NCBI GenBank assembly: GCA_905181595.1
Contig: CAJIYI010000001.1
Span: 1,083,938 to 1,147,937 of the forward strand
Reading direction: 5' to 3'
Length of the DNA stretch: 64,000 nucleotides
Source: an uncultured SAR86 cluster bacterium
GTDB lineage: Bacteria; Pseudomonadota; Gammaproteobacteria; Magnimaribacterales; D2472
Shown one piece after another: positions 1 to 64,000 of this stretch; position 1 is the first letter of the stretch, and each line of letters starts with the position of its first letter. The notes under the pieces were generated by a model. It was given only the letters and a program-made list of their open reading frames with translations. It ran no database searches and was not told the origin of the DNA. A program made the translations under genes and the position numbers.

Positions 1-869
1 CAAATAGAAGATATTATTTCTTCGGCTGCCTTTAATTGATTAATATCCTTAGAAGTTGGAACCAAAAGCACATCTGTTGCCCCAGCATCTTTGATCTCTA
101 GTAAAAATTCTTTTAAGTCTCTTTCAGTTCCAGCTAAGCCTGCAGTCTTTGAAAGTTCAGCGGCTAAATCTTCTCCCATCCAACCTAAATATCTATTAAG
201 GTGAATTTTAATATCTTGTCTAGAATTTTGACCCAAACCAAACCAAAAACTAGTGACAAGTCTAGGAGATTTTTTGGAATCTGCAAAAGCGTTTACGACT
301 CTATTGAAAGAATCTTTGATTTCTTCTATGTCAGCATTGAAAGAAAAGCCAGCCAAACCGTCTGAATAATCTGCTGCCATCTCCATGGCTTTTGGTCCGA
401 CAGCACCCGCAAGAATCTCAGGACCTTTCGCCGAAAAAAGTTCTGGCCCTAATTCTGAATGAATATCTTTAGACCAAATAGACTGCATAGTTTTTACTTT
501 TTCAGCAAGCAATCTCCATCTCCTATGTGACCAATTAGCACCTATGGCTTCATAGTCTTCCTCTCTTCCACCTACGCCAACCCCTAAAGTAAACCGTCCT
601 TCAGAAAGCATATCAATTGTTGCAAATTGTTTGGCGCTCAGCACAGGATCATGCATTGTGAGAACAGATATAGTTGCAATAATTTCTACCCTATTTGTCC
701 ATGCAGCTACAGCACTTAAGGTAGAAATAAATTCAGGATTTGAAAAAAGAATTCTTTCTCCTAGTGCAATATGCGACCAAGGCCCTTGATCAATTTGTTT
801 AGTCCATGCTTCTAAATCTTTGCGAGTTAAGCCTGGCTCCATGACCGGGAGGGTCATGCCTATTTTCAT
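1..869 (-). CDS. LLM-class flavin-dependent oxidoreductase, C-terminus cut by window edge
   Basis: The reading frame opens with ATG at 869 ([14 protein letters not shown]) and runs to the window edge without a stop, giving about 289 residues. That is close to the usual length of luciferase-like monooxygenases. Visible family features are the start of the TIM barrel, the segment [15 protein letters not shown] near residue 100, and [21 protein letters not shown] near residue 150. The family uses reduced FMN or F420; which one applies cannot be told here. Its ATG overlaps the upstream hsaF stop (ATGA), so it is translationally coupled to the steroid block. The M. tuberculosis cholesterol region also carries an LLM oxidoreductase (Rv3520c), but a shared role is only a guess. 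Confidence 0.8.
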
Positions 870-1885
870 GATTCAGATTTCTTTTTGATTAGATCTAAAG
901 CCACATCAACAATCATGTCTTCTTGACCGCCAACCATTTTTCTTTTTCCAAGCTCAACTAAGATTTCTCTTGTATCTAGATCATAAGTTTCAGCTGCTGA
1001 TTCTGCATGCCTTAAAAATGAAGAATAAACTCCAGCATAGCCAAGAGTGAGCGTTTCACGATCAACTCTCACTGGCCTATCTTGCAGGGGCCTTACCAGC
1101 TCTTCTGCAGCATCCATTAATTTGAATAAATCAGTTCCATGAGACCACCCCAAGCGATCAATGGCTGCAATAAAGACCTCTAAAGGTGCATTTCCAGCCC
1201 CAGCGCCCATTCCAGCTAAACTGGCATCAACACGATCAGCTCCATTCTCAACAGCAACTATTGAGTTAGCTACGCCCAAGGAGAGATTATGATGCGCATG
1301 CATGCCTGTTTGAGTTTCTGGTTTTAGTTCTTGTTTAAAAGCTTGAAATCTTTCTGCCACATCCGTCATGCTCAAAGCACCACCGGAATCCACAACATAA
1401 ACACATTCTGCTCCATAGGACTCCATTAGCTTTGCCTGGGCTGCTAAGTTGGATGGGGAGGTCATATGAGACATCATTAAAAATCCAATAGTATCCATGC
1501 CCAACTCTCTCGCAAACTCAATGTGCTGCCTAGAGACATCTGCTTCAGTGCAATGTGTTGCTACGCGAACAGACCTAACTCCTAAGTCCCAAGCCCATTT
1601 TAAATCCTCTTTAATTGCTATGCCTGGCAAAATCAAAGTAGTTAATTTTGCGTGCTGAAGATTCTCTGCAACTGCCCCAATCCATTCTTGATCAGTGTGA
1701 GCTCCAAAGCCGTAATTAAATGAAGATCCAGACAACCCATCTCCGTGAGCAACTTCAATTGCATCAACTTTAGCCTCGTCAAGAGCTTTGGCTATTTCGA
1801 CTACATGATCAAGACCATATTGATGTCGTATGGCATGCATTCCATCTCTCAAAGTTACATCTTGTATGTATATTTTTTTTGTCAT
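866..1885 (-). CDS. hsaF: 4-hydroxy-2-oxovalerate aldolase (HsaF/TesG type)
   Basis: Cleaves 4-hydroxy-2-oxo acids to pyruvate and an aldehyde, the last carbon-carbon cleavage of the meta-cleavage route. The 339-residue length matches DmpG/HsaF. The N-terminal motif [16 protein letters not shown] carries the conserved catalytic Arg and Asp, and [15 protein letters not shown] near residue 200 supplies the metal-binding histidines. The C-terminal domain continues to LIKKKSES. It overlaps hsaG upstream (ATGA at 1882-1885), as expected for enzymes that form a channelling aldolase-dehydrogenase complex. In steroid degraders the substrate is 4-hydroxy-2-oxohexanoate; the context supports that over the aromatic-pathway substrate, but sequence alone does not prove it. 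Confidence 0.93.
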
Positions 1886-2805
1886 GAGCTTAGTTTAATT
1901 AATTCTTCTGCTGTGCCCATTGCCGCGGAGGTCATAATATCTAAATTGCCAGCGTATTTTGGAAGGTAATGGCCTGCCCCCTCTACTTCAAGAAAAATAG
2001 ATGCTTTTAGCCCCTCAAATTCTCCGTATCCAGGAATTGCACAGGGATTATTTGAACCAAATCTTTCGAATTGAACCTCTTGCTTCAAACGATAGCCTGG
2101 CACATATGCTTGAACCTTCGCCACCATTGACTCAACGCTCTCTTTGACCTTGTCTTGGTCGATAGGATCGCATAATGTAAAAACCGTATTGCGCATGAGA
2201 AGAGGTGGCTCGGCTGGATTAAGAACAATAATAGCTTTTGCTTTATCTGCTCCACCTACTTTTTCTAGACCAAGAGCGGTAGTTTGAGTGAACTCATCAA
2301 TGTTTGCTCGTGTTCCCGGTCCTGCTGATTTTGAAGACACAGAAGCAACAATCTCAGCATATCTAACGCTCGAGACTTGATTGACTGCAGCAACCATTGG
2401 AATAGTTGCCTGACCACCGCAAGTAACCATATTTACATTCTGGGCCTGCAAATGCTCTGAAAGATTTACAACAGGCACACAATATGGGCCTATGGCTGCT
2501 GGGGTTAGATCAATCATTTGTTTGCCATCTTTCGAAATTAGATCGTGATGCATCTGATGCGCACCAGCAGATGTAGCATCAAAAAATATTTGAGTATCGG
2601 AATATTCAGGCATCTCCATAAATCCTTGCAAGCCTGTTGAAGAAGTTGCGATATTCATTGTGCTCGCCATTGCTAAACCTTCAGACTCTGGATCAATGCC
2701 AATGACACCAATTAAGTTAAGCGACTTTGATGTATTTGCAATTTTTAACATTAAATCAGTTCCAATATTTCCAGAACCAATAATCGCGCAGTTAGTTTTT
2801 TCCAT
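1882..2805 (-). CDS. hsaG: Acylating acetaldehyde/propionaldehyde dehydrogenase (HsaG/TesF type)
   Basis: Oxidises the aldehyde released by the aldolase to its CoA ester with NAD+. The 307-residue length is normal for the DmpF/HsaG family. The N-terminal Rossmann motif is [15 protein letters not shown], and the catalytic cysteine lies in [12 protein letters not shown] near residue 130. The conserved [22 protein letters not shown] and [13 protein letters not shown] segments follow. It is coupled by ATGA overlap to hsaF and lies 2 bases downstream of hsaE. In the steroid pathway the aldehyde is propanal and the product propionyl-CoA; this is inferred from the neighbouring hsaC and hsaD. Confidence 0.93.
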
Positions 2806-2807
2806 AG

Positions 2808-3593
2808 TTATATAAAGTTAATTTCACAAGTTCCAACACCCTTTAATTCCATAGAGAATTTATCTCCAGCTTTTGCTGGTTCAAGTGGGACCAAGGATCC
2901 AGATAGAATAATCTCTCCTTTTAACAAGGGAATATCGTATTCTCCAAGAGTATTGGCAAGCCAAGCAACTGCCTGAGCTGGATGACCTTGAACAGCTGAG
3001 CCTTTTCCTTCAGAAAGAAATTCACCATTCTTGATAACCTCAACTGATAGCTCTTCCATTGAAAACTTTTCAGGAGAACATGCGCCCTCTCCCAAAACAA
3101 AGATTCCGCATGAAGCGTTATCAGCAACTGTATCTTGAATTTTAATATTCCAATTTTCTATGCGTGAATCTACAATCTCAAAACATGGAAGAATTTTATC
3201 TGTGGCAGCAATAACATCCTCTTTGGAGATTCCTGGACCCAAAAGATCTTCTTTTAAGATAAAAGCAATTTCTGCTTCAGCTCTAGGTTGAATTAAAGAA
3301 TCCTCAATGGAAAAAGATGACCTATTTTGAACTCTCATGGTATCGGTTAAAAAACCAAAATCTGGCTGATCAACTCCCAGCATTTCTTGAACCACTGAGC
3401 TTGTTACACCAATTTTTTTTCCAACAACTTTCTCTCCACTAGACTCTCTTAAGGAAAGAAATTTTCTAGAAATTTGATACGCATCATTAATATCAATTTC
3501 TGGATACCTATCTGTGAGAGGTTGAATGATCTTTTGTTGATTTAATGCATCAAAAAGTTCGGATGCTATGTCATTGATAGTTTGGAGATTCAT
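2808..3593 (-). CDS. hsaE: 2-hydroxypenta/hexa-2,4-dienoate hydratase (HsaE/TesE type)
   Basis: Hydrates the 2-hydroxydienoate released by HsaD to a 4-hydroxy-2-oxo acid. The 261-residue length is typical of the MhpD/HsaE hydratase family. Visible conserved blocks are [37 protein letters not shown] with its metal-binding glutamates, and [11 protein letters not shown]. The C-terminal half contains [20 protein letters not shown], where the family has its substrate loop. It sits 3 bases from hsaD and 2 bases from hsaG, in the order D-E-G-F. 2-oxo-3-hexenedioate decarboxylase is a related alternative, but the neighbouring aldolase and dehydrogenase favour the hydratase. Confidence 0.92.
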
Positions 3594-3596
3594 GGC

Positions 3597-4406
3597 CTAG
3601 CTTGAAAGAAAATTTATGCATGCATTGTTAAATATCTCTTCTTTTTCAATCATCACCCAATGACCGCATTGACTAAACAGCATGATTTGAGCGTTTGGAC
3701 AGTTCTGTCCAATTTTCATAGAACCGGACACCGGAATAAATTGATCGTTAACTCCCCAGAATGCCAGAATTGGTTGAGTAAGATTATGAAGATCATTCTC
3801 CATATTAGGAATTGCCATTGTTGCTAGAACTTGAGAATTCATCAAAGGAAGAATCTCCATTCTTTCTTGCACCATTTCTTCGGTAATTATGGATGCGTCA
3901 TAGGGAAATAAGCCTAGAAGGCCTTCAATTTTCTCTTGATTCATGTCTCCGCCTAAAAAATCCGCTAATAATTTTTTAATTCCAGGCATTTCGTTATATA
4001 CGGCCATCTCTTCAACACCACCAGGTGCCATTAATATTAAATTTTTAACTCTGTCTGGGTGGTTAAGACCGAGACCAATAGAAAGTGCTCCGCCCAGACT
4101 ATTGCCAATCAACGAAAAAGTATCAACTCCCAATGCATCAAGAAGCTCGATAATTTTTTGATTGAAGTAATCCATAGAATAGATAACATCTTCAGGCTTG
4201 CTAGAAAATCCATACCCCGGAAGGTCAGGCAAAATGACTCTGAAGCCTGCTGCTTTTAGTGCGCTAAAGTTATTTTTAAAATTCGTATGTCCAGATGCAC
4301 CGGTTCCACTGCCATGCAATAAAACCACAACCTCTCCCTCACCTTCATCGTAAAAATGAAAGCGGAAATTTTCCTGGACATCTAGATATTGACCTTTGGG
4401 AATCAT
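3597..4406 (-). CDS. hsaD: Meta-cleavage product hydrolase (HsaD/TesD type)
   Basis: Alpha/beta hydrolase that cuts the carbon-carbon bond of the ring-opened meta-cleavage product. In steroid degraders it splits 4,9-DSHA into HIP (rings C/D) and 2-hydroxyhexa-2,4-dienoate. The oxyanion segment is LLHGSGTGASG, the nucleophile is Ser103 in GNSLGG, the acid is Asp221 in GVNDQFIP, and the base is His249 in QCGHWVMIEKEEIFN. That last motif is characteristic of BphD/HsaD enzymes. The 269-residue length is normal. Together with hsaC it links the meta-cleavage genes to the HIP genes upstream, which would use its second product. Confidence 0.92.
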   Translation of the reverse strand: MIPKGQYLDVQENFRFHFYDEGEGEVVVLLHGSGTGASGHTNFKNNFSALKAAGFRVILPDLPGYGFSSKPEDVIYSMDYFNQKIIELLDALGVDTFSLIGNSLGGALSIGLGLNHPDRVKNLILMAPGGVEEMAVYNEMPGIKKLLADFLGGDMNQEKIEGLLGLFPYDASIITEEMVQERMEILPLMNSQVLATMAIPNMENDLHNLTQPILAFWGVNDQFIPVSGSMKIGQNCPNAQIMLFSQCGHWVMIEKEEIFNNACINFLSS

Positions 4407-4410
4407 GAAA

Positions 4411-5757
4411 TTAAATCTTTGTAAGAGTTATCGGTAATCCATCAACGGGGCGAGGCAAATGAACATGCATAAAGGCTGGATCATAACCTGGACGAAGTGT
4501 TACTTTGTAGTTTTTCAAAAGTCTGAATAAATATAACTTCGCATTCATTAGCGCAAAATGCATGCCAATACATTTATGAGCACCGCCACCAAATGGGACG
4601 TAGCTAAAACCATGCCTTTTATGTTCAGCTCTTTCTGGAGAAAACCTCATCGGGTCAAACTCTAATGGATTAGACCACCACTCTTCCATCCGATGAGTAA
4701 ACGGTGGGCTCAGCATAATCATTGTATTTGCAGGAATGTCGTAACCATTCACATGAACATCCCGAGTGGTTCTTCTGTTTAAGATCATTACAGACGGGTA
4801 GAATCTTAAGGTTTCTTGAAACACATATTCTGTTAATTTCATCTCAGCCACATCATCAAAAGTGGGCATTTCATTTTTAATACTAAAAATTTCATTCCTA
4901 ACCTTATCTTGCCACTCTGGATTTTTACCTAAGTAATAAAGAATATTGGTTAAAGCGCTTGTAGTAGTATCGAATGCTGCAAACAATAAGAATGCCATGT
5001 GCCCATCGATATCTTCATCATTTAGATATTCACCGTCCTCATCTTGCGCATTGCAATAACGAGTAAACATATCTTGTCCATCTGTGCCTCTGCGCAGTGG
5101 AATATTTACTTTAAAAAATTGCCTAAGCTCCTCTCTGGCTTTCAGTGATTTGCTAAAAGTTGTAAATGGGATGTTGTAAGGTAGAGGAGTAATTAAACCC
5201 TTATTAATTGTTTCAAAGATGTAATTTAGTCTTTGAGCCTCTGGGCTCTTTTCATCCAAGCCTATAAAAACTCTTGCGGCCACATCCATTAGAGTTGTTT
5301 GAATGGTGTCATAAAAAATAAACTCTTCGTTCACTGGCATGGCTTGAATTCTTCTTTCTTGAATGGGATTGAGCATCTCAACATAGGTTTTTAATGCATC
5401 ATTTTTAAAAGCTGGCTGGGAAGCTCTTCTTGTTCTCTTATGCTTCTTGTCATCTCTAATCAGCATGCCTTCAGGATACAAAGTACCCAAAGAGCTACCG
5501 TATCCGCCGGCAGAGCTAAAATTACCCTTAGGATCAAAGAGAGCTGCCTCGTTAAACTCTGGGCCTAAGCACATCAATATTCTTTGATTTTTAACCATGT
5601 CTAAACGAGAGACAGGGCCAAATCGCTCATAGTGGTCGTTGCAAAATGCAAGAGTGTCTTTAACTAAATCAATAGTCTTACCTAAAAAAGGTAGTCCATA
5701 CTCTCCCGGGAATTGAGAAAGATTTCGATTGTCTGGTGCTAGTTTAGTATTTGACAT
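4411..5757 (-). CDS. Cytochrome P450
   Basis: Haem-thiolate monooxygenase of 448 residues, with no obvious membrane anchor. The I-helix oxygen-binding motif is AAFDTT (260-265), the K-helix ExxR is ETLR (315-318), and the haem-binding loop is FGGGAHKCIG with the axial Cys at 396. The N-terminus GEYGLPFLGKTIDLVKD resembles CYP120/CYP26/CYP51-like proteins rather than the CYP125/CYP142 steroid side-chain hydroxylases. A good ribosome site (AAGGAG) precedes the ATG. It lies between the HIP/SDR genes and hsaD in the same run. A hydroxylation of a steroid or isoprenoid substrate is a fair guess; the actual substrate is unknown, and the redox partner is not in the window. Confidence 0.92.
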   Translation of the reverse strand: MSNTKLAPDNRNLSQFPGEYGLPFLGKTIDLVKDTLAFCNDHYERFGPVSRLDMVKNQRILMCLGPEFNEAALFDPKGNFSSAGGYGSSLGTLYPEGMLIRDDKKHKRTRRASQPAFKNDALKTYVEMLNPIQERRIQAMPVNEEFIFYDTIQTTLMDVAARVFIGLDEKSPEAQRLNYIFETINKGLITPLPYNIPFTTFSKSLKAREELRQFFKVNIPLRRGTDGQDMFTRYCNAQDEDGEYLNDEDIDGHMAFLLFAAFDTTTSALTNILYYLGKNPEWQDKVRNEIFSIKNEMPTFDDVAEMKLTEYVFQETLRFYPSVMILNRRTTRDVHVNGYDIPANTMIMLSPPFTHRMEEWWSNPLEFDPMRFSPERAEHKRHGFSYVPFGGGAHKCIGMHFALMNAKLYLFRLLKNYKVTLRPGYDPAFMHVHLPRPVDGLPITLTKI

Positions 5758-5768
5758 AGATCTCCTTA

Positions 5769-6542
5769 TTATGAATTTTTACTTAATAATTTCCACCAGT
5801 AATTTGGGAAAAATCTTCGAATCCTAGTTGCATACAATGCATCAGGGGTGGGGAAGCAAATCACTTTGTCGGTTAATAAGTCTCTTTCTATTGCTGTTAC
5901 CACGTCCTCTGGGTTATTAAGAGTGCCTTTTTTCATTGCCTTGCTAATAGAACTAGGAGCATCAGTTTCATCAACAAATCTCATTAATGGAGTATCTGTC
6001 ATAGCTGGGCAAACCAATAAAACACGAATAGCTGTATCTTCTAATTCTTTGGCTAATATTTCTCCAAACATATTTACTGCAGCTTTTGAGGCACTATAAG
6101 CAGCCATATTTTCAACTGGGCAGGTACCTGCTATAGAGCCAAAAAGTATAATTTGCCCTTCATTTCTTTCGATCATTGCTGGAAGGATGCTGGTAATAAT
6201 ATTCACCGTGCCTTCGTAATTAATTCTCATCAAGGTATTAATGGAGTTGGCTGTTAAATCTGCCACTTTACCCATAGGCATAATTGCACCAGCATTAGTA
6301 ACGCGATCTATTGGGCCCACTTCACTTTGAACCTGTTGAACCATAGCTTGAACAGCATCATTATCAGAAAGATCACATGGAAATATTGAAATATTATTAG
6401 ATTCTTGCTTTAACTCATTCAAGCCATTTTCATTCACATCTACTGCAGCAACATGCACGCCATCTGCAGCCAATCTTTTAGCGGAAATCCTACCCATGCC
6501 ACTCGCAGCGCCGGTAACTAATGCAACTTTAATATCTGTCAA
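5769..6542 (-). CDS. SDR-family oxidoreductase with TTG start
   Basis: Short-chain dehydrogenase. From the TTG at 6542 the protein begins (M)TDIKVALVTGAASGMG, the classical Rossmann cofactor motif. The catalytic Ser lies in ILFGSIAGTCP and the YxxxK motif is YSASK. The TTG is preceded by AGGGGG at 6554-6549 with a 6-base spacer and falls just after the stop of the upstream EthD-like gene. A longer reading from an ATG at 6572 would overlap that gene and add MKKIKYRGHV, which no SDR needs. The C-terminus (YATRIRRFFPNYWWKLL) is basic and aromatic and could touch a membrane. The substrate is unknown; its position suggests a steroid-pathway alcohol or ketone. Confidence 0.85.
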   Translation of the reverse strand: MTDIKVALVTGAASGMGRISAKRLAADGVHVAAVDVNENGLNELKQESNNISIFPCDLSDNDAVQAMVQQVQSEVGPIDRVTNAGAIMPMGKVADLTANSINTLMRINYEGTVNIITSILPAMIERNEGQIILFGSIAGTCPVENMAAYSASKAAVNMFGEILAKELEDTAIRVLLVCPAMTDTPLMRFVDETDAPSSISKAMKKGTLNNPEDVVTAIERDLLTDKVICFPTPDALYATRIRRFFPNYWWKLLSKNS

Positions 6543-6552
6543 AACGTGCCCC

Positions 6553-7260
6553 CTATATTTTATTTTCTTCAATCATTCTATAACGACTTGTAGGAATTAC
6601 TTCAATCTTTTGAAAATCAATAAAACTGCTACAACTATCCATCATTAACTCAGTATTCTTTGAAAGTAACGCAGGATCATTTTCTGCATTATAAAAAATA
6701 GCCGGATTAGACATAGCTTCAGATGGAAAACATTCCTCTATAACGGCTATAAAATTTGGAGAATCTTTTTGAAGCGGCCTTACAACCGTATTTTGCACAT
6801 ATGTAAAATTTGATTGTGTCTCAATGGCAATGTTGGTGTGATGATGAGTCCAATGATCAAACCAGTCAAATGCACTCATATGAGCAGGTTTTTCTAGAAA
6901 AACAACTTGCGAGAACCCTTCACTTCTTTTGCCTAAATGATCTTTGCTCTCATCATCAAGAATTATTGACTCGCTAACAATAAAGCCTTCTACTTTTGAA
7001 GTTAGTGAACTAAGGATCGAGACAATCTGTTCTGAATAATAGTGACTTAATACTTTGATAAAAATTATCGCGTTGGGATTTTTAGGGTAGCTTGACTGCA
7101 CCAATGCCGCTGCTGCGTCGACATCCTCATCTGCAATATTGATCTGTAGATCATTAACCAAGGGTGCAAGGGTAACTGGTAAATCCACAAGAAGAGAGTC
7201 TTTAAACTTGTCTAAGGAATCAGGTTCCTTCTTCCATAATTTAAAAACAATTTTTTCCAT
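6553..7260 (-). CDS. EthD-domain-like protein of unknown function
   Basis: A 235-residue protein of the dimeric alpha-beta barrel kind. The recognisable segment is FLEKPAHMSAFDWFDHWTHHHTNIA (about 115-140), which resembles the EthD signature (F..W..H...HA) and then continues YVQNTVVRPL. The first hundred residues look like a diverged copy of the same fold (LVDLPVTLAPLVNDLQINI, IIFIKVLSHY), so a tandem two-domain arrangement is likely. There are no signal peptide or membrane segments. Its start directly abuts the ipdF stop. EthD-like proteins accompany P450s and CoA-ester pathways, but the role here is unknown. Confidence 0.7.
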   Translation of the reverse strand: MEKIVFKLWKKEPDSLDKFKDSLLVDLPVTLAPLVNDLQINIADEDVDAAAALVQSSYPKNPNAIIFIKVLSHYYSEQIVSILSSLTSKVEGFIVSESIILDDESKDHLGKRSEGFSQVVFLEKPAHMSAFDWFDHWTHHHTNIAIETQSNFTYVQNTVVRPLQKDSPNFIAVIEECFPSEAMSNPAIFYNAENDPALLSKNTELMMDSCSSFIDFQKIEVIPTSRYRMIEENKI

Positions 7261-8043
7261 TTAAGCTCTTTGAGATGAAACCGATATTACTTCGCCGGTC
7301 ATATAGGACGATAAGTCAGATGCTAAAAATAAAATTATATTTGCTACTTCCCATGGTTCAGCACCTCTTCCATAAGCTTCTTGAGAGGCCAAATTATCAA
7401 TGAGCTCTGAAGAACTAGTCTTAGCGAGATGGGGGTTCATGGCAAGGCTTGGCGCTACAGCATTAATTCTTATGCCATGCTCCACAGTCTCCATGGCAAC
7501 ACATCTCGTTAAAGCCATTACGCCTGCCTTTGCAGCAGCATAATGAGATTGACCGGCTTGTGCCCGCCATCCCAAAACAGAGGCATTGTTTACAATGACG
7601 CCCTGCGTTTCTTTTAAGATAGGAATAGCAGCTCTCATCATCTTCATGGCACCATTTAACGTTACATCCATTACTAAATTCCAAGCTTCATTGCTCATAG
7701 TTTCCAATGCAGATTCCCCACCCAAGCCAGCATTATTAATGACACCATCTAAATGACTATAACGAGCTAAGGCCTGTTTAAACATAGCGTCAATTTCTTC
7801 ATCAGAAGTAACATTGCAAAGACACCCATCAACCTCTCCTAAATTTAAATTCTGAAGATTTTCAATCGCCTGATCTAATCTGCCCTGATGAACGTCTGAG
7901 ATAAAAACATTTGCACCTTCTTCTAAAAATCTTTTTGCAGTTGAGAATCCAATGCCGGCGCCAGCAGAAGCAGTCAATAAGATATTTTTGCCAATAAATA
8001 AATTTCGACCTTCTGGGTATTTTGGATTCATTAAATTATTCAT
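7261..8043 (-). CDS. ipdF: SDR dehydrogenase of the HIP pathway (IpdF type)
   Basis: The chosen ATG at 8043 (MNNLMNPKYPEG, 260 residues) overlaps the thiolase stop as ATGA. An upstream reading from 8091 would only add thiolase-shadow sequence. The cofactor motif is TASAGAGIG and the catalytic residues are Ser155 (VNNASVLGWRAQ), Tyr168 and Lys172 (SHYAAAKAGVMALTRC). The segments GRGAEPWEVANIILFLASD and SSYMTGEVISVSSQ closely match what I recall of M. tuberculosis IpdF (Rv3559c). That enzyme acts on the 5-hydroxy group of the HIP-CoA intermediate. The assignment is firm to family level; the exact hydroxy substrate is carried over from the family. Confidence 0.88.
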   Translation of the reverse strand: MNNLMNPKYPEGRNLFIGKNILLTASAGAGIGFSTAKRFLEEGANVFISDVHQGRLDQAIENLQNLNLGEVDGCLCNVTSDEEIDAMFKQALARYSHLDGVINNAGLGGESALETMSNEAWNLVMDVTLNGAMKMMRAAIPILKETQGVIVNNASVLGWRAQAGQSHYAAAKAGVMALTRCVAMETVEHGIRINAVAPSLAMNPHLAKTSSSELIDNLASQEAYGRGAEPWEVANIILFLASDLSSYMTGEVISVSSQRA

Positions 8044-9194
8044 GAGCAGTTCTCTAAAATAGTAACATTTGCCTGACCGCCACCCTCGCACATTGTTTGC
8101 AAGCCATAGCGAATTCCATCTCTTTTCATTGAATGTATCATGGTTGTCATAAGTCTTGCTCCAGTAGCCCCAAGAGGATGACCAAGAGCTATAGCGCCAC
8201 CATTAATATTAATTTGATCCATCGGATATTGCATTTCTTTTTGCCATGCCATTGCGACAGATGCAAAAGCTTCGTTAATTTCCACTATGCCAATATCATT
8301 GAGGCTGATTCCTGATTTCTTGATAGCATATTCAGTTGCAGGCATTGGTGCGGTGAGCATCCAAATTGGATCGTCTGCTCGAACACTAATATGAGCAATG
8401 CGGGCCAATGGAGTGAGGTTATGCTCTTTAAGAATTTTTTCAGACACTATTAGTATTGCAGAGGAAGCATCAGCATTTTGTGATGAGATTGCAGCAGTAA
8501 TGTCATGCCCTTCAATTATGGGATTGAGTGATGCCATTTTCTCTAATGATGTTTCAGCTCTGGGAGTCTCATCGGTATGAAAATCGCCAATTGGGACAAT
8601 TTCATCTACAAAATGTTTAGCATTAATTGCTCGCATTGCTTTTTGATGGCTCTCAAAAGCGAAACTCTCCATTTCTGCTCTGGAAATTTTCCACTTCTCT
8701 GCAATCATTTGCGCAGAATTAAACTGACTTACTTCTTGGTTGCCGTATCGCTTTACCCATCCAGTCGAGCCAGAAAAAGGGTCATCGAAACCTAGGGCTT
8801 GACCAGCCAACATGGCATAAGAAATTGGAATCATGTTCATGTTTTGCACCCCACCTGCAATCACAACATCAGCAGTGCCTGACATAATGGCTTGAGTGGC
8901 AAAATGGACAGCTTGTTGAGATGAGCCGCATTGACGGTCAACAGTTGTCCCAGGAACGTGTTCAGGTAGACCTGCTGCTAGCCAGCAAGTTCTGGCAATA
9001 TCGCCAGCTTGAGGTCCTACAGTATCAACGCATCCAAAAATAACATCCTCAACTAGCCCAGGATCTAGGTCCACTCTATCAAATGTAGCCGAAAGAATTG
9101 CAGCCCCTAGGTCTGCAGGATGCATGCTAGATAAGGAACCTTTCTTCTTTCCTATTGGGGTTCTTAAAGCACTGACAATGTATGCATCTTGCAT
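8040..9194 (-). CDS. fadA6: Thiolase of steroid ring C/D degradation (FadA6 type)
   Basis: Acetyl-CoA acyltransferase of 384 residues. The nucleophilic Cys89 lies in VDRQCGSSQQAVHFA, NEAFA forms part of the active site, His339 sits in ALGHPLGATGAR and the second cysteine, Cys369, in MCEGGGQANVTIL. In the HIP pathway FadA6 cleaves the beta-keto thioester that IpdAB produces. Its placement between ipdF and a pair of acyl-CoA dehydrogenases mirrors the Rv3556c neighbourhood. A general beta-oxidation thiolase cannot be excluded on sequence, but no FadB partner is nearby. A ribosome site AGAGGAAAAT precedes the ATG. Confidence 0.88.
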   Translation of the reverse strand: MQDAYIVSALRTPIGKKKGSLSSMHPADLGAAILSATFDRVDLDPGLVEDVIFGCVDTVGPQAGDIARTCWLAAGLPEHVPGTTVDRQCGSSQQAVHFATQAIMSGTADVVIAGGVQNMNMIPISYAMLAGQALGFDDPFSGSTGWVKRYGNQEVSQFNSAQMIAEKWKISRAEMESFAFESHQKAMRAINAKHFVDEIVPIGDFHTDETPRAETSLEKMASLNPIIEGHDITAAISSQNADASSAILIVSEKILKEHNLTPLARIAHISVRADDPIWMLTAPMPATEYAIKKSGISLNDIGIVEINEAFASVAMAWQKEMQYPMDQININGGAIALGHPLGATGARLMTTMIHSMKRDGIRYGLQTMCEGGGQANVTILENCS

Positions 9195-9210
9195 AATATT
9201 TTCCTCTTAT

Positions 9211-10248
9211 CTAAAAAGTATAAAGCACACCAATCTCATCATTGGAGGATTTTAGGGTATTAAAAATTATTTTTTGCTGCTGATCATCATTTCCCCAGCA
9301 AGCCATTAAAGACCAAGCTTTTCTCATATATATATGCAGATCCATTTCCCAGGTATACCCCATAGCACCATGAGCTTGAATACAGTTTTTGCAAGCTAAT
9401 TCTGCTGCCTTAACTGCCATGTATTTTGCATGCGCGCAATGAAGAGCGGATTTAGAATTGTGATCGAAGAGAGAATATGATGCTCTGTAAATTGCCGGCC
9501 TAGCAAATTCGATAGCTACCGCAACATCAGCCAGCATATGTTTAACTGCCTGAAAAGATCCAATAGGTTTACCAAATTGATTTCTATCCAAGACATAAGC
9601 TGAGCTTAGATCTAGCATCTTTTGCGCCAATCCAATCAATAAAGCAGCACTTTGCAGCGTTCCTCTTGAAATGACTGCTTGATTAAGAGTTGCAAAATTC
9701 TGATCTGAATGAATAGAACTTTTGATCTCATGGATTTTTGATAACACTCTAGAAGGATCATTTGATTTAATGTCCTCGCTATCATAATCACCTTTTTCAA
9801 GAAAATGACATGAGGTTTCATCAAACATTATCAATGCTTTTGAATCATCTAGAAATACAGGATGAGGATTGTGAGGGTGAGCAACAGCAATGTAATCCAT
9901 GCCGCTATTAAACTTAGACTTTATGGCTTCCTGAATCTCCGCAGGGAACAAGCCTAAAATGTCATTCACAAGAAAATTTTGCTCAGCAACAGGTTCTGGT
10001 AATGCAACATATCCCATCTCTTCTATCATTAAAGTTAAAGCGATTTGATCGATTCCTAGTCCGCCATCTTCTTCTTTTAAATTTGCGCCTAAGACGCCAA
10101 GGTCGCAAATGGCTTCCCATCTTTTAGCATTAAAGGGTTTATTTTCCTGCCAACCCAATCGAATAGAATCAGGAGTACATTCTTGAGCTAAGAAGCCTTT
10201 CATTGTTTCTTGAAATTGAAGCTGCTCCTCTGTAAATACAAATTTCAT
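9211..10248 (-). CDS. Acyl-CoA dehydrogenase, smaller member of a pair (FadE32/33-like)
   Basis: FAD-dependent acyl-CoA dehydrogenase of 345 residues. The N-terminal helical domain starts MKFVFTEEQLQFQETMKGFL. The C-terminal domain contains DRNQFGKPIGSFQAVKHMLADV and CIQAHGAMGYTWEMDLHIYMRKAW. The beta-domain in the middle (about 115-175) is short and poorly conserved, which is typical of the smaller partner in the heteromeric FadE pairs of steroid catabolism. It lies 3 bases from the larger dehydrogenase at 10252-11403. A heterotetramer of the two is inferred from that pairing. The individual CoA-ester substrate is not determinable. Confidence 0.82.
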   Translation of the reverse strand: MKFVFTEEQLQFQETMKGFLAQECTPDSIRLGWQENKPFNAKRWEAICDLGVLGANLKEEDGGLGIDQIALTLMIEEMGYVALPEPVAEQNFLVNDILGLFPAEIQEAIKSKFNSGMDYIAVAHPHNPHPVFLDDSKALIMFDETSCHFLEKGDYDSEDIKSNDPSRVLSKIHEIKSSIHSDQNFATLNQAVISRGTLQSAALLIGLAQKMLDLSSAYVLDRNQFGKPIGSFQAVKHMLADVAVAIEFARPAIYRASYSLFDHNSKSALHCAHAKYMAVKAAELACKNCIQAHGAMGYTWEMDLHIYMRKAWSLMACWGNDDQQQKIIFNTLKSSNDEIGVLYTF

Positions 10249-10251
10249 AAT

Positions 10252-11403
10252 TTACCTTGGCAATCCCAGTAAACGCTCAGCAATAATATTTTTTTGAATC
10301 TCATTGGTGCCAGCATAAATAGGTCCGGCATATGAAAACATGAAACCCTTAATCCACTGAGCTGCATCTTGATGCTCTTCAGTATCTAGTTCCGCATTCG
10401 CACCAAGAATTTTTAGTGCTGTTTCGTGCATCATATAATCTAATTCAGACCAAAATATCTTACCTAAACTAGACTCCGAGCCAATAGATCCACCGTCCAT
10501 TAACTTTGATGCTGTATGGTAGATACTTAAAGCATATGACTCAGATTGAGCCCAAGCATCAACTATTTTGGCTTGAATGGCTGGAGAACATGTAGATTCG
10601 TTTTCCAGATATAGCGATAAGAGTTTGGCGGCAGTCTGCTGGAATCTTGCAGGACTTCTAAGCATTAATCCTCTTTCAAATCCTGCTGTTGCCATTGCTA
10701 TTTTCCAACCCTCTCCTTCCCCACCAATTAAATTTTCTGCTGGGACCTTTACATCGTCAAAATATATTTCGGCAAAACCAGGCTCTCCGTCTAATTGAGG
10801 AATTGGTCGAACAGTAATGCCAGGTAGATCCAGTGGAGCTAAAATAAAAGATAATCCATGATGTCTCTCAGACTCTAAATCAGTTCGAAATAGCCCAAAA
10901 GTCCAATCTGCATAGGCCGCCCTTGAGGACCATGTCTTCTGACCATTTATTACAAAGAAACCATCTTCTAAAACTGCGGTTGTCCTAATTGCTGCCATGT
11001 CGCTCCCAGCACCAGGTTCTGACCAACCCTGAGCCCAGACATGATCTCCGGTTGCCATGGCATTAAGAAATTTATTTTTTTGAACATCTGTTCCGTATTC
11101 CATCAGTGTTGGGCCTAGAAGGAATACTCCATTTTGATTAACTCTAGTTGGTGCTTCAGCACGATAATACTCTTCTTCAAAAATTAACCATTCAATTAAA
11201 TTAAGGGCTCTGCCTCCATATTCTTTTGGCCATGTAACCATTGACCAGTTTCCAGAATTTAAAGTTTTTTCCCACTCTCTGTGTTGTTCGAAACCCTCTT
11301 TTGTGTCCAAGGATTGGAGCTTATTTTTAGGCAGGTTCAGCTCTAACCAAGAACGAATTTCTTGGCGAAAAGTATTTTGCTCTTCTGTAAAATTAATCTT
11401 CAT
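10252..11403 (-). CDS. Acyl-CoA dehydrogenase, larger member of a pair (FadE31/32-like)
   Basis: Full-length acyl-CoA dehydrogenase of 383 residues. The N-terminal domain begins MKINFTEEQNTFRQEIRSWLE. The FAD-binding middle region contains WAQGWSEPGAGSDMAAIRTTA and QKTWSSRAAYADW, and the protein ends YAGPIYAGTNEIQKNIIAERLLGLPR. These blocks match the FadE28/FadE31-type subunits of actinobacterial steroid clusters. It overlaps echA20 by 11 bases and precedes its likely partner by 3 bases. It probably introduces a double bond into an acyl-CoA from ring C/D breakdown; the exact step is inferred from the neighbourhood. Confidence 0.85.
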   Translation of the reverse strand: MKINFTEEQNTFRQEIRSWLELNLPKNKLQSLDTKEGFEQHREWEKTLNSGNWSMVTWPKEYGGRALNLIEWLIFEEEYYRAEAPTRVNQNGVFLLGPTLMEYGTDVQKNKFLNAMATGDHVWAQGWSEPGAGSDMAAIRTTAVLEDGFFVINGQKTWSSRAAYADWTFGLFRTDLESERHHGLSFILAPLDLPGITVRPIPQLDGEPGFAEIYFDDVKVPAENLIGGEGEGWKIAMATAGFERGLMLRSPARFQQTAAKLLSLYLENESTCSPAIQAKIVDAWAQSESYALSIYHTASKLMDGGSIGSESSLGKIFWSELDYMMHETALKILGANAELDTEEHQDAAQWIKGFMFSYAGPIYAGTNEIQKNIIAERLLGLPR

Positions 11404-12154
11404 CGTTAAAGTTAGCGTCTCTTTTTTCTACAAATGCATCTCTTGCTTCTTGAGAATCTTTGGATTTATATAATTCTAAAGTAAATGTTTGCTCAGATTT
11501 GTAATGCTCATCCACATCTCCATTTTCTATCTGATTTAGAGCTTTTTTTGCAAGGTTCATTGCTATGGAACTCTTAGAGGCAATATCAGAAGCAATCTCC
11601 ATTGCAGCATCATGCAATGAATCAATATTTTCGTGAAGAGATTCAATGGATCCATACTCATAGGCTCTTTGAGCAGAGATAGGCTTGCCTGTAAACATCA
11701 TTTTTCTAACAGCCTGAAGGGGAAACAATCTACTTAAATGAGCTCCACCACCCAAGGCTCCTCGATCAATTTCAGGAAGACCAAAGTAAGCCTCTTTTGT
11801 AGCAAGTACTATATCGGAGGCGCCAGCAAGCAGAATGCCGCCACCCAGGACAAACCCATGACAGGCAGAAATTACTGGAACATTACAAACATGAATAGCT
11901 CTTGCTGTTTTCCAACAACCATCATTTACTGCAGAAATTTTAGTCGGATCTTCTTGCAACTCTTTTACATCTGCGCCTGCACAAAACCCTTTGCCTGCAG
12001 CAGATATCAAAATTACTTTTACTTCATCATCGTGTGATAAAAAATCTATATTTTTGGCTAAATCTAACCATTCTTGAGAATTCAATGCATTGACTGGCGG
12101 GCAATCTAAAACAATCTCAGCTATGCCATTTTTAATTGATGTATTTACGCCCAT
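11393..12154 (-). CDS. echA20: Crotonase-fold ring hydrolase (EchA20 type)
   Basis: Crotonase-family protein of 253 residues. Landmarks are DCPPVNALNSQEWLDLA, the oxyanion-hole segment GKGFCAGADVKELQED, GFVLGGGILLAGASDIVLA, and FGLPEIDRGALGGGAHLSRL. The ending YKSEQTFTLELYKSKDSQEARDAFVEKR also fits. This pattern matches M. tuberculosis EchA20 (Rv3550), which hydrolytically opens steroid ring D on the CoA ester. Distinguishing it from an ordinary enoyl-CoA hydratase rests on these EchA20-like segments and on the flanking ipdC, ipdA and ipdB. It starts 3 bases after ipdC ends. Confidence 0.85.
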   Translation of the reverse strand: MGVNTSIKNGIAEIVLDCPPVNALNSQEWLDLAKNIDFLSHDDEVKVILISAAGKGFCAGADVKELQEDPTKISAVNDGCWKTARAIHVCNVPVISACHGFVLGGGILLAGASDIVLATKEAYFGLPEIDRGALGGGAHLSRLFPLQAVRKMMFTGKPISAQRAYEYGSIESLHENIDSLHDAAMEIASDIASKSSIAMNLAKKALNQIENGDVDEHYKSEQTFTLELYKSKDSQEARDAFVEKRDANFNDED

Positions 12155-12157
12155 AAT

Positions 12158-13220
12158 CTATCTCCTTATTCCCTCTAACTTTGAGCAAGCCTGATCAAAA
12201 TCACTCATAATCTCTAGAACTAAGTCTTCGCAAGCTGGCAGATTGGTAATAATACCAGCCACCTGACCGGATGGCATTGCTCCTTCTTCAGGAAACCCCT
12301 CAACCATTGCTTTCTGAATAATTGCTGGGCTATTAGCTGACATAACAGACTGCGAAATAGTTAAATCATCTCCTTTGAGCATCGCAAAAAAAGCTTTAAT
12401 TAGATCTTTGTAGGAAGATTGAGTTAATTGCTTGTACTTAATGGCAGACCCTATAGAGATCCACAATAGAGTAAATGGATTTGAATGATCTATCTTTTTT
12501 ATATAATCATTAAAAATAAGCCTATGCGGCAGTCCATCAAATTTTTTGGTTATTTTGATATCATCGATTCCAGCTGAAATATAAGATTCTTTGGTCTGAC
12601 TCGGCACCGGACTTTCTTGAGTCATCATAAACCTTGTGCCCATTGCAATACCGTCAGCTCCCCAGGCTAATGCAGCAGCCAGTCCTGACCCATCTCGAAA
12701 TCCTCCAGCAGCGATCACAGGTATATTTACCTTTTGCAATACAGAACTTAACAATAGCGTCGTAGGGGTTGAACCTGTGTGACCACCCCCTTCAGAGCCC
12801 TGGATAACCAAAGCATCGGCACCTAATTCCTCAGCCTTGATAGCATGCTTTAAAGCACCAACAGTTGGCATACAAATTACACCATGTTTTTTAAACTCTT
12901 GAATATACTCAGCCACAGGAGAGCGCGAATAACTTACCGCTTTAATTCTATGTTTAATCACTGTTGCAACAATTTGATCAGCACCTGGTTGAAACATATG
13001 AAAGTTTATTCCAAAAGGTTGGTCGGTAAGAGTAAGTGTTTTTTCAATCATCTCTATTGCTTCCTCAGGACCACAGGTTGCCAGAGCAAGAAATCCAAAT
13101 GCTCCAGCATTAGAAGAAGCTGCAACTAATTCTGGAGTTGCAACCCACCCCATCGCCGTTTGGATAATTGGGTATTTACAACCCAAGATGTTTGTTAACT
13201 TATTGATATCGAGTCTCAGG
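12158..13220 (-). CDS. ipdC: NPD/2-nitropropane-dioxygenase-like flavoenzyme (IpdC type); 5' end probably frameshifted
   Basis: FMN-dependent TIM-barrel protein. The open frame from TTG at 13186 gives 342 residues (GCKYPIIQTAMGWVATPELVAASSNAG). Later blocks are ADALVIQGSEGGGHTGSTPTTLLL, IPVIAAGGFRDGSGLAAALAWGADG and AMGTRFMMTQES, with ISQSVMSANSPAIIQKAMVEG near the C-terminus. They match IpdC (Rv3553), which acts with EchA20 before ring D opening. The family normally begins MRL..PLT.L.G. Here the codons for LTNIL lie just upstream, and RLDINK lies in the +1 frame from CTG at 13220. One extra A in the run at 13199-13202 would explain this, so I place the start near 13220. Confidence 0.82.
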
Positions 13221-13225
13221 TATTA

Positions 13226-14110
13226 TTATTTTTTCTTCGGAGCTTTTTTCTTTGGTGTTTTTTTCTTAGTTCTCTGTGAATCAGCCATCTTTTTCGCATC
13301 AAAGCCAGATAAAACATTGCCGGTGGTTAAATCATTGTGTGCATGAGAAAAATGATGCCATGCAAATGCTGCTTCCATGCCATTGCGCTTTCCTTGTAAA
13401 TCTTCTACGTGATTGATAGCTTGTTTGGTAAGTAACAGTCCCATTCTTGGCATCTGGGCTATTTTTTCTGCCATTTCCATGACGCTTGATTCTAGGTCAG
13501 TCAAAGGCACAACTTTATTTACCATGCCCATTTCATAGCCTCTTGCAGCAGACATTCTTTCGCCTAAAAATAAAAACTCTTTCGCTATTCGGGGATTGAG
13601 CTCATACGGGTGAGCAAAATACTCAACACCTGGAATGCCCATTCGCACTACAGGATCTGCAAAAAATGCATCGTCAGACGCAACAATAAGATCGCAAACC
13701 CAAGCAAGCATGCAGCCACCGGCAACGCATGCACCATGAACCATCGCTATAGTTGGTTTGGGTATATCTCTCCATCTTCTGCACATATTTAAGTAGACTT
13801 CTTGTTCGCGCACATATAAAAATTCTCCGCCCGGCTTATTTGTATGGTCATACCACATAGACTTACGGTCATATTCAACATCAATATCTCTTCCAGGCGT
13901 TCCAATATCATGGCCTGCTGAGAAATGCCTGCCATTTCCTTTTAAAACAATAACTTTAACCTCATCATCATCTACGGCTTTTTTAAAAGCCTTGTCTAGA
14001 TCGTATGTCATCTTTCCATTTTGAGCGTTGTTATACTCTGGTCGATTCATTGCAATGATGGCAATCCCATCTTTCTTTTTATACTTAACTGTTGGCTTAG
14101 CACGTGTCAT
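13226..14110 (-). CDS. Enoyl-CoA hydratase with lysine-rich C-terminal tail
   Basis: Crotonase-family protein of 294 residues. Landmarks are MNRPEYNNAQNGKMTYDLDKA, GRHFSAGHDIGTPG, the long insertion YDRKSMWYDHTNKPGGEFLYVREQEVYLNMCRRWRDIPKPTIA, and GACVAGGCMLAWVCDLIVASDDAFFADPVVRMG. That long insertion is typical of the roughly 290-residue enoyl-CoA hydratases found in actinobacterial and steroid-type gene sets. The last 20 residues (QRTKKKTPKKKAPKKK) are almost all Lys, Pro, Thr and Ala, an addition I do not associate with the family. It is separated by 2 bases from ipdB upstream. It probably hydrates a steroid-derived enoyl-CoA; the substrate is unknown. Confidence 0.83.
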   Translation of the reverse strand: MTRAKPTVKYKKKDGIAIIAMNRPEYNNAQNGKMTYDLDKAFKKAVDDDEVKVIVLKGNGRHFSAGHDIGTPGRDIDVEYDRKSMWYDHTNKPGGEFLYVREQEVYLNMCRRWRDIPKPTIAMVHGACVAGGCMLAWVCDLIVASDDAFFADPVVRMGIPGVEYFAHPYELNPRIAKEFLFLGERMSAARGYEMGMVNKVVPLTDLESSVMEMAEKIAQMPRMGLLLTKQAINHVEDLQGKRNGMEAAFAWHHFSHAHNDLTTGNVLSGFDAKKMADSQRTKKKTPKKKAPKKK

Positions 14111-14112
14111 TT

Positions 14113-14868
14113 TTATTCCCCAAAAATTATTTTTCTTGTACCCATCGGATCAAGAACTTCTCTTATTAATGTCAGCTCTTCATCAGAGGGTAATGTAGTT
14201 TCTTCATCTGATTTGATGGCTATGTTAAAACCCGTGTTCTCAATAATATCCTCAATGCTAACGCCAGGATGTATTGAAAGAAGTTGCAGCTGATGATCGG
14301 GGCCATTGAAATCAAATACACCAAGATTTGTTACAACTGAAAATATATCTGGCTTTGATGCGAGCGCATGTTGATTGTTGTATCCCATGCCTGAAACCAT
14401 ATCCACCTCTCCCTCAACAAATGTTTTAATTGAGTGATTGGGTATAAATATAGAATTTCTATGGCTGATAAAATTTCCTGGAAATCCCCGAACCCCTAGC
14501 AATTGAACTTTTGGATTGCTGTGATCTCCAATGCAACTAATGTTTGTTTGTCCAAAAGAATCTATCTGAGTTGGGGTAACCATGGCATGTCTCTGCCCGC
14601 CCCATAAATTCTCAAATACCCTGCTGTAACTCATGTAGCCTTCAATCAAATCTTCTGAAGCATCTCTTTTACCCATCGGCAGAGGCTTAGAGATTAAAAA
14701 AGTCTCTCCATCGGTCATCATTAGATCAGGATTGCAGGTAAGCTTAGCAAGACCAGCTGCAATTCTTGGAATTAATCCAATGCCTGTAGCTAGAAGCTCT
14801 CCATCATCTTTCCATGCTTTAGAAGCAGCAGTTATACATATTTCTGATAGGGATATTGAATCTGCCAT
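14113..14868 (-). CDS. ipdB: Beta subunit of steroid ring C hydrolase (IpdB)
   Basis: CoA-transferase-fold protein of 251 residues that partners IpdA. Matching landmarks are FENLWGGQRHAMVTPTQIDSFGQTNIS, VQLLGVRGFPGNFISHRNSIF, and IPNHSIKTFVEGEVDMVSGMGYNN. In M. tuberculosis and Rhodococcus IpdAB is not a transferase but hydrolyses the last carbocycle of COCHEA-CoA. The Gln-Ile-Asp-x-Phe-Gly segment and the GVRG.PGN segment match my recollection of Rv3552. It lies 1 base after ipdA ends, as expected for a co-translated heterodimer. Confidence is high because both subunits match and lie in order. Confidence 0.93.
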   Translation of the reverse strand: MADSISLSEICITAASKAWKDDGELLATGIGLIPRIAAGLAKLTCNPDLMMTDGETFLISKPLPMGKRDASEDLIEGYMSYSRVFENLWGGQRHAMVTPTQIDSFGQTNISCIGDHSNPKVQLLGVRGFPGNFISHRNSIFIPNHSIKTFVEGEVDMVSGMGYNNQHALASKPDIFSVVTNLGVFDFNGPDHQLQLLSIHPGVSIEDIIENTGFNIAIKSDEETTLPSDEELTLIREVLDPMGTRKIIFGE

Positions 14869-14869
14869 A

Positions 14870-15739
14870 TTAAAATTGAGGTAAGGGAATATTGTTTACA
14901 AAAGTCTCTCCACCAACTGCTTCAATATAATCTGTATGCGAGATGTTGAGATACTTGTCGTTATAATCTTCGAAAGATTTAGCTGCTGCTGAGTAAGTTT
15001 TTAAGTGCTCCATGTCAAAGCCATAATTCGGAGCACATGATGTTGGATGAGCTCCACCCGGAGCATGAGTGACTCCTGTAACTAAACTACGTTCGAATCT
15101 ATTAAAAATTGCACCTTCCTTGCCGCCAAGCCCTTCTGTTTCAACCACTTCTTCAGCAGACACATATGTTTTGTTAGCAGCTCTAGCGAACATTTCATCA
15201 AAAAATGGGTCTGGACCAAAAATTTGAGTGTTCCCTTTTTGGTCTGACTTGTTCACATGCAACAAAGCTACATCTAAATTAAGTGCTGGCATAGCGACGT
15301 ATTGCTCGCCATCCGCATAAGGTGAAGTGATAAGTTTAATCTCAGGATTATTTTTTAAAACATCGGTACCAAAGCCAACTCTTGTTGGCAGAAAAGATAG
15401 TTTCATAGCGGCGGCTCTTAGGCCCCACTGCACCATGCCCTCGTCTAACTCCATGACCTCTAGTTCTCCGTTTTGGCGTGCCTGACGGAAATGAGAATCT
15501 AAAGGAATCATATCCAACGAGACAAAACCAAAGATTAATTTTTTAACCTTGCGGTGAGCACATAGCAATCCCACATCTGGGCCTCCATAACTAACAATGG
15601 TTAGGTCTTTTAAGTCGGATTGGCAAATTGCTCTTATTAATGACATAGGCTTACGACGGGCTCCCCAGCCTCCAACACCAATAGTCATTCCGTCTGAAAG
15701 TTGGCTGATTACATCAGAGTGTGAAAGAATTTTATTCAT
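14870..15739 (-). CDS. ipdA: Alpha subunit of steroid ring C hydrolase (IpdA)
   Basis: CoA-transferase-fold protein of 289 residues. It begins with SDGMTIGVGGWGARRKPMSLIRAI, then VSYGGPDVGLLCAHRKVKKLIFGFVSLD, and LDEGMVQWGLRAAAMKLSFLPTRVG. These segments align well with Rv3551. Glu100 in LDEGM is the likely counterpart of the catalytic Glu105 reported for M. tuberculosis IpdA; the equivalence is my inference without an alignment. A second-half block, HVNKSDQKGNTQIFGPDPFFDEMFA, is also conserved. It lies between hsaC and ipdB, so the ring A/B and ring C/D genes sit together on one transcript. Confidence 0.94.
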   Translation of the reverse strand: MNKILSHSDVISQLSDGMTIGVGGWGARRKPMSLIRAICQSDLKDLTIVSYGGPDVGLLCAHRKVKKLIFGFVSLDMIPLDSHFRQARQNGELEVMELDEGMVQWGLRAAAMKLSFLPTRVGFGTDVLKNNPEIKLITSPYADGEQYVAMPALNLDVALLHVNKSDQKGNTQIFGPDPFFDEMFARAANKTYVSAEEVVETEGLGGKEGAIFNRFERSLVTGVTHAPGGAHPTSCAPNYGFDMEHLKTYSAAAKSFEDYNDKYLNISHTDYIEAVGGETFVNNIPLPQF

Positions 15740-15743
15740 GGGT

Positions 15744-16646
15744 CTAACTCTCAGGTGGAGAAAATGCGTGACCCCAAAAACTTGGTATCTTACTTTCTTG
15801 CTTAGTAAATGTTTCCCAGTCTACCTGCCATCCGTCGTAACCAAACTCTAAGTCAAAGCCACTAGGAGTCTGCATATAAAAAGAAACCATCATGTCGTTT
15901 GAGTGCCTACCCAATGAAGATGAAATGTGAACATTGTTTTGCATGGCTCTATCAAGACCATGTCCCACCTCATCAACATTATTCACCTCTACCATGGTAT
16001 GTATTAAACCAGAGGGAGGAATGGGAGATTCATACAGAGCAACGGTATGATGTCTAGGATTATCGCAATGCATAAAATGTAACTTAACTTCAGGAGCATC
16101 TGGCGCAGGACCCATTGGAAAATTCATATAATCAGAATCTCCAAAACCCAAAGTATCTATATAAAAACTATGAGCTACCTCTAAATCAGGTGCTGCAAAA
16201 ACTACATGACCAAATCCAAGTCCTTTGGTAATAAAACCTTTGATATCTTGAGGAGATAGAAATGGCTCATCTGCATCCGCTCCCCCATAAGATATTTCTA
16301 AAGCATTTCCTGCTGGGTCTTTTAAAGTAATCCCGTTTTCTACACAGCGAGCTGCGATGAGCTCATCTGAAAAATCAGCAAATTCAATATTTGCGCTTGT
16401 TAGCTCATTTTTAGCTACCTCAAATTCCTCTTTTCCTCTAATGTTCAGTCCAGCAGCAATAAATTTCTTAGACCCGCCAGTTTGAATATGAAATCTAAAA
16501 GCTTTTTCATCCATCCGAAGGTATAAATTATGATCATCACTCAATGATTCATTTTTCATTAGACCAACTACATTTTTAGCATAATCATCCCACTCTTGTA
16601 GATCGGTAGTTTCAATTGATACATAACTTAAAGATTCTATTTTCAT
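15744..16646 (-). CDS. hsaC: Type I extradiol ring-cleavage dioxygenase (HsaC/TesB type)
   Basis: Fe(II)-dependent dioxygenase made of two vicinal-oxygen-chelate domains, 300 residues. The metal ligands are His147 (GFGHVVFAAPD), His216 (GLIHTMVEV) and Glu267 (GFDLEFGYDG). His199/200 (NPRHHTVAL), His248 (LGRHSNDMMVSFY) and Tyr257 fill the catalytic positions. In steroid degradation HsaC opens ring A of 3,4-DHSA. Biphenyl or catechol substrates are the alternative, but ipdAB directly downstream argues for the steroid. It is the first gene of the block, and AAGAGG lies 4 bases before its ATG. Confidence 0.92.
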   Translation of the reverse strand: MKIESLSYVSIETTDLQEWDDYAKNVVGLMKNESLSDDHNLYLRMDEKAFRFHIQTGGSKKFIAAGLNIRGKEEFEVAKNELTSANIEFADFSDELIAARCVENGITLKDPAGNALEISYGGADADEPFLSPQDIKGFITKGLGFGHVVFAAPDLEVAHSFYIDTLGFGDSDYMNFPMGPAPDAPEVKLHFMHCDNPRHHTVALYESPIPPSGLIHTMVEVNNVDEVGHGLDRAMQNNVHISSSLGRHSNDMMVSFYMQTPSGFDLEFGYDGWQVDWETFTKQESKIPSFWGHAFSPPES

Positions 16647-16777
16647 GATGCCTCTTTATCCTTGAGATAATTTATTTTATAGCAATCAGGCTATTACAAA
16701 TAATTTAATTCATATCTTATATTTCCATTATTAATTCTATCATTCAACTTATTTATCCATAACTTTTACCGTAATAA

Positions 16778-16799
16778 TTACGAACAATAATGTTCTTAA
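16778..16799. promoter_or_regulatory. 22-bp inverted repeat, candidate operator between hsaC and gloC
   Basis: The left arm TTACGAACA (16778-16786) and right arm TGTTCTTAA (16791-16799) pair at 8 of 9 positions around the spacer ATAA. It lies in the only sizeable gap near the catabolic block (16647-16842), between two divergent genes. Its size and symmetry fit a TetR-family dimer site. It does not match the KstR or KstR2 consensus as I know them. No regulator gene is adjacent, so operator function is inferred. Confidence 0.45.
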
Positions 16800-16842
16800 C
16801 AAAAAAGTGCTTTAAGGGAGTTAAATTAGATAAAATAAGATC

Positions 16843-17496
16843 ATGTCATTAATTAAAGCACTAATTACGCCCGTAACTCCATTTCAACAAAATGCACCAA
16901 TTTTATTTTGCGAGGATACAAAAAAGTGCGCATTTGTTGATCCTGGTGGTGATTTAGACATTCTCCTTGGCGCAGCTAAAGACAATAATTTAATTCCAGA
17001 AAAAATCTTATTAACCCATGGACACATAGACCATGCTGGGGGAGCTTCAGAGCTAGCATCCATGCTATCAATAGAAATTGAAGGTCCGCATAAAGAAGAT
17101 ACTTTTTTACTGGATTCCTTAGAATCACAGGGGAAAATGTTCGGATTTCAAGCGCGAAACTGTATCCCTAATAGATGGCTACAAGATGGGGATGAAGTGA
17201 CTATAGGCAATGAAACGCTTCAAGTATATTTTTGTCCAGGACATACGCCAGGTCACATCATTTTTTTTCATGCAGAATCTAATCTTGCCGCAGTTGGGGA
17301 TGTTCTATTTCAAGGGTCTATCGGCAGAACTGATCTTCCGGGAGGCAATCATCAAGACTTAATTAACTCAATTACTCAAAAATTATGGCCATTGGGAGAA
17401 GAAGTTTTATTTCTTCCTGGTCATGGGCCTGTTTCAACATTTGGTCAAGAAAGACAGACCAATGCATTTGTTGCAGATACTGTTTTAGCAAACTAA
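16843..17496 (+). CDS. gloC: Metallo-beta-lactamase-fold hydrolase, GloC/YcbL type (glyoxalase II-like)
   Basis: Hydrolase of 217 residues, the usual YcbL length. The metal site is formed by H59-x-H61-x-D63-H64 in THGHIDHAGG. Downstream ligands are in PGHTPGHIIFF, AVGDVLFQGSIGRTDLPGGN and LPGHGP. YcbL-type enzymes hydrolyse S-lactoylglutathione and related thioesters in the cytosol, and lack the C-terminal domain of classical GloB, as this protein does. It is transcribed away from the steroid block and shares its upstream region, but no functional link is evident. The ribosome site before the ATG is weak (AATAAG). Confidence 0.9.
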   Translation: MSLIKALITPVTPFQQNAPILFCEDTKKCAFVDPGGDLDILLGAAKDNNLIPEKILLTHGHIDHAGGASELASMLSIEIEGPHKEDTFLLDSLESQGKMFGFQARNCIPNRWLQDGDEVTIGNETLQVYFCPGHTPGHIIFFHAESNLAAVGDVLFQGSIGRTDLPGGNHQDLINSITQKLWPLGEEVLFLPGHGPVSTFGQERQTNAFVADTVLAN

Positions 17497-17497
17497 A

Positions 17498-17734
17498 TCA
17501 GTCTACCCAAATTTTAACAACCTGCCCCCGATCATCCTTCATGGACCCCGTCACTATTAAAATAAAATCTATAATCCACCAAATACCGAATCCACCGATT
17601 GTAATAATAAATAAAATTGCTGAAGCGTAACGCTTAAGAAAAAATCTATGTGCACCTAAAGGCCAAGAGAGCACTAAAAATAATAAGAAAGTTGGAAGAA
17701 TTCTTTTTTCTGAAACATTAAAATGCTCATTCAT
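17498..17734 (-). CDS. TM2-domain small membrane protein
   Basis: Small protein with two hydrophobic helices, ILPTFLLFLVLSWPLGAHRFFL and SAILFIITIGGFGIWWIIDFILIVTG, joined by the G-x-H-R-F-F-L-x-R motif of the TM2 family. The ATG at 17734 (MNEHFNVSEKR, 78 residues) is preceded by GCGGAAGAT and overlaps the stop of the SDR upstream. An in-frame start at 17749 would add RAED only. It is predicted in the inner membrane. The family has no firmly known bacterial function. Confidence 0.85.
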   Translation of the reverse strand: MNEHFNVSEKRILPTFLLFLVLSWPLGAHRFFLKRYASAILFIITIGGFGIWWIIDFILIVTGSMKDDRGQVVKIWVD

Positions 17735-18524
17735 ATCTTCCGCCCGCAAGGCTGGAGCTCATTTTAATAACAAGGGATGTTGGCAAATTATTGCATAAAA
17801 AAGCAATGGTCTTATTTAGTAGCCCGGGAACCCAAGCACTCTTTCCTTTCATCATGGCGTCTACCGCACCTTTAGCAACTGTCTTAGAATCTTTTTTCAT
17901 AAAACTGGGTACTTCATCCATGGCATCTTGCATGCCACTAGCTGAATGAAACTCTGTCACAGTAAAACCAGGACATACATTGGTAGATGTAATGCCATGA
18001 CTCCGATAATTTAAATTTAAAGCATCACCAAATCTATTTACAAAAGTTTTAACTGGGCCATAAAGTGCTCCCCATCCTGTAGCTGGAGGAGCAAAAGCTG
18101 CCAAAGAAGATACCAACATAATTTTTCCTGATTTTTGCTTCAACATACCTGGGATAAATCTCTTGGTAAGTGCTACAACACTAGTTCCTAGAACTCGTAA
18201 GAATTTTTCTTCTTCCTCTTCACCAGTTTCATGAAATTTTTTATTGATGCTATAGCCAGCGTTATTTACTAAGATATTTACAGCATATTGATGAGAGTCA
18301 CAGAAACTAAAGATTGTTCCTGGAGCACTGGGCTCACTAAGATCAGCAACCACATAGTCTGCGTGCACTCCAAAGTCTAATGTTAATCGCTCAGCAATAT
18401 CTTTTAAACGATCCTCTCTTCTTGCTGTGAGTAAAATATTATGACCGCGGCTCGCAAGCTCACGAGCTATATCCAAACCAATGCCAGCAGTGCTACCAGT
18501 AATTAATGCATAATTTTTTGTCAT
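17727..18524 (-). CDS. SDR-family oxidoreductase (DltE-like)
   Basis: Short-chain dehydrogenase of 265 residues. The cofactor motif is ITGSTAGIGLDIARELASRG followed by NILLTARREDRL, which indicates NADP preference. NNAGYSINKKF, the catalytic serine in MLVSSLAAFAP and the Tyr/Lys pair in YGPVKTFVNRF complete the active site. NVCPGFTVTEFH follows. This subtype resembles DltE/YqjQ-like and fatty-acyl 3-ketoreductase SDRs. It is coupled to the TM2 protein downstream and lies 9 bases after the thioesterase. The substrate is unknown. Confidence 0.88.
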   Translation of the reverse strand: MTKNYALITGSTAGIGLDIARELASRGHNILLTARREDRLKDIAERLTLDFGVHADYVVADLSEPSAPGTIFSFCDSHQYAVNILVNNAGYSINKKFHETGEEEEEKFLRVLGTSVVALTKRFIPGMLKQKSGKIMLVSSLAAFAPPATGWGALYGPVKTFVNRFGDALNLNYRSHGITSTNVCPGFTVTEFHSASGMQDAMDEVPSFMKKDSKTVAKGAVDAMMKGKSAWVPGLLNKTIAFLCNNLPTSLVIKMSSSLAGGRYE

Positions 18525-18533
18525 ATTGAGCCT

Positions 18534-19019
18534 TTAAGTGTTTGGTTCTAAATCTTTAATCTTCAATCTTACATCATAAGGAATTAGGCCTTTAGCATCG
18601 TGGGCTTTCTTGATGGCAAAAACCTTTTCTAATCTTTTAGGATCCATCGGAGACATCCTCCTCTCACTCATATCAATATGACCTTCTACAGTCTCATACA
18701 TTGCACAAATTACCTCATCTTTATCAAACAAAGCGCCAATCATATGAAATAGTTTCGCATTAACATTAAACAATCTGAAGGCAGGAAAAATCTTATCGCC
18801 CAAAAGAAACTCTTTTTTAAATCTATAATTATCTTCAAGAGTAAATGAAGAAAACCCGCTCTCTAAATACTCTTCATCAAAACCAAAATCTTTAGTGGTA
18901 AATTCCCAGCCTTGCTCAAAGACTGCTTTGATGTGGTTAACATTCATGTGACCGTTAAAATCGCACATATCCTCAGTTACAGTAACTTCCTTGCCTATGT
19001 ATGGAAAAAGATTTTTCAT
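18534..19019 (-). CDS. Hotdog-fold thioesterase-like protein
   Basis: A 161-residue protein of the 4-hydroxybenzoyl-CoA thioesterase superfamily. The N-terminal block VTEDMCDFNGHMNVNHIKAVFEQG contains the D-x-N-G-H-M-N signature that forms the active-site helix. YRFKKEFLLGDKIFPAFRLFNV follows on the central sheet. It probably hydrolyses an acyl-CoA in the cytosol; the substrate is unknown. It shares a run with an SDR, suggesting a small lipid-related unit. Its start lies 22 bases from the nearest possible hflX start on the other strand. Confidence 0.82.
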   Translation of the reverse strand: MKNLFPYIGKEVTVTEDMCDFNGHMNVNHIKAVFEQGWEFTTKDFGFDEEYLESGFSSFTLEDNYRFKKEFLLGDKIFPAFRLFNVNAKLFHMIGALFDKDEVICAMYETVEGHIDMSERRMSPMDPKRLEKVFAIKKAHDAKGLIPYDVRLKIKDLEPNT

Positions 19020-19041
19020 GCCTGATTAATTATTTAAAAGA

Positions 19042-19716
19042 ATGGATTGTGAGCAAATATTAAAAGATTTGCAAATGATTAACTCTGTTTTCATGAAAGG
19101 ATTTAAGTACAATAAACATTTATTAAATAGGATTTACTACTTGGAAAAAACATCGGCTCCTGCTGACCATCGAGCAATCATCGTATCGGTTGATCTTTTA
19201 AGATCGTCTCCCAAAGAATCTAATAGCTTTAACTCTAATGAATTCCTAGATCTTTCTAACTCAGCTGGGTTAGTAATTGAAGACCATATATTTTCAAAAC
19301 AAAATTTTGTATCAGCCAGTCACTTTCTGACAAAAGGAAAGGTGGAGGAGCTAAAGACATTAGTAACTGAAAAAGATATCAAATTAGTCTTATTGGATTG
19401 TGAGCTATCTCCCTCGCAAGAGAGAAATTTAGAAACGGTTCTATGCGCAAGAGTTCTAGATAGAACAGGTTTAATCCTAGATATTTTTGCTACTAGGGCT
19501 CAAAGTGATATTGGAAAATTACAAGTAGAACTTGCTCAACTTAGCTTTCTTTCTACGCGACTGGTCCGAGGGTGGAGTCACTTGGAGCGACAAAAGGGAG
19601 GAATCGGACTTAGGGGCCCAGGTGAGACTCAGTTAGAAACAGATAGACGTTTAGTTGGCAATAGAATTAAGCAATTAAAAAATAGGCTTAAAAAACAGCA
19701 TAATCAAAAAATTTAA
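19042..19716 (+). CDS. hflX: GTPase HflX, N-terminal part (gene split by frameshifts)
   Basis: HflX is a ribosome-associated GTPase that splits stalled or stressed 70S ribosomes. This part holds the HflX N-terminal domain (SAGLVIEDHIFSKQNFVSASHFLTKGKVEEL, LLDCELSPSQERNLE) and the signature GGIGLRGPGETQLETDRRLV. The frame stops at 19714 after HNQKI because the A-run at 19706-19711 is one base short. With one more A it continues NLNRYSRKKGENKLVALVGYTNAGKT. The ATG at 19042 leaves only 22 bases to the divergent gene. TTG at 19141 (LEKTSAPADHR), with AGGA 8 bases upstream, is an equally plausible start. Confidence 0.85.
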   Translation: MDCEQILKDLQMINSVFMKGFKYNKHLLNRIYYLEKTSAPADHRAIIVSVDLLRSSPKESNSFNSNEFLDLSNSAGLVIEDHIFSKQNFVSASHFLTKGKVEELKTLVTEKDIKLVLLDCELSPSQERNLETVLCARVLDRTGLILDIFATRAQSDIGKLQVELAQLSFLSTRLVRGWSHLERQKGGIGLRGPGETQLETDRRLVGNRIKQLKNRLKKQHNQKI

Positions 19717-20440
19717 ATCGGTATTCAAGAAAAAAAGGAGAGAACAAATTAGTTGCTCTCGTAGGCTATACCAATGCAGGCAAAACCTCGCTTTTTAACA
19801 CATTAACTAAAGGTGGTCTTTATGCTGCAGATAAGCTATTTGCTACTTTAGATACAACTACCAGAAAAGCAGACTTTAAATCTAAAGCCCTAAGCACGGT
19901 ATTGTTTTCAGATACAGTAGGATTCATTTCAAACCTTCCAACAAAGCTCATCGAATCATTTAAAGCAACGTTAGATGACTTATCCTCAGCAGATCTCTTT
20001 GCTTCATGTTGTGGATGCCGCAGACCCGGAGAGTGATTTTAAAGTTCAACAAGTTAACTTAATACTTAGATGATCTTGGGGTTGATAAAATACCTCAGAT
20101 TAGAGTGTTAAATAAAAGTGACTTAACATCAGATACCTTGATAAAACCATCGAGTAATGAACATCCAGAAATCAAAGTTTCTGCTGAGACTGGAGATGGT
20201 TTAGATCAACTAAAAACTCAAATATCTGAAATGCTTTTTGGAGAAATTCTTACGGGTTGGATCTATTTTTCACCAACACAGGCTTCAATTAGATCAAAGT
20301 TATTTGATTCAGGTTGCATACTTAAGGAAGAAGTTGATGAGAGTGGTAGCTTTCGATCATTTATAGAAATAAGTAAAAGTATGTTGCAGCAATTGGATAA
20401 CTTAGAAGGGGCTAATACCCTTAAATCCATATCTATATAA
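19712..20440 (+). pseudogene. hflX: HflX GTPase and C-terminal part, with two further frameshifts
   Basis: Continuation of HflX in other frames. The G-domain is readable: P-loop LVGYTNAGKTSLFNTL, G2/G3 region LFATLDTTTRKA and FSDTVGFISNLP, then HVVDAADPESDF and NKSD. Reading requires removal of one T in the run at 19998-20000 and of the extra A at 20068. The last part, 20105-20440, is open and ends with a C-terminal HflX domain (GEILTGWIYFSPTQASIRSKLFDSG). Every conserved motif survives, so this is either a very recent pseudogene or, more likely, a sequence with indel errors. Confidence 0.8.
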
Positions 20441-20468
20441 AAAAAGAGCCGCAAAAGCGACTCTTTTT
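20441..20468. terminator. Bidirectional rho-independent terminator
   Basis: AAAAAGAGcCGC and GCGaCTCTTTTT pair around an AAAA loop, with an A-run on one side and a T-run on the other. It therefore reads as a terminator in both directions. It sits between the convergent hflX and lipoprotein genes, where a shared terminator is expected. Confidence 0.85.
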
Positions 20469-20481
20469 AAAAACTTCTTAA

Positions 20482-21311
20482 TTAAGAAAAATCTGGGTCA
20501 CTTGGATCAAAGAATACTTGTCCGTTTGATATCTCGGGAGCAGAACAAGTGCTAACTGCTTCCATTTGAATCTTAGCATCGCCGCCTGTCTCTTCCCATA
20601 AACTATTTCCTTCACTCATGGTCTCAAGATTTTCATGAAAATTTGCAAACCAGAAGTCCTCTTCGGCAGTTGCATCATCGGGGAAATAAATTCCATAAGC
20701 ATAAAAGCCGCTAGTTTGTGATTGATCTATATTATCAAGCCAAGAATTATATTGAATCAAGACATTAGACAGATCTTCCTGACTCTTTCCTTCGTTTAAG
20801 GTGCAGGCACTAAAACTTGCTGAAAATGAGCCATCATCGGGAGTGTCTCCAAAAGCATATGGATTATAAGGGAATATAAAGTCGTATCCTTCTCTATTTT
20901 CTCCATCACATTGCAAGACCGAAGAATATTTTTCACCCCATGCTGAACCCTCTTCACTTCCAAGCCATTCTTGCCATCCCGCATCAGCCTCTTCTTTAGA
21001 AGACCAACTTAGCTCCCACCAATTATTAAATGAAGTATTGTCATCAGTAACCGTTGCATAACCCCAAGCACCTAGCATAGATTCAGTTTTTTCAAGACCT
21101 CTCCATGCAGCAATCGCCTCATCTAAGGCTGCTTGACTGTAATCTTCACCAGCAGTGCACTGCATGAACTCATTGTACAAAACATAATTTGTTGCATCCC
21201 AGGCCACTGGATCAGCTATTGATGGATCAATGCTTGGTTCTTCACCATTTGAGCAAGACATTAGACCATAAAAGGTATAGCCATCAAAGCTATTTTAAAA
21301 TTCTTATTCAT
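20482..21311 (-). CDS. Predicted lipoprotein with two related domains; signal peptide frameshifted
   Basis: The open frame from ATG at 21261 starts MSCSNGEEPS (259 residues). Upstream, an ATG at 21311 with the ribosome site AGAGAAGAG opens MNKNFKIALMAIPFMV. Adding one T near 21263 joins the two frames as a signal peptide with lipobox LMSC, so the gene most likely begins at 21311. The mature part is acidic and rich in Trp, Ser and Glu. It contains two similar units of about 105 residues: one from FMQCTAGEDYSQAALDEAIAAW, one from FSACTLNEGKSQEDLSNVLIQY. Each carries an initial Cys and aromatic G-x-Y segments. Probably exported and outer-membrane bound; function unknown. Confidence 0.75.
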
Positions 21312-21402
21312 TATTCTCTTCTCTTTCTTTAAATTTATTCTTTCTTCTAAAAATTAGCCTTAAACTATACTATAACTTTCATTAAAAATAAATTCGGTTT
21401 TC

Positions 21403-22995
21403 ATGGCTCAAAAACACATAGATGCTCTAATTATTGGTGGCGGTCATAATGGTCTGGTCTGTGCATACTACTTAGCTAAAAAGGGTCTTAATGTTCATAT
21501 CTATGAAAAGAGAGCTATTGTCAGGTGGCGCTGCTGTCACTGAAGAGTTTCACCCTGGCTTTAGAAACTCTAGCTGCAAGCTATACAGTTAGCTTGCTCA
21601 ATCCTGTAATCATTAAAGATATGCGGCTCAAAGAGCTTCGGATTAGAGATTGTAAAACGTCCTATTTCTAATTTTTTGCCCATCGATGATTCAACCTTTT
21701 TAAAATTAGGTGGTGGCTTAGAAAAAACTCAAAAAGAGTTTATAAAATTTTCTGAAAAAGATGCTGCAAGACTACCAGAATACTATGAACGAATTGAAGC
21801 GGTAGCAGATGTATTAAGAGATCTCTCAATCAAAACTCCACCAAATCCTAAGCAGGGAATAAAAGCAGCTTTAAATGCAGCTCTTCAACTTTGGCCCATT
21901 GCCACAAAAGGCAATCAAGTTCACCGAGATGTTTACGATCTGTTTACTAAAAGTGCTCGCTCATTTCTTGATTCCTGGTTTGAAAATGAGCATGTTAAAG
22001 CCGCATTTGGCTTCGATGCAATTGTAGGAAATTTTGCTAGCCCGGATACTCCGGGCTCAGCATATGTTTTGTTGCACCATGTATTTGGAGAGGTCAACGG
22101 AGAGAAAGGCGCATGGGGTCATGCAATCGGTGGAATGGGTTCTATTACTAAAGCTATGCAGCAAGCCTGCGAGGATGAGGGAGTAAAAATTTATACAGAC
22201 GCCTCAGTTGAAAGAGTCATTGTAAATAATGGCGCGGCTATTGGGATTCAATTAGAGAATGGCTCAACAATTGAAGCTAAGAAAATAATCTCCAATTTAA
22301 ATCCAAAGCTTCTTTATAAAAAACTGATAGATGAAAAAGACTTAGATCCAGAATTTAATCGAAAAATGGATGGGTACAAGTGTGGTTCGGGAACTTTTCG
22401 GATGAATGTGGCATTGTCAGAGTTACCAGATTTCTTATCTCTTCCAGGCAAAGATATTGCTGAACATCATCAAAGTGGGATTGTGATTGCACCGACCCTC
22501 GACTATATGGACAAAGCATATATCGATGCCAAGGTCCATGGATGGTCTAGCAATCCCATAGTTGAAATGTTGATACCATCAACAATGGACGATACTCTCG
22601 CCCCACCAGGGCAGCATGTTGCATCGTTGTTTTGCCAACAATTTTCTCCACAATTATCAGGAGAGAGGTCTTGGCATGATTTTAGATTAGAGGCAGCAGA
22701 TACTATTATTGAAACTGTAAATAATCATGCTCCTAATTTTAAAAATTCTATTTTAGGAACAATGATCCTCTCCCCATTAGATCTTGAAGAGAAATTTGGA
22801 TTAACTGATGGGGACATTATGCATGGACAGATGACTCTAGATCAGATGTGGGCGGCTAGACCTATATTAAATTATGGTGACTATCGCGGTCCTCTAAAAT
22901 CTCTCTATATGTGTGGCTCAGGAACTCATCCTGGAGGTGGAGTTACTGGTTTGCCTGGAAGAAATGCAGCAAGAGAAATCTTAAAAGACGGCTAA
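21403..22995 (+). CDS. PYROXD2/phytoene-desaturase-like FAD oxidoreductase, N-terminus frameshifted
   Basis: The long open part (21676-22995, 439 residues) carries the family's substrate and C-terminal FAD domains: GGMGSITKAMQQACEDEGVKIYTDASVERVIV and, at the end, MCGSGTHPGGGVTGLPGRNAAREIL. The N-terminal FAD motif lies upstream in other frames: ATG at 21403 gives HIDALIIGGGHNGLVCAYYLAKKGL. Removing single extra bases at 21523 (A), 21578/21579 (A) and 21639 (C) restores GGAAVTEEFHPGFRNSSC and SYTVSLLNPVIIKDM in one frame. The rebuilt protein is about 530 residues. GGGHNGLV and GGAAVTEE point to the PYROXD2 branch rather than CrtI proper. The substrate is unknown. Confidence 0.82.
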
Positions 22996-22997
22996 GC

Positions 22998-24368
22998 TTA
23001 AATCGAAGACGTCTCAGACTCTAAAGTTGCAAAATACTCTCTTGCCTTTTCAATCACCTTAGGTGCAAGCCAAACTGATGAAATTAATGTTGGTATCGCC
23101 ATAAATGCAAATGAAAGATCAATCACAGCAATAGCAGTCTTTACGGGTATTACTGCGAAGACAACAACAAAGAAAATGATGACCCACTGATAAATTTTTA
23201 CTCCTTTTTTGCCAAATAAAAATTGAGCACAAGCAGATCCATAAAATGAATAAGTAAAGATAGTGCTGGCTCCAAAGCTGACAACGCAGATAAGTAAAAT
23301 TGCATATCCCACTGGACCAAGAAGAACGCTAAATGCTTCTGCGGTCAATTTAACACCCTCGACACCCGGTCCTATGTCCAACCAGACTCCTGAAATAATA
23401 ATTAACAAAGCTGTCGATGTGCACATGATCAAAGTATCAAAAATAGGTCCAAGCATAGCAACCAAACCTTGCTTGACCGGATTAGAGGTCTTAGCAGCAC
23501 CATGAACAAGCGATTCTGTTCCTATCCCTGCCTCGTTAGAATGAGCGCTTCTTTTAACGCCCATGATAATTACAGCGATAACACTTCCTCCAGCAACTGC
23601 CGAACCTGTAAAAGCATCCTCTATGATGATTTGAAATGCAGGGATGACTGACTCAAAGTTGAGTATTAGCGCAACCATGACAGAACCAAAATATAAGATA
23701 CTCATTGAGGGGACAAGCCATTGAGAAACCTTTGCTATCCTCACCAGCCCACCAAAAATTACAGCTCCAGTGATCATAGCTAAAATGATTCCAGCCATTA
23801 AATTGAAATATTTGAACTCAAAGATTGGTAAGGTCTCAAGCATCTGAACCATTTGATTGCTTTGAAATCCTGGTAAAGCACCAATTAAACCAGCGGCTGC
23901 AAAAAAATATGCCAATGGCATCATGGACTTAGGCAATGCATTTTTAATAATGTACATCGGTCCGCTGCGAACTGTTCCATCTTCATCAACATCTCGATAC
24001 ATCACAGATAAAGTACAAGTAAAAAATTTAGTAGCTATGCCTACAATTGCAGTTATCCACATCCAAAAAATTACTCCTGGACCACCATAACCAATAGCCA
24101 GGGCAACACCAGAAATATTTCCAAGACCAATCGTGCCGGATAATGCTGTGGTTAAAGCTTGAAAATGGGTAACTTCTCCGATGTCCTCTTCTTTTGTATG
24201 CTTGCCTCTTATGAGCTCAAAGGCATGGAGGATGTATTTAAAAGGAGTGAGTTTTGAGTAAAAAAGAAAAAATATTCCTGCTCCCACAAGGAATGGAGCA
24301 TTCCACTCCCAAACAAAATCAGAAAATGCAATTATCAATTCAGAAATATTAGATATCAGATTTTCCAT
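22998..24368 (-). CDS. AGCS-family sodium:alanine/glycine symporter
   Basis: Inner-membrane transporter of 456 residues with about ten hydrophobic segments. The family signature follows the first helices: FQALTTALSGTIGLGNISGVALAIGYGGPGVIFWMW. A second conserved region is MGVKRSAHSNEAGIGTESLVHGAA, and the late helices include LLGPVGYAILLICVVSFGAST. The AGCS family imports alanine or glycine with Na+. Some members differ in amino-acid preference, which cannot be read here. It converges on the PYROXD2-like gene with a 2-base gap. Confidence 0.92.
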   Translation of the reverse strand: MENLISNISELIIAFSDFVWEWNAPFLVGAGIFFLFYSKLTPFKYILHAFELIRGKHTKEEDIGEVTHFQALTTALSGTIGLGNISGVALAIGYGGPGVIFWMWITAIVGIATKFFTCTLSVMYRDVDEDGTVRSGPMYIIKNALPKSMMPLAYFFAAAGLIGALPGFQSNQMVQMLETLPIFEFKYFNLMAGIILAMITGAVIFGGLVRIAKVSQWLVPSMSILYFGSVMVALILNFESVIPAFQIIIEDAFTGSAVAGGSVIAVIIMGVKRSAHSNEAGIGTESLVHGAAKTSNPVKQGLVAMLGPIFDTLIMCTSTALLIIISGVWLDIGPGVEGVKLTAEAFSVLLGPVGYAILLICVVSFGASTIFTYSFYGSACAQFLFGKKGVKIYQWVIIFFVVVFAVIPVKTAIAVIDLSFAFMAIPTLISSVWLAPKVIEKAREYFATLESETSSI

Positions 24369-24403
24369 GCACTCAATTACAAAAGTAAAATTCTATTGTA
24401 GAG

Positions 24404-25012
24404 CTATCCAAAGTGTTCTGCATGAAAATCTTGGATATCTGGATCAACCAAAGCATCTCGAATTTTTAATTCTTGATAAAGGTTTAAAGAGTCTAAAGTT
24501 TTGCATCGGCTTAAAGCAACGTATGCCTGTCCAGTTGCAAATGCTCCCTCTCCCAAATCAACCGAGCAACTTTCTAGGGTTAGGCCCTGAGCCTTATGAA
24601 TAGTAACTGCCCATCCAAGCTTTAAAGGGAATTGCTTAAAAGAAGAAACAATCTCTTCTTCCATCTCATCGTTATATTCATCGTAAACATATTTAACTTT
24701 ATTCCACTCTTCTCTTTTTACCTTAAAAACCTCTTTCCCAACTTTTACTTTAATCACTTTTTTATTTTTATCCGAGCAATCAATCACAACTCCAATGGTG
24801 CCATTGACCCAGCGACCATCTGGATCATTTTTAATAAACATGACTTTGCGTCCTCTTTTACTCGAAGTTCTCGCGGAGCAGGTAAGATCGTTTTCATTCA
24901 GATCTCCCTGCTCTCTTGATTTAGCAGCGGTTGCTGGGCCTTCAATAAGATTTAACATCTCTTCATTAATTTGTTCGGCGCGGTATTTGCGTGATGTAAT
25001 AATCAGGAGGAC
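24404..25012 (-). CDS. PIF1-type helicase, C-terminal part (frameshifted)
   Basis: C-terminal half of a superfamily 1B helicase. Reading starts in the segment LIITSRKYRAEQINEEML (motif IV region). An ATG-initiated reading from 24958 is contained within it. GWAVTIHKAQGLTLESCSVDLGEGAFATGQAYVALSRC covers motifs V and VI of the PIF1/RecD family. The upstream half is in another frame. The first switch needs one T added to the T-run at 25151-25156, and the second needs one base added near 25012 (GAG|TCC). Both are single-base losses. The intact protein would be about 435 residues. Confidence 0.83.
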   Translation of the reverse strand, partial: VLLIITSRKYRAEQINEEMLNLIEGPATAAKSREQGDLNENDLTCSARTSSKRGRKVMFIKNDPDGRWVNGTIGVVIDCSDKNKKVIKVKVGKEVFKVKREEWNKVKYVYDEYNDEMEEEIVSSFKQFPLKLGWAVTIHKAQGLTLESCSVDLGEGAFATGQAYVALSRCKTLDSLNLYQELKIRDALVDPDIQDFHAEHFG

Positions 25013-25712
25013 TCAGTATTAAATTCTGGGTTATGACATGCGCTATTAATTCTTGAAATTGATTCTTCTAGGTTTTCTCCTAAACGCACATCGTTCAATA
25101 AAGCATAAAACTCTTCATCGTCTTTTTGCCTGAAAGAACTTGTAAGCTCAAAAAATGATGGGTTGTGATCTCTTTGTAACTAAGAGCGCTAAAGAAATAA
25201 ACAGAGTCATATTTTTCAAAGATTGCTGATTCTTCATGATCTTTTACCACTGGGGGTAATTGAAAAAGGTCTCCACAAGCAAGAACATGAATTCCACCGA
25301 AAGGCTCAGAGGAATTACGATGTATTTTTAACGTCTCAGAAATTGCATCAAGCATTGGAGCTCTTACCATTGAAATTTCATCAATAATTAATAGCTCAAG
25401 TTTTTTTAACAGTTTTTTGAACCGGGGATCTTTTGATTCTTGAATATTTGGAAAAGTATCAAAGCCTATTCTAAAGGCTGAATTAATTGTGCTGCCACCA
25501 ATATTTAACGCAGCCACACCAGTAGGAGCAACTACCATTTTTCGCAAGAGACACTCATCTTTAACTCTTTCAATCAGAGTGGTCTTACCGGTTCCAGCAG
25601 CACCAGTGAGATAGATAAAATGTTGAGAATCTTCCTCTTCTAATAACTCTAAAATGCTTTCTAATTTACTATCAAATACAGAAGTAGGATTGTCTGAATC
25701 TGGAGATGTCAT
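25013..25712 (-). CDS. PIF1-type helicase, N-terminal ATPase part (frameshifted)
   Basis: The frame from ATG at 25712 holds Walker A FIYLTGAAGTGKTTLIERV, motif Ia VVAPTGVAALNIGGSTIN, Walker B LELLIIDEISMVRAPML, and motif III LACGDLFQLPPVV. These are diagnostic for PIF1/RecD2-like 5'-3' DNA helicases. The frame breaks after KEITTHH. Adding one T there continues FFELTSSFRQKDDEEFYALLNDVRLGENLEESISRIN, a normal PIF1 segment, down to about 25012. Probably one functional gene with the 24404-25012 part. It may resolve G-quadruplexes or stalled forks, by family analogy. Confidence 0.85.
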
Positions 25713-25791
25713 AGATAAAAAAGATAGAAGAAATGTATGATGAAATTTTACCAGTTACTATATAAATCGTGGGAAATAAAAGAAAGAAATA

Positions 25792-26325
25792 ATGAAGGAA
25801 TTTACTCATCGAATTGCTACATATGAAGACATTCCAACCATAGAAGTATTGATGGAACTTTCTATTAATCAGTTATTGGGGCCATTGCTTTCAGCCGAGC
25901 AACTAGAAGCCTCTTTTGACAGCATGGGTCTAGATGACCAGCTTATTAAGGATGGAACTTACTTTATGATTTTCTGTGATGAAGTTTTTGTTGGTTGTGG
26001 TGGCTGGAGCAACAGAGAGACACTGTTTGGTGGGAACCATACCCCCAACAGAGATGATAATTTTTTAGATCCCTTAAAAGATTCTGCAAGGATACGTGCA
26101 ATGTACACTCATCCAGATTGGGCAAGGCAAGGCATAGGGTCGCTGGTGATGCATTTAGGCGAAAATGCAGCCAAAAAATTAGGCTTTAAAAAATGTGAGT
26201 TAATGGCAACACAATCCGGAAAACTTTTGTATGAAACTCAAGGTTATGAGCCTATCGAGGATATTTTATATAAAACTGAAACTGGTAAAACGGTTCCAAT
26301 GATTCGCATGGAAAAGATTATTTAG
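25792..26325 (+). CDS. GNAT-family N-acetyltransferase
   Basis: A 177-residue acetyltransferase. The acetyl-CoA binding motif A is RIRAMYTHPDWARQGIGSLVMHLGENAAKKLG, with the pyrophosphate loop R-x-x-G-I-G, followed by motif B LMATQSGKLLYETQGYEP. EDIPTIEVLMELSINQL at the start is the usual beta1-alpha1 region. The acceptor substrate is not evident. It ends 4 bases before the 3' end of tRNA-Ser on the opposite strand. Confidence 0.88.
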   Translation: MKEFTHRIATYEDIPTIEVLMELSINQLLGPLLSAEQLEASFDSMGLDDQLIKDGTYFMIFCDEVFVGCGGWSNRETLFGGNHTPNRDDNFLDPLKDSARIRAMYTHPDWARQGIGSLVMHLGENAAKKLGFKKCELMATQSGKLLYETQGYEPIEDILYKTETGKTVPMIRMEKII

Positions 26326-26329
26326 AGAC

Positions 26330-26419
26330 TGGCGGAGAGTGAGGGATTCGAACCCTCGATACAGTTACCCATATACCTCCTTAGCAGGGAGGCGCTTTCG
26401 ACCACTCAGCCAACTCTCC
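26330..26419 (-). tRNA. tRNA-Ser (anticodon GCU)
   Basis: A 90-base type II tRNA with CCA encoded. The acceptor GGAGAGT pairs with ACTCTCC, followed by discriminator G and CCA. The anticodon loop CTGCTAA gives GCU, reading AGC/AGU serine codons. The extra arm (about GGTATATGGGTAACTGTATC) is long, as required for serine. GGTTCGAATCC forms the T-loop region. Confidence 0.95.
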
Positions 26420-26463
26420 GATTTTGGAAAAGAATTATAACGCTTTAAAATAAGAAAATAACA

Positions 26464-27656
26464 CTATCGGTTGAATTCAATTCGACTGCCGATAGGCAGG
26501 TGCTCTTTTAAAACTCCATCTTGATAAACAATCTCTCCATTTAAAATGGTATGCCTTACAGCACCAGGAAATGTATAGTCTAGGAATGGTGACCACCCAC
26601 AGTGATACAAGATATTTTCTTTTGTGACTAATGTATTTGAGCTGAGATCTATGACTGCTAAATCGGCATAACCACCCTCACGAATATAGCCCCTGTCTTT
26701 AATTTGAAAACGCTCTGCAATATTATGACTAGTTTTTTGAACAATCTGCTCTAGCGAAAAAATACCTTTGGAATAAAAATCAAGAAGCACCAACAACGAA
26801 TGTTGATTCAGTGGAAGTCCGCTTGGAGCTTGCAAATACGGTTGCTGTTTTTCTTCCCAAGTATGTGGGGCATGATCCGTTGCAATAATATCAATTTTAT
26901 TTTTTTGCACAGCATCAATCAGTGCTAATCGATCTTGCTCAGACTTAACGCTGGGATTACATTTAATTAAATTGCCGTGGGTCTTATAAGCAGCTTCACT
27001 GAAAAATAAGTGATGCACACAAACTTCGGCAGTAATTTTTTTACCGGTAATATCTCCTTCAGTAAATAATTTCATTTCATCCGCGGTGGTCAGATGAAGA
27101 ATATGGAGATTTGAGCCATGCTTTGTTGCTAGATCATATGCAAGCTGTGATGATTTTAGGCAAGCTTCTGCGCTTCTGATTGCAGGGTGAAATGTTGCAT
27201 CTACATCTTCACCATATTTAGCAATTATTGCCTTTTCATTTTCAATAATAGTTGGGGTATCTTCACAATGCGTAACGATATTAACTGGGGCCTCTCTAAA
27301 AATTGCATCGAGTGTATCTTGATTATCAACCAACATGTCTCCAGTGGATGCACCCATAAATACTTTCAAGCCACACGCAAGGGTATTATCTAATTGTTTA
27401 ATTTCATCAATATTGGTGTTACTGGCGCCCATGTAAAAAGAATAGTTGCCATGGGACTTCGTTGCAGCCAAATCAAACTTAGCCTGCAAGTTCACTCGAT
27501 TGGTTGTGGTTGGATTAACGTTAGGCATTTCAAAGTAACTGGTCACCCCGCCTGCCAACCCTGCTCTGCTTTCTGATTGAATATTGCCCTTATGCGTTAA
27601 GCCTGGCTCTCTAAAATGAACCTGGTCATCGATGAGGCCTGGCAAAACATGTTTGC
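26464..27656 (-). CDS. pyrC: Dihydroorotase, main part (gene split by one frameshift)
   Basis: Zinc amidohydrolase of pyrimidine biosynthesis, converting carbamoyl aspartate and dihydroorotate. The frame starts PGLIDDQVHFREPGLTHKG, with the HxR metal motif in VHFREPG (replacing HxH-R in other classes). It continues with LKVFMGASTGDML (carboxylated Lys region), VTHCEDT, ILHLTTADE and IIATDHAPHTWEEK (Asp). This is the long, PyrC/AllB-like class I type of about 444 residues. The N-terminus is in another frame because one G is missing near 27656-27657 (FKG|KHVLPG). Probably functional if the base is restored. Confidence 0.88.
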
Positions 27657-27797
27657 CTTGAAATCTATAATCTTTTTTGATTCTGCATCAATCGAAGGTG
27701 CAATCTTTTCGATTCTATCTCCCTTAATTGCAATATCAGATTCAAAAATTTGACCTTCATTAACCAGCGTTCCATTTTTTAAAATAAGATCAAACAT
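27597..27797 (-). CDS. pyrC: Dihydroorotase, N-terminal part before the frameshift
   Basis: Opens MFDLILKNGTLVNEGQIFESDIAIKGDRIEKIAPSI, the amidohydrolase N-terminal beta-sandwich. The native frame ends at IIDFK. After that point this frame drifts to ANMFCQASS, whereas the +1 frame reads GKHVLPGLIDDQVHF, the metal-site start. The ATG at 27797 overlaps the lysC stop as TAATG, so the gene is translationally coupled to lysC. It should be read together with 26464-27656. Confidence 0.85.
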   Translation of the reverse strand: MFDLILKNGTLVNEGQIFESDIAIKGDRIEKIAPSIDAESKKIIDFKANMFCQASSMTRFILESQA

Positions 27798-29008
27798 TAG
27801 TCTCCTAGGTTAAATGTTTTATGTAAAGTTCTGACTGCATTCTCGACTTGATCCTCTGCAATGACAATCGTAATTTTAATTTCAGAGGTGCTAATCATTT
27901 GGATGTTAATTTCTGCATCTGCCAAAGCATTAAATGCTGAGCTTGCAATTCCAGCATGAGAACGCATGCCAACGCCAACCAATGATACTTTGCCAATCGC
28001 CTCATCAATAATGAGTTCATCGTATGAAATGCCTTTCATTTTTTCTTTTAACACTGCTTCGACTTGAGGTCGATCACTGGTCGCAACTGTAAAGGTGAAA
28101 TCAGTTTTATTTGAAACGCTGATATTTTGAACAATCACGTCCACCTCAATGCCCTCATCGCTAATTGGACTCAAGATGCCCGAGGCAATCCCAGGAGTAT
28201 CAGCCACTCCATGTAATGTAAATTTTGTTTGGTCTGTTTGAGATGCAATTCCTGTTATAACGGCGTCTTCCATACCTTCTTCCTCCTGTAAAATAAGCGT
28301 GCCTGATCCTGGCTCAAAGCTTGATAAGACTCTAACTAAAACATTGTATTTATTTGCAAATTCAACGGCACGTATTTGGATAACTTTAGCACCCTGACCA
28401 GATAACTCCAACATCTCTTCCATGCTTATAGAATCAAGCTTTTTAGCCTCAGGAACTATCCTTGGATCGGTGGTATATATTCCATCGACGTCTGTATAAA
28501 TATCACATCTTTTTGCTTTAATTGAAGCGGCGATTGCAACCGCAGTGGTATCGCTACCACCTCTTCCCATCGTCGTTGTATCTCCATCTGCAGTAATTCC
28601 CTGAAAACCAGTAATTATAGGAATATAACCCTCTTCAATGGTTTGAAAAAGAATGTCGTTATTCATGTCTAAGATTTTTGCTCTAGAAAAATGAGAAGTA
28701 GTTTTCATCCCAAATTGAGCGGCGGACAGTGATTTCGCTTTAAGGCCTAAATGATTTAGAGCTATAGCCACCAATGATGCGCTTACTTTTTCTCCAGTTG
28801 AAACCAATGCATCAAACTCTCTTTTATTTGGTTCAGATCCAAATGATCGAGCTAAATCAATTAAACGATTGGTTTCTCCGCTCATAGCGGAGACTACAAC
28901 TACGGGAAAAGCTTCTTTGGAGGCTGCCTGAATAAGATCTGCAACCGCAGAAATGCGATCCGTTGAGCCAACAGAGGTACCGCCAAATTTTAATACTATG
29001 GTTTCCAT
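27797..29008 (-). CDS. lysC: Aspartokinase
   Basis: First enzyme of the aspartate family, phosphorylating aspartate for lysine, threonine and methionine. The 403-residue length is that of monofunctional proteobacterial LysC. The kinase motif is LKFGGTSVGSTDRI, followed by TTMGRGGSDTTAVAIA and CDIYTDVDGIYTTDPRIV. Two C-terminal ACT-type units follow (GIASGILSPISDEGIEVDVIVQN and VGVGMRSHAGIASSAFNALADAEINIQMISTSEIKI), where feedback inhibitors bind. It lies between alaS and pyrC, 19 bases after alaS ends. asd, the next enzyme of the pathway, lies at 57.6-58.7 kb. Confidence 0.95.
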   Translation of the reverse strand: METIVLKFGGTSVGSTDRISAVADLIQAASKEAFPVVVVSAMSGETNRLIDLARSFGSEPNKREFDALVSTGEKVSASLVAIALNHLGLKAKSLSAAQFGMKTTSHFSRAKILDMNNDILFQTIEEGYIPIITGFQGITADGDTTTMGRGGSDTTAVAIAASIKAKRCDIYTDVDGIYTTDPRIVPEAKKLDSISMEEMLELSGQGAKVIQIRAVEFANKYNVLVRVLSSFEPGSGTLILQEEEGMEDAVITGIASQTDQTKFTLHGVADTPGIASGILSPISDEGIEVDVIVQNISVSNKTDFTFTVATSDRPQVEAVLKEKMKGISYDELIIDEAIGKVSLVGVGMRSHAGIASSAFNALADAEINIQMISTSEIKITIVIAEDQVENAVRTLHKTFNLGD

Positions 29009-29027
29009 TGTTTAAAAAGCCTAAAGA

Positions 29028-31598
29028 TTAAGCGAGGGATTGTACGATATTGGGAATAGAATTAACAAATTCATCAATATTTTTGCATTCACCTGCACCT
29101 TGAGCAAAGTCATTTCTTCCACCGCCCTTACCATCAATAGATTTACAGACAGCTTGTATAACTTTATTTGCCTGCAAAGAATCTTCTAAATCTGAAGTTA
29201 CCCCGCAGACTAAAACTACTTTGTTGTCTTGATTGCTTACAATCAATATGCACTTTTTCTGCTGCTCTTTCTTGTGCTGATCTACTAATTGTCTTAGATC
29301 TTGAATATTCTGGTTCTCGACCTGCAAGAGAACTAGTTCACAGCCATCTAATTGATGTCGAGAATCTTTTGCTTCTATTGATGAGGTTTGATTAGTTTTT
29401 TTGCCTTTTTTCAAAGATTTATTTTCAGCAATTAAATCTTTTACCTTTGAGCTAACCTCTGATGCGCCAACATTTAATAAGACTTGAGTTGTTTGAAGTT
29501 GATGTTGCATTTCTAACATGAGTTCAACTGCCTTGGTGCCAACGGCTGCTTCTATCCTTCTTACACCAGATGAAACGCTGGATTCGCTGGTGATAATAAA
29601 CATACCAATATCACCCGTTCTTGCAACGTGTGTTCCGCCACAAAGCTCAACAGAAAAACCATCACTCATTGACAGAACTCTTACATCATCATCATATTTT
29701 TCCCCGAACATCGCCTCTGCTCCCATTGCGATTGCATCATCAAGTTTCATCAAGTCTGTTGTAACTTGCGAGTTGTTGAGCGAATGCATATTAACCAGCG
29801 ATTCAATTTCTTTGATTTCATCTTTGCTTACAGCCTTAGGATGAGAAAAATCAAATCGAAGTTTAGTAGCATCGACCAGGGAACCTTTTTGCTCTACATG
29901 ATTACCCAACACATGCTTTAAAGCAGCGTGCATCAAATGGGTTGCTGAATGATGGGCGGCTGAAGAGTCCCTCAATGCGGCATTAACCTCTAGCTTTATT
30001 TCATCATTAAGCGAGATCGAACCTTCTGCGAGAACAATTTTATGAATAAATATTTTTCCCTGTTTAATGCAGTCTAAAACCTGGCCATGACAATCGTTGC
30101 CAGAAAACACTCCCTGATCACCTATCTGCCCACCTGATTCTGCGTAAAAAGGTGATTGATCAAAAGCAACGAGATATTCTTTAGCTTTATTGGCAGTATC
30201 TATGCGAACTTCCTTGTCCCATAAGCCCACAGTTTTCCCTTGAGCAGTTAACCTGTCATAGCCAAGAAAATTTGTATCAGCAATCGATGATAAATCTAGT
30301 TGCACTGCTTTAAACTTACTGGCTGATTTTGAATTCTTCACCTGTTCTGCCATGCAGATATCAAAACCTTTTTGATCAAGCGTAAGATCTTGCTCACGTG
30401 CAATATCAGCAGTTAGATCAAACGGAAATCCAAAAGTATCATGAAGCTTGAATACAACTTCTCCTGGAATAACCTGAGAAGTCATTTTCTTAATTTCTTT
30501 ATCTAGGATCTCAATTCCTTTCTCTAGGGTTTCAAGAAATTTATTTTCTTCATCGTGAATCGTTGTCTCTATGAGAGACTGGCTTGTCGCAAGCATAGGG
30601 AAAGCAATTTCCATTTCTTGAACCAATGGTGCAACTAAAGTATGCAGAAAAGGTTTTTTTGCTCCCAGCTTATATCCATGCCTGATAGCTCGACGCATAA
30701 TTCTTCGTAAAACATAGCCACGCCCTTCATTTGAAGGCATTACACCATCGGCAATTAAAAAACTAACACTGCGAATATGATCAGCTATTACTTTATGTGA
30801 TGGCTCTCCAGGAGACTTGATTGCTTTCTCAGATGCCTTAATTAAATTAAGAAAAAGATCAGTTTCATAGTTTGAATTAACGCCTTGCATCACTGCTGTG
30901 ACACGCTCTAAACCCATTCCAGTATCAACTGATGGCTTTGGCAATGGTGTTAAATCTCCAGCAGCATCTCTATTAAACTGCATGAACACTAAATTCCAAA
31001 TTTCTACAAACCTATCGCCATCATCACCCGGCGAGCCGGGAGGAGTTCCCTCATATTGATCTCCATGATCATAATAGATTTCTGAACAAGGCCCACATGG
31101 CCCAGTGTCGCCCATTGACCAAAAGTTATCCTCTTCGTCCAATCTAACAATTCGGTCTGGTGAAATACCTATCTTGGATGACCAAATTTCTGCAGCCTCA
31201 TCGTCTTCTCTAAAAACAGAAATCCATAATCTATCTTTTTCTAGGCCAAGCTCTTTGGTTAAAAAATTCCAGGCTAACTCAATAGCATGTTCTTTAAAAT
31301 AATCTCCAAAACTAAAGTTTCCAAGCATTTCAAAAAAAGTATGATGCCTTAAGGTGTAGCCGACATTCTCTAAATCATTGTGTTTGCCGCCAGCTCGTAT
31401 ACATCTTTGTGTTGTTGTTGCTCTCTGATAGGGTCGCTTGTCAGTGCCCAAGAAAACATCTTTGAATTGCACCATGCCTGCATTAGTAAACAGGAGAGTA
31501 TCATCATTTGCTGGTATTAAAGGGCTTGAATCAATGACCTCATGATCATTTTTTGCAAAATATTCTAAGAACTTAGCCCGAATTTCACTTGTTAACAT
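29028..31598 (-). CDS. alaS: Alanyl-tRNA synthetase
   Basis: Class II synthetase charging tRNA-Ala. The chosen ATG at 31598 (MLTSEIRAKFLEYFAKNDH, 856 residues) is the family start. A TTG at 31604 would add only MA. The catalytic core has TNAGMVQFKDVFLGTDKRPYQRATTTQRCIRAGGKHNDLENVG, and the editing domain has HSATHLMHAALKHVLG. CGGTHVARTGDIG completes the zinc and editing site, and the C-Ala region closes the protein (QSLA). Its start overlaps the end of the dienelactone hydrolase gene. It is complete and not frameshifted. Confidence 0.97.
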   Translation of the reverse strand: MLTSEIRAKFLEYFAKNDHEVIDSSPLIPANDDTLLFTNAGMVQFKDVFLGTDKRPYQRATTTQRCIRAGGKHNDLENVGYTLRHHTFFEMLGNFSFGDYFKEHAIELAWNFLTKELGLEKDRLWISVFREDDEAAEIWSSKIGISPDRIVRLDEEDNFWSMGDTGPCGPCSEIYYDHGDQYEGTPPGSPGDDGDRFVEIWNLVFMQFNRDAAGDLTPLPKPSVDTGMGLERVTAVMQGVNSNYETDLFLNLIKASEKAIKSPGEPSHKVIADHIRSVSFLIADGVMPSNEGRGYVLRRIMRRAIRHGYKLGAKKPFLHTLVAPLVQEMEIAFPMLATSQSLIETTIHDEENKFLETLEKGIEILDKEIKKMTSQVIPGEVVFKLHDTFGFPFDLTADIAREQDLTLDQKGFDICMAEQVKNSKSASKFKAVQLDLSSIADTNFLGYDRLTAQGKTVGLWDKEVRIDTANKAKEYLVAFDQSPFYAESGGQIGDQGVFSGNDCHGQVLDCIKQGKIFIHKIVLAEGSISLNDEIKLEVNAALRDSSAAHHSATHLMHAALKHVLGNHVEQKGSLVDATKLRFDFSHPKAVSKDEIKEIESLVNMHSLNNSQVTTDLMKLDDAIAMGAEAMFGEKYDDDVRVLSMSDGFSVELCGGTHVARTGDIGMFIITSESSVSSGVRRIEAAVGTKAVELMLEMQHQLQTTQVLLNVGASEVSSKVKDLIAENKSLKKGKKTNQTSSIEAKDSRHQLDGCELVLLQVENQNIQDLRQLVDQHKKEQQKKCILIVSNQDNKVVLVCGVTSDLEDSLQANKVIQAVCKSIDGKGGGRNDFAQGAGECKNIDEFVNSIPNIVQSLA

Positions 31599-32310
31599 TG
31601 CCAAAGACTTCCTCTAAAAAATTAGTCATTGCGATCCAAGAACGCTCATCACTATCATGATTATAAACTGTTCCCATGGCAACGTCGTTAGCCAGTGGAT
31701 TGGTGAATGCATGGTAGGTATTTCCATAATTAATCAATTGCCAGTCAGCTTCTGATTCAGTCATTTCATTCTGCAAGGCAAGAATTTGCTCTGAAGATAC
31801 CATTGGATCTAGATCGCCATTAAGCACTAATAACTTTGTATTCACTTTGTTAAAGGTTTCATCGGATTGATTTAATAAGCCATGAAAGCTTACGCAGCCG
31901 CTTAAATTATGGCCTGATCGAGCTAGTTCTATTGAAGCAAGTCCCCCAAAACAAAACCCAATCATTGCAATCTTGGAAGCATCGATACCATCAAGGCTCT
32001 TGCCATAGTCAACCGCACTGATAAGACGTTGGCGAAATAACTTACGATCAGTGACAAAGGGTTCAATAAGCGCCTGATTTTCTTCGACACTTGTACCATT
32101 TACCCCGCCACCATATATATCTATTGAGAGCGCAGCATAACCAAGAGCATTTAACGCATTTACTTTTTGATCTTCAAATTCAGACCTGCCCTTCCATGTA
32201 TGCGCAACAAGAACCAGAGGCAATAAGTTAGAAGATTCAGGTATTGATAAATGACCGATGCACTCTATCGCACCATCGAAATAAGATACGTTATTAGTTG
32301 TCACTTCCAT
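31585..32310 (-). CDS. Dienelactone hydrolase-family protein
   Basis: Alpha/beta hydrolase of 241 residues from ATG at 32310 (MEVTTNNVSYFDG). A longer reading from 32361 would add only sequence overlapping the carbonic anhydrase gene. The nucleophile is the Cys of IGFCFGG, the acid is the Asp in LNGDLDPMV, and the base is the His in NTYHAFTNP. This Cys-Asp-His triad is the dienelactone hydrolase signature. YAALSIDIYGGGVNGTS also matches. Many members have no known natural substrate; general carboxylesterase or lactonase activity is the safe call. It overlaps alaS by 14 bases. Confidence 0.88.
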   Translation of the reverse strand: MEVTTNNVSYFDGAIECIGHLSIPESSNLLPLVLVAHTWKGRSEFEDQKVNALNALGYAALSIDIYGGGVNGTSVEENQALIEPFVTDRKLFRQRLISAVDYGKSLDGIDASKIAMIGFCFGGLASIELARSGHNLSGCVSFHGLLNQSDETFNKVNTKLLVLNGDLDPMVSSEQILALQNEMTESEADWQLINYGNTYHAFTNPLANDVAMGTVYNHDSDERSWIAMTNFLEEVFGNVNK

Positions 32311-32824
32311 CACCAAGCGCAGCTTTGTATCTTTTGTAATTTTCAATGTAATGTTGAGCATTAATCGCAGGGATTGCCTGCTCTTCCAATGTAAGCACTT
32401 TCTTGATCTTTCCAGGCATGCCTAAAACCATAGAGCCGTCTGGAACTTCCATGCCCTCTGTGACCAACGCTTTGGCCCCTATAATGCAATTCTTGCCAAT
32501 CTTGGCTCCATTTAAGATAACAGAACCTATCCCTATTAAGCTGCCATCACCAATTTCACATCCATGCAGCATAGCTAAATGACCAACAGTAACAAATTTT
32601 CCAATAGTGCAACCAAAACCAGGATCCGTATGAATAACTGAATTGTCCTGAATGTTTGATCCCTCTCCTATAATAATAGGTTCATTGTCTCCCCGGATGG
32701 TGCAGTGAAACCAAATGCTTGAATCCTTTGCCATTTGGACATCTCCAATAACCGTAGCATCTGGAGCAATCCAAAAATCTTCATTTTCCGTAGTTAAGCT
32801 TTTGTCATTGAGTGTAATAATCAT
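32294..32824 (-). CDS. Gamma-carbonic anhydrase-like protein (YrdA type)
   Basis: Left-handed beta-helix hexapeptide-repeat protein of 176 residues. The repeats run from WIAPDATVIGDVQMAKDSSIWFHCTIRGD through NIQDNSVIHTDPGFGCTIGKFVTVGHLAMLHGCEIGDGSLIGIGSVI. The histidines in VIHTD, GHLAMLHG form the metal site of the gamma class. GMPGKIKKVLTLEEQ ends the repeat region. YrdA/PaaY proteins bind zinc; several show weak anhydrase or thioesterase activity, so the physiological role is open. Confidence 0.9.
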   Translation of the reverse strand: MIITLNDKSLTTENEDFWIAPDATVIGDVQMAKDSSIWFHCTIRGDNEPIIIGEGSNIQDNSVIHTDPGFGCTIGKFVTVGHLAMLHGCEIGDGSLIGIGSVILNGAKIGKNCIIGAKALVTEGMEVPDGSMVLGMPGKIKKVLTLEEQAIPAINAQHYIENYKRYKAALGDGSDN

Positions 32825-32830
32825 TAAATG

Positions 32831-33409
32831 CTATCCCTCTAATATTTCTATATTCGCATCAAAACAAACATTTAAAAAGTTTACTGTAATCATGGCTGTT
32901 AAGCCCCAAATCTTTTGATTTTTTAGTGACCAAGTTGGTACTTCCCAGACACTGCCCTGTCTTTCAATACTTTCTCTTTTTATGTTTTTTGGATCTAACA
33001 AAAAACTTAATGGGACGGTAAAAATTTCTTGAATTTCTTCATTAGCCTCAAGGTCTTGAGGCTTGTCCACTGTCGCGATAAAAGGATTAACCTCAATCTT
33101 ATGCCTTGAAATTAAATAATCTAACTTACCAAGCATGGTGACATCCTCGCCGTTTAGACTCATTTCTTCATTTGATTCTCTTAATGCAGTATCAAAGAGG
33201 CTGGCATCTCCATCCTCTGCTTTTCCACCAGGAAAACTGACCTCTCCTGAGTGTGTTGAGAGGTGGCCAGAGCGTTGGGTATAAATTAATTCAGGGCTCT
33301 CAATATATTCTCCATAATTTAAAATGGCTATCAAAACTGATGCTTGAGGTCTGCCACTGGGCTTTTCAGAATTACTGGAATTTAGTTTATACTTTATCTC
33401 TTCAATCAT
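32831..33409 (-). CDS. Nudix hydrolase, CoA pyrophosphatase type
   Basis: A 192-residue protein of the NudL/YeaB branch. The Nudix box is GGKAEDGDASLFDTALRESNEEMSL, with the R-E-S-N-E-E core supplying the metal ligands. It is preceded by RSGHLSTHSGEVSFPGG, the UPF0035/NUDT7-8 signature found in CoA diphosphatases. These enzymes hydrolyse CoA or acyl-CoA to 3',5'-ADP and (acyl-)phosphopantetheine. That activity is inferred from the family. It is cytosolic, in a run with the carbonic anhydrase-like gene 6 bases away. Confidence 0.87.
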   Translation of the reverse strand: MIEEIKYKLNSSNSEKPSGRPQASVLIAILNYGEYIESPELIYTQRSGHLSTHSGEVSFPGGKAEDGDASLFDTALRESNEEMSLNGEDVTMLGKLDYLISRHKIEVNPFIATVDKPQDLEANEEIQEIFTVPLSFLLDPKNIKRESIERQGSVWEVPTWSLKNQKIWGLTAMITVNFLNVCFDANIEILEG

Positions 33410-33460
33410 TGTATAAGTTTAACTTCTTACAACATTTAATTCTCTAACAAAGGAGCACTT

Positions 33461-33997
33461 TTGAGATATTGTTCAAAATGCGGAAGCGATCAGATAGATT
33501 TTAAGGTACCTGTTGATGACAATATCAAGCGGTATATTTGCTCAGCTTGTGACTCAATTTTCTATACCAATCCCAATCTTATTGTGGGAACAATCTGCGT
33601 TAAAGAAGATCAAATTTTACTGTGCAAAAGAAATATTGAGCCTCGCTTTGGACTATGGACTCTGCCAGCCGGTTTTATGGAAAATTCAGAGACTCTGCAA
33701 GAGGGTGCATTAAGGGAAACGAAAGAAGAGACGCAAGCATCTCCAAAAATTATTGCCCCATACTCTGCTTTTAGCCTTACACATATCAGTCAAGTGCATT
33801 TCTTTTATCTAGCCGAGCTAGGGGATGAAAGTTTTGGCCCAACATCAGAAAGCTCAGAAGTGGAGTTATTTGATGAGAAAGATATTCCCTGGGATCAAAT
33901 AGCCTTTCCGACAGTTACAAAGACATTAAAATACTATTTTGAAGACAAAAAGAAAGGAGATTTTCCATTCCGAGAAGAAGCGTTAAAACTCTGGTAG
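33461..33997 (+). CDS. Nudix hydrolase with N-terminal zinc ribbon (TTG start)
   Basis: A 178-residue protein. It begins YCSKCG and has ICSAC about 20 residues later, a four-cysteine zinc ribbon. The Nudix box is AGFMENSETLQEGALRETKEETQA, with the family residues intact. LITHISQVHFFYLAEL follows. The start is TTG at 33461, preceded by AAGGAG with a 6-base spacer. Zinc-ribbon Nudix proteins of this type are often ADP-ribose or NAD pyrophosphatases; the substrate is not readable. It diverges from the other Nudix gene and converges on purL. Confidence 0.87.
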   Translation: MRYCSKCGSDQIDFKVPVDDNIKRYICSACDSIFYTNPNLIVGTICVKEDQILLCKRNIEPRFGLWTLPAGFMENSETLQEGALRETKEETQASPKIIAPYSAFSLTHISQVHFFYLAELGDESFGPTSESSEVELFDEKDIPWDQIAFPTVTKTLKYYFEDKKKGDFPFREEALKLW

Positions 33998-34013
33998 ATC
34001 TCTGCTAAAAAAT

Positions 34014-36971
34014 TTACGAACCTTTTGTAAATTTATATGCATTCAAAAAAATCTGCATCCATGGCGAGTACTCTTCCCATGATGAAGGTTTCCAAGAGAA
34101 TTGCTGTGCTCTAAATACTCTCTCAGGATGAGGCATCATGATTGTTGCTCGTCCATCTCTAGAAGACAAACCAGTTATCCCCTCAGGAGATCCATTGGGG
34201 TTAATAGGGTACATGGTAGTTGGTTTGCCTTCGCTGTTCGTAAACTGCATTGCTATTTGATTATTTCCTTGCAGTTTACTCATAGCTCCATCTTGAAATT
34301 TAGCTCTGCCCTCTCCGTGTGCAACGGCCACAGGTATCTGCCATCCCTCCATGCCTTGCAATAAAACTGAGCTAGATTTTCCTACAGTTACTTGAGATAA
34401 ACGTGCTTCAAATTGATCTGACTCATTCCATAAAAATTTTGGCCAATCTTCAGCACCTGGAATTAAATCCTTTAAATTCGATAGCATCTGACACCCATTA
34501 CACACTCCAAATGTAAATGTCTCAGGACGATTGAAAAAGTTCTCAAAGGAATCTCTAACCTGCGGATTAAAACTGATGCTAGAAGACCAACCTCCTCCTG
34601 CCCCTAAAACATCGCCATAAGAAAAGCCACCACATGCAGCAATGCCTTGAAAAGACGATAATAAACTAGGGTTATCTAAGATATCTTGCATATGAATGTC
34701 TTGAGCCTCAAATCCAGCCAGCATAAAAGCTGCAGCCATTTCATTTTGACCGTTGACTCCTTGCTCTCTAAAAATTGCTATTTTTGGCTTAATATCAGAA
34801 TGAATGTCAGGTAGCTTTGAAGAAAACTGAAAACTATCTTTGGCAACCAGACCTTCTTTGTTAAAAGAATTAATAAGATCGTATTCTTGTTTTGCGCTAT
34901 CTGGATTATCTCTGTTAGCTTTTATTGCAAAGGAAGTCTCTGACCAAGTTTGCTCTAAAGCTGAAACAGATTGCTGAAATTTTACATCATCATTTTTTAC
35001 AATAGTAATGTCTGAGTCTAGTGTTTGGGTGGCGCACTTTTGGTGCGCAATATTATTTTGCTTTAAATATTCTAATGCTTGCCCTTCAAAATCAGAATGA
35101 AATTGAATCACTACGCCGGTCTCTTCAGAAAACATATCTTTATAGATACTTGTATCGTCCTCTAGATCATCAGATAAGAAAATTTTAATGCCCACTTTGT
35201 TAGTAAAGGCAAATTCAGCCAAGGTTGTAAATAAGCCGCCATCGGAGACATCATGAAGAGATGTTATCCATTTCCGGTTAATTAGCTCTTGAAGAGAATT
35301 AAAGAAGTTTTTAAATGCCTGTATGTCCTCTATATCCGGTGTTTCATGAATAGAGGAAGATGTAACTTCTTCAAAAATTGAGCCACCCATTCTAGTTTTA
35401 TTGCTAAGACTTAGGTGATAGAAATCTGATGAGCCTTCGGGATGTAATTCAGTTGTTATGGCTGATGAAATATCTGATACCGGAGCCATTGCGGTGATCA
35501 CCCCAGAGAGCGGGCTTTTAACTTCAAAATCTTCTTGGCCCTCTGACCAACTTGTTCTCATGGACAAAGAATCTTTTCCAACAGGGATGGCAATACCAAG
35601 CTGAATACACATATCTGAAACTGCCTGGACTCCCAATCTTAGAGCATAGTCATCCTCGTCGTCCCCACAAGCTGCCATCCAATTTGCAGATAGTCTCACC
35701 AAGTCTAAGCTCACAATTGGAACGGATACTAGGTTCATCAAAGCTTCTGCAAGTGCCATGCGCAATGATGCAGCTGGGTTTTGAATAGCTATGGTAGGTT
35801 TCTCCCCTATTGATAAGACTTCTCCCTTGTTTGATAGAAAAGATCTTGCTGACATTGAATAATTAGACGTCGGAACTTGATGTCTACCAACAAACTGATC
35901 TTGTGCGACCAGCCCTCCCACCGTTCTGTCGCCTATGGTAATTAAGAAAGATTTAGATGCCACAGAAGGATGAGATAGAACTCTTTGGATTACGTCCGAA
36001 AGGTCAAGATCAACAGCTGTAACTTCTTTTACAGGCTCAATGGAAGGATTTTGAAGCGTCATGTCTTTAATTGGTAAATCGCCAAAAAGCATAGATAAGG
36101 GAACATTAACTGGGTACTCATCTCTCTCAGGGTCATAAACTTCTACTGAATCTAATGCTGTGGTTTCCCCAACAAAAGCAACAGGGCATCTTTCGCGACG
36201 GCAAATATTCTTAAAAATATCCTTGTTCTCAGATTTGATGGCAAGAACATAACGCTCTTGCGATTCATTGGACCAGACTTCCATTGGTGAAAGGCTTGGA
36301 TCAGCTACTGGGATTAAGCTTAAGTCGACTCTCACCCCAAGGTCGCAATCTTTGGCAAGCTCGGGAATGGCATTAGAAAGTCCGCCAGCTCCAACATCAT
36401 GAATAAATTCGATTAAATTTGGGGTTTCAAAAGCACACTGATTAATTACTTCTTGGCATCTTCTTTCCATTTCGGCGTTTTCTCTTTGCACCGATGCAAA
36501 ATCAAGATTTTCATCGCTCTCCCCTGAGGACATAGATGATGCGGCCCCGCCACCTAAGCCTATCAGCATTGAAGGGCCACCCAAGACAACTACTAAATCA
36601 CCAGATTTTATAGAATTTTTTAAGCTATTGCGGTCTTTAACTTCACCTATTCCACCAGCCAGCATAATTGGTTTGTGGTAGCCATAAGCTCTTTGATCTG
36701 TCACAGACTTTTCAAATACTCTAAAGTAACCAACAGTACTGGGTCTTCCAAACTCATTATTAAAAGCAGCTGCTCCAATGGGTCCTTCGGTCATGATCTG
36801 AAGTGGTGAGGCAATTCTTTCGGGCTTTTGAAGAGGTGTCTCCCATGCTCGAGGAAATTTTTCTAATCTAAGGTTAGAAACATTGAACCCAACCAATCCC
36901 ATTTTTGGGCTTAGCTCCTGTCCCAGTAGCCCCTTCATCTCTAATTTCACCGCCTGAACCTGTTGCAGCAC
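34014..36971 (-). CDS. purL: Phosphoribosylformylglycinamidine synthase PurL, C-terminal part
   Basis: Large-type PurL (FGAR-AT) uses ATP and glutamine to make FGAM in purine biosynthesis. This part runs from GLVGFNVSNLRLEKFPRAWE to the C-terminal glutamine amidotransferase domain. The nucleophilic Cys is in FGVCNGCQMLSNL and the His/Glu in MPHPERVFRAQQFSW. ATP-binding repeats such as VGKDSLSMRTSW lie between. The native frame enters near 36905, so the first residues (MLQQVQAVKLEMKG) are out-of-frame shadow. Together with 36874-37872 the protein is about 1,285 residues, the normal length. Confidence 0.94.
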   Translation of the reverse strand: MLQQVQAVKLEMKGLLGQELSPKMGLVGFNVSNLRLEKFPRAWETPLQKPERIASPLQIMTEGPIGAAAFNNEFGRPSTVGYFRVFEKSVTDQRAYGYHKPIMLAGGIGEVKDRNSLKNSIKSGDLVVVLGGPSMLIGLGGGAASSMSSGESDENLDFASVQRENAEMERRCQEVINQCAFETPNLIEFIHDVGAGGLSNAIPELAKDCDLGVRVDLSLIPVADPSLSPMEVWSNESQERYVLAIKSENKDIFKNICRRERCPVAFVGETTALDSVEVYDPERDEYPVNVPLSMLFGDLPIKDMTLQNPSIEPVKEVTAVDLDLSDVIQRVLSHPSVASKSFLITIGDRTVGGLVAQDQFVGRHQVPTSNYSMSARSFLSNKGEVLSIGEKPTIAIQNPAASLRMALAEALMNLVSVPIVSLDLVRLSANWMAACGDDEDDYALRLGVQAVSDMCIQLGIAIPVGKDSLSMRTSWSEGQEDFEVKSPLSGVITAMAPVSDISSAITTELHPEGSSDFYHLSLSNKTRMGGSIFEEVTSSSIHETPDIEDIQAFKNFFNSLQELINRKWITSLHDVSDGGLFTTLAEFAFTNKVGIKIFLSDDLEDDTSIYKDMFSEETGVVIQFHSDFEGQALEYLKQNNIAHQKCATQTLDSDITIVKNDDVKFQQSVSALEQTWSETSFAIKANRDNPDSAKQEYDLINSFNKEGLVAKDSFQFSSKLPDIHSDIKPKIAIFREQGVNGQNEMAAAFMLAGFEAQDIHMQDILDNPSLLSSFQGIAACGGFSYGDVLGAGGGWSSSISFNPQVRDSFENFFNRPETFTFGVCNGCQMLSNLKDLIPGAEDWPKFLWNESDQFEARLSQVTVGKSSSVLLQGMEGWQIPVAVAHGEGRAKFQDGAMSKLQGNNQIAMQFTNSEGKPTTMYPINPNGSPEGITGLSSRDGRATIMMPHPERVFRAQQFSWKPSSWEEYSPWMQIFLNAYKFTKGS

Positions 36972-37872
36972 CTGGAAAAGGAGAGATGGCTGTTGGGTGA
37001 TTATGAGTTTCTACTTTTAAGGTTGAATTAATTTTCTCTGTTGAAAAGCCATACTCATTACTTAAGTTTCTATTTAAAGTGGGAACGCTGGCTCCCTCAA
37101 TTACCGCAGCATTATCTTTGTAAGCGGAAATAAGATCAGGCTTATTCCCTTGGCTCGTTTTTTTAATCAGATCAAAAAGAGATTGATCTTGGGTGACCGA
37201 ATCAATCACCCAGGAAGCATTAAAGATTTTATGTCGGCAATGCTCAGAATTAGCTTGAGCAAACATCATTAACTCTGCATCAGTAGGATTTCGTCTCACT
37301 GAGGAGTAAAAATTTTCCAGGTAACTAATCTCTTCACCTGATAGGGCTAAACCCAGCTCTATGTTTGCCTTATTAAGAGCCTCATTGGCAGACTTAGAAA
37401 TATCAATAAATTGCAATGGTCTTCTGTTTGGTGCCATTGCTGTATTAGATAAATCTTCTGGTGTATAAAAAACTTCTTGGGTCATTCGGTCAAAGAGATT
37501 GGTTAGAACTAACTCGCTGATCTCTGTCGCTCCATCTACAAAGTACCCAAAATACTTTTCAATGCTTTGAACGCCACTAATACCAACGTTTTGGATAATC
37601 TCACTTGTTTTGGAAGACCATGGGCTAAAGGTACCTCTCCTAGGCCCAATTAAAAAATGTGGAGACTTAGACTGGTTAGCTGCATTCAATAAATTGAGTA
37701 GTTTTGAATGATCGGCAAAACTTTCATCAATAGTTACTGCATAATAATCTAGGCAATTAAGCTTTAAGTTGTGTGAATCATTGATAATATTGAGCTGTGA
37801 ATTCTGAGAAGAAATTTTAGACGGCGAAAAACTTGAATGTCCTTGAAGAAGCAAGTTTAAATTTTTTGACAC
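36874..37872 (-). CDS. purL: Phosphoribosylformylglycinamidine synthase PurL, N-terminal part before a frameshift
   Basis: N-terminal domain (residues 1 to about 323) beginning MSKNLNLLLQGHSSFSP. FYSSVRRNPTDAELMMFAQANSEHCRHKIFNASW is the conserved N-terminal motif. KVETHNHPTAISPFPGAATGSGGEIRDEGATGTGAKPK follows, the ATP-binding signature with metal and phosphate contacts. The frame is lost at the run 36902-36906, where one extra A (on the minus strand) is present. Removing it gives KPKMGLVGFNVS, which continues in the next part. purL is not normally disposable, so this looks like a sequence error. Confidence 0.93.
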   Translation of the reverse strand: MSKNLNLLLQGHSSFSPSKISSQNSQLNIINDSHNLKLNCLDYYAVTIDESFADHSKLLNLLNAANQSKSPHFLIGPRRGTFSPWSSKTSEIIQNVGISGVQSIEKYFGYFVDGATEISELVLTNLFDRMTQEVFYTPEDLSNTAMAPNRRPLQFIDISKSANEALNKANIELGLALSGEEISYLENFYSSVRRNPTDAELMMFAQANSEHCRHKIFNASWVIDSVTQDQSLFDLIKKTSQGNKPDLISAYKDNAAVIEGASVPTLNRNLSNEYGFSTEKINSTLKVETHNHPTAISPFPGAATGSGGEIRDEGATGTGAKPKNGIGWVQCF

Positions 37873-37911
37873 TAGCTCTCTAGTAAAATATTGTTATGGT
37901 TAATTATAAGG

Positions 37912-38628
37912 ATGTTTAAAATTAAAAAAATACAAACAGTGAAATTCCTTTCAAAAAACGCAGCAATCTTATTTGTATTTATATCCTTGATGAGTTGCTC
38001 AAAAGATCCAGTGGTAACTCCAGTATCAGTTTATTGCTCTGTTATTAGTGAAAAACTACTTGCCTTTTCAAGGCTCAGTAATTTCGAGAAGCAAAAATTT
38101 CAAGAGCTATCTGATACTAGACTGCAAAAGTATAAAAATGATTTTATTGAAGCGGCTGAAACATTTGATCTGGAATGGGAGCTCTTGGCTGCTGTTGCAT
38201 TTCAAGAGTCGCAATGGAATCCAAAAGCTCGTTCGGCAACTCAAGTAAAAGGCATGATGATGCTAACTCTTCCAACAGCTGCATCTGTGGGAGTGACGAA
38301 CAGACTCGATCCGATTCAAAGCATATATGGTGGCGCGCAATATCTCTCAGAGCTTCGTCAAATGGTTGAGTATGGAACGTCTTCGGGTGACAAGACTGCT
38401 TTTGTCTTAGCAGCATACAATCTAGGAATGACGAACGTAAAAAATGCAGTTGATCAAATCAATGGAAATCCTTCAAAGGTAACTTGGCTTGAGCTGGAAG
38501 AGCATTTAATTCAATTAAAGTCCTCTATGGACACAGAGAGCTACTCAAGAGGTCAGCAAACAGTTGATTTTGTAGAACGGGTTCGAGATTATTATTATCT
38601 TCTGTTAAGTCAAAATTGTAGTGATTAA
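37912..38628 (+). CDS. MltF-like lytic transglycosylase lipoprotein
   Basis: Exported cell-wall hydrolase. The N-terminus MFKIKKIQTVKFLSKNAAILFVFISLMSCSKD is a lipoprotein signal with lipobox LMSC. The catalytic domain is an SLT fold with the Glu in AAVAFQESQWNPKARS and the downstream GMMMLTLPTA, the MltF (family 1E) variant of the usual G-L-M-Q. AAYNLGMTNVKNAV and YVERVRDYY-like RVRDYYYLL complete it. Unlike E. coli MltF it lacks the N-terminal solute-binding domain. The ATG at 37912 is preferred over a TTG at 37891. It would cleave peptidoglycan in the periplasm. Confidence 0.85.
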   Translation: MFKIKKIQTVKFLSKNAAILFVFISLMSCSKDPVVTPVSVYCSVISEKLLAFSRLSNFEKQKFQELSDTRLQKYKNDFIEAAETFDLEWELLAAVAFQESQWNPKARSATQVKGMMMLTLPTAASVGVTNRLDPIQSIYGGAQYLSELRQMVEYGTSSGDKTAFVLAAYNLGMTNVKNAVDQINGNPSKVTWLELEEHLIQLKSSMDTESYSRGQQTVDFVERVRDYYYLLLSQNCSD

Positions 38629-38849
38629 GAGTTCAGAAGCTGCCACTTAAGATTCTTTATTTGATCTCGGCAAAATGCAGCTTTTTCATATTCTGTCTGC
38701 TTAGCATAAACATACATCTGCTCTTCAAGCTTCGTAATAGAGGTAGAAATTTTATCAGGCCCATCTGATTCAATCTTAAACGGCAAATCCTCTTCAAAGT
38801 ATTTAGGTTGAGTTTTTTTAGCTTTCTTGGTTACCCTTGCCCCTTCCAT
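38625..38849 (-). CDS. uvrB: UvrB C-terminal UVR domain, separated by a frameshift
   Basis: Codes for the C-terminal tail of UvrB (MEGARVTKKAKKTQ, then the UVR motif KLEEQMYVYAKQTEYEKAAFCRDQIKNLKWQL). The motif contacts UvrC during nucleotide excision repair. It is not a separate gene. One extra base near 38868 separates it from the helicase part: reading (TPTSIS)[12 protein letters not shown] needs one T removed on the minus strand. Its stop overlaps the end of the convergent MltF-like gene. Confidence 0.88.
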   Translation of the reverse strand: MEGARVTKKAKKTQPKYFEEDLPFKIESDGPDKISTSITKLEEQMYVYAKQTEYEKAAFCRDQIKNLKWQLLNS

Positions 38850-38865
38850 GATGTCTTTTATGCCC

Positions 38866-39966
38866 TTAACTGATAGAGGTAGGAGTAATATTATGTTTTT
38901 TGTTATAGGCGACCTGAATTTTTCTTCGACGCGTCATTTCATCCATGGCTCTCTGCATAGAGCCTGTTACTTTATCTCCATATAAAATAGCTCGTCCTCT
39001 AATATTTCTTGCTGCTCTTCCGACAGTTTGAATAATTGTTACCTCTGATCTTAGAAAACCTTCTTTGTCTGCATCTAATATTGCTACAAGCGAAACTTCA
39101 GGAATATCCAACCCCTCTCTCAGTAAATTGATGCCTACTAAAACATCAAAATTTCCCAATCTCAAATCTCTAATAATTTCTGTTCGCTCAACAGTATCGA
39201 CATCAGAATGCATGTATCTGGTTCTAATACCATTTTCCTCAAGATAATCAGTTAAATCTTCTGCCATTCGCTTTGTAAGTGTTGTAATTAGAACTCTTTC
39301 TTTTAAAGCTGCGCGCTCATTGCATTCACCAATGACATCATCGATCTGGGAAGAGGCCGGTCTAACCTCTATAGCGGGATCAATTAACCCAGTTGGCCGA
39401 ACTAATAATTCTGCCATATTATCGGAGTGCTCTAATTCAAATTTACTCGGAGTAGCTGAAACATAAATTTTTTGAGGAGTTACTTCTTCCCATTCTTCAA
39501 ATCTCAACGGGCGATTATCAAGCGCAGATGGTAATCTAAAACCATAATCTACAAGGGTTTCTTTGCGAGATCTATCTCCCTTATACATGCCTCCAATCTG
39601 AGGGACTGATACATGAGACTCATCCATAAAAACTATTGCATTTTTAGGTAAGTAATCAAAAAGGCATGGTGGTGGCTCCCCGATACCCCTTCCAGAAAGA
39701 TAGCGAGAATAATTTTCAATTCCCTGGCAATATCCTAGCTCTTGCATCATCTCTAGATCATATGTTGTCCTCTCTTGGAGTCTTTGCGCCTCAACCAATT
39801 TGTCATTCTCTTTCAAATAAACCAATCTATCCTTGAGCTCTTCTCTTACTGCTTTCAAACATCCCAGCACGGTTTCTTTTGGCGTAACATAATGCGTCTT
39901 AGGATATATCGTGGCTCTGGGAGTCTCCTGAATCACTTCGCCAGTTAAAGGGTCAATCCAAAGCAA
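38866..39966 (-). CDS. uvrB: UvrB, middle and helicase domain part
   Basis: Central part of the excinuclease ABC helicase-like subunit, which loads onto damaged DNA with UvrA. Conserved blocks are [54 protein letters not shown] (beta-hairpin and motif region) and [64 protein letters not shown] forms motifs V and VI. The first part is in another frame because one G is missing near 40005. All UvrB residues are otherwise present, with 38625-40634 spanning 670 residues. Confidence 0.95.
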
Positions 39967-40634
39967 TCTCTCAATTTCATCTCCAAATAATTCAATTCTG
40001 AGCGCTCTCTTTCAGAGTCTGCAGGGTAAATATCAATTACATCGCCTCTTACCCTAAAAGTTGCTCTACGAAAATCAATATCATTTCTTGTGTATTGCAT
40101 GGCAGAGAGACGGCGCAGAATTGAGCGCTGATCGATAGTATCACCGCGATCTAAATGAAGGATCATATTCAGATAAGCTTCAGGCGCGCCCAGTCCATAA
40201 ATAGCAGATACTGTTGCAACAACAATAGTGTCATTTCTTTCTAATAAAGCTTTTGTAGCTGAGAGTCGCATTTGCTCGATGTGTTCATTAATAGAAGCAT
40301 CTTTTGCAATATAAGTATCTGAAGTAGGCACATAGGCTTCTGGCTGATAATAATCGTAATAAGAAACAAAGTATTCAACTGAGTTAGATGGGAAAAAATC
40401 TTTTAATTCTCCATAAAGCTGTGCTGCTAATGTTTTATTTGGTGCCATTATCACCGCTGGTCTTTGGGTGGATTCAATGACTTTTGCCATTGTATAAGTC
40501 TTACCTGAGCCCGTTACTCCCAGTAAAACCTGATGTAATAACCCATCATTTAGACCTTTGACCAGGCTATCAATTGCTGCCGGCTGATGTCCTGCTGGTT
40601 CAAAGGGAGATTGAACGATTAAATTTTTTGTCAT
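39945..40634 (-). CDS. uvrB: UvrB, N-terminal part before a frameshift
   Basis: Opens [32 protein letters not shown], the UvrB N-terminus. Walker A is [17 protein letters not shown], then [40 protein letters not shown], the signature region for DNA and UvrA binding. It ends at [18 protein letters not shown]. After that the frame drifts; adding one G near 40005 continues [19 protein letters not shown]. UvrB is a highly conserved repair protein, so the break is probably not biological. Confidence 0.95.
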
Positions 40635-40680
40635 TATGCTGTATTACTTTCTTATTTTTAATTTATAATTCTCAACTTGT

Positions 40681-40755
40681 TCCCTGATAGCTCAGCGGTA
40701 GAGCAGTTGACTGTTAATCAATTGGTCCGTGGTTCGATCCCACGTCAGGGAGCCA
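40681..40755 (+). tRNA. tRNA-Asn (anticodon GUU)
   Basis: A 75-base cloverleaf with CCA encoded. The acceptor TCCCTGA pairs with TCAGGGA, followed by discriminator G and CCA. The D-arm is GCTCAGCGGTAGAGC. The anticodon stem-loop CTGTTAATC gives anticodon GUU (asparagine). GGTTCGATCCC forms the T-loop. Confidence 0.96.
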
Positions 40756-40826
40756 TTTCTTTTTTTCTTCAACCGTAATTGCTAATTTTAACTGATTATT
40801 TTATTTAAACATGTGTTTAAAAAAAT

Positions 40827-40846
40827 AAGGCGCCTTGCAGCGCCTT
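40827..40846 (-). terminator. Hairpin with T-run on the minus strand
   Basis: AAGGCGC (40827-40833) pairs with GCGCCTT (40840-40846) around a 6-base loop. On the minus strand the stem is followed by ATTTTTTT, giving a textbook rho-independent terminator for leftward transcripts. No recognised leftward gene precedes it in the next 150 bases, so it either marks a small undescribed transcript or also serves the rightward tRNA-Asn. An 8-bp A/T hairpin (TTTAAACA/TGTTTAAA) lies just upstream, at about 40804-40821. Confidence 0.55.
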
Positions 40847-40960
40847 ATAAAGATTAACTTGCTTAGGAGCATTGTCTTAGCCTTTGGGGGTAGCATAGAC
40901 TTTAACCTTGAGTACATTAAAGACATTGCATATGACAATTCTGTGGCGCCCATGCAACTT

Positions 40961-40991
40961 AACAATAAAATCTTTGTAACTCTTTATTGTT
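40961..40991. repeat. Inverted repeat upstream of the SDR gene
   Basis: AACAATAAA (40961-40969) pairs exactly with TTTATTGTT (40983-40991), with a 13-base spacer. It lies 14 to 44 bases before the SDR coding region. It could be a hairpin in the leader or an operator. Beyond this and the terminator-like hairpin, I recognise nothing in 40756-41004. Confidence 0.45.
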
Positions 40992-41022
40992 CTTTTAAAG
41001 ATCTTTGAGTAATAATTATCAA

Positions 41023-41886
41023 ATGAAAAGATTACAAAATAAAGTGGCAGTGATTACTGGTGCTGCAAGCGGTATTGGAAAAGAGACAGCGCTATTATTT
41101 TTAGAGCATGGTGCAAATGTTGTGCTTGCTGATATGAATAACGTCACCCTCGAAGAAACCTTTGAGCTTATAAAGCAGAAAAATTTTGAACAGAATGCAT
41201 GTATATGCTTGACTGATGTTTCTGTTGAGCAAGATATAGAAAAATTAGTAGACATGGCGGTGGATCAATTCGGCACTTTAGATATCTTATTTAACAACGC
41301 TGGAATTGGTGGTGCTATAGGCCCAATTACCCATATTAATGGAGATGAATGGGATAGATCATTTCAAATTCTTCTTAAATCAGTATTTTTAGGTTCTAAG
41401 TATGCTGCGAGGGTCATGAAAAAAAACGTGACAGGTGGCTCAATTATCAATACTGCATCTATTGCAGGAATGGGGGGTGGATCTGGTCCCCTTGCTTATT
41501 CTGCAGCCAAAGCCGGGGTCATTAATTTTTGTAAAAATGCTGCAATTGAATTAGGTCCAGATAAGATTCGTGTAAATGCTATTTCACCCGGGGCAATCAA
41601 CACTCCTCTTTTAGCCACTGCAATTGAAGATAGCAAGCTTGATCAACCGATTGAAGATTTTGGTATGCCAATTGATATTGCAAACACAGCATTATTTCTT
41701 GCTTCGGATGAATCGAGATTCATAACTGGAATTAATATATGTGTTGATGGCGGTTTAACGCTAGATCAGTCAGGCCTGATGACAGACGCAGCTGAACACT
41801 ATTCAAAAATGGGTATTGAGCGAGTTGTCGGAATGAACATGGGCTCAACAGGTATTGAGTCTGTAATTGAAAACTTAGAAGAGTAG
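41023..41886 (+). CDS. SDR-family oxidoreductase with C-terminal extension
   Basis: Classical short-chain dehydrogenase. From ATG at 41023 (MKRLQNKVAVITGAASGIG) it has 287 residues; a TTG at 41005 would add MSNNYQ. The active site contains NNAGIGG, the Ser in INTASIAGMGGGSG and the Tyr/Lys in YSAAKAGVINFCKNAA. VNAISPGAINTPL and ITGINICVDGGLTLDQSG follow. Most SDRs end just after VDGG; this one continues for about 40 residues (MTDAAEHYSKMGIERVVGMNMGSTG). It resembles sterol and cyclohexanol dehydrogenase-like SDRs, but no substrate can be named. Confidence 0.87.
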   Translation: MKRLQNKVAVITGAASGIGKETALLFLEHGANVVLADMNNVTLEETFELIKQKNFEQNACICLTDVSVEQDIEKLVDMAVDQFGTLDILFNNAGIGGAIGPITHINGDEWDRSFQILLKSVFLGSKYAARVMKKNVTGGSIINTASIAGMGGGSGPLAYSAAKAGVINFCKNAAIELGPDKIRVNAISPGAINTPLLATAIEDSKLDQPIEDFGMPIDIANTALFLASDESRFITGINICVDGGLTLDQSGLMTDAAEHYSKMGIERVVGMNMGSTGIESVIENLEE

Positions 41887-41890
41887 TTTT

Positions 41891-43261
41891 TTAGGATTTT
41901 TTCCAGGTTGTTCCTTCGCTACTATCATCCAAGATAATCCCTTGCTCTGTTAGGCTATCGCGAATCTTATCGGCAGTCTGAAAATCTTTTTCATCTCTTG
42001 CTACATTTCTTAAAGCTATTTGCTGGTCAATCTCTTCATCTGACAATGTAGCTCCGAACTGAAAAAATGTTTTTGGATCATCTTGCAGCAACCCTAGAAC
42101 TCCACTCAATTTTTTGAGAGTCGTTCCATATTTCATTTTTTGGATTGGGTCAGAGGAATTATTGATTGATTTAGCAAGTTGAAATAGCAGACTAAGAGCT
42201 TCAGGTGTATTCAAATCATCATTCATAACCAAAGAAAATTGATTCATCATGTCTTGATCAAGTTCATTGCCTTCACCTTCCATTGAAGCTAAAGCCTGAT
42301 ATAACCTAGTTAATGCTGACTTAGCTTGGTTTAAAGATTCCTGGTCAAAGTTTAATGAACTGCGGTAATGGCTAGAGACTAAATAGTAGCGAATAACCTC
42401 TGGATGATAAGAAATGAATAGATCTTTTAACATTGCAAAATTCCCTAAAGACTTAGACATTTTCTCACCATTAATTTTGAGTAAGCCTGAATGCAACCAG
42501 TAATTTGCAAATTTATTACCAGATGCGCACTCTGATTGGGCAATTTCATTCTCATGATGTGGGAATAATAAATCTGGGCCGCCACCGTGAATATCGAAGT
42601 GCTCTCCTAGATTTTCAAATGACATAACGGAGCACTCAATATGCCAGCCTGGCCTACCTTGGCCCCAAGGTGAATCCCATGAAGGCTCACCTTCTTTTGC
42701 ACTTTTCCATAAAACAAAATCTAGAGGATCTTTTTTAGAATCATCTTCTGCAATTCTTGCGCCTGGATTCAGATCATCAATATTTTTATTAGATAATTTG
42801 CCGTACTCAGGAAAAGTTCTGACTGCAAAAAAAACATCACCACCAGGTGAATGATAAGCATGACCTTTCTGAATTAAACCTTCAATCATCTCAATCATGC
42901 CCGGAATATAATCGGTAGCCCTAGGCTCTGTATTTGGGAGCAATAGGCCCAGCTGAGCAAAATCTTCTTGCATGCTGGCAATTGTTCTCTGAGTTAAATC
43001 CCCAATTGATTCATTGTTTTGTATTGCTCTTTCAATAATTTTGTCATCAACGTCTGTAATATTTCTTACAAATTTAACTTTGTAGTCTTGATTTTTAAGA
43101 TATCTAACAAGAATATCAAAAGCCATCATTGCTCGAGCATGGCCTAGGTGACAGCTGTCATATACCGTCATGCCGCAAACATACATGCTAACTTCACCCT
43201 CATGAATAGGTCTAAAGTCTTCTTTTTGATTTGTTAAAGAATTATAAAATCTTAATGTCAT
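41891..43261 (-). CDS. cysS: Cysteinyl-tRNA synthetase
   Basis: Class I synthetase of 456 residues charging tRNA-Cys. The HIGH motif is in CGMTVYDSCHLGHARAM, the first zinc cysteine precedes it, and the KMSKS motif is in LKINGEKMSKSLGN. GRPGWHIECSVMS and HGGGPDLLFPHHENEIAQSECA supply the other zinc ligands and the catalytic pocket. The C-terminal DALR-like domain ends RDSLTEQGIILDDSSEGTTWKK. It is intact and of normal length. Confidence 0.97.
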   Translation of the reverse strand: MTLRFYNSLTNQKEDFRPIHEGEVSMYVCGMTVYDSCHLGHARAMMAFDILVRYLKNQDYKVKFVRNITDVDDKIIERAIQNNESIGDLTQRTIASMQEDFAQLGLLLPNTEPRATDYIPGMIEMIEGLIQKGHAYHSPGGDVFFAVRTFPEYGKLSNKNIDDLNPGARIAEDDSKKDPLDFVLWKSAKEGEPSWDSPWGQGRPGWHIECSVMSFENLGEHFDIHGGGPDLLFPHHENEIAQSECASGNKFANYWLHSGLLKINGEKMSKSLGNFAMLKDLFISYHPEVIRYYLVSSHYRSSLNFDQESLNQAKSALTRLYQALASMEGEGNELDQDMMNQFSLVMNDDLNTPEALSLLFQLAKSINNSSDPIQKMKYGTTLKKLSGVLGLLQDDPKTFFQFGATLSDEEIDQQIALRNVARDEKDFQTADKIRDSLTEQGIILDDSSEGTTWKKS

Positions 43262-43322
43262 CTGTTATTTGATATATGAATCACTTATTATAGGGAACTT
43301 AAATTGAATGTAGGTTTTATTA

Positions 43323-43943
43323 ATGTCAAAAATACAAATTACTTTTTTAATAGTGATTGTAACTGCTGTTGCTGTAATCTTCTTTCTATCACCATCTGAT
43401 CAAAATGATCAGACTACATATTATCCACAGGAGGATCAAATGTCACTTGTAACTATCTCTACCTCAGCCGGCGACATTCATCTGGAACTTGATGCCGAAA
43501 ATGCACCCATTACGGTCGCTAACTTTTTGCAACTTGCCAAAGATGGTTATTACAACGGAACTATTTTCCATCGAATTATAGATGGCTTTATGGTTCAAGG
43601 TGGTGGCTTAGATGAGAATATGGCTCCAAAACCAACAGGAACTGAACCAATTCAAAATGAAGCAAATAATGGACTAAAAAATGATCGCGGTACCCTAGCA
43701 ATGGCCAGAACAATGGACCCTCACTCAGCTACAGGTCAATTTTTTATCAATCATAAAGATAATGATTTTCTTAACCATACTTCTGAAACCTCTCAAGGTT
43801 GGGGTTATGCTGTTTTTGGTTCTGTGATTAACGGAATGGACATCGTAGATCAAATTGCTCTCAGCACCACATCTACAGTTGGCGGTTATGCTGATGCTCC
43901 TCTTGAACCAACAATTATTAACTCAGTTACAGTGAGTGAATGA
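43323..43943 (+). CDS. ppiB: Cyclophilin-type peptidyl-prolyl isomerase with N-terminal membrane anchor
   Basis: The full frame gives 206 residues. Residues 5-24 (QITFLIVIVTAVAVIFFLSP) form a membrane anchor, followed by a linker and, from residue 40, a cyclophilin domain. FHRIIDGFMVQGG is the catalytic region (Arg, Phe), with GTLAMARTMDPHSATGQFFINHKDN and VFGSVINGMDIVDQI further on. A strong ribosome site (AGGAGG at 43429-43434) lies 5 bases before an in-frame ATG at 43440, which would give a soluble 167-residue PpiB. Both products may be made. It overlaps lpxH by ATGA. Confidence 0.9.
   Translation: MSKIQITFLIVIVTAVAVIFFLSPSDQNDQTTYYPQEDQMSLVTISTSAGDIHLELDAENAPITVANFLQLAKDGYYNGTIFHRIIDGFMVQGGGLDENMAPKPTGTEPIQNEANNGLKNDRGTLAMARTMDPHSATGQFFINHKDNDFLNHTSETSQGWGYAVFGSVINGMDIVDQIALSTTSTVGGYADAPLEPTIINSVTVSE
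43429..43434 (+). promoter_or_regulatory. Internal ribosome site in ppiB (AGGAGG)
   Basis: A perfect Shine-Dalgarno sequence, 5 bases from an in-frame ATG at 43440. It encodes Gln-Glu of the linker in the longer form, so chance is possible. The internal start matches where soluble PpiB proteins begin. The upstream ATG at 43323 has only a weak site (GTAGG). Confidence 0.55.
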
Positions 43944-44662
43944 AGCTAGGATTCATATCTGATCTCCATTTATCTGAAAAAACCCCTTCGACGAATGAAG
44001 GTTTTTTTAAATTTTTAAAAACAGCTGCGCAAGAATTTTCGCATCTGTACATCTTGGGTGATTTATTTGAATCCTGGATTGGGGATGATGATGATTCATC
44101 TTTTGCATCCGATGTCACTGAGCATATAAAAACTGCCACTCGCAGTGGTTTAGAAATATTTTTCATGCATGGGAATAGAGATTTTTTATGTGGCAATAAA
44201 TTTGCTGAAGATGCAAATATCACCATATTGCCAGATCCCTTTTTTATAGACTACTTCGATCAAAAAATTGCACTTTCCCATGGTGATGATTTTTGCACCG
44301 ATGATTTAAAGTACATTGAATTTAAAAAGGAAGTACGTTCTTCATCCTGGCAAGAGGATTTCTTGAGCAAGCCTCTTGAGGAGCGCCAGAAGATTGCCTC
44401 TAACATGAGAGATGCGAGTCAAAGCAATAAAGACAAAAAAGACCTATCTATCATGGATGTCGCAGCAAATACCATTCATGAATTTTTTATACAAAATAAT
44501 ATAAGCCTGCTGATTCATGGTCATACCCATCGCCCTAATACCCATCAAATCAGTGAACCTAATGTAGATGGTGTGCGTATTGTTTTAGGGGATTGGCACG
44601 ATACTGGTTGGTGCTTAACGCTTGAAGATCAAGAAAGAGTATTAGAGGAATTTAAACTCTAA
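43940..44662 (+). CDS. lpxH: UDP-2,3-diacylglucosamine diphosphatase
   Basis: Peripheral membrane phosphoesterase making lipid X in lipid A biosynthesis, so the organism has a lipopolysaccharide outer membrane. The 240-residue length is normal. Metal motifs are FISDLHLS (DxH), LGDLFESWIGDD (GDxxE), FMHGNRDFLCG (GNRD), LSHGDDFCTDD and LIHGHTHRPNTH (GHxH). It is coupled to ppiB by an ATGA overlap. Confidence 0.95.
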   Translation: MKLGFISDLHLSEKTPSTNEGFFKFLKTAAQEFSHLYILGDLFESWIGDDDDSSFASDVTEHIKTATRSGLEIFFMHGNRDFLCGNKFAEDANITILPDPFFIDYFDQKIALSHGDDFCTDDLKYIEFKKEVRSSSWQEDFLSKPLEERQKIASNMRDASQSNKDKKDLSIMDVAANTIHEFFIQNNISLLIHGHTHRPNTHQISEPNVDGVRIVLGDWHDTGWCLTLEDQERVLEEFKL

Positions 44663-44686
44663 AACCTCTTGCGTCTTAATTTTTAA

Positions 44687-44706
44687 TACTGTATAAATAT
44701 ACAGTA
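44687..44706. promoter_or_regulatory. LexA/SOS box upstream of umuDC
   Basis: The 20-base palindrome TACTGTATAAATATACAGTA fits the gammaproteobacterial LexA consensus CTG-N10-CAG exactly, including the flanking TA. It ends 12 bases before the umuD ATG at 44719, where LexA would block transcription. It indicates DNA-damage induction of the umuDC pair. The LexA gene is not in the window. Confidence 0.93.
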
Positions 44707-44718
44707 TTTTAAAACTCC

Positions 44719-45150
44719 ATGACTATTAACTACCTCGGTTCAATATCGGCAGATGATCTGCCAGTAATTTTCACAAAATTTTTTTTGGAACCTGTATCAG
44801 TTGGTTTTCCAAGCCCGGCAAACGACTACCTAGAAAGTCCCATAGACCTTAATCAATACCTGATTAAAAATGGTGCTGCGACATTCTTAATTAGAGTGTC
44901 AGGGGACTCAATGATCCATGCCAATATAGGTGATCAAGCAATATTAATTGTTGATCGTAGTATTAAGCCAAAACATGGAAGTATTGTGGTCGCATCTCTT
45001 GATGGAGAGTTTGTATGTAAAAGATTGCAGCTGAGACCGCGCCTTTGTTTACTACCAGAGAACCCTAAGTATGAACCAATTTATGTTCAGCATGGCCAGG
45101 ATTTAGACATCATGGGAATAGTTACAGCTGCTATAAACAAATTTGAATGA
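44719..45150 (+). CDS. umuD: UmuD-type SOS mutagenesis protease
   Basis: A 143-residue LexA-fold protein that self-cleaves on RecA filaments to UmuD', the partner of polymerase V. The catalytic Ser64 is in SGDSM and Lys101 in VCKRLQLRP; the 37-residue distance equals that of E. coli Ser60-Lys97. The cleavage region is SVGFPSPANDYLE, with Val28-Gly29 where E. coli UmuD has Cys-Gly. It lies 12 bases after an SOS box and overlaps umuC by ATGA. Confidence 0.94.
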   Translation: MTINYLGSISADDLPVIFTKFFLEPVSVGFPSPANDYLESPIDLNQYLIKNGAATFLIRVSGDSMIHANIGDQAILIVDRSIKPKHGSIVVASLDGEFVCKRLQLRPRLCLLPENPKYEPIYVQHGQDLDIMGIVTAAINKFE

Positions 45151-46418
45151 ATCTTTTAGCATTGGTAGATTGCGACAATTTTTACGCATCCTGTGAAAGG
45201 TTATTCAGACCAGATTTAAGAAAAAAACCTATTGTTGTGCTATCTAATAATGATGGATGTGTTATTGCTAGAAGTAAAGAAGCGAAAGCAATGGGAATAA
45301 AAATGGGTGTTCCCTGGTTCCAAATTAAAAAGGCTTATCTTGCTAACGGTGGTCAGGTTTTCTCTTCAAATTTTGCGTTATATGGCGATCTGTCAAATAG
45401 AGTCATGCATGTATTAGAGGGCATGGTAAATAATATTGAGGTTTATAGTATTGATGAAGCATTTTTAGACCTACATCATATTCAAAATAGTAATCATGCC
45501 TATGAATTTGGAATTCATTGTAGAAACATAGTTGATCAGTGGGTAGGAATTCCTGTGCGTATTGGTATTGGGCCAACAAAAACACTGGCTAAAATTGCTA
45601 GCCATGTAGCAAAAAAAAAGATTGGTGGCACAGGAGTTTTTTGCCTTCATGAATCATTGCAAATTGAGCATGTATTAAAGCATTTACCCATTAATGAGAT
45701 TTGGGGCATAGGTCGCAATCTATCTAGGCGACTTAATGATCTGAGCATTTACTCAAGCTATGATTTGATGAAAATGGATACGAGGTTAATTAGAAGTAAA
45801 TTTAGTGTTGTCTTAGAGCGCACTGTGAGAGAGTTAAGAGGAGAGCAATGCCTAGCAGTACAAAATGATCGAGAGCCTAAAAAACAAATTATTGTTAGTC
45901 GAAGCTTTAGAGAACGCACGGGTGATTTCAATCAATTGAAGCCATTGATTAGTAATTTTGCTGTTAGAGCAGGAGAGAAACTCAGGCATGAGGGACAAAA
46001 ATGCTCTCAAGTATCAGTGTTAATAGCCACTAGCCCATTTAGTAAGCAAGCACAGTATCGAGGTTTTCATAGCATTCAATTTTCCAACCCAGTCAATGAC
46101 ACGAGAAGCATCTTGGCTGGAGCCAATCAAGCACTCCAAGATTGTTTCAGACAAGGCTATGCATATGCAAAAGCAGGAGTATTATTAAGCCAATTTTCAC
46201 ACTCATCGGTTATGCAGAGATCTCTATTTGATGACTTACATAAATCTTTTGATCAGAAGCAAAATGAGGACTTAATGCGCTGCATCGACTCAATGAATGC
46301 AGAGGGGTTGCAGGTATATTATGCTTCGCAGTGTCCTGGGCAGGCATTACCAATGAATAAAAAAATGATGTCTCCAAAATACACAACAAGCTGGTTAGAG
46401 CTGCCAACTGCTAAGTAA
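45147..46418 (+). CDS. umuC: DNA polymerase V catalytic subunit UmuC
   Basis: Y-family translesion polymerase of 423 residues. Metal-binding motifs are LVDCDNFYASCERLF and YSIDEAFLDL. The fingers/palm contains SNNDGCVIARSKEAKAMGIKMG, and the helix-hairpin region has IGPTKTLAKIASHVAKK. PINEIWGIGRNLSRRL follows, and the little-finger domain runs from IIVSRSFRERTG. DUF4113-like C-terminal residues (AKAGVLLSQFSHSSVMQRSLFDD) are present. It is co-transcribed with umuD under the SOS box. Its end overlaps the convergent DUF1289 gene by 8 bases. Confidence 0.95.
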   Translation: MNLLALVDCDNFYASCERLFRPDLRKKPIVVLSNNDGCVIARSKEAKAMGIKMGVPWFQIKKAYLANGGQVFSSNFALYGDLSNRVMHVLEGMVNNIEVYSIDEAFLDLHHIQNSNHAYEFGIHCRNIVDQWVGIPVRIGIGPTKTLAKIASHVAKKKIGGTGVFCLHESLQIEHVLKHLPINEIWGIGRNLSRRLNDLSIYSSYDLMKMDTRLIRSKFSVVLERTVRELRGEQCLAVQNDREPKKQIIVSRSFRERTGDFNQLKPLISNFAVRAGEKLRHEGQKCSQVSVLIATSPFSKQAQYRGFHSIQFSNPVNDTRSILAGANQALQDCFRQGYAYAKAGVLLSQFSHSSVMQRSLFDDLHKSFDQKQNEDLMRCIDSMNAEGLQVYYASQCPGQALPMNKKMMSPKYTTSWLELPTAK

Positions 46419-46845
46419 AAAAATACCGGTCATAATGAGCTTCGGAAAGCTCTAAGAATTCTTTGTAGATTTCATCTTTTAATTCAGAGAGAGCTATGTT
46501 TTCATGCAAAGTAATACCAAATTGATCTAAATTCAATGACTGAGATCCCGAAGCGCGGAGCAGATCAAAAACCCAAGTAAGTGGGTTCAATGAATCATTA
46601 AAATTAATTCCATTTTCACGTAACTTTGATGCAAGCAGGTCAGGATTAATAATAGAGAGTCTCTCTTGCAAGACGGTCAACTTAAAATCTTCTAGTCGAT
46701 TGTTTACCAGTTCCTTTTCCGGGATAGAGTATTTGTTCCAATTTATAACTTCATGCACAAAGCGTTTACAGCCTTTGCAGACATTATCACCATAAGTGGT
46801 AGAGCATATTCCAAGACATGGAGTGGAAGCTTTATTCTTCTTCAT
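46411..46845 (-). CDS. DUF1289-family protein
   Basis: A 144-residue protein whose N-terminus carries the DUF1289 cysteine pattern, PCLGICSTTYGDNVCKGCKRFVHEVINW (C-x3-C-x7-C-x2-C). It is a probable small metal site, commonly thought to be zinc or iron-sulfur. The rest, IPEKELVNNRLEDFKLTVLQERLSIINPDLLASKLRENGI, is longer than in typical DUF1289 proteins of 60-70 residues. No function is known. Its 3' end overlaps umuC. Confidence 0.8.
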   Translation of the reverse strand: MKKNKASTPCLGICSTTYGDNVCKGCKRFVHEVINWNKYSIPEKELVNNRLEDFKLTVLQERLSIINPDLLASKLRENGINFNDSLNPLTWVFDLLRASGSQSLNLDQFGITLHENIALSELKDEIYKEFLELSEAHYDRYFFT

Positions 46846-46947
46846 ATTTTGGATAATACATGATTTTATGAAAGTAAATGTTACGAATCGATTAATTGAC
46901 TTGGGTATTTAAGGATACAAGAGTAAAATGCATTTTTGGAAAAAAAT

Positions 46948-49527
46948 ATGCTTGAACACTACCAAATACATTGCAAAGAAAGAATGGAAGCAGGGATACC
47001 ACCCCTTCCCTTATCAGTCCAACAAACATCTGAACTAGTAGATCTTTTAAAGACTGAGCATAAAGAATCTGATCTATTGCTTGACCTACTAAAAGAGAGA
47101 ACTCCAGCCGGAGTTGATCAAGCAGCGTATGTTAAAGCTGGCTTTCTTGCGGACATCACGACAGGCAAGACAAACAGCCCATATATTTCTAAAAAAGAAG
47201 CTGTATCAATTCTTGGAACCATGCTGGGTGGCTATAATATCCAACCTTTAATTCAATGCCTGCAAGATGATGAATTGGGAGAAGAAGCGGCCAATGCTCT
47301 CAGCACAACCTTATTAATTTTTGATGCATTTAATGATGTGTTGGAACTTTCACAATCTAATGCTAATGCTAAAAAAGTAATTGATGCATGGGCAGAGGGA
47401 TTGTGGTTTACAGAGAAAAAAGAGATCCCAAGCCAAATTAAACTCACAGTTTATAAAGTGCCAGGCGAAATTAATACCGATGACCTATCACCAGCAACCG
47501 ATGCATGGTCTAGGCCTGATATTCCCTTGCATGCCTTGGCAATGTTCAAGATGCCAAGAGAAGGTTTAGATAAGCCACTGGAAACAATTAATGAGCTAGA
47601 GAAGAAAGGTAACCCATTAGTATTTGTAGGGGATGTGGTAGGAACTGGTTCATCAAGAAAATCTGCTACAAATTCAGTGCTATGGCATATGGGCGATGAG
47701 ATTCCATGGATTCCAAATAAAAAAGAGGGTGGCTTTTGCTTTGGTGGAAAAATTGCTCCTATTTTTTTTAATACACTAGAAGACTCTGGAGCCTTCCCAG
47801 TAGAGTGTGATGTATCAAAATTAAACATGGGGCAGGAAATTATTTTTGAACCGTTCAACGGGAAGATATTAGATGCTAATAGCGGAGAGGTGTTATCCAG
47901 CTTTGAGCTAAAAACACCTGTCTTGCTTGATGAGGTCAGAGCCAATGGTCGAATCCCTCTAATTATTGGGCGACAACTAACCGACAAAACAAGAGAAGCG
48001 CTTGGATTAGAGCCAACAGATATCTTTACAAGACCCGATGCTGAAGATGCTTCTGATAAAGGTTTTACCTTAGCTCAAAAGATGGTTGGAAAAGCCTGTG
48101 GTGTTGCAGGGATACGTCCTGGAACATATTGCGAACCAAGAATGACCACTGTTGGCTCTCAGGATACTACCGGTCCAATGACAAGAGATGAGTTAAAGGA
48201 ATTAGCATGCTTAGGATTCTCAGCGGATCTAGTGATGCAGTCTTTCTGCCATACAGCGGCTTATCCAAAGCCAGTAGATATTGATACACAACACACATTG
48301 CCTGATTTTATTATGAATCGTGGTGGAGTCTCATTAAAGCCAGGGGATGGAATTATTCATTCTTGGCTAAATAGAATGCTATTGCCTGACGGCGTAGGCA
48401 CGGGTGGTGATAGTCATACACGTTTTCCAATAGGGATCAGTTTTCCTGCTGGGTCTGGCTTGGTTGCCTTTGCAGCAGCCTTAGGGGTTATGCCTTTAGA
48501 TATGCCTGAATCTGTTCTGGTTAGATTTAAGGGAGAAATGCAGCCCGGAATAACGCTTAGAGATCTAGTTAACGCTATTCCTTATGCAGCTATTCAAAAA
48601 GGCTTATTGACAGTCTCCAAGGAAGGTAAGAAAAATATCTTTTCAGGCCGCTGCCTAGAAATCGAAGGTTTACCCAACTTAAAAGTAGAGCAAGCATTTG
48701 AGCTATCTGATGCCTCTGCAGAAAGATCAGCCTCAGGTTGCACAGTAAGATTAAACCAAGAGCCTATTATTGAATACCTTCAATCTAATATTGTGATGTT
48801 GAGATGGATGATAGGAAGTGGCTACGGAGATGCAAAAACATTAGAAAGAAGAGCTCAGGCCATGGAAGAATGGATTGCTAATCCAGAATTACTAGAGCCT
48901 GATGAGAATGCGGAGTATGCTGAAATCATTGAGATTGATCTTAATGAAATAAAGGAACCGCTGCTGGCATGTCCTAATGATCCAGATGATATCAAACCCC
49001 TGTCAGAAGTTTCCGATACCAAGATTGATGAAGTATTTATTGGATCATGCATGACAAATATTGGTCATTTTAGGGCGGCTGGTCACTTGCTAAAAAACCA
49101 TAATGGTACAAAGGCTAGATTATGGGTTGTTCCTCCAACCAAAATGGATGAGAAGCAACTTATGGAAGAAGGTGTCTACAATATATTTGGTACTTCTGGA
49201 GCTCGAACTGAGGTACCGGGTTGCTCTCTTTGCATGGGAAATCAGGCAAGAGTGTTAGCGAACTCAACGGTTGTCTCCACCTCTACTAGAAACTTTCCAA
49301 ATCGCTTGGGTGATGGCGCAGATGTATTCCTTGCATCAGCAGAGCTCGCTGCAATTGCTTCAATCATGGGAAAGCTACCTACCCCAAAAGAGTATCTAGC
49401 ATATATGGAAGAGATAAATCCTCTAGCAGATGATATTTATCGTTACTTAAACTTTAATGAAATTGAGAATTACGTACAGGCCGCTGACAGCGCAGAGATT
49501 CCATCAATCAATATAGTGAATATCTAA
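46948..49527 (+). CDS. acnB: Aconitate hydratase B
   Basis: TCA-cycle aconitase, bifunctional in many gammaproteobacteria (also 2-methylisocitrate dehydratase). The ATG at 46948 gives [22 protein letters not shown] (859 residues), matching the E. coli AcnB start. TTG at 46936 would add MEKN. Visible blocks are the HEAT-like N-terminus ([15 protein letters not shown]), [25 protein letters not shown] and [13 protein letters not shown]. Cluster ligands are in [32 protein letters not shown] and [13 protein letters not shown]. Its end overlaps purF by 3 bases in convergence. Confidence 0.96.
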
Positions 49528-51005
49528 TTTATTTTTTCTCTTGAAAGTTTCTTAGTATCCTGTCGACTGGCTTCTAAATCTTGTAAATATTCATTGCTGA
49601 TAGAAGTTGGATACTCGCCATTAAAAATTGAGATTTCAAAATTTTTAATCTCAGGATTGCCTTCTTGAGCTGAGGCGATAAGATCTTCAAGATCTTGATA
49701 TATTAACCAATCAGCACCTATAACCCCTGCAACCTCTTCCTCGGTCCTGCCAGATGCTATTAACTCATCAGTAGCAGCCATATCTATTCCATATAAGTTT
49801 TGAAACTTGACTGGCGGAGCGGCAGAAGAAAAATAAACCTTGTTGGCACCGGCCTCTTTGGCCATCTCTATAATTTTCTGGCTTGTTGTGCCTCTTACAA
49901 TTGAATCATCTACTAAGAGAACATTTTTACCTTTAAACTCAAGATCTAAAATATTTAATTTTCGTCTCACTGATTTCTCACGCTCTTCTTGATACGGCAT
50001 AATAAATGTTCTACCTATATATCTATTTTTTACAAAGCCATCCCTATAGGGAATATTTAACTCTGTAGCAACCTGAAGCGCAGCAGTTGTAGAGCTATCT
50101 GGTATAGGAATAACAACATCAATATCGTGATCAGGATTCAGTTTTGTAATCTTGTTAGCAAGCTTTTGACCCATTCTCATGCGTGCTTTGTATACTGAAA
50201 TTTGATCCAGTGTAGAGTCAGGTCTTGCTAGATAAACGTACTCAAATAAACAAGGAGTTGGTTCAGGGTTATCAGAGCATTGCTGGCTATGAAGCTGGCC
50301 TAGAGTATCAATAAATACAGCCTCGCCAGGAGCAACGTCCCTTAAAGTTGCATACCCAAGGGCAGAGAAAGAGGAGTTTTCAGAGGCAATAATATATTCT
50401 TTTTGAGTCTTACCCTGTCTTTCTCCAATCACTAAAGGACGAATGCCTCTTGGATCTCTGAATGCTAATAGACCAAAGCCAGTAATCAATGCAAGAACAG
50501 CATAAGCTCCATGACATCGAGAATGAGTTTTTTTAACAGCCTGAAAAAAGTGTTTTGTTGAAGGTAAGATCGCTCTTTGTTTACCAAGCTCATGAGCAAA
50601 AATATTTAAAAGCACTTCCGAATCAGAATCAGTATTTAAATGGCGCATCTCCGCATGAAATAGCTCTCGAGCTAAGGTCTTCGAATTAGTTAAATTACCG
50701 TTATGTGCAAGACTAATTCCATAGGGTGAATTGACATACATGGGTTGGGCAAATTCTTTTCCAGCACCCCCGGCAGTTGGGTATCTTACGTGCCCAATTC
50801 CGTAATGCCCTACCAGTTTATTCATATGACTTTGATGAAAAACATCACGGACATAGCCCATTGATTTTCTGCTATGCAACCTTCCGTCATTATCGCAGAC
50901 CACCATCCCTGCAGCATCTTGGCCTCGATGTTGAAGCATTAACAAAGACTCGTATATTGAGCTAGCTACATGCGTTTCAGACGATATACCTACAATTCCA
51001 CACAT
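49524..51005 (-). CDS. purF: Amidophosphoribosyltransferase
   Basis: First committed enzyme of purine synthesis, 493 residues. After Met removal Cys2 (MCGIVGISS) is the glutaminase nucleophile. [21 protein letters not shown] and [13 protein letters not shown] belong to the Ntn domain. The PRPP loop is [22 protein letters not shown]. It overlaps cvpA as TAATG, the gammaproteobacterial cvpA-purF arrangement. Confidence 0.96.
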
Positions 51006-51541
51006 TATGTCTTACTGGTTGAAGTGATATTGGAATCAAGCATAACTGAATTTTTATTAGAGATCATATCTTTAAAGAATTTTTCTGCTTCAGGTGCAAA
51101 TTTTTCAAGCAAAGGGCCGCTTTTAGATTGCACTATAAAATCAGACTGCTTAATGCTTGCAGGTGTAATCAGATAAATAATTACAATTAATATAGTCCCT
51201 CTCATACATCCAAATAGAGCGCCAAGTAACCTGTCTAAACCACCCATGCCTGACCAGTGAGTTAAGTTTTTAATAATTTTAATTGCAAATCCACCAGAGA
51301 ATATAATCCCTGTAAAAATAATAAAAAGAGAAGCTATTCTTTTGAGTTCGTCGTTTGTAATGTAAACAGAAATATAAGGATCTAGATACTCATCTAAAAA
51401 CATAGCTGCAGCAAATGCAAAAATCCATAAGGCTAGCGAAAGAGATTCTTGAATAAAGCCACGAAAAAAAGCAATTAAACCTGAAAGCAGGATTATGCCA
51501 AGTAATACGAAATCAAAACTAATAAAGTCTATGGATTCCAA
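51005..51541 (-). CDS. cvpA: CvpA-family membrane protein
   Basis: A 178-residue inner-membrane protein with four hydrophobic helices: FVLLGIILLSGLIAFFRGFI, LALWIFAFAAAMFL, IASLFIIFTGIIFSGGFAIKI and GTILIVIIYLITPA. The GGLDRLLGALFGCMRG segment is the CvpA signature. The family is needed for colicin V production and linked to envelope integrity; its mechanism is unknown. It lies directly upstream of purF and overlaps the SPOR-domain gene by 13 bases. Confidence 0.9.
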   Translation of the reverse strand: MESIDFISFDFVLLGIILLSGLIAFFRGFIQESLSLALWIFAFAAAMFLDEYLDPYISVYITNDELKRIASLFIIFTGIIFSGGFAIKIIKNLTHWSGMGGLDRLLGALFGCMRGTILIVIIYLITPASIKQSDFIVQSKSGPLLEKFAPEAEKFFKDMISNKNSVMLDSNITSTSKT

Positions 51542-52017
51542 GTGATAATTTCTCCCATAGTAATACCTGCAATCTTGTTAAGTACTGTCTGATTAGTTCG
51601 AATGTCGTCTTTAGACACAAAAGGTCCGACCAGAACGGTAGTGAGAGTTTTATTGGATTCATTCGGTTTAGCAAATGCTGGGAAGCCATTGTCACCAAAG
51701 GATTGGATAACCTTGGTAACTGTTTCGGGTGACCCAAAAGCACCAACTTTATATACATAAAGATCGAAATCTATTTCCTCTATTATAGATTTTGCAGAAG
51801 CAATATTGTCTTGAATATCTACCGTAAAATTACTATCTTCTATTTCTAATGGCTCCATGTTTGAAAAGTCCTCAGAGAGCTCAGATGCGATAGGGAGACT
51901 AGGAATAACAACCTTAGTTGTTGTCTGATATTTTGGTTGAGGAGAGAGTGCAAAAATTAAGATCCAGATAACAATAGTAGAAGTAATAAAAATTCCTGCA
52001 AAACGATTAAAGTTCAT
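51529..52017 (-). CDS. SPOR-domain membrane protein (DedD-like)
   Basis: A 162-residue bitopic protein. Residues 6-25 (FAGIFITSTIVIWILIFALS) form a membrane anchor, followed by an acidic linker. The C-terminal 75 residues form a SPOR domain: YVYKVGAFGSPETVTKVIQSFGDNGFPAFAK...TTVLVGPFVSKDDIRTNQTVLNKI. SPOR domains bind denuded septal peptidoglycan, so it probably localises to the division site. The position between accD and cvpA is that of dedD in gammaproteobacteria. Confidence 0.85.
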   Translation of the reverse strand: MNFNRFAGIFITSTIVIWILIFALSPQPKYQTTTKVVIPSLPIASELSEDFSNMEPLEIEDSNFTVDIQDNIASAKSIIEEIDFDLYVYKVGAFGSPETVTKVIQSFGDNGFPAFAKPNESNKTLTTVLVGPFVSKDDIRTNQTVLNKIAGITMGEIITWNP

Positions 52018-52878
52018 TTATGTCTCTGGATATAATTTAGAAAGAAGACTGGCAAGCTTTTGGCGTAAGTCTTTTCTATGAACAATCATATCTATGGCAC
52101 CATGCTCTAGAAGAAACTCTGATTTTTGAAAATCTTCAGGAAGATCAACTCTAACTGTTTGCTCGATAACTCTTCGTCCCGCAAAACCAACAAGAGCCTT
52201 AGGCTCGGCAATATTGATATCTCCAAGCATTGCTAAGCTAGCAGAGACTCCACCATAAATTGGATCAACCATTACTGAAATATATGGCAGTTTAGCTGCT
52301 TTTAATTTTTCTAGAGCTGCGGCTGTTTTTGCCATTTGCATCAAAGAGATCATAGATTCTTGCATTCGCGCTCCACCACTAGTTGCAAAGCATATAAAAG
52401 GTGTTTTGCTTGCTATTGCAGCATCGACACCTTGAACAAATTTTGTGCCAACTACTCCCCCCATTGATCCACCCATGTATCTAAATTCAAAAGCAGCAAC
52501 AACAATGCTTCTTCCCTCTAATCTACCCTTCCCAATCAGAATGGCTTCCTCTTCTCCAGTCAAGGCAACTGCCTCTTTAATCCTTTGAGAATATGCCTTT
52601 GTGTCTTTAAATTTTAAAATATCCTTCGTAGTAATATTAGTCGCAAGATCCTCAAAAACTCCCCCATCAAAGAAGAATGACATTCTTGTTCGAGCTCCCA
52701 CTCTAAGATGATGATCGCACTTGGGGCAAACAAATAGAGATTTCTCTAGCTCAGGCTGATAAAGAATTGCCTCGCAGGCAGGGCAGTTATTCCAAAGACC
52801 ATCTGGGACTTTACTTTTGGGAGACTTGGGTTCGCTGTTTGCTCCAATAGAAGGGATTAATCTTGTTAGCCAATTCAT
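52018..52878 (-). CDS. accD: Acetyl-CoA carboxylase carboxyltransferase subunit beta
   Basis: Transfers CO2 from biotin to acetyl-CoA with AccA, for fatty acid synthesis. The 286-residue protein has an N-terminal zinc ribbon, CPAC...CPKC (NNCPACEAILYQPE and FVCPKCDHHLR). VAAFEFRYMGGSMGGVVGTKFV and CFATSGGARMQESMISLMQMAKTAAAL form the transferase domain. PIYGGVSASLAMLGD follows. It overlaps trpA by ATGA. The dedD-like gene follows at once, without folC, which often lies between. Confidence 0.95.
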   Translation of the reverse strand: MNWLTRLIPSIGANSEPKSPKSKVPDGLWNNCPACEAILYQPELEKSLFVCPKCDHHLRVGARTRMSFFFDGGVFEDLATNITTKDILKFKDTKAYSQRIKEAVALTGEEEAILIGKGRLEGRSIVVAAFEFRYMGGSMGGVVGTKFVQGVDAAIASKTPFICFATSGGARMQESMISLMQMAKTAAALEKLKAAKLPYISVMVDPIYGGVSASLAMLGDINIAEPKALVGFAGRRVIEQTVRVDLPEDFQKSEFLLEHGAIDMIVHRKDLRQKLASLLSKLYPET

Positions 52879-53663
52879 GGATTTATAGCTGCTGAAATTT
52901 CATTAAGGTAATTGTATATTTTTTTATAATCTTTTTTTTCAGATAGCTCTTGAATCATTTCCACTAAAACAGAGCCAATTACCACTCCATCAGATATTTG
53001 ACTTAACGCTCGAGCATCAGATGCCGTTTTAATTCCAAATCCAGCCAATACAGGCAAATTAGTACTGTTTCTAATGTTAAGTATGTTTTTTTGAATTTCA
53101 TCCTCATTGAGGTTAGAGGCTCCCGTGACCCCTCTAAGAGTTACATAATAAATAAAACCTGAACTGCTCATACAAATCTTTTGAATGCGATCATTGTCTG
53201 TGGTGGGCGAAATTAGTGAAATTGATGCAATATTTTTATTCTGGATTCCAATATCTTCTAGACTGCTTTCTCCAGGAACATCAACAATCAAAACAGCATC
53301 TGTTCCTCTTTCATGAATAGATTCCAGCGCTTTTGAGTTAGCTAGAAAAGTATTGATATACCCCATTAATATTACGGGTGTCTCTGAGTCCTTGCTTCTA
53401 AACTCCTCAACAAGAGAAAAAATCATATCTAGAGATGTATTAGCCTGCAATGCTCGGTCATGAGCTGCCTGAATAATTGGGCCCTCTGCTATTGGATCAG
53501 TAAACGGAACTCCCAGCTCAATAATATCAACTCCAGATAATACAAATTGATGCATCAACTCTAGGGTTGTACTTATATCTGGATCTCCAGCTACTAAATA
53601 TGCAACCAATGCTTTTTTTGAGTTTTCTTTTAAAGAAGCAAACTTTCTTTCCAGCCTAATCAA
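52875..53663 (-). CDS. trpA: Tryptophan synthase alpha subunit (TTG start)
   Basis: Releases indole from indole-3-glycerol phosphate. The TTG at 53663 ([29 protein letters not shown]) gives 262 residues, the family length. It overlaps the trpB stop by 8 bases. A longer reading from 53780 lies inside trpB and has no family similarity. The catalytic residues are the Glu in [12 protein letters not shown] and the Asp in the same loop. Other blocks are [13 protein letters not shown] and [17 protein letters not shown]. It forms the channelling complex with TrpB. Confidence 0.93.
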
Positions 53664-54861
53664 GAGAAATTCCGTCCATGGTGGCAACAGTATTAATATC
53701 TTTGTCCCCTCTTCCAGAGACATTAATAACAATATTATCCTTTTTATTAAATTTGCCTGAGAGATGATCCAATGCAGCAAAAGCGTGAGCTGTTTCTAAT
53801 GCAGGCATAATTCCCTCTAATCGAGTAACCATATGGAATGCATCAAGCGCTTCCTTATCATTAACCGCCAAGTAGATAGCTCTCCCAGAATCTTTTAAGT
53901 TTGAGTGCTCTGGACCAACTCCCGGATAATCTAGTCCAGCTGAAACCGAATGGGTGTCTATCACTTGTCCATTTTCATCCTGCATCAAATAACTTTTTGC
54001 ACCGTGCAAAATACCTGGATGTCCATCATTCAAGGGCGCGGCATGCTTACCAGTTTCGATGCCACTTCCTGCAGCCTCAACTCCGATCAATTGAACCTCG
54101 GGATCGGAAACAAAAGGGTAAAAAATGCCCATTGCGTTAGATCCTCCTCCAACACAAGCAATGATCGCTTCAGGAAAAGCATTAAAGTGCTCTATAGATT
54201 GATCACGCAACTCTCTGCCTACAATAGAATTGAAGTCTCTGACAATCATTGGGTATGGATGAGGGCCCGTAACACTTCCAATAATATAATAGGTATCATC
54301 TATATTAGTTACCCAATCTCTCATGGCTTCATTTAGAGCATCTTTTAATGTGGCTGTACCAGAATCAACCGCATGCACTTCTGCGCCGAGCAGCTTTATA
54401 CGATAAACGTTCAAGGACTGCCTTTGGACATCTGCAGCACCCATATAAATGTGGCATTCTAAACCCAACCTTGCTGCTACTGTTGCAGTGGCTACGCCAT
54501 GTTGACCAGCCCCAGTTTCTGCAATAATACGTTTTTTGCCCATCGCCTTAGCTAAAAGGATTTGACCTACAGTATTATTAATTTTGTGAGCGCCTGTATG
54601 ATTTAAATCTTCGCGTTTTAACCAGATATTCGGGCCATCGTAATGCTTGGTAAGCCTGTCTGCAAAATACAATGGAGATGGTCGTCCAACAAAGTGGCAT
54701 AAATCTTGATCAATTTGTTTTAAAAAATCAGGATCACTTTTTAATTGATCGTAAGTATCTTCAAGTTCTTTCAAGGCAAACATGAGAGTTTCTGGAACAA
54801 ATTTCCCCCCATAATTACCAAAGAAGCCGTCTGAATTAGGTAAATCCCGTAAATTATCCAT
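53656..54861 (-). CDS. trpB: Tryptophan synthase beta subunit
   Basis: PLP enzyme condensing indole with serine, 401 residues. The PLP lysine is in [15 protein letters not shown], the phosphate-binding loop in [17 protein letters not shown], and [29 protein letters not shown] is the active-site glutamate region. [20 protein letters not shown] is the subunit-contact loop. It overlaps trpF upstream by 8 bases and trpA downstream. Confidence 0.97.
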
Positions 54862-55462
54862 GATTGAATGCTGTCATTATCTCTGCCATTAATTTGTTAT
54901 CTTTGATTGCGAGTTCTGATTCTACCCCAGAGTTAATATCAATACACCAAGAGTTCAAAGAAATTGCAGATTGAATATTATGAGGATTGATGCCGCCAGC
55001 CAATATAAATTTCTTGCTTAAATCCATGTTTTCTAACAAAGTCCAATCAAAGGATTTACCAGTTCCACCAGATAAATGCTCAGAAAATGTTTCTAGCAAA
55101 ATAGCTTGCGCAGATGGAAAGTTATCAATCATGAGTAAAGACTGTTTATCTTTAACTGGAATACTTTTCCAAAATGGTTGATGAAACTGTCTACAGAAAT
55201 CATCAGACTCATCACCATGAAACTGTAAAATAGTATTGGGTAAAATTTCTATGGTCTGCTGCACCTCTTGAATTGATGGATTGACAAAAACACTTACAGG
55301 AACAGTCTGGCAAAAATTAAAATCTACAAGCTGGGCTATAAAGTTGGGCTCAACTTTTCTAGGGCTTTGCTCTGCAAAGATAAATCCTACGAAGTCAGCA
55401 TTAAGATCGCATGCATGCCTTAAAGAATCTAAGTTATTTAGTCCGCAAAATTTAATTTTCAT
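54854..55462 (-). CDS. trpF: Phosphoribosylanthranilate isomerase
   Basis: TIM-barrel isomerase of tryptophan biosynthesis, 202 residues. The catalytic Cys lies in [14 protein letters not shown], and the catalytic Asp position is in [14 protein letters not shown]-like [21 protein letters not shown] and [13 protein letters not shown] are other conserved blocks. It sits between truA and trpB; ATGA overlap with truA links trp and tRNA-modification genes. Confidence 0.94.
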
Positions 55463-56256
55463 TTATTTAAAGGTAATAAAAGACTTAAAAAAGAATTTGA
55501 ACGAGTGGGTTTTATCAAGGAAAAATTCTTATATTCGGCTCCTAGAAAAAATAAGCCTTGAGCTTGAGCTGTTTTACCAGCATTGATTCTATTCTCAGAT
55601 TCTAAAATATCTTGCATGCTTTTCTGCAATCTTCCTGCAGACCTCTCCAATAAAGTACCAACAATTATCCTCACCATATTATACAAATAAGCATTGGCGG
55701 TGATTGTAACTACAATAAAATCTTCTTTTTTGCTTATCTCAATACTATCAATCGTCCTAACAGGATTGTTTGAAGTGCATTTCGAGCCCCTAAATGAACT
55801 AAAGTTGTGAGTTCCTATTAAAAAATTTGATTCATTTTGCATCAAATCAATGTCTATATTATTTTTCTCCCAAAATACATAATCTTTTAAAAAAATTGGT
55901 CGAGTAGAGCCAGTATAAATAATGTATGCATAGGTTCTTTTAATCGCATCAAACCTAGAATGAAAATCTTTGGGTGCTTCTTGCAATGAAGTTACAGATA
56001 CGGAGTCAGGCAAGGCAGAGTTTATGCCCCTCAACCATTGCTCAAGGGTTCTGCTATCAACTGATTCAAAATCAAATACTTGCCCAAGAGAATGAACACC
56101 AGCATCTGTTCTGCCTGAATAATTTATTGTATTGGTTAGCCGACCTACAGATGAGATGGCTTTTTCAAGGGTACCTTGAACAGATTGAGCATTTTTTTGA
56201 GATTGAAATCCTGAAAAGCTAGAGCCATCATATTCACATGCTCCAACAAATTTCAC
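55459..56256 (-). CDS. truA: tRNA pseudouridine(38-40) synthase TruA
   Basis: Modifies U38-U40 in tRNA anticodon stems, 265 residues. The catalytic Asp is in YSGRTDAGVHSLGQV. The N-terminus begins VGACEYDGSSFSGFQSQ, as usual. The C-terminal half contains FLIGTHNFSSFRGSKCTSNNPVRTI and ANAYLYNMVRIIVGTLLE, which are diagnostic. It overlaps trpF by ATGA and lies 3 bases after fimV. Confidence 0.95.
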   Translation of the reverse strand: MKFVGACEYDGSSFSGFQSQKNAQSVQGTLEKAISSVGRLTNTINYSGRTDAGVHSLGQVFDFESVDSRTLEQWLRGINSALPDSVSVTSLQEAPKDFHSRFDAIKRTYAYIIYTGSTRPIFLKDYVFWEKNNIDIDLMQNESNFLIGTHNFSSFRGSKCTSNNPVRTIDSIEISKKEDFIVVTITANAYLYNMVRIIVGTLLERSAGRLQKSMQDILESENRINAGKTAQAQGLFFLGAEYKNFSLIKPTRSNSFLSLLLPLNK

Positions 56257-56259
56257 GAT

Positions 56260-56475
56260 TTATTTTTTTTGATCTAAAAGTTCCTTTGCAGCCGAAAGGA
56301 TAGATGGGTTAGTTGAGCTGGAAAGTAACTTTTCAAGAATCATTTCCGCATTTTTCCAATCATTCATATCAATGTATGTTCTAACAAGATCTAGCTCCTG
56401 CGTTTCGATATCATTGGTAATACTTAAGATTAGATTGAAATATAGCGGAATCATCTTGCTGAAATTCATCTTCAA
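56260..56475 (-). CDS. fimV: FimV, C-terminal cytoplasmic domain part (frameshifted gene)
   Basis: Codes for the conserved C-terminal FimV helix-turn-helix TPR-like domain, TNDIETQELDLVRTYIDMNDWKNAEMILEKLLSSS. The preceding residues of this frame are out-of-frame shadow. One extra base near 56421 separates it from the upstream part (FQSNLK|ITNDIETQEL). In Pseudomonas FimV this domain binds FimL and polar signalling partners. It is read together with 56476-57639 as one 460-residue protein. Confidence 0.75.
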   Translation of the reverse strand: MKMNFSKMIPLYFNLILSITNDIETQELDLVRTYIDMNDWKNAEMILEKLLSSSTNPSILSAAKELLDQKK

Positions 56476-57285
56476 CCGCAGTTTTAGTAAACGAAGGTTT
56501 TCGATTTAAGCGAATCAAAACGAAAGCAATTACAAAACCTAGAATTAAAGACAGTAAAGCAACCCATATAAGATCTTTTAATTGAAATGCTCTCGAAGAA
56601 CCAGTTGATACTTCAGTTAAATTAGCCTCAGAAGCACTTAATGAAATAATTGAAGTATTTTTTTCAATTATTTCTGAACCAGATAAATTCAGAATTTTTA
56701 TTTATGCTAGTATCTAACATCTCTGAAGCCTTGGTATCTAGATTTAAAGCATCGCTTTTACCAATCTCTTCTAATTGTAATTTGTGGCTTTTCTGGAGCA
56801 GTCAGTATTAACTGTCTACCAGAAATAGTTGCTGATTTTGTTGGAAGAGAAGACATAAAATTAATTGATTGTCTTGCATCGTTGTTTTCTGTAGACATAA
56901 CTAAATCTGAAGATGGCATCACAAGATCAACATCATTTCTAACTAAATTAATATTCTCATCAATAAAAGCATTGGGATTTTCTAGATAAAACGCCCACAT
57001 AATTTGATATATAGATGCTTCATAATTATCTCTTCACAGATTGGGCGACACTCCACATTGTTTCAATATTTTCACTCTTAACTGCCTTAGGAGACAGCGC
57101 TAAACTAGGGCAATGGAGAAGGTATTGTTTCATCCGGCTCAGAAGATAGCTGGGAACTTTGAGCAGGCTCAATAAAACCTGTATCAGATTCGCCTGCTAT
57201 AGCAGCCTGATATCATACCTTTGAGGGTTACCATATATTTTTTTGGCTGGAAGTTTAAAAGATAGCTCTCTAGGAGATTGCTCTT
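56476..57285 (-). pseudogene. fimV: FimV, central LysM and membrane part with several frameshifts
   Basis: Reading across frames gives three recognisable pieces. First is LSFKLPAKKIYGNPQ (N-terminal domain end). Second is a LysM-like stretch ETMWSVAQSVK, DNYEASIYQIMWAFYLENPNAFIDENINLVRNDVDLVMPSS. Third is one membrane helix, LIWVALLSLILGFVIAFVLIRLNRK, near 56535-56475. One uninterrupted stretch is open at 56758-57000. At least five single-base shifts (near 57030, 56780, 56700, and two around 57200-57300) interrupt the frame. Whether fimV is a true pseudogene or mis-sequenced is undecided. Confidence 0.7.
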
Positions 57286-57639
57286 TTAAGAGTATTCTGT
57301 GGCAAAAAGATAAAAATATCTTTGGAAGTTTGATTCGCCCGCTCTTAACCTAAAAGAAAAGTATGTATCTTGAAAGTTAACTGGTAATGCAAGGGTTAGT
57401 CTCTTAAAAGCATCCATATCCTCGAACAAAAGATATTCCAGGGCTGTCTCTGATAGAGGATCATTTGATTTGAAATCATTTAGCTCAATATCATTTTCAT
57501 TCAATGAGGGAAGATTATTGATTTGTATTGAAATTAAATAATTGCCGCTGGTATTAATTGATACTTCAGGGCTTCCAATAATTCCCTTGGCTTGAGCAAT
57601 AGGAATAAATAAAGTTAGGAGGATAAAAAAATTTTTCAT
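57286..57639 (-). CDS. fimV: FimV, N-terminal part with signal peptide
   Basis: Starts [19 protein letters not shown], a Sec signal peptide, followed by the FimV N-terminal beta-rich domain: PEVSINTSGNYLISIQINNLPSLNENDIELN and FEDMDAFKRLTLALPVNFQDTYFSFRL. FimV is an inner-membrane, peptidoglycan-binding polarity protein. The frame breaks at about 57300 (YLFATEYS), where the next frame would read YIFLPQNTLK. Gene position between asd and truA is that of fimV in Pseudomonas. Its total of about 460 residues is short for the family. Confidence 0.78.
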   Translation of the reverse strand: MKNFFILLTLFIPIAQAKGIIGSPEVSINTSGNYLISIQINNLPSLNENDIELNDFKSNDPLSETALEYLLFEDMDAFKRLTLALPVNFQDTYFSFRLRAGESNFQRYFYLFATEYS

Positions 57640-58661
57640 TAAAACTTATTTGTTGCAAGCAGCCTTTCTGCAATTTGAACTGCATTTAATGCAGCACCTT
57701 TTCCATAAACATTATCCGCTACAATCCATAATGAAACCCAATTTTGTTCAGCAAGTTCTTGCACTCTAATCCTTCCAACAAAAACTTCCTCAGTATCATT
57801 TGCATGCTCAACTGGGGTTGGATATTCTAATTTTTTAGGATTATCAATCACCTGAATGCCTTCTGAATTTTTGAGCAATTGAATCAGATGATCGCGTGAT
57901 GTATTTTTAGATATTTTGCAAAATACTGCTTCTGAATGTCCGTTAAAGACTGGCACCCTGACGCATGTTGCTTGAACAAAAATATTTGGATCAAGAATTT
58001 TATGAGTTTCCCAGGTTAGTTTCATTTCTTCTTTTGTAAAGTCATTGTCTAAAAAAACATCGCACTGAGGAATAACATTAAAAGCAATTTGCTTAGGGTA
58101 GACGCTTGGAGGCCCAGAAGAATCTGAAAAATAGGTTTGATTATGCAGCTCCTCTAGTGCGGCTTTTCCAGTACCAGATACCGCTTGATATGTTGCTACA
58201 TTCATCAACTCAATATTTAATTCATCGTGAATAGGTTTTAAGGCCATCAATAATTGCGCAGTAGAGCAATTAGGATTTGCAATTAACGCAGGTCCTTTAA
58301 GCTCATCAAGAAGGCTACCATTTATCTCGGGAATAATTAGCGGGACATCTTCTTCATATCTAAAATGAGAAGAGAGGTCTATAACATAGGTGCCAACTTC
58401 AACAAAAGCTCTTGCGTATTTTGCTGCGATTGATGAGCCAGCTGCAAAAATGATTAAGTCAACGGATTCGGGTTGAAATGATTTAAGAGATTGAACTTCA
58501 TAATCCACGCCATTGAAGCTGATATTGCTTCCAACCGTTGAGTTGCCCAATGGAATAAAATCTTTTACAGGATACGATTTTTTTTCTAGTAATTTAATAA
58601 TCTTGGTACCCACTACTCCAGTGGCTCCAATAAGCGCAAGATTTATAGAAGCACTACTCAT
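57639..58661 (-). CDS. asd: Aspartate-semialdehyde dehydrogenase
   Basis: NADPH-dependent enzyme reducing aspartyl phosphate, downstream of lysC. The 340-residue protein has Rossmann motif [20 protein letters not shown], catalytic Cys in [16 protein letters not shown], and [23 protein letters not shown] with the substrate Arg and catalytic His. [20 protein letters not shown] is also conserved. It overlaps leuB by 8 bases and adjoins fimV. Confidence 0.96.
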
Positions 58662-59730
58662 TTTTCATAAAGTTTATTAGGATTGGTGCGACTTCAGAAG
58701 TTTTAATGAAATCTGAGCTTGTTGATATGTCCTTGGTTCTATGACCTTCCTGGATAAAATGCTTAATAGCAGATTCAATTTTTACAGCAAGATCTTTTCT
58801 GCCTAAGGAGTATTCAAGCGCCATAGCCAAAGAAGAAATCATAGCAAGTGGATTTGCTATACCCTGCCCTGCAATATCAGGTGCGCTTCCATGACAAGGC
58901 TCATACATTCCTTGCCCCGAACTATTCAATGATGCTGAGGGTAACATTCCTATAGAGCCAGTTAGAGTTGCTGCAATATCAGATAAAATGTCGCCAAAAA
59001 GATTGCTAGAAACAATAACATCATATTGATTAGGATTAAGCACTAGCTGCATCGCAGTATTGTCAGCAAGCTGATGTGATAATTCAACCTCTGGATAATC
59101 AGGACCCATTTCAGTGACAATGCCTCGCCAAAATTTTGATACCTCTAAAACGTTTGCTTTTTCAACTGAGCATAATTTTTTGTTTCTACTCATCGCAGCT
59201 TCAAATGCAACTTTAGCAATTCGCCTTATCTCGTCTTCGTTGTAAACCATCGTATTAAATGCATATTTAGGATCCGAATCCTCAACCAAGCCGCGAGGCT
59301 CACCGAAATACACTCCCCCAGTAAGCTCTCTCACGATTAAAATATCTAGATTTTCTATAATGTGATTCTTTAATGGTGATGCAGATGCTAATTCATTGAA
59401 TAAAAAGGCAGGTCTAAGATTCGCAAACAATCCAAGTGACTTTCTTAATCCCAATAATGCTTGCTCAGGTCGAAGATCCCAACCAAGATGCTCCCATTGG
59501 GGGCCTCCTACTGCTCCAAATAATACTGCATCTGAATTTTTTGCTATTTCTAGGGTTTCTTCTGTCAATGGCTTTCCGTAAAGATCATAAGAGGTACCAC
59601 CTACATCGCGCTCTAAAACATTAAAGTCAAGATCATTAGATGCTTTCAGGTAATCCAAGACTTCAACCGCTGAAGTTGTAACTTCTTTGCCAATACCATC
59701 GCCGGGAAGAATTAAAATTTGTTTAGTCAT
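58654..59730 (-). CDS. leuB: 3-isopropylmalate dehydrogenase
   Basis: NAD-dependent oxidative decarboxylase of leucine synthesis, 358 residues. [21 protein letters not shown] starts the fold. Substrate arginines are in [46 protein letters not shown] and [19 protein letters not shown] form the metal and NAD sites, with the catalytic Tyr in [10 protein letters not shown]. It follows leuD by 14 bases in the usual C-D-B order. Confidence 0.97.
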
Positions 59731-59744
59731 GTTTTGTAAAGAAT

Positions 59745-60377
59745 TTATTTAAAAAGCCAAGGTCTTTTCTGGCTATAGCTCAACTCAAAAGCTTCAATAC
59801 TGCCTTTGTCTTTCATTGTAATATCAACATCATCAAGATTATGAATGATGCGATTCAATAAATTATCATCAACATTAAACGGTATTGAAATATCAGACCC
59901 AACCGTTAGCTCCTTAGAAACCAGGCTAATAGAAATGTTTTGGGGGGACTGAGCTGATAATTCAAATAATATATTTATATCTTTCTTGGATAGCTGAATA
60001 GGTAAAACTTGATTTTTAAAACAATTATTATAAAAAATATCTCCAAAGGAACTAGCAATTACTGCTTTAAATCCAAAGTCTCTTAAAGCCCAAGCAGCAT
60101 GCTCTCGACTAGATCCACATCCAAAATTATCTCTTGCAAGAAGAATCTGAGAGTCCTGAAAGGGTGGTTGATTAAGAATAAAATCTATATTTATTTCCCT
60201 TTGATTAGAAGTCATACCAAGCAAGCCTTTATCAAGATATCTCCAGCCATCAAAGAGATAGTCTCCAAAACCAAATTTTTTAATAGACTTTAAATATTCT
60301 GTTGGGATAATTTGATCGGTATCAATATTATCGCGATCAAATGGGGCGACAACACCCTGAATTATTTCGCTGCTCAT
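59745..60377 (-). CDS. leuD: 3-isopropylmalate dehydratase small subunit
   Basis: Swivel domain of isopropylmalate isomerase, 210 residues. [17 protein letters not shown] is the hallmark N-terminus, and [40 protein letters not shown] the substrate-binding GSSRE loop. It pairs with LeuC. ATGA overlap with leuC couples their translation. Confidence 0.97.
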
Positions 60378-61771
60378 GAGGGGTCCGTGATGATGCCGTT
60401 AATAGCAGTTAACGCTGCCATCATTGGACTCATTAAATGAGTTCTACCTAAATTACCTTGCCTGCCTTCAAAATTTCTATTTGAAGTAGAAGCGCAACGT
60501 TCATATGGTTTAAGTTGATCTGGATTCATACCTAAGCACATAGAGCATCCTGGATCACGCCACAGAAAACCTGCATCCTCAAAAATTTTATCTAGGCCCT
60601 CCTTCTCCGCTTGAGCTTTAACTAAACCAGATCCCGGAACAACGATTGCTTCAATAATGTTACTAGAAACTTTTTGCCCTTTAATCACGCTAGCTGCAGA
60701 CCTTAAATCCTCTATTCTAGAATTTGTACATGATCCAATAAAAACACGATCAAAACTAAGATCTTTAAGTGTCGTTGCTTTTTCTAGACCCATATACATT
60801 TTAGCTAGTTTTAAATTTTCTACCTGATCAAGAGGAACATCTGATTCATTTGGAATATTCTCATCAAAGTCCACAGTCATTTCTGGAGATGTGCCCCAAG
60901 TTACCTGAGGTTTAAGTGTTCCAACATCTATAATTATTTTTTTATTAAAAATAGCATCTTCATCAGAATGAAGTGTGGTCCAAAAATTTTGAGCATGCTC
61001 AAAATCTTCTTGAGTCATATCGCTATGCTCTCTTACATAATTTAAAGTAGTTTGATCAACTGCGATTAAACCAACTTTAGCTCCAGCCTCTATAGCCATA
61101 TTGCAGATAGTCATTCTTGATTCCATTGAAGCTGAATCAATATAAGAGCCAGCAAATTCAATTGCATGACCAGTTCCACCAGCTGTTCCAATAAGTTTAA
61201 TTAAATGAAGCACTATATCTTTTGAGGTTACCCCTTCCTGAGGTTTGCCTTGAAAGAGCACTTGCATATTTTGTAATTTAGAAGTTTTTAAACATTGTGT
61301 GGCTAGCACATGCTCTACTTCAGATGTTCCAATACCCATCGCCAAACAACCAAATGCTCCATGGGTAGAAGTATGAGAGTCACCGCAAACAATTGTCATT
61401 CCAGGTAAGGTGTAGCCCAACTCAGGGCCCATCACATGAACAATACCCTGCTCCTTAGACTCAATATCAAACTGTAAAATTTTAAATTCATTGCAGTTTT
61501 TATCAAGCTCCATAACTTGAATTTTTGAAATTTCATCTTCAATAGATTCTGCTTTAAATGAATCACCTCTAGTTGTTGGAACATTATGATCTGGGGTAGC
61601 GACATTTGCATTCAGTCTCCACGGAGACAGATTTTTATGCCTTAAGCCCTCAAAGGCTTGAGGAGAAGTTACTTCATGAAGGTAATGACGATCAATATAG
61701 ACTAAGGCCTCTTTAGACTCATAGGTCTGGACTAAATGATCATCCCAAAGTTTATCGTAAAGAGTCTTCAT
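60374..61771 (-). CDS. leuC: 3-isopropylmalate dehydratase large subunit
   Basis: Iron-sulfur isomerase subunit of 465 residues. Cluster cysteines are in [17 protein letters not shown] and [48 protein letters not shown] is the substrate region, and [28 protein letters not shown] ends the protein. It overlaps aroC upstream (ATGA) and leuD downstream. It is intact. Confidence 0.97.
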
Positions 61772-62856
61772 GATTGATTGAATGGGAGTGACTGATCTAC
61801 CTCAGAGCACTGAGCCCGATTTCTAAGAAGGTGATCCATAATGACTAAATTGGCCATAGCCTCAGCTATTGGAACGGCTCGAAGGCCAACACAAGGATCG
61901 TGCCTGCCTGTAACCTCAATTTCTACCTCTTCCCCTTTAGTATTAAGGCTTTGTCCTTTAGCTTTGATGCTGCTGGTTGGTTTAATAAGGAATTCTATAT
62001 CTATAGAATCACCATTAGAGATCCCACCAAGAATTCCACCTGCATTGTTTGAGGTAAAGCCATCTTTACGGATTTCATCTCTAATCTCTGAGCCTTTCAG
62101 ATCTAATATCCCATCAACATTACCAATTGATACTGACTTAACTGCATTGATACTCATGATGGCTTTGGCTAAATCAGCATCTAACTTATCAAACACGGGT
62201 TCGCCAAGACCAACTGGGCAGTTTTCTATGCAGACCCCTAATTTAGCACCAACAGAGTTCCCCTCTTGAATTAATTCAGCAAATAATGTGTCGAGATCCT
62301 TAATTTTCTTGCTGTCTGCAAAAAAATATTTGTTTGTTTGAGCTTCACTAGGATTTATCAAGTCTGCTTTGATGGAGCCAATCTGGCTTACATACCCAGT
62401 TGCCTTGATACCAAGAGCATTTAGATATTTTTTAGCTACTGCTCCTGCCGCCACCCTCATAGCTGTCTCTCTGGCACTTGATCGACCGCCGCCCCTGTAG
62501 TCTCTATGACCATATTTTGCTTGGTATGTAATATCAGCATGATTCGGTCTAAATGTATCTTGAAGATTGGAGTAGTCTTGAGATCTCTGATCTTCGTTAT
62601 AAATAATTAAACTGATGGGTGTTCCGGTTGTTTTCCCTTCAAAAACTCCTGAGAGAATTTCTACTCTATCGCTCTCTTTGCGTTGTGTTGTAACATCGGA
62701 TTGCCCAGGCTTTCTGCGATCTAATTCTGTTTGAATCTCTTCAGTTGAAATCTCTAATTGAGGAGGACAGCCATCAATAATGCACCCAAGTGCCTTGCCA
62801 TGACTTTCGCCATAAGTAGTAACTTTAAATAATTTTCCGTATGTATTGCCTGACAT
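61768..62856 (-). CDS. aroC: Chorismate synthase
   Basis: FMN-dependent last enzyme of the shikimate pathway, 362 residues. [24 protein letters not shown] is the first signature. [43 protein letters not shown] covers the Arg-rich FMN/EPSP site. [28 protein letters not shown] and [18 protein letters not shown] finish the pattern. It is coupled to leuC by an ATGA overlap. Confidence 0.97.
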
Positions 62857-62891
62857 ACGCAGAATTATAGACCAAAAAGCTTAAATGAGCC

Positions 62892-63581
62892 TTATCTTAG
62901 GGTTGATAGACCGCCATCCACAGAGATAGTTTGACCAGTAATCCAATTTTCTTTTGCTGATAAGAGTCCATATATTACCCCAGCTAAAGCCTTTGGATTG
63001 CCAATAGCATTTAATGGATGTCTTTCCTCAGATGCTTTAATACGTTTTTCGTCGCTTAGCAGGTTGGCAGCCAATGGTGTATCAGTTAACGAAGGTGCAA
63101 CGCAATTTACAGCGACTCTAGGTGCTAATTCAGCAGCTAAACTTCTAGCAAAACCCTCTAAAGCTGATTTTGAAGCAGAAATAGATGTGTGAAATGTCAT
63201 GCCTGAAGTTGCAGCAACCGAAGAAATGAACACAACAGAGGCTCCATCATCTTTTTTAAGGTTTGGAAGAACTTTTTTAACGATATTGAAAGCTCCTTCA
63301 AAATTAATTCTCATATCCTCTTGAATATCAGAAATATCCATTCGCTGAAGTGATTTAAGAGAAATTGAGCCAGGGCAATAAAGCAAACCATCAATGGACT
63401 CAGGCAGTGCGTCTAATTGAGAAAGATCTTCGTTGGGATCCAGTTGAAAGAAATCTCCATTTTGAATCGCCATCTCTGACCTAGAGGTAATAATTGGATT
63501 ATCGCCAGCTTTTTGAATTAATGAGATTACCTCTTTGCCAATCGAGGATCCTCCACCGATAACTAAAATATTTTTTTGCAT
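62892..63581 (-). CDS. SDR-family oxidoreductase
   Basis: Short-chain dehydrogenase of 229 residues. The cofactor motif is VIGGGSSIGKEVISL, a GGGSSIG variant of TGxxxGIG. The active site has Ser in VFISSVAATSGMTF, and the usual YxxxK appears as ISASKSAL, with Ser (or a shifted residue) replacing Tyr. NCVAPSLTDTPLAANLLS and ITGQTISVDGGLSTL follow. The missing Tyr may mean altered or no dehydrogenase activity. It lies 35 bases upstream of aroC and diverges from the acylase gene. Confidence 0.83.
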   Translation of the reverse strand: MQKNILVIGGGSSIGKEVISLIQKAGDNPIITSRSEMAIQNGDFFQLDPNEDLSQLDALPESIDGLLYCPGSISLKSLQRMDISDIQEDMRINFEGAFNIVKKVLPNLKKDDGASVVFISSVAATSGMTFHTSISASKSALEGFARSLAAELAPRVAVNCVAPSLTDTPLAANLLSDEKRIKASEERHPLNAIGNPKALAGVIYGLLSAKENWITGQTISVDGGLSTLR

Positions 63582-63627
63582 GTTAGTACTAATTTTTCTT
63601 ATAAAACCAATACAATAATAAGTTGTG

Positions 63628-64000
63628 ATGATTCAAATTAATTCAACCCTTCAAAATCAATTACTTATTGGTTGCATTGCTATCTTTTTAAGTGCTTGTT
63701 CTAGCATAGAAATGCAAACGGATATGCAGTCAAGCCCATATAACGTTGTGATTCATAGAGATTTTTGGGGCATTCCTTATATTAGGGGTGAAACAGACTT
63801 AGATGTAGCTTATGGCATAGGTCTCTCTCATGCAGAAGATTCATACGATGACTTGGTTGAGCTAATGCCTTTGTATCGAGGTGAAAGCGCTCTCTTCAAT
63901 GGTTTGAAAGGATTGGAGACAGACTATCTGGTGAGGCTACTGCGTGTCCATCAAAATGTAGAGAAAATTGCAAAAAATCAACTTTCAGAAAAATCACTTA
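63628..64000 (+). CDS. Penicillin acylase-family lipoprotein, C-terminus cut by window edge
   Basis: Open from ATG at 63628 to the window edge, about 124 residues. The N-terminus LLIGCIAIFLSACSSIEM is a lipoprotein signal with lipobox LSAC. NVVIHRDFWGIPYIRGETDLDVAYGIGLSHAEDSYDDLVELM is the start of the penicillin/homoserine-lactone acylase alpha chain (R-D-x-x-G-I-P, AxGxxxAxAED). The Ntn nucleophile serine lies further on, outside the window. Candidate substrates include acyl-homoserine lactones and other amides; unknown. Confidence 0.83.
   Translation, partial: MIQINSTLQNQLLIGCIAIFLSACSSIEMQTDMQSSPYNVVIHRDFWGIPYIRGETDLDVAYGIGLSHAEDSYDDLVELMPLYRGESALFNGLKGLETDYLVRLLRVHQNVEKIAKNQLSEKSL

Follow-up and report, generated by a model that had tools for sequence, protein, structure and literature searches.

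Steroid catabolism in SAR86 is already in print. All three drafts available at the time were called carriers of a testosterone/cholate pathway, and tesI, hsaA, hsaC, hsaD, fadD3, kshA and kstD are given for some genomes of the Suzuki family (D2472) (Bergstrand 2016, PMC4810484; ISME J 2024, PMC11582366). The genome described here belongs to the same lineage. The main text of PMC11582366 makes no mention of Rieske, ipdA, P450 or F420. Among proteobacterial 9,10-seco clusters, a plasmid of Vibrio alfacsensis (NZ_CP140104.1) carries, in the same order as here, genes for VOC (HsaC), CoA-transferase, hypothetical (IpdB place), hydratase, nitronate monooxygenase, hydratase, two acyl-CoA dehydrogenases, thiolase and SDR, the bracketed labels being taken from position. 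It differs in that this 35-kb stretch is, by annotation, devoid of P450, EthD, LLM or Rieske genes. The union of ring A/B and ring C/D genes in one run, pointed out in a preliminary description of this DNA, is thus real but not peculiar to the lineage, and the operon, from which it drew a full HIP-CoA degradation that would be ecologically notable, is confirmed, for an organism whose steroid catabolism was published in 2016 and 2024. With both precedents, the combined operon as a headline is largely known. Outside steroid catabolism, the methylxanthine demethylase NdmC/NdmD, as outlined in PMC10380055, offers a cluster-less Rieske oxygenase that uses the Rieske domain of another protein. There, however, the Rieske domain is fused to a reductase, whereas the SAR86 one is a stand-alone protein whose gene adjoins the catalytic gene.

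The window (the whole stretch of 64,000 nucleotides that was analysed) begins with 18 consecutive minus-strand genes, at 3-16646 in the ORF listing, as first described (Table 1). Five of the 17 junctions overlap (by 11, 52, 20, 4 and 4 bp) and the other 12 are spaced by 0-39 bp; that many genes overlap by ATGA was an overstatement, since this 4-bp type occurs at only two junctions. The GC content is 35-41% (2-kb steps). Gene calls and family profiles bear out a ring A/B set (HsaC, D, E, G and F) and a ring C/D set (IpdA, B, C and F, hydratases, a dehydrogenase pair and a thiolase) within one tight run, and the guess of a marine gammaproteobacterium was right, the host being SAR86. The P450, EthD and LLM genes had been left unnamed, and the split KshA lies outside the window. 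Beyond the window edge, after a gap of 116 bp, there are KshA (as two ORFs), two Lrp genes, FadD3 and a 2-hydroxyacid dehydrogenase. X1 and amidohydrolase genes stand downstream. Some housekeeping genes in the window, purL and uvrB, are split. The order from HsaC to KshA was identical in all ten relatives fetched (from three genera, out of 32 other IpdA-bearing genomes), so the arrangement is not due to chance.

Table 1. Genes of the minus-strand run, in window coordinates, and the KshA pair next to it, in contig coordinates.
Feature	Coordinates	Strand	Basis
First gene: HsaC, an extradiol dioxygenase of 300 aa	15744..16646	-	best solved match 2zi8, 201 bits (against 174); HsaC model NF045631 258 (cut-off 450), biphenyl model TIGR03213 278 bits
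IpdA, ring-cleaving hydrolase alpha subunit	14870..15739	-	258 bits to 6co6; keeps the glutamate that is altered in 6coj
IpdB, beta subunit	14113..14868	-	6con 195 bits
Enoyl-CoA hydratase (PRK08290)	13226..14110	-	452 vs cut-off 280; identity 86-92% in 10 relatives
IpdC-like nitronate-monooxygenase-family flavoprotein	12158..13186	-	224 bits to a FabK-type model, short of the cut-off of 453; position and Vibrio synteny
Second hydratase, EchA20-like (PRK07938)	11393..12154	-	313 vs cut-off 260
Acyl-CoA dehydrogenase, large partner	10252..11403	-	TIGR03204 is the best model, with 224 bits against a cut-off of 624
Acyl-CoA dehydrogenase partner, IpdE2-like	9211..10248	-	best model NF050027 (IpdE2) 111 bits, below cut-off 450
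Thiolase, FadA6-type (PRK07801)	8040..9194	-	652 vs cut-off 591
IpdF-type SDR (PRK07831)	7261..8091	-	387 vs cut-off 336
EthD-domain protein	6553..7260	-	Pfam PF07110 29 vs 22 bits; in 10/10 relatives, identity 32-83%
Second SDR	5769..6572	-	PF00106
Cytochrome P450, 448 aa	4411..5757	-	PF00067 233 bits; identity 71-94% in 10 relatives
HsaD, meta-cleavage product hydrolase	3597..4406	-	HsaD model NF045632 186 bits (cut-off 400), BphD model 179; solved BphD 156, solved HsaD 150 bits
HsaE-type hydratase	2808..3593	-	TIGR03220 361, below cut-off 409
HsaG, acylating aldehyde dehydrogenase	1882..2805	-	TIGR03215 444 vs cut-off 282
HsaF, 4-hydroxy-2-oxovalerate aldolase	866..1885	-	TIGR03217 590 vs cut-off 286
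Luciferase-like (LLM) oxidoreductase dependent on F420 or FMN; the stop codon extends to window position 0	1..869	-	PF00296; TIGR03619 105 bits, below cut-off 167
Rieske-only KshA protein, outside window	contig C1 1083383-1083820		match to solved KshA
Catalytic KshA protein, outside window	contig C1 1082526-1083371		match to solved KshA

We take 2zi8 to be the M. tuberculosis HsaC, and PRK07938, PRK07801 and PRK07831 to stand for EchA20-like hydratases, FadA6-type thiolases and IpdF, respectively. The motifs of IpdA, IpdB, IpdF, HsaC and HsaD had all been called specific. This holds for the IpdF-type SDR and for IpdA and IpdB, which score far lower with glutaconate CoA-transferase (88 and 62 bits) than with solved IpdAB; together with the retained glutamate, at which 6co6 and 6coj differ, this means that the steroid reading survives comparison with ordinary CoA-transferases. 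It does not hold for HsaC and HsaD, whose scores are close to those of biphenyl enzymes and whose assignment to the steroid pathway comes from gene context, as does the IpdC label. HsaC, HsaD, HsaE, the IpdC-like protein and both FadE proteins fall below the curated cut-offs. The FadD3-type CoA ligase is above its own (NF005801, 705 vs 657), and a KstD-like protein reaches 526 bits with 3-oxosteroid 1-dehydrogenase, below the cut-off of 788 (L025). No HsaA match was found in this genome, perhaps because the contig ends. A homologue is present in 26 of the 33 IpdA-bearing genomes, none above the 450-bit cut-off, with a model that also matches 7 of 14 control genomes below cut-off; the HsaA-like protein of one relative has 394 bits to HsaA against 250 to the next model. 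A gene of the HsaB-type flavin reductase family (PF01613) is found in 32/33 genomes, and the family also matches 13/14 controls.

Rieske oxygenases are a large class that usually has both metal sites on one polypeptide, with electrons passing between neighbouring subunits. In SAR86, the predicted 3-ketosteroid 9-alpha-hydroxylase (KshA) is instead encoded by two genes, one for a Rieske-only protein and the other for a catalytic protein that has no cluster-binding segment, an arrangement that looks new. Solved KshA (4qdc, 2zyl) is the best match of both halves, and between them they hold all the cluster ligands and the iron motif, but on two polypeptides. The small protein spans residues 20-139 of 4qdc (E 1.3e-34; best non-KshA match 8.7e-13). 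The large one matches residues 121-353 strongly and 20-66 weakly (i-Evalue of 0.29 for that segment by itself), with no counterpart to residues 67-120. We scanned 61 loci (L004, L051-L110), 31 of which did not have both halves whole, mostly because they did not reach KshA; L098 and L103, where both are present but the catalytic gene is cut, and L113, which has both too but lies outside the scan, were left out of the count. The two-gene form was found in all 30 loci with both halves whole, equivalent to 21 distinct pairs since several are the same record fetched twice. None of the 30 has the Rieske and iron domains on one polypeptide; the predicted function is that of KshA, but the protein is not an ordinary Rieske oxygenase alpha subunit. 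The relative frames vary, with gaps of -17 to +22. The Rieske ligand motif CxH..CxxH is present in every small protein and DxxHxxxxH in 29 of the 30 large ones, the remaining sequence having ambiguous bases. Each gene has a dN/dS of 0.02-0.08 (four pairs each, dS being saturated in one pair of each). In a class sample, the nearest outside relative is a fused KshA of 344 aa adjoining an HsaC homologue. A search of the open-licence PMC literature found no description of a separate, split or stand-alone Rieske protein.

On the evidence of these sequences, we consider it probable that a conserved operon lets SAR86 degrade steroid rings aerobically by the 9,10-seco route, with a two-protein KshA, and that the greater part of this operon lies in the window. 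Ring B would be opened through 9-alpha-hydroxylation by this KshA, ring A broken by meta-cleavage (HsaC, HsaD and HsaEGF), and rings C/D degraded hydrolytically by FadD3, IpdF, the IpdC-like and EchA20-like proteins, IpdAB, the dehydrogenases and the thiolase. The small protein would carry the [2Fe-2S] cluster and the other the mononuclear iron, having lost the cluster-binding segment. Each Rieske protein may occupy the place that the Rieske domain of the neighbouring subunit has in an ordinary trimer, and electrons would then cross the subunit interface to the catalytic iron. The AlphaFold model of the large protein (mean pLDDT of 41) is too poor to test such an assembly. The pair may have originated by duplication of a fused KshA followed by complementary loss.

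We know of no role for the P450, EthD protein, second SDR and LLM protein in the standard steroid pathway, and for this reason the substrate may differ from androstenedione. They could prepare another polycyclic compound, such as a modified or aromatic steroid, rather than a sterol or androgen. All four are conserved inside the run, and the P450 relatives outside SAR86 are mostly away from homologues of the operon (1 of 48 loci is clearly beside them). However, KshA, KstD-like, HsaA-like, HsaC, HsaD, FadD3 and Ipd genes are all present in the lineage, and we regard a different substrate as unlikely.

In 9 of the 21 genomes read, cluster ligands are missing from a second KshA-type oxygenase, whose iron site is kept in 22/22 (25 loci, of which 22 were read and the short fragments L270-L272 left out). 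This decay with a retained iron site also looks new. It lends something to the idea that, within steroid degradation, the Rieske-only protein serves this oxygenase or the P450, either in addition to the KshA catalytic protein or in its place, as does the lack of a motif match to any further Rieske-only frame in the window and 12 other stretches, about a fifth of this genome. Still, the Rieske-only gene directly adjoins the catalytic gene in each two-half locus and its sequence is closest to the KshA Rieske domain, which leaves another partner as a rather improbable reading. The possibility that 3-HSA is hydroxylated by the P450 in place of HsaAB, suggested by its position next to HsaD and by the missing HsaA match, was rejected as very improbable, given the HsaA homologues of the 26 relatives; in the seven genomes with both genes on one contig, HsaA lies ca. 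112-135 kb from IpdA, which here would be past the end of contig C1. Finally, a frameshift, assembly error or pseudogene as the cause of the KshA split, for which the likewise split purL and uvrB could be cited, is hardly credible and was discarded, considering that all 30 loci are split in different assemblies (a complete genome included), that the large protein has its own N-terminal stretch and start, often with GGAG upstream (10 of the 12 read), that its full-length matches all lie in frames of 281-290 aa (24/24, in 35 genomes) and that both genes are under purifying selection.

Returning to the steroid operon with its two-protein KshA, a link to F420 was also considered. Genes for F420 biosynthesis are present in SAR86, with NpdG, CofE, CofD, CofC, CofG and CofH domains over their cut-offs and the full CofGH model at 980 vs 1018. 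PMC12855090 lists the F420-dependent oxidoreductase Rv3520c among the proteins of mycobacterial cholesterol degradation, another case of an LLM-type protein in a set of steroid genes. However, the SAR86 LLM protein has just 43 bits to the Rv3520c model (TIGR03559), and its best F420 LLM model, TIGR03619, is also below cut-off (Table 1). The three IpdA-bearing genera are the three with F420 biosynthesis, an overlap that looks new as well, and IpdA and cofD occur together in at least 27 of the 33 IpdA genomes among the matches listed. There are exceptions both ways: G018, G028, G030 and G051 have IpdA without a cofD match, G046 and G050 are not among the cofD matches listed, and G026 and G034 have cofD without an IpdA match. 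In the AlaS tree (29 sequences, 25 from the family, the G012 fragment being left out) the three genera, as sampled, form one clade with a support of 100, so the co-distribution may reflect one ancestral event. With these exceptions, and a cofD model that matches 6 of 14 controls (3 above cut-off), co-distribution was dropped as strong functional evidence. As a tentative extension, a single stand-alone Rieske protein might act in trans as the electron donor of several oxygenase subunits that lack a cluster (those of the split KshA and of the second KshA-type enzyme, whose own cluster is decaying), within a steroid pathway that also uses F420 through the LLM oxidoreductase of the operon.

If the two-protein KshA is real, having the metal sites on separate proteins would make electron transfer between subunits directly testable, by mixing, titrating or swapping the donor, and modular oxygenases could be modelled on the split enzyme. 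Annotation based on intact Rieske domains would then be liable to miss such enzymes. The SAR86 F420 genes bear on the question of why Proteobacteria make F420, which a 2021 review lists as unanswered (PMC8498797); in the open-licence PMC literature searched we found no relevant account of F420 in SAR86. According to PMC11582366, SAR86 can make up as much as 6% of the community in the surface ocean, and its steroid chemistry therefore bears on marine carbon.

In the window (G000:C1 1083938-1147937), positions 3-16646 are occupied by a single run of 18 minus-strand ORFs, with junction spacings of −52 to +39 bp. Searches against Pfam, NCBIfam and solved structures placed HsaC, IpdA, IpdB, a PRK08290 hydratase, an IpdC-like flavoprotein, a PRK07938 hydratase, two acyl-CoA dehydrogenases, a PRK07801 thiolase, an IpdF-type SDR, an EthD protein, a second SDR, a P450, HsaD, HsaE, HsaG, HsaF and a luciferase-like (LLM) oxidoreductase. 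The model numbers come from the searches, and EchA20, FadA6, IpdF and IpdC are assumed or contextual names. IpdAB is the firmest assignment of the operon: IpdA and IpdB scored 258 and 195 bits against the solved IpdAB, with the next class at only 88 and 62, and the SAR86 protein has the E of 6co6 at the position where 6coj has A (we take both entries to be IpdAB and this position to be the catalytic residue). The operon of the preliminary description is real and its steroid reading holds, but for SAR86 its headline was already known. The joint ring A/B and ring C/D run that it described is also present but not peculiar to SAR86, since a Vibrio alfacsensis plasmid (NZ_CP140104.1) carries the HsaC-to-SDR block in the same gene order. 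A 2016 survey, by contrast, is reported to have found steroid degradation genes in none of 186 marine Vibrio genomes (PMC4810484).

Coordinates of the features discussed (G000, genome of the window; C1, its contig; L numbers, fetched DNA stretches)
Feature	Location	Position in fetched stretch
Steroid operon, 18 ORFs, minus strand	window 3-16646	
KshA, Rieske-only frame	G000:C1 1083383-1083820	
KshA, catalytic frame	G000:C1 1082526-1083371	
Second KshA-family oxygenase	G000:C1 939913-940926	L006 9913-10929
F420 biosynthesis locus (NpdG, CofE, CofD, CofC, CofGH fusion), by model searches	G000:C1 726565-731887	L166 565-5887
KstD-like protein	G000:C1 782513-784141	
Two doubly framed genes	window 34014-37872 and 38866-40634	
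HsaA of G033		L160 9646-10860
HsaA-like gene with KshA-like and KstD-like genes		L168 3945-9579; L169 3550-7572; L167
Steroid-type run of gammaproteobacterial MAG M0112		L121 134-11347
HsaC-IpdAB-like block, V. alfacsensis plasmid	NZ_CP140104.1 139318-174147	L217

The LLM gene is followed by KshA, split over two ORFs, then by a pair of Lrp/AsnC regulators, a ligase of the FadD3 family (705 bits against a cut-off of 657) and a 2-hydroxyacid dehydrogenase. The order from HsaC to KshA was identical in all 10 relatives fetched from the 32 other IpdA-bearing genomes, across three genera. Downstream of KshA, gene content varies among these relatives or the contigs end, and in this comparison no regulator match was found after KshA in G048. 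Of 107 genomes from the family, which to judge from PMC11582366 is probably D2472 ('Suzuki'), 33 carry IpdA, and these belong to three of ten genera. A scan of named genomes with the P450 alignment as query (best 80 of 374 relatives, giving 79 loci) found operon genes flanking the P450 in 31 loci, 24 of them titled SAR86 cluster bacterium; they include SAR86E (AMWX01000005.1) and the complete genome D2474-A1-1 (CP097973.1). Across 10 relatives, identity to the P450 is 71-94%. Among the same best 80 of 374, its relatives outside SAR86 (48 loci, many cut short) share 38-54% identity; only that of isolate M0112 was clearly beside operon homologues, and some others had single weak operon-gene matches. 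At L125, an HsaC homologue (33%) lies about 5 kb from the P450 relative. The M0112 run itself is a different one (hydratase, dehydrogenases, thiolases, SDR), with the P450 relative at its end.

The F420 locus has a CofE of 157 aa that matched model positions 92-244 alone, and the full CofGH model was narrowly missed (980 vs 1018), while both its domains and the other F420 genes pass. CofD was found in 29 of 106 family genomes (26 above the cut-off), confined to the same three genera as IpdA, and 27 genomes have both. Since sampled members of these genera form one clade in the AlaS tree (support 100), this co-distribution may reflect a single evolutionary event. For every F420 model that it matched, the LLM protein scored under the cut-off, and among solved structures it is roughly equidistant from FMN and F420 enzymes.

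The model search returned no HsaA in G000 (1.41 Mb, 87.6% complete). Matches were found in 26 of the 33 IpdA-bearing genomes (best 399 bits, none of the 33 above the 450-bit cut-off); the model gave sub-cut-off matches in 7 of 14 control genomes as well. The HsaA-like protein of one relative scored 394 bits against it and 250 against the next model. HsaA and IpdA are about 112-135 kb apart in the seven genomes that have both on one contig (G015, G033, G035, G036, G047, G048 and G049) and C1 ends 89 kb past IpdA, so that hsaA of G000 may sit in the gap beyond C1. A flavin reductase, possibly HsaB, is present in 32 of the 33 (a family that is also matched in 13 of 14 controls), and the KstD-like protein reached 526 bits against a cut-off of 788. 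HsaA of G033 lies far from the operon, between what we take to be carboxylesterase-like and pyruvate-dehydrogenase-like genes. Some SAR86 genomes have an HsaA-like gene together with KstD-like genes and a Rieske oxygenase resembling KshA, some of these names being assigned by eye. One such cluster, in G032, is near glycosyltransferase-like genes, and similar genes are found near a KstD-like gene of G000; these common neighbors suggest a variable catabolic cassette. Elsewhere in the window, two genes, presumably purL and uvrB, are each broken into a pair of overlapping frames, a sign that this assembly may contain base errors.

KshA of G000 reads as two frames, one Rieske-only (145 aa) and one catalytic (281 aa). 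A frameshift, assumed at first, was ruled out by the presence of two genes in all 30 loci (of 61 scanned) where both halves are whole. These comprise 21 distinct pairs, with varying relative frame and a spacing of −17 to +22 bases. The small protein keeps CxHx17CxxH in 30/30; the large one lacks the Rieske motif and has DxxHxxxxH in 29, the 30th having ambiguous bases. Pfam located the Rieske domain solely in the small protein and KshA_C in the large one, with a sub-threshold VanA_C in one of two large proteins. Solved KshA (4qdc) was the best match of both halves, the small protein spanning residues 20-139 and the large one 121-353 plus, weakly, 20-66 (i-Evalue 0.29). Aligned with fused proteins, the large protein shares an N-terminal stretch and has a clean gap at the ligand region; one was 41% identical to fused KshA over its full length, gap included. 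Its predicted structure is poor (mean pLDDT 41), the N-terminal strands 21-80 alone reaching about 67-87. Large KshA was matched in 26 of 35 searched genomes, all 24 full-length matches being in frames of 281-290 aa and three more cut. The dN/dS values were 0.02-0.08 (four pairs per gene, dS saturated in one pair of each), and of 12 loci read, 10 have GGAG ahead of the catalytic gene's start, L082 and L101 being without it. At E 1e-20, KshA matched 4 of 369 sampled genomes of the class, including G000. One genome, G267, has two fused frames (50% identity), one of which, a 344-aa protein, has intact ligands and adjoins an HsaC homologue (43% identity to the operon HsaC). Among 36 plasmid records matched, the homologues of five were inspected, and all five are fused (four by motif search, the fifth by reading).

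The second KshA-family oxygenase was matched in 25 of 35 genomes. Its iron ligands are intact in all 22 loci read; the Rieske part is covered in 21 of these, with all four cluster ligands kept in 12 and altered in nine (CYSH, CYCQ, CYCH, CYCT, CYCN or CFCS). The nine altered proteins fall into a single clade (FastTree support 0.998), with a mean identity of 69% in the Rieske part vs 87% in the catalytic part; the values for the ligand-intact group are 87% and 90%. It looks as if a cluster that had become dispensable was lost, and this makes a Rieske donor in trans attractive, though unproven.

Both KshA halves seem to retain the first strands, so that an origin by duplication and complementary loss fits better than a simple cut. 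In ordinary trimers, electrons pass from the cluster of one subunit to the iron of its neighbor (12.1 vs 44.7 angstroms for NdmA/NdmB; PMC10380055), so a cut in the chain need not interrupt the electron path. NdmC is a precedent for a cluster-less catalytic subunit, its Rieske domain being on the reductase NdmD (PMC10380055). Phrase searches of the literature found no stand-alone Rieske subunit, and the one described here seems to be a new variant. The split KshA, together with a second Rieske domain in decay, is worth testing.
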